DNA of 38,358 nt. Source: Treponema sp. (GTDB lineage Bacteria; Spirochaetota; Spirochaetia; Treponematales; Breznakiellaceae). The translations under genes and the position numbers were made by a program. Each line of letters begins with the position of its first letter. Position 1 is the first letter of the stretch. The stretch covers positions 1 to 38,358 of the forward strand of contig JAISZE010000126.1 in the NCBI GenBank assembly GCA_031269405.1, read 5' to 3'. This document shows, piece after piece, positions 1 through 38,358 of the stretch. The notes beneath the pieces are model-generated. The model saw only the letters and a program-made list of their open reading frames with translations. It searched no databases and was not told the DNA's origin.

Positions 1-27
1 AGCCCGGAAGCCCGGAAGCCCGGAAGC
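1..27. repeat. Octamer tandem repeat at window edge
   Basis: The first bases are three perfect head-to-tail copies of AGCCCGGA followed by AGCG. The array is cut by the window edge, so the real copy number is unknown. On the minus strand it reads as CTTCCGGG repeats. An 8-bp unit would shift a reading frame if it lay in a gene, but no gene can be assigned here. Confidence 0.6.
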
Positions 28-133
28 GTGTTCTATAGCATTTTTTACACCGCCGTCCCTGGCGGCTGCCAACGGTACAAGCATGGTTTTATTGTAGTAT
101 CTTCGGAAAATTTGTACAATCCCCCGTATGGTC

Positions 134-185
134 TCAGGTAAAAATCTGACCAGGGAAAAACTTACCCTGTATCCGGTGGAACCGG
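134..185 (-). terminator. Cluster of three short stem-loops after the transporter
   Basis: Three small hairpins follow the transporter stop codon on the minus strand: CCGGT/ACCGG (173-185), CAGGG/CCCTG (151-169) and TCAG/CTGA (134-149). The last two have T-rich loops when read on the minus strand. None is a textbook terminator with a GC stem and a following U-run. A weak 3'-end signal is the most I would claim. Confidence 0.25.
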
Positions 186-186
186 C

Positions 187-1419
187 CTAAATGTAGTGCT
201 CAATCTGTTTGTCTTCCTGAAAACCGCTGGCCCTGGCAATGGCGAAACTGGCAAAGGAGGCGATCATCACGTCCAGGAACGTTCCCACGGCGATGAGGTA
301 GAACGCCAGGGGTTTGAGGATGAGGTAGCCAGCTTCGAAACCCCGGCCATAGCCCAGGCAGAGCACCGCCAGAGCGGTGTAGGCCCCGTCGCCGGGGTGC
401 CGGGCCAGGAGGAAGGAGATAAGGAAAGCCCTGCCGCCTATGGCAAAAATATCCCCAGGCGTTATTCCCAGGCTGGAATAGGACTTGATGATTACGATAA
501 AAGCCGCCGCAGCCACCATGGCGCTTCCAGCCCTGCTGAAAATACTAAAAAGGGTAACTGTTACCGCGTTGGAACGCCGCCTGCAGCCCGCGTTTTCCTT
601 GACATGCCGCAGGATAACCGGCAGGGAAAAGTTGATGTCCCCGGAAAAGAACGCTGCCAGGGCCTGCCCCAGAGAACCGTAGAGCACCGCCCAGGGGTTG
701 CATTTCGGTTTGAGGAAGTAAAGGAAAAGGGGCAGTATCCCGAAACCTAGAACCACGCTGAAAATCCCCAGCAGCAGAATGAGATCCCTGAATACATCGG
801 CCTTGAGCACCGTGTGGAACCGCACCGCCCAGTAAGCGGCCAAAGCAATCATCATAAAGCCCAGAATCTCAGAAAAGAACGAAACGATGTGGTAGAAAAT
901 CCGGGAAAAGGAGTCGATAAGGGCGATTACCGGCTTGGTATAGTTGCGATCATAAGAAAGCCCCATGCCCAGGAAAAAAGCGAAGATATACACCGGCAGG
1001 AGGTAGATGCCGTCATTGAGCAGCGCGGCGAACATGTTGGAAGGAAAAAGCTCCAGTATGTTGTCCGCCGTATTCAGGGAGACCGCCTCAAGCTGTTCCT
1101 CAATAAGGATGGGAATACGTGCGGGAGGAAAAAAGAGGGTTGCCAGAATCCCGGCAGTAACAACAAAAACCGAACACGCGATAATCACCAGGAAGGACCG
1201 GAATACTACAGGCCAAAACTGCCCGTCCTGGCGCAGTTCGTAGATAGCGATAGTCAGGGAAAATACCAGAATCGGTACCGCCCCGTAACGCCCGATGCGG
1301 ATAGCCAGCCCCTCCAGCCAGGCCAGGCCCTTGAGGATAGTCTGATTATCTGTAGGCAAAAAGATCCCGATAAGGATACCTAATAATGCGCCAATTAAAA
1401 GTTTCAGCCAAACTTTCAT
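187..1419 (-). CDS. Divergent DAACS-family (sodium:dicarboxylate) symporter
   Basis: A 410-aa polytopic inner-membrane protein with about eight to ten hydrophobic segments, beginning with a long N-terminal one (residues 5-22). The pattern Asn-Met-Phe-Ala-Ala-Leu-Leu-Asn followed by a Leu-Pro-Val-rich helix, and a later Ser-Leu-Pro-Val element in the position of the re-entrant hairpin, resemble the sodium/proton:dicarboxylate or amino-acid symporter (SDF/DAACS) family. Length matches the family. The usual serine-rich hairpin signature and the late Asn/Asp sodium-site motif are not clearly conserved, so substrate (glutamate, C4-dicarboxylate or other) cannot be assigned and the member is divergent. 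It is transcribed away from ndk; the 76-bp gap must hold both promoters. The ATG at the 5' end of the open frame is used. Confidence 0.72.
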   Translation of the reverse strand: MKVWLKLLIGALLGILIGIFLPTDNQTILKGLAWLEGLAIRIGRYGAVPILVFSLTIAIYELRQDGQFWPVVFRSFLVIIACSVFVVTAGILATLFFPPARIPILIEEQLEAVSLNTADNILELFPSNMFAALLNDGIYLLPVYIFAFFLGMGLSYDRNYTKPVIALIDSFSRIFYHIVSFFSEILGFMMIALAAYWAVRFHTVLKADVFRDLILLLGIFSVVLGFGILPLFLYFLKPKCNPWAVLYGSLGQALAAFFSGDINFSLPVILRHVKENAGCRRRSNAVTVTLFSIFSRAGSAMVAAAAFIVIIKSYSSLGITPGDIFAIGGRAFLISFLLARHPGDGAYTALAVLCLGYGRGFEAGYLILKPLAFYLIAVGTFLDVMIASFASFAIARASGFQEDKQIEHYI

Positions 1420-1495
1420 TTAAATAGCTTACTTAAAAGGGAAAGTTCGTTCAAGCGCCTGTTTTAAGAACAAAACTTATAGTAAGCTTTATTAT

Positions 1496-1942
1496 ATGCT
1501 TGAAAGAACGTTTGTCATGCTGAAGCCAGGGGTGCTGCAGCGGCGCCTTGCAGGAGAGGTATTGAACCGTTTTGAACGGAAGGGTTTGAAAATTATAGCC
1601 CTTAAACTGCTGCGGATGGATCGGAACATGGCGGAAGCCCATTACGCCGGGCACAAAGGAAAAGATTTTTACGATAAATTGGTGGAATATACCCTTTCGG
1701 GACCGGTAATCGCCATGATTCTCGAAGGCGAAGAAGCTATAGGCGTGGTACGGCGGCTTACGGGGTCTACGGCCCTTGATTCCGCCCAGCCCGGCACCAT
1801 ACGGGGGGATTACGCCGCCAGAACGCGGCTTAATATCGTCCACGCTTCGGATTCTCCCGGCAGCGCCGAACGGGAGATGGGCCTGTTTTTTACGCCCCAG
1901 GAGCTTTGCGAATGGGATGACGGAAACCGGGAGTGGTTTTAA
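1496..1942 (+). CDS. ndk: Nucleoside diphosphate kinase
   Basis: A 148-aa cytoplasmic enzyme that transfers the gamma phosphate from ATP to NDPs through a phosphohistidine, balancing NTP and dNTP pools. The N-terminal strand (ERTFVMLKPGV) and the catalytic block NIVHASDS with His116 are both intact, and the C-terminal segment ending in a Glu-Trp-Phe is typical. Length fits the family. Start ATG has no obvious Shine-Dalgarno; a TATAGT at 1479-1484 lies only 11 bases upstream, so a very short leader is possible. The gene stands alone, 71 bp before ffh on the same strand. Confidence 0.95.
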   Translation: MLERTFVMLKPGVLQRRLAGEVLNRFERKGLKIIALKLLRMDRNMAEAHYAGHKGKDFYDKLVEYTLSGPVIAMILEGEEAIGVVRRLTGSTALDSAQPGTIRGDYAARTRLNIVHASDSPGSAEREMGLFFTPQELCEWDDGNREWF

Positions 1943-2013
1943 GCCCCCCCTGTGTAGACAGCCGGGTAGTTGTGTTCTTGAGCTAACCCGGACATTCAGG
2001 GTAAACTGCCTCT

Positions 2014-3363
2014 ATGTTTGACAAGCTCACCCAAAAAATCACCGACGCCTTCAGGTTCGTGTCCGGGAAGTCCGTCATTACCGAAAAAAATATCGATGAC
2101 GCCGTAGAAGCTATCAAGCTGGCGCTTCTGGAGGCGGATGTTAATCTCCGGGTGGTGCGGCGTTTCGTCAACTCCACTATCGAGGAAGCTAAAGGGGAAA
2201 AAGTCCTGCGGTCCGTTGATCCCGGGCAGCAGTTTATCAAAATCGTCCACGACAAGCTCGCGTCCTTTCTGGGCGATACCGGAGGGGCTTCCCAGGAGCT
2301 TCATTTAAAGGGGCCCGATACCCTTTCGGCTATACTGCTGCTGGGCCTCCAGGGTTCCGGGAAAACCACTTCTTCAGCAAAACTGGCCCTGAGGCTCAGG
2401 AAAGAAGGGCGTAGACCTCTGCTGGTGGCCTGCGATCTCATACGGCCCGCGGCGATGGAACAGCTTTCGGTTCTGGGGAAACAGATCGATGTGCCTGTTT
2501 ATAAGGAAGAAAACGCTTCGGATCCGGTCAAAGTATACCGGAACAGTTTTGAGTGGGCCAAAAAAAACCTTGTAGACACCCTCATTATCGATACAACAGG
2601 ACGGCTCCAGATTGACGAACCCATGATGGAGGAGCTTTCCAGGCTCAGGGAAGCGTCTAAGCCCGATGAACTGCTTCTGGTGGCAGACGCCATGACCGGC
2701 CAGTCGGCGGTGGATATTGCCAGGACTTTTGATGAAAAAATAGGCCTTACCGGGGTCATTCTTACCAAATTCGACTCCGATACCCGAGGGGGGGCCGCTC
2801 TTTCCCTGAAAACCATTACCGGCAAGCCCCTCAAATTTGTAGCAATAGGGGAAAAACCTGAAGATTTCGAGCCTTTCTACCCCGACCGTTTTGCGGGCCG
2901 TATTCTGGGCATGGGGGACGTGGTTTCCCTGGTAGAGAAAGCCCAGGAGGTAATCGATCAAAAAGAGGCCCTTGTTCTCCGTAAAAAGATGGAAAACGAG
3001 ACCTTTACCCTGGAAGACTGGCTGGAACAGCTCAGATCGGTCAAGAAAATGGGTTCTCTCCAGTCCATGCTCAACCTTATCCCCGGTATGGCCGGCCAGG
3101 TGAGCGAGGAGGATATTGACAAAGCGGAACTAAAAACCCAGGAAGCCATCCTTTCGTCCATGACCCGGAAGGAAAGGGTCAACCACATCATGATAGGCCC
3201 TTCCAGGCGGGCCCGCATTGCCAGAGGCTCCGGGACCTCTGTGGCCGAAGTAGTTAGGCTGCTTAAAAAGTTTGATAAAATAAAGACAATGATGAAAAAG
3301 ATGTCGAAAATGGGCAAAAATCCCGCCCAGTTTATGCAGCCTGGGGGAATGTTCCCCCGGTAG
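2014..3363 (+). CDS. ffh: Signal recognition particle protein Ffh (SRP54)
   Basis: A 449-aa GTPase that binds SRP RNA and signal sequences and docks with FtsY for co-translational membrane targeting. Visible domains are the N helical bundle (about 1-85), the G domain with P-loop GLQGSGKTTSS near residue 110, DTTGRLQ, and TKFDSDTRGGAALS, then a methionine-rich M domain (about 325-449) with the SGT-containing RNA-binding helix-loop (ARGSGTS) and a Met/Lys-rich tail. It is full length. In many bacteria ffh directly precedes rpsP-khpA-rimM-trmD-rplS; here those genes resume at 24621, about 21 kb downstream, after a block of giant exported proteins and a DNA methyltransferase. Confidence 0.97.
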   Translation: MFDKLTQKITDAFRFVSGKSVITEKNIDDAVEAIKLALLEADVNLRVVRRFVNSTIEEAKGEKVLRSVDPGQQFIKIVHDKLASFLGDTGGASQELHLKGPDTLSAILLLGLQGSGKTTSSAKLALRLRKEGRRPLLVACDLIRPAAMEQLSVLGKQIDVPVYKEENASDPVKVYRNSFEWAKKNLVDTLIIDTTGRLQIDEPMMEELSRLREASKPDELLLVADAMTGQSAVDIARTFDEKIGLTGVILTKFDSDTRGGAALSLKTITGKPLKFVAIGEKPEDFEPFYPDRFAGRILGMGDVVSLVEKAQEVIDQKEALVLRKKMENETFTLEDWLEQLRSVKKMGSLQSMLNLIPGMAGQVSEEDIDKAELKTQEAILSSMTRKERVNHIMIGPSRRARIARGSGTSVAEVVRLLKKFDKIKTMMKKMSKMGKNPAQFMQPGGMFPR

Positions 3364-3420
3364 TTTTATACGGCGCAGCGCCGGGGCCGTTACACAGGCT
3401 AAAAAATATCAGCTTTTATG

Positions 3421-3490
3421 ATTTTTTTAAAAATAATACATTTTTTTCAAAATTTTGTGGTATATTTCTTAATATGAGAGTATATTTATA
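3421..3490 (+). promoter_or_regulatory. AT-rich promoter region of giant-protein block
   Basis: The 190 bases between ffh and the next start are sharply AT-rich, unlike the flanking genes, and contain several overlapping -10-like hexamers (TATATT at 3461 and 3481, TAATAT at 3470). No -35 with ideal spacing stands out, so the exact start site is not resolved. This is the only obvious place to start transcription of the genes from 3555 onward. Confidence 0.4.
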
Positions 3491-3554
3491 GAACTATAGC
3501 CTGGTTTTTCCAAATAGACTTGGTTTGAGGCTGTACCGGCTAAAGGGGACATGG

Positions 3555-6500
3555 ATGTGCAATAAAACGAGAACGCTGGTTTTTTGGGTAGTATGGATGG
3601 GGGTATCCGCATCTATCCTTTGGGCAGGGGGCCGGAAGGATAACGAATCCCATGAAGTGGATAATCCCGCTGGTTTCACCGAATCCATTGATATTGAGGG
3701 CAAACCTTCAGGGAAGTACAATTTTGTCCTGGAGGCCAAGGATAAAGGGGGGAATACCGCCTTTGCAGGGCCTGATAACATTTATATCGATCCCGCGTCG
3801 GATCTCCCGGGCGCGAGTATCACGAATCCCAGGGAAAACATGCATGTCCAGGGGCACCTGAACATCGTTGGGACCTGCGTGGACGATGACGGCGTGGGTT
3901 ATGTAGACCTGGTTATCACCAGAGGCGCTGACGGCAAAGGGGAAGTGCTGGTTCAGGACCGGGCTGAAGGCGCCGAGTTCTGGTCTTACTTCCTTGACAC
4001 ATCGAATGAGGAAAAATGGCCTGACGGCGTTTATACCATAACCGCCTGGGGTACCGATATAAACGGCCTTTCGGGTATTTCCGAGAATTTCCCCCTAAAA
4101 GTGCGGAAGCAGCACCAGGTGTATTGGAATCTGGACCGCAGAAAGCCCGATACAGTCGTCACAAGCCACGAACTGGGCGCCCTGGTTTCGGGGAAAATCC
4201 GGGTAAAAGGTACTGTCTGGGACGGCAACGGCTTGGATACCCTTGCTTATTCCACAGACGACGGGAACCGCTATACCTACCTTTCGATGAAATATGATAA
4301 GAAAAACGATCTGTACAATTTTGATCTTGATATTGATACCAAAACGTTTACAGACGGCCCTGCGGTAATCTGGTTCCAGGCCCGGGACATGATGGGCACT
4401 TTGGGCGCTGCATCCCACCTGGTCTTTGTCGACAATACCGGCCCTGAGGTGCAGGTGGTTTATCCCGAAGCTGATGCGGCGGTGAACGGCATCTTTACGG
4501 TAGCCGGTTTAGCCCAGGACACGGTGGGTCTTAAATCTCTTAGCTGGAAACTGGGCAAAGACACCGGCGAATTCTCCCTGGTTACCGGGAATCCCTGGTG
4601 GATTAAGGAATTCGACATCCGGGGCCAGAAAACTAAAAGCCTCGACCTGGAGATACGGGCGGTAGACCTTTCGGGCAACGCAACGGTAACAAAGCGGAAG
4701 ATCCTGGTGGATCAGGACGCGGATCTGCCCAGGATCACCCTGCAGGAACCTGCAGCGGGAACGGTTATTTCCACCCAGGGCATGAACCTTACAGGATTTG
4801 CCGGAGACGACGACGGGGCCGCCTCGATTTTCTACGCCATAGACGCAGGAGAGCCTGTGGAGATACCCTGTTCCGGCTATTTCCAGCTTGTTATTCCCGG
4901 TATTCCCGACGGCGTCCATAACCTGGACATCTGGGCCAGGGACATAACCGGAATTGAGGGTCCCAAAGTACAGGTAAAGGGCATCGTAGCCCCAGGCATC
5001 GTTCCTGAACCCCGGATTACTGAAGTGCGCTACGGATCGGGCAAGACCGCTTTAATAGAGGAATTCTACACCGGCAAGGAACTCAACCCCGAATCCGGGG
5101 CGGTCCTGAATCTCGCTGTAAACGCCGGGAGCGCCCTTTCTTCCCTGAGTTGGCAGTTCGGGAATCATGAGCCGGTTACTGCCGCCCTGAAAGGCGCCAA
5201 ACCGGGGGCCTTCTATCAGGACATCAGCCTCCCGGCGGATATCGACTACGGCCTGGTAAAACTCCAAATCCGGGCGTCTGATGTTCATGGCCGCGAAGGG
5301 GTTTGGGACGAGTACCTGTATATTACGGATCTTTCCACCCCTAATCCCGATGAACTAGCCCAGGTACAGAGCAGGCCGTCTTCCGGGGCGGTACGGCTCG
5401 AAAGCCTCCGGGGCCAGCCCTGGCGGTCTGCGGCGGCTGTAGTCCTTCCCAGGGGTTCCAAGGAAGCTTTGCCCGTTACCGCCGCGGTTTCTTCAGACGT
5501 CCAAGTCGGTTCCGCGGTCTTTACCATAGGCGGCAGGACCGTTAAGGGATCCGCCAAAGCCTCCCCTGAGGGCGGCTGGCAGGTCAGCGCCGCTGTTCCC
5601 CAGGATCTTCCCGCAGGGCGCGTCACGGTAAGCCTTGACGTGGTTCTTAAAACAGGGGAATCCTACCAGGTTTCCGATGAGTTTTTCATTACAAGGCCCG
5701 CCGAAGACAGGCTGGTTAATACCGGCAGGGACTTCCAGTGGGTCAGGCCGGATACCAGTTTAGGCGGCGGCCGTATGCTCATTACCAGTTCCGGCGAACC
5801 GGTTACCGGCCTTTACAGCGGGCGGCCCCTTCAAAACGCCGAAATCGCGGGTTCAGGCGCGGAAAACCTGAGCGTCCGGCTGGATGAGTACGGCAGGGTA
5901 AGCCTCAGGGCAGGCGCCGAAGGCAGCTTTGGCCCCGTAACCCTGACCCTTACCGACAAAGACGGTTCGGTATACGAAACAGGCCAGTACCATTTCCTGG
6001 TGGATCTTGCTGATCCCGCCCTTGCGCTGGTAGAAGATCTGGAAGGCAAATGGGTGCAGAACAAGGTCCAGGTCAAGTTCAGCGCCAGTGACGCCAATGC
6101 CGTTAAGGCATTGGACTTCTCCACCAACCTGGGCGCTTCCTGGCAGCCCCTGCTGCAGAACGACGAGCTTGCCCAGGCGCAGCCCGGCGCGGAACTGGAA
6201 CGGACCCTGGACATTTCTACTCTCCAGGACGGGGCGGTAAACGTGAACATCAGGGTTACCGACGAGGCCGGCAGGGCGGCGGTAAAGACCTTCTCTGTCC
6301 TCAAAGATACCCAAGCGCCGCAGCCGCAGCTTATTGTGCCGGTTTCCGGCGCGAGGGTTAACGGTACTATACGCATAGGTATCGCCCTCAAGGAAGGGGG
6401 CCGGCTTACTTCGGTCAGGTATGAACGTCCGGAGATTCAGGACGGCGAAGAGACTATACCGGCTGTTACCCGGGATATTTATTCCGGCCCTGATCCTGAT

Positions 6501-8873
6501 ACGGAAAGCGCCCCTTATACCTTTGTGGATGTGCTTATGGACTCTCAGGAAATGCCTCTGGCGGCGAACATGAGCTTCACTTTCGAGGACGCCTCGGGGA
6601 ACAGATCATCCCTGAATACCTGGCCTTTCATCATAGACCAGCAAATGGACATCCCTGTGGCGCAGATAAGCCTGCCTCTGGAAAATGAAGTTATCACCAC
6701 CGATTTTGTTATCACCGGCATCATGTACGATGATGATGCGGTAAAGCAGATTTACTGGAAAATCGACGACAGCGAGGAAAACATCCTTGAAGCCGAAAAC
6801 GGTTATTCCATACCCATCGCCCTTTCCGGCATGACCGACAACGAGCATATCGTGACGGTAGTGGCGGAGGATATTTACGGCGTTAAAAGCGAGGCCGTAA
6901 CACAGAACTTCCGCATATCCCTGGAAGAACCCAAGGCTCAGGTGATGCTCCCGTCTTTTGACGAGATCATCAAAGGCACGGTGCAGATCTCGGGCGTGGC
7001 GTCTGACAAGAACGATATTGCTCGCATCCAGGTTTCCCTGGACAACGGCAACACCTACAACGACGCCTACGGCGCCACCGAATGGCTCTATCAGTTTAAT
7101 ACTAAAATCCTCCAGGACGGGACCCATGTGGTCTTTGTCCGGGTATGGGACGGCTACAACATCAGCGCCCTTTATTCGAGCCTTATCAACGTGGACAACA
7201 CTCCTCCTGAAGTTGTGCTTGACGCGCCTCTTGACGGGACCATGACGACCGGGCCTGTGTATATTACAGGCCGCGCCATCGACCTTATCCAGCTCGAAGA
7301 CATCACCATAGAACTGCGGAGCCTTGACGGGAACCCGGTTTCCGAAGAAATGGCAACCCGTCATGCGGAACCTGCCTCTATCCTTATGGAGGAACTGAAC
7401 CTTGCGTCTCTGCGGGACGGCCTTTATAACATCGAAGTATGGGCCGTCGACAAGGCCGAAAACGTAACCAGGGTTTCCCGGAACGTGGAACTGGCAAAAG
7501 ATAACCAGCGGAATTTTGTCGATATACTCTACCCCCTTAACGGCGAGCATGTGCAGGGGACTTTTAACCTCTACGGCGCAGTAGGGGGCATCGACAAGGC
7601 CGCACAGGTAACCATTCTGGTTGACGGCAAAAACGCGGGCACCGAACCGGTTACCGAAGCCGGGTTCTACCGCTTCTCCCTGGGCAGCGAACACCTGAAC
7701 GGCGGACTCAACCAGATCGTGGTGCGCAGCGACTTTGGCGGCAAGGAGACGGTGGATTCCGAAATCCGCAGTATCTATTACCGGCCTGACGGCGCCTGGG
7801 TAACCATCGACAGCCTCAACATGGGCGATTTCGCTTATGAACGGCCCTGGCTTACCGGAAGGGCGGGATATTCCCTTACCGCAGAGGACGAGGAAACCCT
7901 TGCGGACAAGAAGGCCGGCAAGGAACTCAAGGAGTTTATCAAGACCAAAGCCCTGAACTATATCGATCTTTCCTTTGATAACGGCAAGACCTTCTTCCCT
8001 GCTGATGAAAGCCGCGATAAGGAGTCGGACTGGCGTTACCGCCTTGAAACCGGCGAGATGGCCGAAGGCCTCCATTACCTTGTGGTCAGGGCCAATATGC
8101 TGGACGGCGAAACCGCCATTACCAGAACCTTGGTCCAGGTTGACAAGACCCCGCCGAAGATCCGCCTTGTGGCGCCCCAGGCCGGGGGCCGGTATAACCA
8201 GACACTGGAATACACCGCCCTGGCAAGCGACGATGTGGAGCTTAAAAGCCTTTCCTACCACCTGCGTAAAGGCGACAAGGCCCTCTACGCCGTGCCGGGC
8301 TTTATCCAGGGCCTCTACTTCGACTTTACCATACCGCCCTTTATCAAACAGATATGGAACAACGCGCCGAGTATTTTCGCAGGCGGCGCCACGTACATGG
8401 ACTTCGGCGTGGGCCTCTCGTTCTTTGACGACAATGTGAAGGTACAGGCCCAGTACGGCTTTATGACCCAGGATCTTTACGAAGGCATAGGCGGCGTCGG
8501 GGATCTCCGCTACGGCGGCCATGTCCTGGGCTTCAAGCTCCTGGCTAATCTTTACACCCTGCCTTTCGGCAGTCTCGCCGGCCCTGACTGGGACTGGCTC
8601 TATGCGTCTTTCGCCCTTGGAGCCAACTTCTCCCTTTTCGACCTGGCCCATGAAGGCTACACCCAGAGCGGTAAATCCACCTGGATGAGCGCCGTCCTGG
8701 CACAGATCGAGTTTCCAAAGGTAACTATTCCCAAGCGGACCAAGCTGCGGACCTTCAGTCTCTTTACCGAAGGCCAGCTCTGGTTTGTGCCCACTGACGT
8801 TGACGCCGATGCTGTGGGCATTGATACGATCATTCCCCATGTAATAGTGGGACTGAGGATATACGTCTTTTAA
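3555..8873 (+). CDS. Giant Ig-repeat surface protein with C-terminal beta-barrel-like domain
   Basis: A 1772-aa exported protein of no recognised function. Residues 1-26 form a signal peptide (basic start, hydrophobic core, Leu-Trp-Ala before Gly-Gly). About a dozen modules of roughly 90-110 aa follow. Each opens with a Val-Asp-X-X-X-Pro strand, then a Pro-X-(8)-Gly-X-hydrophobic-X-hydrophobic-X-Gly core and a Gly-X-Tyr/His-X-hydrophobic closing strand, the pattern of bacterial Ig-like (Big_7-type) domains. The last ~190 residues differ: seven or eight amphipathic aromatic-rich strands with Gly/Asp turns, ending in Ile-Tyr-Val-Phe, a terminal Phe typical of BAM-assembled outer-membrane barrels. 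I chose ATG 3555 over an upstream in-frame TTG (3525) because AAAGGGG lies 6 bases before it and it gives a clean signal peptide. An 8-bp stem-loop spans the stop codon (8859-8880). Confidence 0.85.
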   Translation: MCNKTRTLVFWVVWMGVSASILWAGGRKDNESHEVDNPAGFTESIDIEGKPSGKYNFVLEAKDKGGNTAFAGPDNIYIDPASDLPGASITNPRENMHVQGHLNIVGTCVDDDGVGYVDLVITRGADGKGEVLVQDRAEGAEFWSYFLDTSNEEKWPDGVYTITAWGTDINGLSGISENFPLKVRKQHQVYWNLDRRKPDTVVTSHELGALVSGKIRVKGTVWDGNGLDTLAYSTDDGNRYTYLSMKYDKKNDLYNFDLDIDTKTFTDGPAVIWFQARDMMGTLGAASHLVFVDNTGPEVQVVYPEADAAVNGIFTVAGLAQDTVGLKSLSWKLGKDTGEFSLVTGNPWWIKEFDIRGQKTKSLDLEIRAVDLSGNATVTKRKILVDQDADLPRITLQEPAAGTVISTQGMNLTGFAGDDDGAASIFYAIDAGEPVEIPCSGYFQLVIPGIPDGVHNLDIWARDITGIEGPKVQVKGIVAPGIVPEPRITEVRYGSGKTALIEEFYTGKELNPESGAVLNLAVNAGSALSSLSWQFGNHEPVTAALKGAKPGAFYQDISLPADIDYGLVKLQIRASDVHGREGVWDEYLYITDLSTPNPDELAQVQSRPSSGAVRLESLRGQPWRSAAAVVLPRGSKEALPVTAAVSSDVQVGSAVFTIGGRTVKGSAKASPEGGWQVSAAVPQDLPAGRVTVSLDVVLKTGESYQVSDEFFITRPAEDRLVNTGRDFQWVRPDTSLGGGRMLITSSGEPVTGLYSGRPLQNAEIAGSGAENLSVRLDEYGRVSLRAGAEGSFGPVTLTLTDKDGSVYETGQYHFLVDLADPALALVEDLEGKWVQNKVQVKFSASDANAVKALDFSTNLGASWQPLLQNDELAQAQPGAELERTLDISTLQDGAVNVNIRVTDEAGRAAVKTFSVLKDTQAPQPQLIVPVSGARVNGTIRIGIALKEGGRLTSVRYERPEIQDGEETIPAVTRDIYSGPDPDTESAPYTFVDVLMDSQEMPLAANMSFTFEDASGNRSSLNTWPFIIDQQMDIPVAQISLPLENEVITTDFVITGIMYDDDAVKQIYWKIDDSEENILEAENGYSIPIALSGMTDNEHIVTVVAEDIYGVKSEAVTQNFRISLEEPKAQVMLPSFDEIIKGTVQISGVASDKNDIARIQVSLDNGNTYNDAYGATEWLYQFNTKILQDGTHVVFVRVWDGYNISALYSSLINVDNTPPEVVLDAPLDGTMTTGPVYITGRAIDLIQLEDITIELRSLDGNPVSEEMATRHAEPASILMEELNLASLRDGLYNIEVWAVDKAENVTRVSRNVELAKDNQRNFVDILYPLNGEHVQGTFNLYGAVGGIDKAAQVTILVDGKNAGTEPVTEAGFYRFSLGSEHLNGGLNQIVVRSDFGGKETVDSEIRSIYYRPDGAWVTIDSLNMGDFAYERPWLTGRAGYSLTAEDEETLADKKAGKELKEFIKTKALNYIDLSFDNGKTFFPADESRDKESDWRYRLETGEMAEGLHYLVVRANMLDGETAITRTLVQVDKTPPKIRLVAPQAGGRYNQTLEYTALASDDVELKSLSYHLRKGDKALYAVPGFIQGLYFDFTIPPFIKQIWNNAPSIFAGGATYMDFGVGLSFFDDNVKVQAQYGFMTQDLYEGIGGVGDLRYGGHVLGFKLLANLYTLPFGSLAGPDWDWLYASFALGANFSLFDLAHEGYTQSGKSTWMSAVLAQIEFPKVTIPKRTKLRTFSLFTEGQLWFVPTDVDADAVGIDTIIPHVIVGLRIYVF

Positions 8874-8921
8874 CGTATATGCGCCATTAGTTGAGTTTAT
8901 AGAGGTTTTGTGGAGGTGTTT

Positions 8922-11900
8922 ATGTTCGGGTCAGGGAAAATTCGCGTTCTGACGGCTGCTGCTGTTTGTATATTTTGTGTTTTTTCTGCGGCGTTTTTCA
9001 GTACTTGTAAGCAAACTGTCGGATTCGGGACGGAAATCGACTTTACGCCCCCGGTCTTGACCTTGGACCCCGGCCCAAACCCGCGGTATGTAACGAATGG
9101 CTATGTCCTGGAAGGAACCGTTACGGACAATATGGCGGTAACCGAGGTGATAATAACCGACGAATCGGATCCCGCCAGGTATGCTGACGGTAAATTCCCG
9201 GTTATCGCCAGGGCTGTCATTAACGGAAGCAGGTGGCGTACGGAACTCCATTTTACCTCCGGCGACAACGGTCGCAAGATCGCCGCGGTAATAACCGCCT
9301 ATGACAGGATGAGGAACGCAGGGGAAAATTCCATACAAACCATAAACTTAATTGTTGATACCAGCCCCCCTGTGTTCTCCGGAGTCGAAATCGTGCGTTC
9401 CTCTACGTATGGAACCCTGGGATCTCTTGCGCCCGGGGCCGAACTCACAAATCTTGAACAGAGCGATCCTCTTGCAAATGACAGCGCCAATGTGGACCGG
9501 TACCAGAATGGGTGGTTCTATATCCGCGCCCATGTGTCCGAAATGGAAACCAATATTGGGCAGGAGGGCCGGGAAGTAGGCGGGGAAATCAAACAGATAG
9601 ACATGGTTTATATGGATATCTATGACGCGGATCATGATACTGAAGATGAAGTACTGTTATCCGGTATTCCTCGCGATGAATCTATAGGAATGAAGTATAC
9701 CCCTTACTGGCTTATCAAAACCGAAGATCTTATAACCGCAGGAAACGCTAAAGCTGCGGAGAACCCGGAATGGCTTGATTTCGAGGGCCAGAACTACCAG
9801 CAGCGCCTCGATGCAGGCCGGCGGCTGTACTTCCGGGTGAATTTGAAGGCCGTTGACCTGAGCGGGAACCCCGGCGAGCCTCCTCAGGAGAAGGTGGAGC
9901 AGCAGCTCTATTTCTGCATACTCCCAAGTGCGGATCTGCCCCGTGCCCAGACCGAAGGCCTGTTGCGCGATGAAAAAGGAAGCATCTACGTTTCCAAGGG
10001 CACCGATATTCCGGTAGAGGTTTACGATGACGACTATATAAGCGAAGGCTATGTGGCCATGATCAGCGTGGATCAACAGTGGGATGTTCCGGAATATTTT
10101 GGATGGTCCGAATGGCCAGACGGCATCTTTTATCCCCCTGAGTACAGAAAAGACAACGTGCCGGAGCCTGAAGATCTAATAACAGCGAAAAAAGACCGGC
10201 TTCTGGAGCTGCTTAGGCCGTCGGAAGAAAACCCCACCCCCGATCCTGTCTACGACTGGACGAATGCCAAAAACCCCGCAGACATAACCGGGCAAATAAA
10301 GGACCGTTACAAAGGCAAAACCCTCAGGGAGGACATGATCTTTGTCAAAACCGGCAATGAGGATTCGGACTATGGCGCTTACAAGCTTATTATGTTTGTG
10401 CAGGACACCAAGTCCGCGCCTCATACGGAGGACGCGGAAGCCGTGTGGACTAAAAACATCGCGGACATCTTTGTATCCGATGAAAACGCCCCGCTCATTG
10501 TCTTTGATACTGTCAAGGTAGAGGATGGGGGTAAGGGGAGCCCTGAAGAAAATACCTTCCCTGCCCTGGACGCGGACGGACGGTCTTTTACCCTCTATGG
10601 ATATACGCTGGACGAAAACAGGCTGGGTTACGGCGGGGTAGACGTGGTCCGCATGGCCTGGATCCCCTACAATATCCCGGGCGGCGCTGACAGCCAAGTG
10701 TCCCAGGTACGCGCAGCCCTGGCAGACGGAGGGAATGACCTTTTGCTTAGTCTCCTGGACGATGGCATACGGTTCTGGACCTGGTACGCCGACGGTTCTG
10801 GAATGTACAATCTTACTGAGGGCGTTTCTGAATCCATAGGTGAGATTCCATACAGGCGCCAGGAATTTGAACTGAAATTGGACATACTCGAAGACTTCAA
10901 ATACAACGCTGAAAGCCCCTATGACCCGGCGAGCGGGACGCTTGAGAATGAAGCCAAGCTTTTCGTGGTTTATACCCGGGACCTCCAGAACCACGGCGTA
11001 TACCGGACCCTCCGGCTCCTGGGGAACAAAAAGCCCCCGGCGCTGACTGTTTTTGATGAAACTTCGAGGGTTACTTTTACCGTAACGGATACTAACAATG
11101 ACGGTAAAGATGATGCCAATCATTCTACCTATAACGGTAATATCGCTGATGCCGGGTATACATCAGCCAAAGTGGGGTATCCTCCTCTGGAAATCCTTCC
11201 CCCTACGGACATCAGCGTGCCCTTCCAGACTTACGCCAGGGGAACGGTCCTAAAATATTACGTTAAGGCCGATTTTTCCGGGGATCTTTCTATAGCCAAT
11301 ATAACCATGCAAGATGTGACGGAAACGGATAATCCCCGCAGTCTGGGCGAATACATACCCTTTGACAGGGAGTCTCCTGATACTACAGGATACCTGGTTT
11401 ATTACGAAGACCTCGAAACCGAGATAACCCAGCGGGTATTCCTCTTTACAGCCGAAGATATTTTGGGCAACAAAGCCGAGGCCCAGCGTACCATAGCCGT
11501 TACCAGCACCGCCTATCTCCAGCAGATCACCAGCCCTGATCCTAACGGCAGTTACGGCATCGGCCAGGAACTTACTATCAGGGGCGTGTTTTCCGCTCCT
11601 ATACAGGTAACCAGGGGAGACAACAGCGACGGCACAGATGAGAACGATGTACCTGTTCTGCACCTTTATTACACGGATTCCGCCGGATACGAAGTCGATG
11701 AACCTGTCAGGTACGCGGGGCCTTTCGATACCCCGACACTGTATCTGGACTTTAAATTTGCAGTTCCTGAAGGCGCCCGTTCCCTGCTTGCAAGCAGTAG
11801 TCCGGGCAATTCCAATAGCATCCCTATAACCTTGAACGGTAATTCCCCGGACCCCATAATAGGGAGCGCCAATATCGTGGACGTAGGGAAGGCAAGCGAC

Positions 11901-14900
11901 GCCTTTATTCCCGGCTCAAGCCACATGGCCGCATGGAACGCAGTTGATCCCAGGAACCTCCAGGGCGCTACTCCCAGCGATGGTAAGAAGCTGAACCTCG
12001 ACGGGGTAAAGCCCGAAGCCGGTAGTTTCGCGGTTTCAGGCAAAACGCCGTATTCCACAAACCCAAATATCTATCACTTTAAGACCAATGAAACCATCCT
12101 CTTTACCCTCAAGACCCAAAATGCCGATGTCAACGGCAATGCCGAGGCCCTTCGGGTGAACGGAAACCCGGCTATCAGGTTTACCATTGGCGGTGCAGGA
12201 CCCTTCTACGCCGGTTACCTCAGGCCGGAAAATTCCGGCCAGGATGTGGTGTTCAGTTACGATGTAACAGCTTCGAATAATGGTAAAATAACAGTAACCG
12301 GCTTGGGCCGTTATACAGGCGGCGTCTACGACGATCATTTTGATGAAAGTAACAACATAACCGATGCTGTAGGGAATTACCTGGCGGATCCGGATTTTGG
12401 GACCCTGTATACCGATGAGGTCTATGTGGATACCGCAGCGCCTGCCGCTCCGGTGATCCTTTTGGGGCCTGGAGCGGCTGGCAATGACGGCGTAATAGTA
12501 GTTCCCGGTTCTTCGAAGCGGTACAATTATCGTCCTGAACTTACCATCATGCAGCCCGGTTGGACAGCATACCCCGCCGATCCTGCCGGCCCGGCTACAA
12601 TAGCCGAACCTTACGAAACCAGGGTTGAGTATTCACTGGATTCCGGCCTTACCTGGACAGAATATTATCCCACCCTTAATACCGGTACAGGGGCGCTAAT
12701 TGGTGACGACGATAAGCTGAGGATCGACGCCGGAACCTGGCACCTGACGGTCAGGCAGACCGACCCTGCGGGGAACGTTACGGATCCTGTGCCCGCCGCC
12801 GTTACAGTGGAAATAAAAGATGTATTTCCCAGGCTTGTCTCGGTGAGCCTTGAAGAGCCCAACGGGACCTATACCGGCGGGTCGGATGCTAACAAGACAG
12901 TCCTCCATTTCAACCTGGACTTTGCGGATTCGGTGCTTACTACCAGCGCCGCAGGAGACGCCAGAGCTTATATCATCATTTGCGATCCTCAATATTTTAG
13001 CGAATCTGTAAGCAGCCCAGCCCACCCGGAGGCTTTTGTAAAGATTTACGCCGATGTAAACCAGACCGCTCCTGATACAACTACCATCAGCTTTACCTGG
13101 AACATTACGGACGAAATTACGGACGAAATAACTGGCAGCGCCGCAAATGCCAAGCAAATGGCGAAGATTGCGGTCAAAGAAATCCACCTCCAGGGCGGTG
13201 TAGTTGATTCCTTTGGTAACGAAGGGGTCAACAGCCACGAGGTTAACTATGCCCCAGGGGGCGCAGGCGTCATAACTATGAACGGCGACACGGCAGGTAC
13301 GGTATCCCAGAGGTATCCTGTGGAGCAGAACCTGAACGGCGACGGCGTTGAGGTTGACGCCATAGTGCCGGAATTACAAAGCGCTTCGCCTGCTAACGCC
13401 AACAGCGGGGGCCCGGCGTATTCGGCGGCCCCAGAAGCCACTGTTATGGATGCCGGCATCACCGATAATTTTGTTACATCCGGCAATGACACCATTACCC
13501 TTACCTTTAGCGAAGCTATGGAAAAAGGCATGGGAACCATCACCGTTAAACCCCACGGCGAATTCTACATCCCCCCGGTGCTTACCAACACAGAGTTCTA
13601 CACCATCTACAACAGCGACTTCTATGACTATGAAGGCAACAACAAGGGCAAGCTTATGGAGGCCGCCGATGCTAATGAGCATAAGGAATACCTGACCCGC
13701 AGTACCAACGCCAGCGACCCCACTATGTACAGCCTGCGTACAACCGCCAGGGAAGGGTATTCCTACGGCCCCTACAAGCAGTTGACCCACGGCCTCAAAG
13801 TGGGCACAGGGTTTACCGGTAGTCAATTGGGAACCGGGCCCGACCGCCTGATACCCGACACCTCGATCAAATGGGTGCTGGACTACCGTTACGAGATTAC
13901 CGGCGCGCTGGATCCGAACAGCCTTGTAGATCTCAATGGCGATGGTACGAATGATGTTGCGCTGACAGACTTTACCTACTTTGGATTCACCGGCAAAGCG
14001 GACTATATTAAAAAGAATAACGAAGTGGTAACCGGGATACGCAAGGCCCTCAAGGCGGCCCGTTACCGCTGGGCCCAGGTGGATGTCATTTCCAGTGATG
14101 TTACTATCATCGACAATAAGGTTACCATAAAACTGCCGCGGACCCTTGAAGCCGGCCTTGAATGGGACCTTTACTACGATGAGGGAACCTTTACCGACAA
14201 AGCCGGGAACCCCGCGGCGGGCATCTCAGACAACGGCGATTTCTGGTTCCGTTCCGCAGGCGTCCAGGCGCCGGTAATCCGGGTGAACCGGATAAGCTAC
14301 GATGCCAGGTCCGGCGGAACTACCGGCGATGATTACTATGATATTACTACGACAATCGGCAATAACTACTGGGCAAACACCTACGGCCCAATGAACGCGA
14401 ATTGGAATGGCAGCAACATGTCCCCGCCTATCGCCACTTTTAACCGTGCCGCCTACCGTATAGACTGCGAAACCATAGGGGCGGCCATAGAGTCCGGCGT
14501 CCATGGGCATACCGGGACCATGCAGGCTACCACTACATTCACTAATACCGCGACTGCTGAAAATAATACATGGGAAACCACCACGACTGGTACTCCAGGG
14601 CAAAATGTGGTCCGGTATTTCGGCACTAATAACACTAGCACGACTACTATTTATGTAGGCGCAAACTCCGCCGGGCAAGGCGATTTCCGGGGCAGGCGTT
14701 CCTTTAATCAGGACGCCCTCTTGAGTGCTGTAAAGGGGGTAGGAATGACCACCACCCTGTCCGAAAGCGGCGTTCAATCAATTGAGTACAGTACCACAGG
14801 CCAGCCCGCCCACAATGGCAACGGCAGTACAGAGGTTCCATCCCTCTTGGCAGCCAAGGATTATGTAACCGCCGCCGCTTCTGTTAGCTATGGTTCAGAA

Positions 14901-15296
14901 TCATTTACTTCCCCCAGGGGCAATAATACTTCCCGGGGCGTTCTGGACGGGTACGAGGGGGTTTTCAGGAGCGTCTTGATGATAGCGCAGCCTGCCATAG
15001 GGGATAAGACGAACTACAGGGTCCAGGGTTCCAATGTTCAGAACGCCAACCCGACTATTCCCGGTTTCCCGGTCCATGACAACGATCAGACCGACTGGCG
15101 TTTCAGCAAATATACATACAAGTATACAACCGGGAATCCCGGAAATTACCTCTGGGTAAGTACGGATATTGTGTCCCCCTGGTATATCATCATCATGGGT
15201 CTAAACAATGGCGTAGGCGGCCACGTACAGCGGGGCATGGTCAAGAACTATCTTTACGCCGGTTACGGCGATGTGTTTATGAGCTATAACCAGTAA
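8922..15296 (+). CDS. Giant multidomain lipoprotein A
   Basis: A 2124-aa predicted lipoprotein. The signal peptide ends Phe-Phe-Ser-Thr-Cys29, a relaxed spirochaete lipobox, followed by Lys-Gln-Thr-Val-Gly-Phe-Gly; the same Cys-Lys-X-X-Val-Gly-X-Gly opening occurs in the next gene. The body is a series of beta-rich Ig/SbsA-like modules (for example the Leu-Thr-Phe-Ser-Glu-Ala-Met strand near residue 1530). Two Asp-X-Asn-X-Asp-Gly loops start at residues 723 and 1670 and resemble calcium-binding loops. The C-terminal ~450 residues align by eye with the following protein, so the two are paralogues. The final ~250 residues are rich in Thr, Asn, Gly and Tyr. Start ATG 8922 is favoured over GTG 8910 because GGAGG sits 5 bases upstream. 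It lies 48 bp after the preceding gene, probably in the same operon. Function is unknown; a surface role is inferred. Confidence 0.85.
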   Translation: MFGSGKIRVLTAAAVCIFCVFSAAFFSTCKQTVGFGTEIDFTPPVLTLDPGPNPRYVTNGYVLEGTVTDNMAVTEVIITDESDPARYADGKFPVIARAVINGSRWRTELHFTSGDNGRKIAAVITAYDRMRNAGENSIQTINLIVDTSPPVFSGVEIVRSSTYGTLGSLAPGAELTNLEQSDPLANDSANVDRYQNGWFYIRAHVSEMETNIGQEGREVGGEIKQIDMVYMDIYDADHDTEDEVLLSGIPRDESIGMKYTPYWLIKTEDLITAGNAKAAENPEWLDFEGQNYQQRLDAGRRLYFRVNLKAVDLSGNPGEPPQEKVEQQLYFCILPSADLPRAQTEGLLRDEKGSIYVSKGTDIPVEVYDDDYISEGYVAMISVDQQWDVPEYFGWSEWPDGIFYPPEYRKDNVPEPEDLITAKKDRLLELLRPSEENPTPDPVYDWTNAKNPADITGQIKDRYKGKTLREDMIFVKTGNEDSDYGAYKLIMFVQDTKSAPHTEDAEAVWTKNIADIFVSDENAPLIVFDTVKVEDGGKGSPEENTFPALDADGRSFTLYGYTLDENRLGYGGVDVVRMAWIPYNIPGGADSQVSQVRAALADGGNDLLLSLLDDGIRFWTWYADGSGMYNLTEGVSESIGEIPYRRQEFELKLDILEDFKYNAESPYDPASGTLENEAKLFVVYTRDLQNHGVYRTLRLLGNKKPPALTVFDETSRVTFTVTDTNNDGKDDANHSTYNGNIADAGYTSAKVGYPPLEILPPTDISVPFQTYARGTVLKYYVKADFSGDLSIANITMQDVTETDNPRSLGEYIPFDRESPDTTGYLVYYEDLETEITQRVFLFTAEDILGNKAEAQRTIAVTSTAYLQQITSPDPNGSYGIGQELTIRGVFSAPIQVTRGDNSDGTDENDVPVLHLYYTDSAGYEVDEPVRYAGPFDTPTLYLDFKFAVPEGARSLLASSSPGNSNSIPITLNGNSPDPIIGSANIVDVGKASDAFIPGSSHMAAWNAVDPRNLQGATPSDGKKLNLDGVKPEAGSFAVSGKTPYSTNPNIYHFKTNETILFTLKTQNADVNGNAEALRVNGNPAIRFTIGGAGPFYAGYLRPENSGQDVVFSYDVTASNNGKITVTGLGRYTGGVYDDHFDESNNITDAVGNYLADPDFGTLYTDEVYVDTAAPAAPVILLGPGAAGNDGVIVVPGSSKRYNYRPELTIMQPGWTAYPADPAGPATIAEPYETRVEYSLDSGLTWTEYYPTLNTGTGALIGDDDKLRIDAGTWHLTVRQTDPAGNVTDPVPAAVTVEIKDVFPRLVSVSLEEPNGTYTGGSDANKTVLHFNLDFADSVLTTSAAGDARAYIIICDPQYFSESVSSPAHPEAFVKIYADVNQTAPDTTTISFTWNITDEITDEITGSAANAKQMAKIAVKEIHLQGGVVDSFGNEGVNSHEVNYAPGGAGVITMNGDTAGTVSQRYPVEQNLNGDGVEVDAIVPELQSASPANANSGGPAYSAAPEATVMDAGITDNFVTSGNDTITLTFSEAMEKGMGTITVKPHGEFYIPPVLTNTEFYTIYNSDFYDYEGNNKGKLMEAADANEHKEYLTRSTNASDPTMYSLRTTAREGYSYGPYKQLTHGLKVGTGFTGSQLGTGPDRLIPDTSIKWVLDYRYEITGALDPNSLVDLNGDGTNDVALTDFTYFGFTGKADYIKKNNEVVTGIRKALKAARYRWAQVDVISSDVTIIDNKVTIKLPRTLEAGLEWDLYYDEGTFTDKAGNPAAGISDNGDFWFRSAGVQAPVIRVNRISYDARSGGTTGDDYYDITTTIGNNYWANTYGPMNANWNGSNMSPPIATFNRAAYRIDCETIGAAIESGVHGHTGTMQATTTFTNTATAENNTWETTTTGTPGQNVVRYFGTNNTSTTTIYVGANSAGQGDFRGRRSFNQDALLSAVKGVGMTTTLSESGVQSIEYSTTGQPAHNGNGSTEVPSLLAAKDYVTAAASVSYGSESFTSPRGNNTSRGVLDGYEGVFRSVLMIAQPAIGDKTNYRVQGSNVQNANPTIPGFPVHDNDQTDWRFSKYTYKYTTGNPGNYLWVSTDIVSPWYIIIMGLNNGVGGHVQRGMVKNYLYAGYGDVFMSYNQ
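13104..13127 (+). repeat. Two-copy 12-bp in-frame tandem repeat
   Basis: ATTACGGACGAA occurs twice in tandem inside the giant lipoprotein gene, giving Ile-Thr-Asp-Glu twice and then a degenerate third Ile-Thr. Being a multiple of three, changes in copy number would keep the frame. Confidence 0.6.
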
Positions 15297-15329
15297 AGGG
15301 GCTTTAGGAAAAGAGAAGGCAGGTACGAT

Positions 15330-18300
15330 ATGAAGAAGATAAACAAATACGGCGTTTTATTCAGCTTTTTAGGTATAAGCGCGGCGCTTTCCCTGGTTCT
15401 TTCCTGTAAGGACATCGTCGGCCTCGGGGACAAGCTGGACCTCGCGGGGCCGGTGGTCAATTTTACCACCCCCAATCCCAGGCAGTTGGTTCCCGAAGCC
15501 TTCCCCCTGGAAGGGACCATGACGGACAATACCGGCCTTGACCGCCTGCTTATCACGATACGGTATAACAAAGAGCTGGCGAACGGCGAATTTGGCAACG
15601 CAAATCTGCCCCGGCAGTGGCGCTACGCTTCCGGGCGCTGGCAGATCTCCGATAACAACGGCGCATCCTGGCATGACATTGAGGCCGGGGTTGTTAATGA
15701 TGCCGAAGGCGCTGTCCGCCCTCTTTCTGCCTGGGAAGGTAATGACCGTAAGGCGTCCTGGAAACTCTGGATAGACCTCAACATGGGCGGGGGCGTTGAT
15801 GTAGACGACGGGGATTACCAGATAAGCATGCAGGCCTGGAATACCAGCGGTTTTAGTGACGATAATTCCGTAAAAACCAGGACGGTTATTTTCGATAACG
15901 ATCCTCCAAAGGTTACCATCATATCCCCCCTGTTGTACCGCAAAACCGTTCAAGGTGAACAAGAGGAGTTGGAGGCCCTGAAAGCCGTAACCGAACGGCG
16001 GGACCCGGCGCTGATGGAAAAACTGCTTAACGAAAACGTGTTCCTCCAGTGGCAGATAGAGGACCGCCACGACATTGACCGGGTGGAGATCGAATTCTAC
16101 CTAGAATATGATGACTTCAGTACCGATCCGCTTCCTAAAGATCCTCTTTATACTTTCCCTATTGATGTGAGCGGCCAGCCCCCGGATCTTACAAAGCCCA
16201 ACGGCAATTTCACTGTTCCCGATTTGACTGCCGCCTTAATTGACCGGTATACTAGTGACGGCGAAACACAAGACGGTGCAACGGCTAAAGCCAGAGGCAA
16301 AAACGTACTCAAAGCCGTGGCTGTAGCCTACGATAAAGCGGGACATAACAGTTATAACGATATAGTCCAGGAAAAACTCATGGGCTTCTTCATGTACTGG
16401 CCCGACGCGGACACGCCGTGGGTTTCCTTTCCTGCAGGGCTTAATAGTACCTACCCCGTTAACGGCATCGACGAGATGTACACTATTTATCCCGGACGGC
16501 TTATCAAGTCCAACTCTTTTGACGATGACGGCGTTGACCGGGTGTTGTACAGCATTTACCCTGTAGACAGTAATCCTCCTCATACCATTGGACGCGATCC
16601 TTTGGATGAAAACTACCCTAAGGATGAGAACTACAGGAAACTCTATTTTGACAAGTTCGTGAGCAATCCGAAACGCTGGGATGGTACCAAGACCACCACC
16701 TTCCCCTGGGACTTTCTCCCTCCTGGGACAACAGGCGAATATTACCTTGTCGCCAGAACCATTGATTATAAAGGCGTTGACTTAAAGGACGGGGACTTAA
16801 CGCTTGAAGATGCGGGTGATAAGGAAAAAGCCCTGGAAAGGAAAATCAGGGAAGCTGTCAAAGCTATAAGCGGCGCTAATGACTTTGAAAAAGACTTAAA
16901 AACCGCTCTTGTGAAAAATGCGGAAGACAAAACCGTGGCGGTCATTTCCGAAGCCTTTACGGGCTATGTCAAGGTGCAGGACATTTCCTTCCCTGATTTC
17001 CCGGTTCCCCCTGAGCCCAACTTCAACCAGCCCCTCTACACGGCCCCTGGGGTCAGAGATGGGAAAATCACCCTTAAAGGTACGGTTACCGATGATTCCG
17101 GCCTTGCTTACGATATTGTAAACATCAACGGCGAGGATGTTGAAGTACCCTATATCTCCATAGTCTGGATCAACCCCGAATCTCCCAATTACGCGGCTAT
17201 GAGCCAGCTCGCCTATTTCAGGGACCCCAACTACGAAGGGTGGAAGGTTGCGAAGAGCCTTGTCTTTAGTGAACTCCAGCCGGTTTCTTCCCCGGAAACA
17301 GTATACAACACCGATTCTCCCAACCGGGTGTGGAAGGTCCCTGTTGTAAAACGCGGTGCCCTGGATTCGGAAACCGGGCGGACTGTGTATGATTACGAGC
17401 TAACCATCGACCTAAACACCGAAATGAACATCAATGTAGATGACATCGTGTCCAAGCGGCCTCTTTCGAGCCAGGTCTTCCTTCTTAAAGCCACGGATAA
17501 TTCTGGCACTCCTGACAACACAAATCTGGAAAATAACTTTAAAGATTCCAAATCTACGATTATCACCTATGCCCCGCAGGGAGACGCCATGGCGCCTTCT
17601 GTGTCAATTACTGAGGTGAAAATTGAACGGAAAGAAGGAGACGACTGGAAAGGATCGGGCGGTAATTCCGGCGGCGTCAATAGCGGCATCTACAAGCCCG
17701 GCGTCTATGCCGAGGCCCCGAGGTTTATAGACGGCGACAAGATTACCATTACCGGAACCTGGCGGGAAGACTCCGTCAGGGATAATGGGGACTCTGACAC
17801 CGCAGACAGCCGGTACATGAAGCTGGAATCGCTGATCAGTGAAATAACCATAAACGGCCAAGTTCTTAATCCCGGGGCGGACTATAATGATACTTCCAAC
17901 TCCAGCCAGTCAGGGATCAAGTTTGAAATCACCGATAAACTTACCGAAGGCAATACGGTTTATACCTCTGGAACCTTTACTGCCTGGGCCATAACCGGAA
18001 ACGCAAGTTCGTCAAATTGGGTAAAAACCGAAAAACTTTACGATGCCTTGGTTTTTAACGCCATGCTTACCGATGTAGGCGGTAATATTGTTGAAGACGG
18101 CTGTTCCTTCCTTATCCAGAGCGAAGTGCTTAAACTCCTGCGGATCTCAAGCGATCATGCCGACGGCCTTAACAAGGACGGCGAGAAGATAGAGATCTTT
18201 ATCGAGTTTAATAAACGGGTAAAACTTAAGAATCCCAATTCCGTACCTAAGCTGATCCTGAACAGCAAAATCGGCGCCAAAGCGGTATACGATGATATTA

Positions 18301-21300
18301 CCCAGGGTTCCGGTTACCTCGCAACGAAGCATTTCTTTATCTATGAAGTAAACTCCGGCGATTCCACGCTGGGACTCAATCCGCCTTACCTCAATGTGAT
18401 CTATCTGGATGGTGATGATACTACTTATGCTTTAGATACTTACCCCTTTGCCTGGGTAACTGAAGACGGACTTGAAGACATGCGGCTGTATCATACTAAC
18501 AAACCTGTAAATCCGCCTTCTCACTTAATGGCAGCCAAACTGCCCACTCAGGAACATAAGGACATCATGACCTCTGAGGAAACGCTGGAATACCTTTCCA
18601 CCCTGGCGGCTGGAAAGAACATTCAGATTGATACCCAACGGCCAGTCATCAATTCTATAACAACCACTACCCGGGACGGTAATTACCGTGCAGGCAGCCA
18701 GATCTATATTACCCTTACCTTCAACGAACCTGTTAAGCAGGGCAGCGTTTCTCCCGCCCTTACCCTAAACGCAGTGAATGGTTCCAATGACGCCTTAGCG
18801 GGTAATCCTGTTTTCGGTTCCGAGACGGTTACCTTCCGCTACGACGTGGAGGATGGGTACAACACCGAAGGCTGGTCGCATCTTATGATTAATGGGATTC
18901 CCGGTACATCCAGCGGCGTCAATCAGACTATTACAGACCTTGCAGGGAACCCCCTGTCTGTTGTTACCGGAAGTTTCCCACGTTCCATCGTAAAATCAAC
19001 CGGCGGTGGTTCCAATATCGTTATTGATACCACCGATCCACGACCGCCTACTCTGACTGTTACCGGTAACGGTACTGATCTTACGTCCGTGACCCCAAAC
19101 CTCTATTATAACGCCTTGGGCTTGAAGATCGCCGCCGATTCTGCCAGTGCAAATACAACTCATGAAATTCAATATCTCGAATATTCGGTTAACAACGGCA
19201 TTGACTGGATCAGGGGAACTCCGAACCCCGACACCGGTAACCTGACGCATACGCTTAACCTTCCGGGTTCGTATACCTTTATCGCCAGGCAGATCGATGT
19301 GGCCGGGAATGTTTCTCAAAGTTCAGCGCCGGTTACCGTTTTCTGGGATAAAGGCGATTTTATCACACGCATCAGCTCTGCAGCGCCTAACGGAACTTAT
19401 ACAAATAATGATGCCAAAGGCCCCCAGTCCATACCCATTGACGTGTACTTCCGCAAACCCGTAAAGGTAACAGGAAGCCCGTTTATCATCCTTAATTCCG
19501 AGGATGAGTCTGATTTCAAAACCGTAGAGGCCGATCTATCCCAGTCAGCCGGCAATGCGGAAGACGGCTATACTTCCCTCCGCTTTACTTACGGTATAGG
19601 AGAAAACGATAACACGCCGCTGCCTTCTATGCCGTCATATAGCGATGAGTGGCTTGATGTTACCGGTATAAGTCCCGGCAGCGAAGAAAACGCCAAATTT
19701 ACCGACGCCGAGGGCGTTGATGTTACCCACCTGGTAAATCTGAACCAGGTACTTTCTACCTTAAAACGGCTCAAGGACCTCAAGAAGTTCAGGGTGGTAA
19801 CCGGCCCGCTTCTCATTACCGACGGACCTGACTTTACTAACGATGCAGTCAACGGAGGCCACACCCTGACCTTCACCTTTAACCGGGACATTTACCGGGG
19901 AACCCAGAAGGTAGACGGGAAAGACAATACCATCACCATTATTCAGGCCCCAGGTACAACTGAAGATACCCTGTACCGGATTCCGGCTGTGCTTACCGAA
20001 ACCCAGTACGCCAGGTTCAGGAATTTAGAGGATTTTGATATCTATTACGAAAAGGGAACCAACGGCATCAGGGAGTCTTCGAGCCAGATCGTTACCGATA
20101 CAGCTACCAAGTATGTGCTCAAGGCCGCCTACAATACCCGCCAATACAATAGTACCACAAATACCGGAGGTGTAGGTGGTAGGGCTTTTGCCGAAGCCTT
20201 CAGGGAGGCTGAGGAAATTAAACTCCCCATAAACGCCAGCATGGTAAGCGTTGCCGGCAACACCCTGACTATCCACCTGAGGGGCAGCAACGCCCTCCAG
20301 GTAGAAGGCGCGGAGTACGAGATCTATACTAACGAAGGTTTTGTCCAGGATATTCTGGGCAATCCTTCCCCGGCGATAGACGAAACGCATGAAGTCAGCA
20401 CAATTGGATTCCTGATAAGCAAGCCCTTTATCCGGGTCAGCAGCAGCCAGGAAACCATTGGACGCCAGACCGTAACCGGAACGGATCCTGAGTTCTATAC
20501 TGTTACCCAGCCCTATACCGCAAGGGTCCAAATAGACAGCCGGACTCCCGGTTCAACTATAGAATGGAGGGCTATAGACGCGATAACCAACGTGCCGGAT
20601 ACTAACTATGCTAATGCTTCTAGCCTACAACCAACGGTAGTCAGTGCGCCAGCGTATAATCAGCCTGCAACTGGGCGCGCTAGAAACAGTACTACTGCGA
20701 ACCAGTATTCAGTTACCATACCTTATACCTCGACAGAACAGAATGTGTACCAGGGATACCAATTCAGGATCAGAGCCTGGGCTAGAAAAGAGGATACTCC
20801 ATTTAACCAAAACGAGTTTACCGAAAATATGGCCTGGCGCTCGGTGGTAACTTATAATATTAATACTTACGGAAGCTTGGGCACCCTTGGGCAATCGTTG
20901 CAGAACGGCGATCAGGTCTGGATCAGAGGCGGAAACAACCTTACTACCTCGGACATACCCGGTTATCCCCTTACCTGGGAAGACAACTTTGAAGGCTTGC
21001 AGGGAACCAGCCAGCGCGCCGGCATCAGGCTGATGACAAAAGACTCCCAGACAACAACCAACTATGCAGGGGATACAGGTCGTAGTATCTGGAAATGGCT
21101 TACCTGGGGCGTTACTACCCGTACCTATATCCACTTCTACCTGGGCCGCTCAGGCGAGTATGACGGCGGCTTTCCTACAGGGGTCATTGCCGAAACGGGT
21201 GAACCGGACGAAAAAGCTAACAGAGTATGGAAGTACGGGCCGTATATTTTCTCCAGCCAGCGGGCAGGGTGGACAAACAAGAAACCCAATTTCCCTCTCT

Positions 21301-21422
21301 ATCCGGGAGGGCACACGTGGCTAAGAATGAATTCAGATCCAAATGATAATGATATTCCATCGTTTGTTACTAACATGATCAACCGTCCATGGAACCTAAC
21401 CCCGCCAGAATCGCAGGAATAG
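15330..21422 (+). CDS. Giant multidomain lipoprotein B, paralogue of A
   Basis: A 2030-aa predicted lipoprotein with signal peptide ending Val-Leu-Ser-Cys26, then Lys-Asp-Ile-Val-Gly-Leu-Gly, matching the opening of the preceding protein. The first module after it (Pro-Leu-Glu-Gly-Thr-Met-Thr-Asp-Asn) also matches (Val-Leu-Glu-Gly-Thr-Val-Thr-Asp-Asn in A). Several Ig/SbsA-like modules follow, e.g. those beginning Arg-Pro-Val-Ile-Asn-Ser-Ile and Pro-Arg-Pro-Pro-Thr-Leu. The C-terminal third shares with A a Thr-Leu-Thr-Phe strand, a Pro-Ala-Val-Leu-Thr-Glu-Thr block and a Gly-Asn-Pro-Ser-Pro-Ala element. It starts 33 bp after A with a modest purine-rich ribosome site. An intrinsic terminator follows 58 bases after its stop. 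I do not recognise an enzymatic domain. The tandem arrangement points to duplication and divergence of one ancestral gene. Confidence 0.85.
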   Translation: MKKINKYGVLFSFLGISAALSLVLSCKDIVGLGDKLDLAGPVVNFTTPNPRQLVPEAFPLEGTMTDNTGLDRLLITIRYNKELANGEFGNANLPRQWRYASGRWQISDNNGASWHDIEAGVVNDAEGAVRPLSAWEGNDRKASWKLWIDLNMGGGVDVDDGDYQISMQAWNTSGFSDDNSVKTRTVIFDNDPPKVTIISPLLYRKTVQGEQEELEALKAVTERRDPALMEKLLNENVFLQWQIEDRHDIDRVEIEFYLEYDDFSTDPLPKDPLYTFPIDVSGQPPDLTKPNGNFTVPDLTAALIDRYTSDGETQDGATAKARGKNVLKAVAVAYDKAGHNSYNDIVQEKLMGFFMYWPDADTPWVSFPAGLNSTYPVNGIDEMYTIYPGRLIKSNSFDDDGVDRVLYSIYPVDSNPPHTIGRDPLDENYPKDENYRKLYFDKFVSNPKRWDGTKTTTFPWDFLPPGTTGEYYLVARTIDYKGVDLKDGDLTLEDAGDKEKALERKIREAVKAISGANDFEKDLKTALVKNAEDKTVAVISEAFTGYVKVQDISFPDFPVPPEPNFNQPLYTAPGVRDGKITLKGTVTDDSGLAYDIVNINGEDVEVPYISIVWINPESPNYAAMSQLAYFRDPNYEGWKVAKSLVFSELQPVSSPETVYNTDSPNRVWKVPVVKRGALDSETGRTVYDYELTIDLNTEMNINVDDIVSKRPLSSQVFLLKATDNSGTPDNTNLENNFKDSKSTIITYAPQGDAMAPSVSITEVKIERKEGDDWKGSGGNSGGVNSGIYKPGVYAEAPRFIDGDKITITGTWREDSVRDNGDSDTADSRYMKLESLISEITINGQVLNPGADYNDTSNSSQSGIKFEITDKLTEGNTVYTSGTFTAWAITGNASSSNWVKTEKLYDALVFNAMLTDVGGNIVEDGCSFLIQSEVLKLLRISSDHADGLNKDGEKIEIFIEFNKRVKLKNPNSVPKLILNSKIGAKAVYDDITQGSGYLATKHFFIYEVNSGDSTLGLNPPYLNVIYLDGDDTTYALDTYPFAWVTEDGLEDMRLYHTNKPVNPPSHLMAAKLPTQEHKDIMTSEETLEYLSTLAAGKNIQIDTQRPVINSITTTTRDGNYRAGSQIYITLTFNEPVKQGSVSPALTLNAVNGSNDALAGNPVFGSETVTFRYDVEDGYNTEGWSHLMINGIPGTSSGVNQTITDLAGNPLSVVTGSFPRSIVKSTGGGSNIVIDTTDPRPPTLTVTGNGTDLTSVTPNLYYNALGLKIAADSASANTTHEIQYLEYSVNNGIDWIRGTPNPDTGNLTHTLNLPGSYTFIARQIDVAGNVSQSSAPVTVFWDKGDFITRISSAAPNGTYTNNDAKGPQSIPIDVYFRKPVKVTGSPFIILNSEDESDFKTVEADLSQSAGNAEDGYTSLRFTYGIGENDNTPLPSMPSYSDEWLDVTGISPGSEENAKFTDAEGVDVTHLVNLNQVLSTLKRLKDLKKFRVVTGPLLITDGPDFTNDAVNGGHTLTFTFNRDIYRGTQKVDGKDNTITIIQAPGTTEDTLYRIPAVLTETQYARFRNLEDFDIYYEKGTNGIRESSSQIVTDTATKYVLKAAYNTRQYNSTTNTGGVGGRAFAEAFREAEEIKLPINASMVSVAGNTLTIHLRGSNALQVEGAEYEIYTNEGFVQDILGNPSPAIDETHEVSTIGFLISKPFIRVSSSQETIGRQTVTGTDPEFYTVTQPYTARVQIDSRTPGSTIEWRAIDAITNVPDTNYANASSLQPTVVSAPAYNQPATGRARNSTTANQYSVTIPYTSTEQNVYQGYQFRIRAWARKEDTPFNQNEFTENMAWRSVVTYNINTYGSLGTLGQSLQNGDQVWIRGGNNLTTSDIPGYPLTWEDNFEGLQGTSQRAGIRLMTKDSQTTTNYAGDTGRSIWKWLTWGVTTRTYIHFYLGRSGEYDGGFPTGVIAETGEPDEKANRVWKYGPYIFSSQRAGWTNKKPNFPLYPGGHTWLRMNSDPNDNDIPSFVTNMINRPWNLTPPESQE

Positions 21423-21478
21423 AGGGATCCTGCCGGGGATCCTGGGGTTGCTTCCCGGCTGGTAGTGTAAGAATCTAT

Positions 21479-21506
21479 AACGGCAGCCCATGGGCTGCCG
21501 TTTTTT
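21479..21506 (+). terminator. Intrinsic terminator after giant lipoprotein B
   Basis: A perfect 20-bp palindrome (CGGCAGCCCA and its complement, 21481-21500) is followed directly by six T residues. Folded with a 4-base loop it gives an 8-bp GC-rich stem. It separates the two giant lipoprotein genes from the smaller lipoprotein gene that follows. Confidence 0.88.
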
Positions 21507-21520
21507 GCCGGTACTACGAT

Positions 21521-21527
21521 AAGGAGG
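21521..21527 (+). promoter_or_regulatory. Misplaced consensus Shine-Dalgarno
   Basis: AAGGAGG lies 22 bases before the ATG at 21550, too far for normal use. Reading from the nearest potential start (CTG 21531) hits a stop after three codons. The nearer AGGA at 21541 is the likely working site, leaving the better one unexplained. Confidence 0.35.
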
Positions 21528-21549
21528 ATACTGATCACATAGGATTTTT

Positions 21550-23196
21550 ATGAAAAGGGCGGTGATATTCCGGGTATTTTTTTCTTTCCTTATCCTCATC
21601 TTCCTGGTCCGCTGCGGAGGCGCGTATGCCCCTGTGGATACCCCTGAATACTATTTTATAACCGATCCCTATTACGGCCCTAATGGGGATGGGGTTATCG
21701 TTCTGGAGCAGCATATAGGGGAGGCAGGGTTTGATTATGAGCTTGTCCTTGACAACATTATTCCAGAAAATGCCCGGATTACCAGGGGCAGGGAATATGA
21801 AATTGAATTTACCGCCAGAGTACACGAAAAAAATGCCCCTATTCCGGTTAACCAACTGGAAGTAACCTTGTTTGATCCCAATGGCGTCCGGGGGCCTGAT
21901 ACGGTCCTGGGTTTTTACGATAACCGCAAGGAATACCCTAATTACGGCGATACTCCGGCTGCCTTTTCCTTCAGGTTTATTGCCGCCGAGACCGCCGCAG
22001 ACAAGGGGCCTTCCCACAACCAGCTCCGTATCAATACCGTTGCCGGGAAATTTCCAACAGCGCCGGACTTTGGCACTAGCAAGCAGCAGATCAGGTTTAC
22101 CAATGCCTCGATTGTCATCCGGGACAAGGGCGTACCCCTTAACGGGTCCAGAGGGAAATTTCAACCTGACGGCGCTTACTCGTTTCTTGTCCAAACCTGG
22201 GATTCGGAAAACTGGACATCAGCAACCTGGGATTTAAACAAGACAATCCTGAACATCCCTTATTCCAGAACTATCCCCGCCAATTATGTGATACCATTTA
22301 CCATTTATCTTCCCAGGGATACACCGCTGTTTAACAATTACCTTATGGTCAGGGGATCTGTTTTATTCCGCAAGACAGATACAGGGGAGTTGGAACCCTG
22401 GATGCCCATAGAAAGCGATGCCAAGCGGTTCAGGTATAACAAATTTTCACCCCAAGGGGATTACCTTGTAGCCAGCGGTTTTTTCAGAACCAAGGATGCA
22501 CCCTTTGAGAGTAATGACGCCCATACGCTGGAGGATCTTGTTTTCCAGGTTGCAGGGTATGAATGTTCCTATATTGACGAAAACACTACCCCTATAGAAA
22601 ACGGGAACGTTAACACCCCGGGGGCTATAAAACTGGATCCTCTCAAGGAATACGTGCTTCCTGAAGGTAAAGATACAGGGGTAAATTACGAATTTGATAA
22701 TGAGACCAGTCAGTTCTCTTCCAGTGCTATAGAACTGCCCCATCCTAAAACCCCGGACGGCGATTCAATTGCCCTAAAACTGAGTTATGATGTTTACATT
22801 CCCGAACAGAATACCCTGGAAGGGGCAATCCAGATAAAATTTACCGGTATTATGCTTTCCTCCAGCGGCAGTTGGAATTTCACGGAATTCGCCGATTACG
22901 CTCCTCTTGAAGATGCCGAATCGGGCCAGCCCTGGGGCATGATCTTCCTGTATCCAAACAGTTTTGGCCCCTCTGAACAAGGCTGGCAGAAAACCACGGT
23001 AACCAGGTATCTCAGCATCCACAAAAATAATATAAAGTACACCGGCGCCCCTTTGAGTTTTTCCGGTCAGGATTACTGCACTGCGGACTTTACCGGCTAT
23101 AAGTGGTACTTTGACGGTTACGGCTACGACAGCGGTCTTTTCAACATTGACAACGTGGTCCTGGAATATGTATCCCAGGTCCCCGCAGGGTCTTAG
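21550..23196 (+). CDS. Lipoprotein with jelly-roll (CBM-like) domains
   Basis: A 548-aa predicted lipoprotein. Residues 1-21 form the signal peptide, with Leu-Val-Arg before Cys22; Arg at -1 is unusual even for spirochaetes. An N-terminal region (about 40-200) contains a Gly-Arg-Glu-Tyr-Glu-Ile-Glu-Phe-Thr-Ala-Arg strand. A C-terminal region (about 370-545) closes with Gly-Leu-Phe-Asn-Ile-Asp-Asn-Val-Val-Leu-Glu-Tyr-Val. Both resemble strands of carbohydrate-binding-module-type beta sandwiches, where an Asp-Asn-Val ending is common. The similarity is by pattern only. It follows the giant lipoproteins but lies beyond a terminator, so it may have its own control. A role in glycan binding next to a surface apparatus is inference. 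Confidence 0.8.
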   Translation: MKRAVIFRVFFSFLILIFLVRCGGAYAPVDTPEYYFITDPYYGPNGDGVIVLEQHIGEAGFDYELVLDNIIPENARITRGREYEIEFTARVHEKNAPIPVNQLEVTLFDPNGVRGPDTVLGFYDNRKEYPNYGDTPAAFSFRFIAAETAADKGPSHNQLRINTVAGKFPTAPDFGTSKQQIRFTNASIVIRDKGVPLNGSRGKFQPDGAYSFLVQTWDSENWTSATWDLNKTILNIPYSRTIPANYVIPFTIYLPRDTPLFNNYLMVRGSVLFRKTDTGELEPWMPIESDAKRFRYNKFSPQGDYLVASGFFRTKDAPFESNDAHTLEDLVFQVAGYECSYIDENTTPIENGNVNTPGAIKLDPLKEYVLPEGKDTGVNYEFDNETSQFSSSAIELPHPKTPDGDSIALKLSYDVYIPEQNTLEGAIQIKFTGIMLSSSGSWNFTEFADYAPLEDAESGQPWGMIFLYPNSFGPSEQGWQKTTVTRYLSIHKNNIKYTGAPLSFSGQDYCTADFTGYKWYFDGYGYDSGLFNIDNVVLEYVSQVPAGS

Positions 23197-23275
23197 CTTC
23201 CCCGCCAGTTCCCTAATCAGAACGGCTTGTTTGTCAAGCTGGACCTGTAATTCTGTTTTCTCGTATACTATTCTT

Positions 23276-24415
23276 ATGAGTGAACAATCGCTCTTGCTTG
23301 ATGCCGGGACAGATAAAGCCATATATGAAAAAGAGGAGTACCTCAGCCGGCAGCTTATTACTTATATCGGGAATAAAAGGGCTTTGCTGGCGTTTATAGG
23401 CGATGGGGTTAGAAAAGTACAAAAAAGATTGTGTAAAAATAAATTGTGCATGTTTGATGTATTCAGCGGTTCCGGGATTGTTGCCCGTTATTTTAAGCAA
23501 TTCTCCGGTTTATTAATTGCCAATGATTTGGAAAAATACTCAACATTAATAAACGAATGTTATTTAACAAATCAGGATGAACTCAATATGGTTTTGCTGC
23601 AAAAATACTATTATGATATTCTTGGCGAAACTAATGCCTGTCTAACGGGGGGGCTTATATCCGGGCTATATGCTCCAAAAGATGATAAAAATATCGGGGC
23701 AGATGAACGGGTTTTTTATACATCAAGAAATGCGATGTATATTGATACTGTCCGGCAAATTATAGGGAAGCTGCCCCCAAAAGAGCAAAAGTATTTTCTG
23801 GCCCCCTTATTGTCGGAAGCGTCAATACATGCGAATACTTCGGGGGTTTTTAAAGGATTTTACAAAAACAGAGAAACCGGTATTGGGCAGTTCGGCGGCT
23901 TAAGCCGGGACGCTTTGCTCAGGATTACCGGCGATATAAAGTTACCGTTTCCGGTATTCAGTAATTTTAGTTGTGAAACTATTATTTGTAACGGAGACTC
24001 AAATCAAATAATAAAAGAGCTGCCGGAAGTTGATATAGCATATTTGGATCCCCCCTATAATCAGCATCCATACGGTTCTAACTATTTTATGCTCAATCTC
24101 ATAGTGGATTACGAGTATCCGAAAAATACCAGCAAAATATCGGGGATTCCGGAAAACTGGAATCGTTCAAATTACAACAAAGAAAATTATGCGTTAAAAT
24201 CACTTACCGGGCTTGTTGAAAACATTAAATCAAAATATGTTTTAATATCATTTAATTCGGAAGGATTTATCAGTCTTACAGAAATGAAAAATATGTTAGA
24301 GAAAATTGGGAAATTTGAAGTATTGGAAACAAAATATAATACCTTTAGGGGAAGCCGGAATTTAAACAGCCGTGAACTGCATGTAAAAGAGTATTTATAT
24401 TTGCTGGAGAAATAA
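23276..24415 (+). CDS. Orphan adenine-N6 DNA methyltransferase (D12 class)
   Basis: A 379-aa SAM-dependent enzyme predicted to methylate adenine N6 in a specific DNA site. It shows the N-terminal Tyr-Ile-Gly-Asn-Lys-Arg (about residues 30-35), the SAM-binding motif Phe-Ser-Gly-Ser-Gly starting at residue 63, and catalytic Asp-Pro-Pro-Tyr at 258-261, in the order seen in D12/Dam and M.FokI-type enzymes. I start it at ATG 23276; the frame is open further upstream but runs into the preceding gene. There is no Shine-Dalgarno, and TATACT (23264-23269) ends 6 bases before the ATG, suggesting a leaderless message. The gene is clearly more AT-rich than its neighbours, with many A/T-ending codons, a sign of horizontal acquisition. 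No restriction endonuclease gene is next to it. Confidence 0.88.
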   Translation: MSEQSLLLDAGTDKAIYEKEEYLSRQLITYIGNKRALLAFIGDGVRKVQKRLCKNKLCMFDVFSGSGIVARYFKQFSGLLIANDLEKYSTLINECYLTNQDELNMVLLQKYYYDILGETNACLTGGLISGLYAPKDDKNIGADERVFYTSRNAMYIDTVRQIIGKLPPKEQKYFLAPLLSEASIHANTSGVFKGFYKNRETGIGQFGGLSRDALLRITGDIKLPFPVFSNFSCETIICNGDSNQIIKELPEVDIAYLDPPYNQHPYGSNYFMLNLIVDYEYPKNTSKISGIPENWNRSNYNKENYALKSLTGLVENIKSKYVLISFNSEGFISLTEMKNMLEKIGKFEVLETKYNTFRGSRNLNSRELHVKEYLYLLEK

Positions 24416-24459
24416 TAGGGTAAATTATATGTATGATATTTTAGACATACTCTGCCCTC

Positions 24460-24488
24460 TTGACTAATCCTCCTAAACCTTGTATAAA
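24460..24488 (+). promoter_or_regulatory. Sigma-70-type promoter of rpsP operon
   Basis: TTGACT (24460-24465), a 17-base spacer and TATAAA (24483-24488) form a near-consensus promoter. It would start transcription about 125 bases before rpsP, supplying this operon independently of ffh. Confidence 0.75.
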
Positions 24489-24531
24489 TTCAATACAGCG
24501 CTGTTTTCATGCGCCGGATCTCCGCAGGAAG

Positions 24532-24601
24532 CCCGCCCGGGCTGGGCGGGGGTCAAAATCATGTTGACCGGGCTCCGGGATTTGCCCAAAGGCGTTCCGG
24601 A
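24532..24601 (+). promoter_or_regulatory. Structured 5' leader of rpsP operon
   Basis: Three consecutive stem-loops lie between the promoter and the rpsP ribosome site: CCCGCCC/GGGCGGG (24532-24550), GGTCAA/TTGACC (24551-24569), and TCCGG/CCGGA (24574-24601) enclosing an inner GCC/GGC pair. They end about 9 bases before GAGGAGGG. Neither long nor U-tailed enough for a simple terminator, they look like a folded leader that could regulate ribosomal protein synthesis. Confidence 0.45.
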
Positions 24602-24620
24602 AAACTATTGAGGAGGGTTT

Positions 24621-24872
24621 ATGAGCGCAAGCATCAGGCTCAAAAGATTCGGAACCAAAAAACGTCCTTTTTACCGGATTGTCGTCATTGACAAGCGGGC
24701 GCCTAGGGACGGGAAGACTATCGAGGAAGTCGGGTATTATCATCCTATCGAAACAGAAGACAAGCAGATCTCCTTTGACGCTGAAAAAGTAAGGTCCTGG
24801 ATAGATAAGGGCGCCACTGTCAGCGATACGGTCCGGGGTATTCTTAACAAAAAGAATTTCGCAATAAAATAG
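24621..24872 (+). CDS. rpsP: 30S ribosomal protein S16
   Basis: An 83-aa small-subunit protein that stabilises 16S rRNA folding. The N-terminal strand ([19 protein letters not shown]) and the Gly-Tyr-Tyr-His-Pro segment are diagnostic, and the length is normal. GAGGAGGG at 24610-24617 is a strong ribosome site. It heads the operon rpsP-khpA-rimM-trmD-rplS, behind a dedicated promoter and folded leader. Confidence 0.97.
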
Positions 24873-24934
24873 CGCTTTAAGCGCTGGTTTTGTACCCATT
24901 CTGTTTCCCGTTTCAATTCATAAGGAGAAAATTT

Positions 24935-25168
24935 ATGGAAAAAGATCTGGTTGAATATATCGTCAAATCCCTGGTGGATGATCCTTCACAGGTTGTAGTA
25001 AACGTGGTTGAAGGCGAAAAGTCCACTATCCTGGAACTCCGGGTGGCTTCTGATGATATCGGCAAGGTAATCGGCAAACACGGCCGTATTGCCAAGGCCA
25101 TACGGACGGTTCTCCTGGCGGCTACTGCCAAGAGCGGCAAGCATACGGTGCTGGAAATCTTGGACTAA
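24935..25168 (+). CDS. khpA: KH-domain RNA-binding protein KhpA
   Basis: A 77-aa single KH domain containing the Gly-Lys-Val-Ile-Gly-Lys-His-Gly-Arg loop that contacts RNA, framed by the expected strand-helix order. KhpA (YlqC) partners KhpB in Gram-positive bacteria and acts as a global RNA-binding factor; the conserved site between rpsP and rimM supports the call. I start it at ATG 24935, since AAGGAG lies 7 bases upstream and the 15 extra residues of the longer frame are not conserved-looking. Confidence 0.93.
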   Translation: MEKDLVEYIVKSLVDDPSQVVVNVVEGEKSTILELRVASDDIGKVIGKHGRIAKAIRTVLLAATAKSGKHTVLEILD

Positions 25169-25208
25169 AGTCCGCTGGACTCAGGGTTCGGATTAAAACC
25201 CTTGGCGT

Positions 25209-25754
25209 GTGACTGAACGCTTTATTGCGGGCCTTGTAGGGCCCCCTTTCGGCCTTAAAGGCTTTGTTAAGGTGCGGACTTTTTCAGGAGAGACCGAACA
25301 CCTGGCGCGGCTGGACCGGATCTGCCTCAGAACCGGCGGGGCTGAAAAGTTGTACACCCTGGAGGCGGCGGTTCCCGCAGGGGCTTCTCCGGGGATGTTG
25401 CTCTTAAAATTCGCCGGCATCGACAGTCCCGAGGCGGCTAAAACCCTGGGAGGTGCGGAAATTATCGTTTCCAGGGCTGACGCGGCGCCTCTTAAGCCCG
25501 GAGAGTTCTATGTCGAGGACCTCAAGGGGCTGGAAGTGGCGGTTGCTGCGGAAAATTCCGCCGGAAGCTGCGGGGAAACCTGGGAGCTTGTGGGCCATAT
25601 TGCCGGTATTCTGGAAGCCGGGGGCGGCGAACTTTTGGAACTGCGGCTCCTTTCCGGGGAATTGCGGCTGGTTCCTTTCAGGAACGAGTTTTTTGGGGAA
25701 GTCAGTCTGGAAAAAAGCAGGATAATACTGCTGGAACGGTGGATACTGGAATGA
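25209..25754 (+). CDS. rimM: Ribosome maturation factor RimM
   Basis: A 181-aa factor for late 30S (16S head, S19) assembly. The opening Gly-Leu-Val-Gly-Pro-Pro-Phe-Gly-Leu-Lys-Gly-Phe-Val-Lys-Val is the RimM hallmark. A PRC-barrel with Pro-Gly-Glu-Phe-Tyr-Val-Glu-Asp-Leu-Lys-Gly-Leu (about 94-107) follows. The start is GTG with no strong ribosome site. The stop overlaps the trmD start by ATGA, implying translational coupling. Confidence 0.94.
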   Translation: MTERFIAGLVGPPFGLKGFVKVRTFSGETEHLARLDRICLRTGGAEKLYTLEAAVPAGASPGMLLLKFAGIDSPEAAKTLGGAEIIVSRADAAPLKPGEFYVEDLKGLEVAVAAENSAGSCGETWELVGHIAGILEAGGGELLELRLLSGELRLVPFRNEFFGEVSLEKSRIILLERWILE

Positions 25755-26557
25755 AATACACAGTGCTCACGCTCTTCCCGGAGATTATCGATGCTTATTT
25801 TGCGAGTTCCATTATGGCCAGGGCAGTGGTCCGGGGCATTGTGGAGTACCGGTCTGTCAATATCCGGGATTATGCCCTCGACCGGCGCCGGACCTGCGAC
25901 GACGCCCCCTATGGAGGCGGCCCGGGTATGCTGATGCTGCCTGAGCCCCTGGGCCGGGCGTTGGAAGCGGCGGGCGCTGTCAACCGTTTTGGCGGGCAGC
26001 AGCCTGATTTGGCGTCCGCTTCGGGATTGGCCCGGGTGATATACCTTTCCCCCTCAGGGAGGCCTTTTGACCAGGGCCTGGCCCGGGAGTTGGCGGCTGA
26101 ACAGGAGCTTATTCTCCTCTGCGGCAGGTATGAGGGGATAGATCAGCGCATCATCGACGCTTACGCTGATGACGAGATTTCTGTAGGGGATTATGTGCTT
26201 TCTTCCGGCGAAGTAGCGGCCCTCACGGTGATTGACGCTACGTACCGGTTGGTGGAACAGGTGATCGCTCCTGCTTCCCTTGAAGAAGAGAGCTTTTCCG
26301 GAGGGCTTTTAGAGTATCCCCAGTATACACGGCCCGAGATTTATGGTACGCTCAGGGTTCCTGAAGTGCTCCTTTCGGGGCATCATGAAAATATACGGCG
26401 CTGGCGCCTTGAAAAGCAGGTCGAAAAGACCCTGGCCCTAAGGCCGGATTTGATCCGGCTAGGGGAGGAAAAGGGCCTCTTTGACGGCGCCACCCGTAAA
26501 ACTATAGAAACCATACGCAGCCGCGGCCCGGAAGGAAGCGGTAAGGGGGAAACATGA
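25751..26557 (+). CDS. trmD: tRNA (guanine37-N1)-methyltransferase TrmD
   Basis: A 268-aa SPOUT-class enzyme making m1G37 in tRNAs for Leu, Pro and Arg, which prevents +1 frameshifting. Diagnostic blocks are Tyr-Gly-Gly-Gly-Pro-Gly-Met, the knot loop [12 protein letters not shown] and [11 protein letters not shown]. ATG 25751 is chosen over an upstream in-frame GTG because it gives the ATGA overlap with rimM and the normal family N-terminus ([11 protein letters not shown]). Confidence 0.97.
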
Positions 26558-26934
26558 ACGAAATTAAAGCTATCGAAGCTTCCCAGATGAAAGAAAAACC
26601 GGACGATTTTAAGGTCGGGGATACGGTAAAGGTCCATTTCAAAATTGTCGAAGGCAAAACCGAACGTATTCAGGTTTACGAAGGTTTGGTAATTGCCTTT
26701 AAAAACAGCCGTATAGGCAAAAGCTTTACGGTACGGAAAAATTCCTATGGCGTTGGCGTTGAACGGGTTTTCCCATTCCATTCTCCCAGGATTGCCAAAG
26801 TAGAGGTAGTGCGTCCTGGTAAGGTCCGCCGGGCGAAGCTCTACTACATCCGCGGAAAAATCGGCAAAGCCGCTAAAATCAAAGAGCTTATTGTCTCCCG
26901 TAAGACCGGCGCTGCGGCGGCTGAAAAAAAATAG
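26554..26934 (+). CDS. rplS: 50S ribosomal protein L19
   Basis: A 126-aa large-subunit protein at the 30S-50S interface. The central [17 protein letters not shown] segment and the Arg-Ala-Lys-Leu-Tyr-Tyr-Ile-Arg-Gly tail are diagnostic. It overlaps trmD by ATGA and has an AAGGGGG ribosome site. It ends the core operon, though the next genes follow closely on the same strand. Confidence 0.97.
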
Positions 26935-26957
26935 CCTTCTTTGCCTGATTAGCCTGA

Positions 26958-27980
26958 ATGGTAAGGCCCTTGGCTTCGGATGCTCAAGTCCCCGGAACCG
27001 CGGGGCCTGGGCCCGGATCGCAGGATAACGTTATTTTCCAATCTTCCTTTTCAGGGCCGCCGGTGGAGGCTGTCCCTGGGGGATTCCAGTCTTCCCCAAT
27101 TCCTCTTTTTCCTTCTTTTTTTGATGCCTGTCCCGGGCCTGAGGTTTTCAGGCACGCCGCGGCCGCTTTGGGGCTTCCCCAGGATGCCTTGAGCGGCGCC
27201 CTTCTGGTCTTTGCCCGGTTTTTCTCCATTCCTTTTGACCGGGAGGCCCTTTTGGGACTCCGGCGGGAAGTCCTTGACCCAGGCGCTTCTTTGCCGGGAG
27301 CCGGCCGCTGGAGGGGAAAAACCGAAGCCGGGGCTCTGGCCGCCGCCGCTGCTGCGGATAAGGGGGTGCGTCTCAGCAGGGAGGCTCTTGCAGCCTGTGC
27401 GGGGCTGCTTGCGGAACCCTGGCCGCCTGATTCTGAGGGCTCCTTTCCGGGACAAGGGGAAAAAGGCGGTGGGGAAGAAAACCGGCCTGCCTGGGACAAC
27501 TGCCCTCAGCCGGAAGAATTGCGGAACTTATTCGAACAGAGTATGAATTCCCGCGAACAGAACGGGCTTTTGGGATTTTTAAACCGGATTCCGGGCAAAA
27601 ACGGCCAGCAATGGATCGTATGGCCTTTTAAAATTTGTATAAAGGGTACAGATTTAAGAGTTTTGTTCCGATTATTAATACGGAGCCCTCTTTATTCCAC
27701 CCAAGCCCCTGCGGAAGGGCGGCTTATCGCCGATGTTGCCGGACCCAGACGGCGCTGGCGCTTTGTTTTGGACAGAAACAGCCGGGAAAAACTGAAGGTT
27801 GATGTCAGGGTTTTTCCGGAAATGAGCCCCAGAGGGCTAAAAAGCCTTGAGCGGGAAGCAAAAGGCGTTTTCGGGTCCCTGGGAAAGGGCGTGGAAATAA
27901 TAGCCCGGAATGGGGGCGCTCTCTCTTTTGCGGATTTCCTGGCTGATGAAGCCTTGCCTTCTGTAAATGAGGAGGTGTAA
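26958..27980 (+). CDS. Hypothetical protein, possible FliK-like partner of FlhB-like protein
   Basis: A 340-aa protein I do not firmly recognise. Residues 1-190 are low in complexity, rich in Pro, Gly and Ala and probably disordered. Residues 195-340 form a compact basic domain with alternating strands and a Leu-Arg-Val-Leu-Phe-Arg-Leu-Leu segment. A long Pro/Ala-rich N-terminus plus a globular C-terminus, directly before an FlhB-C-terminal homologue, is reminiscent of FliK-type hook-length proteins and of the ylqG-ylqH pair near rplS in Bacillus. That link is by context and architecture only. The coding sequence is GC-rich compared with the methyltransferase gene. It starts 24 bp after rplS; no strong ribosome site is visible, so the ATG is not certain. 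Confidence 0.7.
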   Translation: MVRPLASDAQVPGTAGPGPGSQDNVIFQSSFSGPPVEAVPGGFQSSPIPLFPSFFDACPGPEVFRHAAAALGLPQDALSGALLVFARFFSIPFDREALLGLRREVLDPGASLPGAGRWRGKTEAGALAAAAAADKGVRLSREALAACAGLLAEPWPPDSEGSFPGQGEKGGGEENRPAWDNCPQPEELRNLFEQSMNSREQNGLLGFLNRIPGKNGQQWIVWPFKICIKGTDLRVLFRLLIRSPLYSTQAPAEGRLIADVAGPRRRWRFVLDRNSREKLKVDVRVFPEMSPRGLKSLEREAKGVFGSLGKGVEIIARNGGALSFADFLADEALPSVNEEV

Positions 27981-27985
27981 CATAC

Positions 27986-28237
27986 ATGGGTAAAAAAGCC
28001 GCAGCTCTGGGGTATAACCCGGAAGAAGGCGTTCCCCGCCTTCTGGCTAAAGGCAGGGACCGGGAAGCTGAGCGGATCATTGCCCTTGCCCAGGAAGCGG
28101 GTGTCGAAATAGTAGAAGATTCCGCCCTGACGGCCTTGCTGGACGCCGGGATTGAGCCGGGGGAATGGATTCCCCCATGGTGTTGGGAAGGGACGGCAAA
28201 AATTTTAGCCTTCGTCTTCTCAAAGGAAAGGACATGA
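27986..28237 (+). CDS. FlhB C-terminal-domain-like protein (YlqH/FlhX type)
   Basis: An 83-aa stand-alone cytoplasmic protein matching the C-terminal half of the FlhB/YscU export-switch protein: Ala-Leu-Gly-Tyr-Asn-Pro, then Val-Pro-Arg-Leu-Leu-Ala-Lys-Gly, Ala-Gly-Val-Glu-Ile-Val-Glu-Asp-Ser-Ala-Leu, and an Ile-Pro-Pro-Trp near the end. It lacks membrane helices and the self-cleaving Asn-Pro-Thr-His of full FlhB. Such small homologues are thought to act in flagellar secretion, but their role is not well defined. It starts 5 bases after the preceding stop, with GGAGG just upstream inside that gene, and overlaps the next gene by ATGA. Confidence 0.88.
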   Translation: MGKKAAALGYNPEEGVPRLLAKGRDREAERIIALAQEAGVEIVEDSALTALLDAGIEPGEWIPPWCWEGTAKILAFVFSKERT

Positions 28238-29427
28238 AGAAGGTTCCTGTAGATTCGCTCAAAACCGGCATGGCTTTCTCTCAGCCTGTCTATATTGAAG
28301 GAAACAACCTGCTTGTTCCCGCAGGGGTTGCTATACGGAAAAAAGATATTGAGCGGCTTCATTCCTGGGGCATCAACACAGTGGAAACCGACGGGGACCC
28401 GATGGCCCTGTCCAAGCCCGAAAAGGAAGCCGCCAAACAGGACAGCGGCAAATCCGGGACTGATCCCCAGGGGGCCCTAAAAAAGTCCAGCGTCATCTCC
28501 CTGACGGAAGTCCAGGAGAACAAGGGCGTTTACCGTTCCTACATTGATCTTATCGAGCGGCTGGACCAGGTTTTTACCAGCATAGGATCAGGAATTTCCA
28601 TAGAAGCCCGGTCTATCGATAATATTACCGGACGGCTCCTCCAGGCGGTGAGGGAGCAGCGTAACTCCTTTATCGGCTACATACTGGGAGGGGAAGTTAC
28701 GGGCCGCGAAATGTCTAAAAGTTCGGTCAATACCGCCATACTTTCGGCCCTTATCGCCGCGGAACTCAAGCTGCCTAACCACAAGGTGATGCAGGTGATT
28801 ACCGGGGCGCTGCTCCACGATGTGGGAATGCTCAGGCTGCCCAAGGAAATCGTGGATAAAAAGGGAGGGCTTTCTGCGGCGGAACTCCAGCGCATCCAGG
28901 CCCATCCTCTTTATACCTACAAAATTGTCAACAAAGAACTCCTTTATCCCGAAGAAGTGGGCCTTATCGTCCTCCAGCACCACGAGCGCTGGGACGGCGA
29001 GGGCTATCCCCGGCGTATTTCAGGGACAGCTATTGATGTCGGCGCCCGTATTGTTTCCGTTGCCGATGCCTTTGAAGCCATGGTAAGCCAGAAGCCCTAC
29101 CGCAATTCCATGATGGGCTACCAGGCCATGAAAAACCTCCTTTCCGACAATTCCAGGCGTTTTGATCCTGATGTGCTCAAAGCCTTTATCCAGACCATGG
29201 GAATCTACCCCATTGGATCTATCATCCTGCTTAACAACGGGGCTCTGGCCCGGGTGGTTGAGGTTCAGGGGGCGGCGCCTCTGAGGCCCAAGATCCGTAT
29301 CCTTATCGACGAATTCGGTAAGGTTTTCAAGCAGGACGAAGGGGATGTTATCGACCTTTTAACCGAAAAGAGCCTCTTTATCGCCCGTGCTGTGGACCCG
29401 AGGGAAGTTGCCAAAAAGCATACCTAA
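28234..29427 (+). CDS. HD-GYP domain cyclic-di-GMP phosphodiesterase
   Basis: A 397-aa cytoplasmic protein. Residues 1-55 resemble the DUF3391 region often found before HD-GYP domains (Leu-Lys-Thr-Gly-Met, then Gly-Val-Ala-Ile). The catalytic domain has the metal-binding His195-Asp196 in Leu-Leu-His-Asp-Val-Gly, His249-His250-Glu, and Asp254-Gly-Glu-Gly-Tyr-Pro carrying the GYP motif at 257-259. All key residues are present, so hydrolysis of c-di-GMP to pGpG/GMP is expected. The ATG at 28234 overlaps the FlhB-like stop and follows an AAAGGAAAGG site. A diguanylate cyclase lies about 1 kb downstream in the same run of genes. Confidence 0.93.
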   Translation: MKKVPVDSLKTGMAFSQPVYIEGNNLLVPAGVAIRKKDIERLHSWGINTVETDGDPMALSKPEKEAAKQDSGKSGTDPQGALKKSSVISLTEVQENKGVYRSYIDLIERLDQVFTSIGSGISIEARSIDNITGRLLQAVREQRNSFIGYILGGEVTGREMSKSSVNTAILSALIAAELKLPNHKVMQVITGALLHDVGMLRLPKEIVDKKGGLSAAELQRIQAHPLYTYKIVNKELLYPEEVGLIVLQHHERWDGEGYPRRISGTAIDVGARIVSVADAFEAMVSQKPYRNSMMGYQAMKNLLSDNSRRFDPDVLKAFIQTMGIYPIGSIILLNNGALARVVEVQGAAPLRPKIRILIDEFGKVFKQDEGDVIDLLTEKSLFIARAVDPREVAKKHT

Positions 29428-29764
29428 GGGGAAAGAGGGAGAGGCCGCCGCCGCTCTTTTCCTGGAAAACGAAGGGTTCAGGATTCTCGAACGCAATTTC
29501 CGCTTCAGAGAGGGGGAAGTGGATCTTGTCGCTTTAGATGGGGAAACTGTCGTATTTATTGAAGTTAAAGCCTGGTCTACCCTGGGAATCGAGGCTCTGG
29601 AACAGGGTTTGGATGAAAAAAAGCAGCGCCGTATCATAGAAACCGCTAAGTATTTCCTTTCTATTCATCGAGAATATAAATATATGGCGGTTCGTTTTGA
29701 CGTAGTATTTGTGGCTCCTCAAGGGATTACCCATCTTGCATCAGCCTTTATGGAGCGTGTATGA
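29387..29764 (+). CDS. yraN: YraN/UPF0102 family nuclease-like protein
   Basis: A 125-aa protein of the YraN family, which has a restriction-endonuclease-like fold. Gly-Lys-Glu-Gly-Glu-Ala-Ala-Ala near the start, Gly-Glu-Val-Asp-Leu-Val-Ala-Leu and Val-Phe-Ile-Glu-Val-Lys-Ala supply the Glu, Asp and Glu-X-Lys residues expected of that fold. The cellular role of the family is not settled; the family often sits near rplS and rnhB, as here. The GTG start gives a 41-base overlap with the HD-GYP gene; TTG at 29408 is an alternative. It overlaps the next small gene by ATGA. Confidence 0.9.
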   Translation: MLWTRGKLPKSIPKGKEGEAAAALFLENEGFRILERNFRFREGEVDLVALDGETVVFIEVKAWSTLGIEALEQGLDEKKQRRIIETAKYFLSIHREYKYMAVRFDVVFVAPQGITHLASAFMERV

Positions 29765-29973
29765 TTACAGCAGCCTGGGAAACCTCAACTGACATAAAGC
29801 AGAGTGAAGGCAGTTTGGAAAATCCTGAGCTGGAAGCTTTACGTGAAAAAATTAATAATGAGGAATATCTGCACGAAGCCATTCAGCGTATTGCTTTGAT
29901 TCTGAGTAATGAGCTTCTTGATATACCCCAGGGAGGATGGAATTACGAGCGGCAGTGGAAAAGGCGGCGATAA
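29761..29973 (+). CDS. Small acidic hypothetical protein
   Basis: A 70-aa protein coupled to yraN by an ATGA overlap. The middle (Asn-Asn-Glu-Glu-Tyr-Leu-His-Glu-Ala-Ile-Gln-Arg-Ile-Ala) is a likely amphipathic helix; the tail is Arg/Lys-rich. No known family was recognised. The coupled start and the coherent acidic, helical composition argue that it is real. Its 3' end overlaps the beginning of the next frame by up to 65 bases. Confidence 0.65.
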   Translation: MITAAWETSTDIKQSEGSLENPELEALREKINNEEYLHEAIQRIALILSNELLDIPQGGWNYERQWKRRR

Positions 29974-30520
29974 CCGCGGGCGGCGCCGGCCCTGGAAGCG
30001 CGGCGGCAGGGACAACTGGCAGCAGGATGGGCAGGAATTCAACAACCGGGAATTCCAGGCCCGGCAGAAGGCGGAAAACCCGCGGCGGGACGCTGTTCAG
30101 GGAAATTCCAGGAAAAATCCGGGCCCTTCCCACTCCGGCAGGAACCGGGGATTTGAACGCCCCAAGTGGACGCCTCCAAAACCGCCTGCTGAACCGCTGC
30201 CGGCGCCGAATTGCCCCTGGTGCGGCAAACCCATAAAGGATATCGTTTCTGCTATGACAGATAAGGATTTGGGCGTTCCGGTGCATTTCGATTGCGTTCT
30301 GGCGCGTCTTGTACAAGGGGAAAACCTGGAACGCGGGGAGGCTGTAGCCTACATCGGCGGAGGCCGTTTTGCTGTGGTGCATTTTAACGCCCGTTTCGAG
30401 TCCTCCGGTAGAGGGGCCGAAAGCAGAAAATTTACCATCAAAAAAATTTTTGAATGGGAAAACAAAGACAGCCGGGCCGCATGGCGTTCCACCGTTTGCG
30501 ATCATTATTCCGTGACCTGA
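29909..30520 (+). CDS. Hypothetical zinc-ribbon-like protein with Arg/Gly-rich N-terminus
   Basis: A 203-aa protein. About the first 95 residues are rich in Arg, Gly, Asn and Pro and probably disordered, the kind of composition seen in RNA-binding tails. The C-terminal ~105 residues hold Cys-Pro-Trp-Cys-Gly-Lys-Pro-Ile, then Val-His-Phe-Asp-Cys, a likely zinc site. Function is unknown. The start is unclear: the ATG used here has no ribosome site and overlaps the preceding gene by 65 bases, while AGGGAGG at 29930-29936 points to a start near 29942, where only ATT is available in frame. The stop overlaps the next gene as TGATG. Confidence 0.75.
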   Translation: MSFLIYPREDGITSGSGKGGDNRGRRRPWKRGGRDNWQQDGQEFNNREFQARQKAENPRRDAVQGNSRKNPGPSHSGRNRGFERPKWTPPKPPAEPLPAPNCPWCGKPIKDIVSAMTDKDLGVPVHFDCVLARLVQGENLERGEAVAYIGGGRFAVVHFNARFESSGRGAESRKFTIKKIFEWENKDSRAAWRSTVCDHYSVT

Positions 30521-31662
30521 TGAACAAACTCGAATATTTAGAAGATGAAAAAGATTTTCTTTCCAATCCCCGTATTGTCGAGAACTACAGCCTTCTCCAG
30601 GATATCGGCGTTTTCAGCCATGTTGATTCCCTGAACCGGGAGATCCGGAATTACAAAAATCTCTTTGCCGGGGCCCTGGAAATATTCAACCGTACCTCTA
30701 TCGAGGAAATCATGGACGCCGCTGTGGTACAAATATCGGATCACTTTCTTCCTTCTTTTATGGTTTTTCTGTGGAAGCCTCTGCAGAACAAAGAGGATAT
30801 TGTCATCAAGAGTTACAAGAATTACAAGCTCACCGAGCTGAGCCTCAAGATGGAAAGTATCACCCCCTTTGAATCGTTCTTCAGAAAATACCCCAAGCCT
30901 ATCACCTACGATCTCCTCTCTTTTGAAATGGGGGACAGCCTTGCGGTAAAGGCCATGGACACCCTGAGGCCGGAACTTATCATTCCGATTTTGGGGCCTT
31001 CGGGGCTTTACGGTATGATCCTGGTGGGCCGTAAGATCCTGGAGGATGATTATAATAACGCCGAGCTGGTTTATCTCCAGCAGCTTATGTCTTTTGTGTC
31101 CCAGGCCGTTCAGAACCATCTCCATTACGACCGGACCCTGCGGGATGTAAAAACCGGTCTTTTTAACAACGGTTTTTTTATGACCCGTTTGAATGAAGAA
31201 ATTGCCAGGGCGCAAAGGATCGATTCTTCGTCTTCAATTATCATGATGGATGTGGACAAATTCAAAGATTTTAACGATAATTACGGCCATATCGCAGGGG
31301 ACAGGGTGCTCGAAAGCCTGGCGGTAACTATCAAACAAGGGGTCCGTACCGAGGATGTCCCCTCCCGTTTCGGGGGCGAGGAATTCACGGTCCTCCTGCC
31401 GGATTCGGACAAGGAAGCCGCCTGGGTGGTGGCTGAACGTTTACGGGTCATGGTCTCGGAGATGCAGGTGCCCTGGGACCCTCCGCTGCCGAAGGTTACC
31501 ATTAGCCTGGGGGTTTTTACCTTTACCAGGGATACGGCTCTTTCTCCTGAAGAAATTATCCACCACGCCGACGAGGCGCTGTACCTTTCAAAGGAGCGGG
31601 GGCGGAACCGCACTACCGCCTGGGGATCCGGGCTGCTGTCCAAAATCGAGCGTTTAAAATGA
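30520..31662 (+). CDS. GAF-like/GGDEF diguanylate cyclase
   Basis: A 380-aa predicted cytoplasmic enzyme that makes c-di-GMP from two GTP. Residues about 40-200 look like a GAF-type sensory domain. The GGDEF domain follows, with the active-site Gly-Gly-Glu-Glu-Phe at 285-289 and, upstream, Arg-X-X-Asp in the spacing of the inhibitory I-site, so product feedback is expected. Metal-binding Asp in Met-Met-Asp-Val-Asp-Lys-Phe-Lys is also present. ATG 30520 gives a TGATG overlap with the preceding gene and is preferred to an in-frame start 66 bases upstream. It overlaps the next gene by ATGA, so cyclase and AI-2 pathway genes are translationally linked. Confidence 0.93.
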   Translation: MNKLEYLEDEKDFLSNPRIVENYSLLQDIGVFSHVDSLNREIRNYKNLFAGALEIFNRTSIEEIMDAAVVQISDHFLPSFMVFLWKPLQNKEDIVIKSYKNYKLTELSLKMESITPFESFFRKYPKPITYDLLSFEMGDSLAVKAMDTLRPELIIPILGPSGLYGMILVGRKILEDDYNNAELVYLQQLMSFVSQAVQNHLHYDRTLRDVKTGLFNNGFFMTRLNEEIARAQRIDSSSSIIMMDVDKFKDFNDNYGHIAGDRVLESLAVTIKQGVRTEDVPSRFGGEEFTVLLPDSDKEAAWVVAERLRVMVSEMQVPWDPPLPKVTISLGVFTFTRDTALSPEEIIHHADEALYLSKERGRNRTTAWGSGLLSKIERLK

Positions 31663-32372
31663 TTGGAATTATCGGCGCCATGGAAGAAGAAGTTGCCCTT
31701 CTCCAGTCCGCTATGGAACATAAGAAAACCGGAAGCGCCGGCGTTTTTGAGTATTCGCTGGGCAGGCTCGAAGGAAAGGAAACGGTCCTGCTGCGCTGCG
31801 GAATCGGCAAGGTAAACGCCGCGGTAGGTTGCGCCTTGATGATTGCCCGGTACAATCCCGAGGCGGTTATCAATACCGGTTCAGCCGGAGGTATCGATCC
31901 TTCCCTTACTATCGGCGACATGGTTATAGCCAGCGGCCTTTTGTATCACGATGTGGACGTTACGGCCTTTAATTACGCCCCAGGGCAGATCCCCGGACAG
32001 CCCCAAATTTTTCCGGTACAGGAGGGCCTTATCCGCCTGGCCGAAGCGGCAATGGACGAGCTAAAGAAGGAAAGGATCCTTCCTGGGGGCATGAACCACC
32101 TGCGGGGGCTTATCGGCTCAGGGGATGTTTTTATGCACCAAAAAGAGCGTATCCAGGCGGTACGGGAGTTCTTTCCGGATCTTAAAGCGGTTGAAATGGA
32201 AAGCGCCGCTATTGCCCATGCCTGTTCCCTCTTTAAAACCCCGGTTATTATAATCCGGGCCTTGTCGGATGTAGCCGGAGCCGAATCGCCTGCGGCTTCC
32301 GAAGAGTACCTCCCGTTGGCCTCGAAGAATTCCGCCGAACTCGTCCGGAGGATAGTCAGGATGTTTTCATAA
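31659..32372 (+). CDS. mtnN: 5'-methylthioadenosine/S-adenosylhomocysteine nucleosidase
   Basis: A 237-aa enzyme that cleaves adenine from MTA and SAH, yielding S-ribosylhomocysteine for LuxS. The opening Met-Ile-Gly-Ile-Ile-Gly-Ala-Met-Glu-Glu-Glu supplies the catalytic Glu. Val-Glu-Met-Glu-Ser-Ala-Ala binds the ribose and Arg-Ala-Leu-Ser-Asp carries the catalytic Asp. Length is normal. It is coupled to the cyclase by ATGA and followed after 11 bases by luxS, giving the complete two-step route from SAH to homocysteine and the AI-2 precursor DPD. Confidence 0.96.
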   Translation: MIGIIGAMEEEVALLQSAMEHKKTGSAGVFEYSLGRLEGKETVLLRCGIGKVNAAVGCALMIARYNPEAVINTGSAGGIDPSLTIGDMVIASGLLYHDVDVTAFNYAPGQIPGQPQIFPVQEGLIRLAEAAMDELKKERILPGGMNHLRGLIGSGDVFMHQKERIQAVREFFPDLKAVEMESAAIAHACSLFKTPVIIIRALSDVAGAESPAASEEYLPLASKNSAELVRRIVRMFS

Positions 32373-32383
32373 GGAGAAACACT

Positions 32384-32860
32384 GTGGAGAAAATCGCAAG
32401 TTTTCAGGTTGATCACCTCAGGCTCAAGCCGGGGGTATTCGTGTCCCGAAGGGACAGGTTTGGTGCCGCTGTGCTTACTACCTTTGATCTTCGTTTCAAG
32501 GAGCCTAATAAGGAACCGGTGATGGATCAGCCGGCTCTCCATACTATCGAACACCTGGGAGCCACGTTCCTCCGTTCCCACAGGGAATGGGCGCCGAAAA
32601 CGGTTTATTTCGGCCCCATGGGGTGCCGTACCGGTTTTTACGCTATATTTGAAGGGCAGTTAGCACCGGAAGATGTTCTTCCGGTGCTCCGGGAAATGCT
32701 GGACTGGATTCTGTCCTTTGAAGGCCCCATTCCCGGCGCCGCTCCCGGGGAGTGCGGGAACTGGCGGGAACAGAACCTGGAGATGGCTCAATGGGAGGCC
32801 CGGCGCTATGCCGGGGTGTTGAAAGAGCCGAAAAAGGAAAACCTCAGGTATCCTGACTAA
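32384..32860 (+). CDS. luxS: S-ribosylhomocysteine lyase LuxS
   Basis: A 158-aa metalloenzyme that splits S-ribosylhomocysteine into homocysteine and DPD, the AI-2 precursor. Metal ligands His53 and His57 (His-Thr-Ile-Glu-His) and Cys124 (Gly-Glu-Cys-Gly-Asn-Trp), and the catalytic Cys81 (Gly-Pro-Met-Gly-Cys-Arg-Thr-Gly-Phe-Tyr), are all present. It starts with GTG behind AAGGAG, at the end of the c-di-GMP/Pfs gene run. Presence of luxS implies AI-2 production, whether as a signal or only for methyl-cycle recycling. Confidence 0.97.
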   Translation: MEKIASFQVDHLRLKPGVFVSRRDRFGAAVLTTFDLRFKEPNKEPVMDQPALHTIEHLGATFLRSHREWAPKTVYFGPMGCRTGFYAIFEGQLAPEDVLPVLREMLDWILSFEGPIPGAAPGECGNWREQNLEMAQWEARRYAGVLKEPKKENLRYPD

Positions 32861-32891
32861 AACAGTCGTCAATAAACGCAAAGGCGGCGTT

Positions 32892-33635
32892 TCAGGCGCC
32901 GTTCCGCCGCCGGTCAAGGGCGCCCTTTCTAGCGCAAAGGGTCTTCTTTTTTTTCTCCCTTGTTAAAAGATACATGTAATCAAAATCTGATTGTACTCCC
33001 AGGGCCTTGAGTTTTTTGATGCACTTGCCCCGTTCCGCAGTGTGGTTCGGATTGCTCATCATCAGTTCCGGGACCACATAGACGATGTAGGAAGGCTCGC
33101 TTTGGCCGTAGAATTCGATGCCGTCCTCTGCGGCGTAAGATTTGCGCGCCGGCTGGGCTGAGGCGAAATTCTCGCTGTCCAGGGCTTTTGATGCGTAATA
33201 CCGGCATATTCCGGCGCTGGTTACCCAGTACGCGGTGTAGCGTTCGCCGTTACCGGTGATCCGTTTGTCCCAAGAAAGGAGGATGAGGCCGTCCCGCTGG
33301 AGCATGGGCCGGAAATCGGGGATGGATTCCGGCATGGGATTTCCAGGCTTCGCCAGTATGGGGACCTGGAACTGCGAGGATAAGGAAACCGGAAAGAAGA
33401 TTTTTTCGGCTTTTGGCGTGGAAGCCGCCCGGACTTCCTTTACCGGAAAGGGGATAATGTTATTTCTTTCCAATACCGCCGGTCTGGACAGTTCCCTTTC
33501 AGGACTGTAGATACTGCCGGCAATTCTCCTGATCTGGGTTTCGAGATGAAACGCCTGATCCGAAAGTTCCCTCAGTATTTTGGCTTTCTCCAAAAGCACC
33601 GCTTTGATCTCTGGCAATTTCTGAAAAGTTTCCAT
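32892..33635 (-). CDS. Hypothetical protein, convergent with luxS
   Basis: A 247-aa protein of unknown function. The N-terminus (about 1-40) is a charged helix, possibly a coiled coil. Residues about 115-205 form a folded-looking segment rich in Trp and Tyr, and the C-terminus is very basic. There is no signal peptide or membrane helix. AAGGAG lies 7 bases before the ATG. It faces luxS with a 31-base gap and is divergent from the small XRE regulator, which may control it. Confidence 0.72.
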   Translation of the reverse strand: METFQKLPEIKAVLLEKAKILRELSDQAFHLETQIRRIAGSIYSPERELSRPAVLERNNIIPFPVKEVRAASTPKAEKIFFPVSLSSQFQVPILAKPGNPMPESIPDFRPMLQRDGLILLSWDKRITGNGERYTAYWVTSAGICRYYASKALDSENFASAQPARKSYAAEDGIEFYGQSEPSYIVYVVPELMMSNPNHTAERGKCIKKLKALGVQSDFDYMYLLTREKKKKTLCARKGALDRRRNGA

Positions 33636-33714
33636 TGTCTCTCCTTATTGTTTTATTATGTTCTCTATAATTAATATATAAAATATGAGAGAAAAAATCA
33701 AGAAAAAAGTTTAT

Positions 33715-33767
33715 ATATTTAAATATTTACTTTACCTATTTACATTTTTAGTTTAACTTAGTAAACT
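33715..33767. promoter_or_regulatory. Palindromic operator-like sites in divergent AT-rich promoter region
   Basis: The 169-bp divergent spacer is extremely AT-rich. It holds a perfect 12-bp palindrome ATATTTAAATAT (33715-33726) and an interrupted dyad AGTTTA-6-TAAACT (33750-33767), the latter 37 bases before the regulator start. Such dyads suit a dimeric XRE-type repressor; binding is inferred. Confidence 0.4.
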
Positions 33768-33804
33768 TAAGAAGATGCTAAAGAAAGATATTTATGGAGG
33801 AAAG

Positions 33805-34023
33805 ATGGGATTTAGTTACCGGCCGCTTTTCAAGCTTCTTGTAGACAGGGGTATGAAAAAAACCGATTTAATGAAGGAAGTCGGCCTAAGCTCCGCCACA
33901 TTGGCAAAACTCAGCAAAGGGGAGCCCCTTTCGGGGGATAAAATAGAAGAACTCTGCCTCTATTTTCATTGCCAGCCTGGGGATGTGATTGAATATGTGT
34001 TTGATGATAAAGCGAAAACTTGA
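33805..34023 (+). CDS. Small XRE-family transcriptional regulator
   Basis: A 72-aa protein that is almost entirely one Cro/CI-type helix-turn-helix: Leu-Met-Lys-Glu-Val-Gly-Leu-Ser-Ser-Ala-Thr-Leu-Ala-Lys-Leu supplies helices 2 and 3, and Asp-Lys-Ile-Glu-Glu-Leu-Cys-Leu-Tyr-Phe the following helix. Compact members of this kind (YozG-like) bind DNA as dimers. I use ATG 33805, 4 bases after GGAGG, rather than ATG 33775. It is divergent from the hypothetical gene, and the palindromes between them are candidate operators. Confidence 0.87.
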   Translation: MGFSYRPLFKLLVDRGMKKTDLMKEVGLSSATLAKLSKGEPLSGDKIEELCLYFHCQPGDVIEYVFDDKAKT

Positions 34024-34113
34024 CCCGCGTAAACCTTGACAACCCGGGACCAGGGAAAAATCCCGTGGGTAAAACATCTTCAACATAAAGCGCTAGCCAG
34101 GGCTGGCGGATTT

Positions 34114-34184
34114 AGCGGACGACGGGAGTCGAACCCGCGTCACAAGCTTGGGAAGCTTGGATAATACCGTTATATGACGTCCGC
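34114..34184 (-). tRNA. tRNA-Gly (anticodon CCC)
   Basis: Read on the minus strand, a perfect 7-bp acceptor stem (GCGGACG/CGTCCGC), a short D arm, an anticodon stem CAAGC/GCTTG around loop TTCCCAA (anticodon CCC), and a T arm GCGGG-TTCGACT-CCCGT fit a 71-nt glycine tRNA with discriminator U. The 3' CCA is not encoded. Confidence 0.93.
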
Positions 34185-34346
34185 ATTACAAAGTTCTCTC
34201 AAAAGCTATTTCTTACCATTGCATAAACTCCAAAAAATTGCAATACCTATAGGGACGGGTACAGGGTCTTTTGTTTTTCCTGCCTTCCTGGGTGTCCTGA
34301 AACGCCCTGTACGCTTATCATAATTGAACTACTGGAAGGATTCGTG

Positions 34347-36869
34347 ATGTCGATTCGTGTAAAGGCGGTCCTTATAATCGCCTTAATTGTAGCGCTGATT
34401 ACCGCATCCAGTATGTCTATAAGCATGTATTTCAACCGTCTGCATCTGGTAGAGACCATAAAAAGCGACATGTCTGTAGTAAGCGGCATTGCCATGAAGC
34501 TTGTGTCTACCAATTTGCGGCTCCTTAAAACCGAGGCCGATGTTGTAGCCGCGGCGCTGTTGACAGCGGCTATGAAGGACGCTGTTTCAGGGGAAGATGC
34601 GATTTTGCCCACAGTTCTGGGGGAACTGGCGCAGGCCCATAATTACCGTTCCCTTACGGTCTTCAGCAGCCGGGGCATTATCGCTTCCTACGGGGCCCCT
34701 GCGCCTGGTGTTGATTTTGTCCGGACCCAGTACGCCAGGCGCGCGTTTGTCGGTGAACGGGTGATAACTACTACCGAAAAAACCAGAGACGGCGAAATCG
34801 TCATCCGTATCTGCGTACCCATGGGATCCCGCATCCTGGTAGCGACCCTGCCGGGAATGGTGCTTTCGGACATCATTGCTGAATTCAGAATATGGAACAC
34901 AGGGAACGTTTTCCTTCTGGATAACGAGGGGGTCATTATCGCCAATATCCGCCCTTTTCTTGTTGAAGAACGCAGCAGCCTCATTGAAGTGACAGGGGGG
35001 GGCGGGACTGCGGAATCCAAAGTCTTTTTTAGCGGTTTGCAGGGAGGGGAAGCCGGGACGGGGATTTACAGTTACGATGGCGCCCTCCGCGTAGGGGCGT
35101 ATACCCCGGTGAACGGTTCTGACGGCTGGGTGGCCGTAGTGGCGGCGCCTATCGAAGAAAGTCCTGGCGCTGAAACCGCCTATACCCTGTTTATTTCCGC
35201 CGCTATATTCCTGGGTCTTGGGATACTGGCGGCCCTCGTTGCGGGCAATGTGATCGCTAGTCCGTTTAAAAAAATCCAGGAACAGAACCTGCGGCTGGAG
35301 GAACTCAGGGAAGCTGCGGAAAACGCAAGCAGGGCGAAAAGCGATTTTCTCTCTAATATGAGCCACGAAATGCGTACCCCCATGAACGCTATTATCGGCA
35401 TGACTTCAATCGCTAAATCTTCCAGCGACGCGGAGCGGAAAGATTACTGCCTTTCAAAGATAGAAGACGCTTCCACCCATCTTTTGGGGGTTATTAACGA
35501 CATTCTGGATATGTCGAAAATCGAAGCCAATAAATTCGAGCTTTCCCCGGAAGACTTCAATTTTGAAAAAATGCTCCAGAAAGTGGTCAATGTTATCAAC
35601 TTCAAGGTGGATCAGAAGCAGCAGAATTTTATTGTCCGCCTTGACGAGAATATTCCGTTTATGCTGAACGGCGATGATCAGCGGCTGGCCCAGGTGATAG
35701 CCAACCTGCTTTCCAATGCCGTCAAGTTTACGCCTGAAAAGGGCTCTATCCGTCTTGATACCAGGCTTGTGGAAGAAAAAGAAACTTCCTGGGTTATCGA
35801 GATTTCTGTTACCGATTCCGGAATCGGGATCAGCCCGGAACAGCAGGCGAGACTTTTTTCATCATTTACCCAGGCGGAAAGCAACACTTCCCGCAAATTC
35901 GGCGGCACCGGCCTGGGGCTGACTATATCGAAGCGGATTGTGGAGATGATGGGAGGGGGGATCTGGATTGAATCGGAACTCGGCAAAGGCTCTACCTTCA
36001 CGTTTTCCGTCCAGATTGGAAAGGCCGCCAAAGAGGAAAATGACAGCCTTCCCGGGCCGGACCGGAAAAGCATCAGGGTCCTGGCGGTGGATGACGAAAA
36101 GGAAATCCTGGACTACTTTGGCGGGATCATGCGCCGTTTCGGCTTCCCCTGCGATCTGGCTCAAGGGGTTGAAGAAGCCTGTTCTCTTATCGAAAAAAAC
36201 GGGCCCTATACTTTTCATTTTATCGACTGGCGGATGCCGGGAATGAACGGCATAGAATTTTCCCGCAGGATAAAAGCGGCTGGGAGCGGCAAAAATTCAG
36301 TGGTAATCATGGTTTCGGCTGCCGAGTGGAGCATCATTGAAGAGGAAGCCAGAAGCGCCGGGGTAGACGGTTTTCTGTCTAAGCCTCTCTTTCCTTCTGC
36401 TATTGTGAGTTATATCAATGAATACCTGGGCGTTGAACATCCTCTGGTTCAGAAAGACGCCGCCGCCGGCGGCTGCTTTAGGGGATACCGGATACTCCTT
36501 GCCGAAGATGTCTTGATCAACCGGGAGATAGTCCTGACCCTCCTTGAATCCACGGAGCTGGAGATAGACTGCGTTGAGAACGGCGTCGAAGCGGTAAAGA
36601 AATTCTCCGCAGCCCCGGATCGGTATAACATGATCTTTATGGATGTCCAGATGCCCGAAATGGACGGCTTTGAAGCCACCCGCCGTATCCGCTCTCTTGG
36701 CATGCAGCGGGCAAAAATCATTCCCATTGTCGCAATGACCGCCAATGTCTTTAAGGAAGATATCGAAAAATGCCTGGCTTCAGGCATGAACGATCATGTA
36801 GGCAAACCTATTGACTTTGACGAGGTGATGAAGAAACTCAGGCAGTATCTCCCTTACCCGGATGTTTAG
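34347..36869 (+). CDS. Membrane hybrid sensor histidine kinase with two receiver domains
   Basis: An 840-aa inner-membrane kinase. TM1 is at about 6-27, then a periplasmic region of about 250 residues with two PAS-like halves (dCache-type; Asp-Asn-Glu-Gly-Val-Ile-Ile-Ala-Asn and Gly-Trp-Val-Ala-Val-Val strands), and TM2 at about 283-303. The HisKA domain has phospho-acceptor His340 in Ser-His-Glu-Met-Arg-Thr-Pro. The HATPase domain has an N box and the Gly-X-Gly-Leu-Gly-Leu loop. Two REC domains carry Asp627 (Ile-Asp-Trp-Arg-Met-Pro) and Asp766 (Met-Asp-Val-Gln-Met-Pro). No output domain or Hpt is present, so an external phosphotransfer partner is expected. ATG 34347 follows GGAAGGA by 6 bases. 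The stop overlaps that of the convergent binding-protein gene. Confidence 0.94.
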   Translation: MSIRVKAVLIIALIVALITASSMSISMYFNRLHLVETIKSDMSVVSGIAMKLVSTNLRLLKTEADVVAAALLTAAMKDAVSGEDAILPTVLGELAQAHNYRSLTVFSSRGIIASYGAPAPGVDFVRTQYARRAFVGERVITTTEKTRDGEIVIRICVPMGSRILVATLPGMVLSDIIAEFRIWNTGNVFLLDNEGVIIANIRPFLVEERSSLIEVTGGGGTAESKVFFSGLQGGEAGTGIYSYDGALRVGAYTPVNGSDGWVAVVAAPIEESPGAETAYTLFISAAIFLGLGILAALVAGNVIASPFKKIQEQNLRLEELREAAENASRAKSDFLSNMSHEMRTPMNAIIGMTSIAKSSSDAERKDYCLSKIEDASTHLLGVINDILDMSKIEANKFELSPEDFNFEKMLQKVVNVINFKVDQKQQNFIVRLDENIPFMLNGDDQRLAQVIANLLSNAVKFTPEKGSIRLDTRLVEEKETSWVIEISVTDSGIGISPEQQARLFSSFTQAESNTSRKFGGTGLGLTISKRIVEMMGGGIWIESELGKGSTFTFSVQIGKAAKEENDSLPGPDRKSIRVLAVDDEKEILDYFGGIMRRFGFPCDLAQGVEEACSLIEKNGPYTFHFIDWRMPGMNGIEFSRRIKAAGSGKNSVVIMVSAAEWSIIEEEARSAGVDGFLSKPLFPSAIVSYINEYLGVEHPLVQKDAAAGGCFRGYRILLAEDVLINREIVLTLLESTELEIDCVENGVEAVKKFSAAPDRYNMIFMDVQMPEMDGFEATRRIRSLGMQRAKIIPIVAMTANVFKEDIEKCLASGMNDHVGKPIDFDEVMKKLRQYLPYPDV

Positions 36870-37948
36870 AAGAGGATGGCGTACTCCCTGATATTCGAGA
36901 GATTGTAGACCATAGGGGATTTAAGCGTCAGGATTTGTCCGTTAGGCAGGATGTCATAATCCCCCAGCCTTCCGGCGGAAAACCGGGCCCCCGGAACGGG
37001 GCTGAAGCCGAGCCGTTTTTCGGCCCATACCAGGTAGACCCCAATCTGGCCTTCGTAAGGCGGATTCCAGAGTTGAAAGCTCTCGCAGGTACCGTCCAAG
37101 ACGAATTCCGCCATTTCCGAAGGAAGCCCGAGGCCGGTGATCTTGATTTTTCCCGAAAGCCCCTTGTCCCGGATAACAGCCGCGGCGGCAGGGAGCCCCA
37201 CTGCTGTAGGAGCTAAAAGACCTTTGAGATCCGGCTGCCGCTCCAGGAGGGCTTTTGCTTCTTCCGTGGACTTTTCATGTTGATCATCGCCGTAAACCAC
37301 CCCGGTAAGCTCCATGCCGCTGTATTGGGGATCGCCGTAAAGCTCCTGTTTTACCAGATCGATCCAGGTATTCTGATCCGGGGCGTCTACAGTGGCAGAG
37401 AGTATGGCGAATTTGCCTTCGTAATTCATCTGCCTGCCCAGATCGCTAATCAGGGACTCGCCTATGGTGTCGAAGTCCACAGGCATAATGGCGGCGTCCC
37501 GGTAGGCTTCGCTGCCCGGTATATCCTGGTTGATTATGTAAATCCGTATCCCCTGCTTACGGGCTTTGCCGAAGGCCTCGTTTAGGGCGCTGCTGGAATT
37601 GGCGGCGATAAACACCGCATCGGCTTTGTCCTGTATCGCCTCTTCAAGAAAGGGAATTTGGGAAGTCACTTCCGCAGTTTCGGGTCCGGTGTAATAATAC
37701 TGAAAGTTATCCTCTCCAAGCTGGGTCATGGCGCTGTAGAAACCGGAACTCAAGGCGTCAAAATAAGCATTACCCATGTTTTTGGGAATGAAGTAGATTT
37801 TTAGCTTATCCGCTTTTACAACAGTTTCGAATTCCTCCGGCCTGCCTGTTTTCCCTTGTGAAGAAGCTGAAGAACCGCGCCGTAAACATCCCGCAAAAAG
37901 CAAGGTTATAACCGCTAGTGTAAAAAGAACAAAAAAATGTTGTCTCAT
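36866..37948 (-). CDS. LsrB/RhaS-like periplasmic sugar- or AI-2-binding lipoprotein
   Basis: A 360-aa Peripla_BP_4-type binding protein. Its signal peptide ends Phe-Ala-Gly-Cys21, a good lipobox. The body tracks E. coli/Salmonella LsrB and rhizobial RhaS: Phe-Ile-Pro-Lys56, Thr-Gly-Pro-Glu (87-90), Asp191-Gln192-Asn-X-Trp, Ala-Pro247-Thr-Ala249-X-X-Leu-Pro-Ala-Ala-Ala and a Phe-X-Leu-Trp-X-X-X-X-X-Gly near the C-terminus. No ABC permease or ATPase genes adjoin it. It is convergent with, and overlaps the stop codon of, the hybrid kinase gene. TATCAT (on the minus strand, 37955-37960) ends 6 bases before the ATG with TTGTTT 16 bases further up, so the message may be leaderless. Ligand could be AI-2, rhamnose or another sugar. 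Confidence 0.88.
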   Translation of the reverse strand: MRQHFFVLFTLAVITLLFAGCLRRGSSASSQGKTGRPEEFETVVKADKLKIYFIPKNMGNAYFDALSSGFYSAMTQLGEDNFQYYYTGPETAEVTSQIPFLEEAIQDKADAVFIAANSSSALNEAFGKARKQGIRIYIINQDIPGSEAYRDAAIMPVDFDTIGESLISDLGRQMNYEGKFAILSATVDAPDQNTWIDLVKQELYGDPQYSGMELTGVVYGDDQHEKSTEEAKALLERQPDLKGLLAPTAVGLPAAAAVIRDKGLSGKIKITGLGLPSEMAEFVLDGTCESFQLWNPPYEGQIGVYLVWAEKRLGFSPVPGARFSAGRLGDYDILPNGQILTLKSPMVYNLSNIREYAILF

Positions 37949-37954
37949 TCGTAT

Positions 37955-37982
37955 ATGATAGCAAAAACAAGGTAAGAAACAA
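37955..37982 (-). promoter_or_regulatory. Promoter abutting the binding-protein start
   Basis: On the minus strand TTGTTT (37977-37982), a 16-base spacer and TATCAT (37955-37960) precede the ATG at 37948 by 6 bases. Transcription would begin at or beside the start codon. No ribosome site is visible. Confidence 0.5.
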
Positions 37983-38003
37983 GAGGGGAATGTACGGGTA
38001 CTG

Positions 38004-38043
38004 AAAAAAGAAGCCTGACCGCCTGCATAGCAGACGGCCAGGC
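38004..38043 (-). terminator. Intrinsic terminator of the flagellin gene
   Basis: On the minus strand a 14-bp stem (two G-U pairs) with a 3-base loop spans 38043-38013 and is followed by TTCTTTTTT. It begins 27 bases after the flagellin stop codon, a classic rho-independent terminator for a highly expressed gene. Confidence 0.9.
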
Positions 38044-38070
38044 GCCTTCCCGAGACGGCTTATGCAAAAA

Positions 38071-38358
38071 TTACTGCAGAAGCTGGAGAACCGTTTGGCT
38101 CCTCTGGTTGGCCTGGGCCAGCATCGCGGTTCCAGCCTGGGTGAGGATCTGGTTCTTGGTGTAACCGACCGTCTCATTGGCCATGTTGGTATCGCGGATA
38201 CGGGATTCAGAGGCTTGCAGATTCTCAGCCCCGACATCGAGGCCGCGGATCGCGTGTTCCAGGCGGTTCTGGTAGGCGCCAAGATCAGCACGTTGCTTGT
38301 TGATCCTCTTGATCGCCTCGTCAAGGGTTCCAATGGCACGGTTGGCGCTGTCCGGTGC
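38071..38358 (-). CDS. flaB: Class B periplasmic flagellin, 3' part (cut by window edge)
   Basis: The last 95 codons and stop of a flagellin; the 5' part lies beyond the window. The minus-strand reading [21 protein letters not shown], then Met-Ala-Asn-Glu, and the end Gln-Thr-Val-Leu-Gln-Leu-Leu-Gln are the conserved C-terminal coiled-coil (D0) of bacterial flagellins and closely resemble treponemal FlaB core proteins. These form the periplasmic flagellar filament of spirochaetes. The strong terminator follows immediately. Confidence 0.95.

Follow-up and report, generated by a model that had tools for sequence, protein, structure and literature searches.

Genes A to D between ffh and rpsP

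In the window (the whole stretch of DNA analysed, 38,358 nt), four consecutive open reading frames on the + strand, designated genes A, B, C and D, are flanked by ffh (2014-3363) and rpsP-KH-rimM-trmD-rplS, and a D12-class DNA methyltransferase gene (23276-24415) precedes rpsP. Among the flanking genes, the names ffh, rpsP and KH were assigned by eye and the others by Pfam. Gene A (3555-8873, ATG start) encodes an exported protein of 1772 aa with Ig repeats and a predicted C-terminal outer-membrane barrel. Genes B (8922-15296, with ATG behind GGAGGT) and C (15330-21422) encode giant lipoproteins of 2124 and 2030 aa, C being a paralogue of B. Gene D (21550-23196) encodes an orphan of 548 aa that we judged to lie outside the module. 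The intergenic gaps are 48 nt (A-B), 33 nt (B-C) and 127 nt (C-D), and the span from A to D makes up 51% of the window; the coordinates bear out an earlier note on this DNA, which had described four consecutive same-strand genes filling half the window.

A terminator-like hairpin followed by a T-run was located after C on the + strand (21479-21508) by folding against shuffled sequences (stem 21479-21502, -18.5 kcal/mol, z -3.77). A scan for consensus terminators gave no clear excess (31 versus 23.1 expected, sd 5.8), and the hairpin between C and D was not among its sites; promoter-like sites occurred at chance level (18 versus 18.5).

Gene D had been described as a jelly-roll lipoprotein belonging to the same assembly, and neither designation was upheld. 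A lipobox has a small residue at -1, where Arg is atypical; the cysteine of D is preceded by Arg (LVR-C). D matched nothing in Pfam or NCBIfam, its best PDB sequence match had an E-value of 0.41, and the protein database search returned D alone. No counterpart was found after C in any of the 8 relatives examined, and the 195 genomes searched gave 1 match, of 63 residues (E 5.2e-4) in a 754-aa frame. A four-gene block including D was rejected on these grounds. An MMPL and LolA_like gene pair was likewise rejected as a module partner, being found downstream in loci L041 and L067 only (2 of 69 sources, i.e. the window and L001-L068).

Protein A and the giant lipoproteins B and C

Protein A begins with a signal peptide without lipobox (3555-3626, + strand), for which cleavage after ILWA (ILWA-GGRKD) was predicted by eye; AGG.KD is frequent in the consensus of the alignment of A homologues (A1). 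It continues with an Ig-like array of about 1,554 aa (3627-8288), estimated at roughly 15 domains and matching Pfam families Big_7 (E 2.3e-37), Big_13 and Big_3_3, and ends with a predicted 8-stranded outer-membrane beta-barrel (8289-8870) whose last residue is Phe. With 7991 candidates scored, 467 homologues of A were found at E<=1e-3. The nearest, from a Treponema sp. metagenome bin, is 90% identical, and a protein of Leadbettera azotonutricia ZAS-9 shows 70-72% identity; the window was accordingly assigned to a treponeme.

Structure prediction covered the A barrel and the C-terminal end of C. The barrel was modelled with moderate confidence (mean pLDDT 74.5, pTM 0.50) as 8 strands within model residues 171-355, and its leading structural neighbours were small outer-membrane barrels, mostly 8-stranded, with OprF, NspA and OmpA at the top. 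Foldseek comparison of the A model with the PDB gave no match reaching E 0.001. PDB sequence searches with A returned nothing at E 0.01 (best E 0.37 with profile A2 and 0.033 with profile A4), and no Pfam barrel family matched the A barrel at E<=0.01. Phe was the C-terminal residue in 21 of 22 barrel rows. We assign the predicted barrel to the 8-stranded OmpA fold class, with the moderate confidence of the model.

Loops L1-L4 of the barrel vary in sequence (mean identity 0.27, 0.35, 0.24 and 0.51) and length (5-33, 7-23, 8-30 and 8-14), and turns T1-T3 are nearly fixed (mean identity 0.95, 0.73 and 0.53; lengths 4, 11 and 8-9). Because the modelled strand number is even and the variable segments are L1-L4 and the near-fixed ones T1-T3, the Ig chain of A would lie on the periplasmic side. 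The earlier description of A as an Ig-repeat, barrel-like protein of 1772 aa agrees with the Pfam matches and the modelled barrel; its designation as an outer-membrane stalk is probably wrong in detail.

In both B and C, a signal peptide and a lipobox cysteine could be read from the sequence. Their best BLASTP stretch is 37% identity over 78 aa, and profile-profile comparison joined them with probability 100 (E 1.9e-58, 1,460 columns); the proposed paralogy of the two lipoproteins appears real but remote. The C-terminal 336 aa of C (20412-21419, + strand) comprise an Ig-like domain and a conserved end domain that is weakly CBM20-like; the predicted structure gave Ig and CBM20-like matches, all weak, in Foldseek and VIA-align.

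Across ten relatives (L001 apart), identity to A was 49-60% and to its barrel 63-82%; the values for B (29-40%) and for C (31-40%, present in 9 of the 10) were in several cases obtained over partial lengths. In L001, A is 90% identical and B 74% over 295 residues. Between termite-type and oral/rumen treponemes, profile-profile alignment of the giants is confident mainly in the first 140-200 residues. A stable A beside fast-changing lipoprotein bodies is compatible with exposed bodies on a stable anchor, and the fast divergence and variable bodies make surface exposure of B and C plausible.

A membrane-proximal motif and its association with A

The giants share a membrane-proximal motif that runs into the start of the first Ig domain, in B CKQTVGFGTEIDFTPP (9006-9053, + strand) and in C CKDIVGLGDKLDLAGP (15405-15452, + strand). 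A first pattern search (cysteine, short spacer, [GAS][LMFV]G, Ig start) found the motif in 52 of 458 ORFs of at least 250 aa; this pattern had been set after seeing examples and was circular. For a non-circular test, 42 ORFs of at least 1000 aa directly downstream of A or another giant were taken by size and position only. A lipobox with [GAS][LMFV]G no more than 15 residues on was detected automatically in 39 of them. Two of the 3 misses fail only the lipobox rule, the motif being visible by eye, and the third contains ambiguous bases. As the control, drawn from A loci only, 445 other ORFs of the same loci included 45 with a lipobox, of which 10 carried the motif: 4 giants, 4 ORFs cut by the locus end and 2 first pieces of two-ORF genes (L007, L050).

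All 38 sequences of alignment A3 have the cysteine, one glycine and the proline in common, and their spacers are 2-9 residues long. Against the motif model built from A3, matches of internal Ig domains mostly start at position 26 or later (four at 21-24) and those of the N-termini at positions 2-9, so the C...GLG part is more than just Ig. The 'VD...P' half is an ordinary Ig start and the unique part is short; what distinguishes the giants is therefore C-x(2-9)-[GAS]-[LMF]-G and a flexible tether that is all but missing.

Scanning unselected genome contigs with the A profile yielded 40 loci, in 39 of which an A ORF was recognized by threshold (L039 excluded). A motif ORF lies directly downstream of A on the same strand in 22 of the 35 unselected loci with a downstream ORF. 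These 22 ORFs are mostly giants; some are truncated where the locus stops, and one is split in two ORFs. None lies directly downstream in the other 13, two of which (L025, L036) have one directly upstream. Two giants follow A, giving the order A-B-C, in 10 loci; in L002 and L007, the second giant has a visible motif that the stricter pattern misses, and in L034 ambiguous bases hide it. A is directly followed by a motif ORF in 13 of 19 further loci, hand-picked for long contigs. In all 5 genomes of the G021 family, a motif giant is located upstream of A on the same contig and strand (direct adjacency was read in L036 only, and frame lengths agree in the others), which means that the gene order has changed and the neighbourhood has been kept.

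Co-occurrence was counted by hand from the match lists, with E<=1e-10 for both models. In the G018 family (274 genomes), 182 genomes have both A and the motif, 13 A only, 8 the motif only and 71 neither; the corresponding numbers are 34, 11, 4 and 146 in the G001 family (195 genomes) and 5, 0, 0 and 0 in the G021 family (5 genomes). Fisher p values, which ignore shared ancestry, are 1.4e-42 (G018 family) and 4.9e-24 (G001 family); the motif model behind them came from loci that had been selected for their A gene. A strong motif match is lacking in 24 of 245 A-bearing genomes, and A in 12 of 233 motif genomes; some of these unpaired cases may be due to draft genomes, and two A-bearing genomes narrowly miss the motif cut-off (G064, 4.0e-10; G439, 1.6e-10). 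Weak A matches (best E worse than 1e-60) were found in 4 of the 195 A-bearing genomes of the G018 family and 3 of the 45 of the G001 family. Two of these genomes (G395, G436) match over Ig only, the A model including Ig sequence, and several G001-family genomes have only shorter, divergent A-like proteins. With A required at E<=1e-60, the counts in the same order become 180, 11, 10 and 73 (G018 family), 33, 9, 5 and 148 (G001 family) and 218, 20, 15 and 221 (all families).

The earlier note would have been contradicted by genes that never co-occur elsewhere; A, B and C do co-occur. Its dedicated assembly holds as a multi-gene envelope system, in which A-B-C recurs and A with a giant lipoprotein is widespread, and fails with respect to D as a member.

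Possible function of the A-B-C module

The barrel model, the motif, the adjacency and co-occurrence of the genes, the B/C paralogy and the faster divergence of B and C were all computed; the periplasmic side of the Ig chain of A, docking of the motif on A, surface display and a binding role are inferred. We propose that A, B and C form a conserved module of the spirochaete cell envelope, a reading to which we give roughly even weight. The small 8-stranded barrel would seat A in the outer membrane, and the long Ig chain of A would hang in the periplasm. B and C (in other species, one or more other giants), once exported and lipidated at the cysteine, would be taken to the outer membrane, and there the lipid-adjacent short motif and the first Ig domain may dock on A. 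In this way A would anchor or position the giants. The rest of each giant, a body rich in Ig domains and variable between species, would most likely be displayed at the surface and bind a polymer, a host or a neighbour. A more specific version, in which A is an outer-membrane receptor for a dedicated class of giant lipoproteins and its barrel recognises the C-x-GLG segment or has it threaded into it, fixing the lipid while the bodies reach the surface, is suggested by analogy with RcsF and OmpA and seems rather improbable.

The main rival, possible but clearly less favoured than the anchoring model, places A, B and C all in the periplasm, where together they would build a giant Ig scaffold beneath the outer membrane that spaces the sheath or guides the periplasmic flagella. 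If the Ig chain of A is periplasmic, as predicted, the same location is conceivable for B and C; the three proteins are of comparable size, and in the giants hardly any flexible tether separates the lipid from the first Ig domain. Much faster divergence of B and C than of A would be unusual in a structural scaffold, however, as would giants that in termite-type and oral/rumen treponemes align confidently mainly at their N-termini, and one 1.1-Mb genome of the G018 family lacks both A and the motif. That these are ordinary Ig-repeat adhesin genes lying together by chance, with co-occurrence reflecting shared ancestry only, is the least likely of the explanations considered here. Ig-repeat giants are common in bacteria and the co-occurrence tests carry no correction for phylogeny, but the genes remain neighbours in either order and also in a third family, A and the motif are jointly absent from 217 of 474 genomes, and no unrelated lipoprotein of the loci examined has the motif (35 of the 45 control lipoproteins lack it, and the other 10 are giants or pieces).

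Two further readings concern export. The earlier note saw in A an outer-membrane stalk, and a surface stalk of this kind might be exported through or with its own barrel; N-terminal repeats before a C-terminal barrel are the autotransporter order, and Pfam Autotransporter (PF03797) was detected weakly in 2 of 22 barrel rows (best E 0.014). Against this unlikely reading, the model has 8 strands rather than 12 and matches barrels of OmpA size. Slightly less likely still is a Slam-like device translocating the motif-bearing lipoproteins. The barrel gene adjoins lipoprotein genes, the large N-terminal part of A is predicted to be periplasmic, the putative clients have a common N-terminal motif and, according to PMC7857515, Slams have not been found in spirochaetes, for which an unknown flippase is postulated. 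But Slam combines TPR with a 14-stranded DUF560 barrel (PMC5449769), and Pfam detected neither TPR in the N-terminal part of A, where Ig families match instead, nor DUF560, the modelled strands numbering 8 and not 14. An 8-stranded barrel is also generally considered too narrow for a conventional translocon.

For the sorting of spirochaete lipoproteins to the outer membrane or surface, A and the motif giants offer a concrete, removable gene pair. The pairing is widespread, apparently including a cultured oral treponeme, in which the lipoprotein gene beside the A homologue would encode 2178 aa, and would bring many of the largest treponeme genes under one architecture. If the receptor version is true, the module would be a barrel-plus-address-motif system for lipoprotein display in spirochaetes; to our knowledge, no such system is known in this phylum. 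In treponemes and their relatives, A and its giant lipoprotein appear to make up a cell-envelope system that is so far undescribed: in open-access literature searched by title and start of abstract, we found no paper describing it. In PMC3747143, the longest gene of T. pedis (6,261 nt) is reported as a putative lipoprotein; its identity as an A-linked giant is suggestive only, since lengths here differ, and was not adopted. T. denticola TDE27xx genes, looked for in passages of PMC5643300, PMC3747143 and PMC3914990, could not be tied to A or its lipoprotein.

Compared with known systems, A resembles several in part. In contrast to OmpA/OprF barrels, its barrel is C-terminal, behind an Ig chain of 1,550 residues, and unlike in the OmpA family proper, no OmpA-type peptidoglycan-binding domain was found in A by Pfam or NCBIfam. 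The 12-stranded C-terminal barrel of type Va autotransporters differs from the 8 strands modelled for A. With Slam, A shares an outer-membrane barrel encoded beside lipoproteins, a large N-terminal part and a client gene nearby; it differs in having Ig instead of TPR, 8 instead of 14 strands, and giant Ig clients (Slam as described in PMC5449769). Like SiiE-type giant adhesins, the module contains long bacterial Ig chains, and SiiE was the first Foldseek row for A (E 5.1e-3); A would be barrel-anchored and the giants lipid-anchored, however, and a Pfam scan of 15 window ORFs did not detect any gene for type I secretion. RcsF-OmpA offers, as an idea only, a lipoprotein with a small barrel that would engage the part near the lipid (RcsF: PMC7857515), but threading is not indicated here and the clients have about 1,600 to over 7,000 aa. 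As in surface lipoproteins of Borrelia, also a spirochaete, a membrane-proximal segment may direct location. In Borrelia lipoprotein tethers, primary sequence conservation is not apparent (PMC2987989), whereas the membrane-proximal segment of the A-linked giants is conserved and very short.

Divergent A-like proteins and an antisense frame

Shorter, divergent barrel proteins resembling A (the Ig-repeat protein with a C-terminal barrel) were found in pairs on the same strand, with a few kb between the two members and open frames of 1,039-1,483 aa. Such pairs are located in seven of the genomes scanned (G003, contig 25; G007, contig 3; G390, contig 55; G391, contig 218; G439, contig 32; G441, contig 48; G466, contig 88), and full A is additionally present in G003, G007 and G391. 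Within A of the window, there is a 744-aa open frame on the antisense strand (6606-8840, minus strand), and L001, a locus whose A is 90% identical to that of the window, holds one of 642 aa. The antisense frame is probably a by-product of codon usage.

Unusual giants and other genes near A

Among the matches listed, the largest open frames bearing the cysteine-proximal motif of the giant lipoproteins comprise 7,564 (G017, contig 97), 6,549 (G017, contig 63) and 6,178 residues (G433, contig 1). In two loci, the motif giant behind A is present as two ORFs, of 290 and 1564 aa in L007 (6777-12575) and of 433 and 2908 aa in L050 (1668-11734); these represent either a broken gene or a sequencing fault.

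Directly downstream of A, L031, L035, L048, L054 and L060 carry, in place of a giant, a conserved trio of genes encoding about 371, 481 and 791 aa; the 481-aa product was judged by eye to be TPR-like. In L054, two motif giants lie a few genes beyond the trio. Near a giant lipoprotein gene in L041, an MMPL-family exporter, a LolA_like protein and a third protein are encoded on the minus strand (2423-7670), and relatives of all three occur in L067 (5975-9001), from one termite-type genome.

Chromosomal setting of the giant block

Between D (the 548-aa orphan) and rpsP, there is a gene for a D12-class adenine DNA methyltransferase (23276-24415, plus strand), with a GC content of 0.369 versus about 0.52 in its surroundings. 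It seems to be a recent insertion of foreign origin. Together with the giant block, this gene parts ffh (2014-3363) from rpsP-KH-rimM-trmD-rplS (24621-26934). In L001, ffh is followed immediately by A, as in the window; in bacteria, ffh and rpsP-KH-rimM-trmD-rplS are frequently neighbours.
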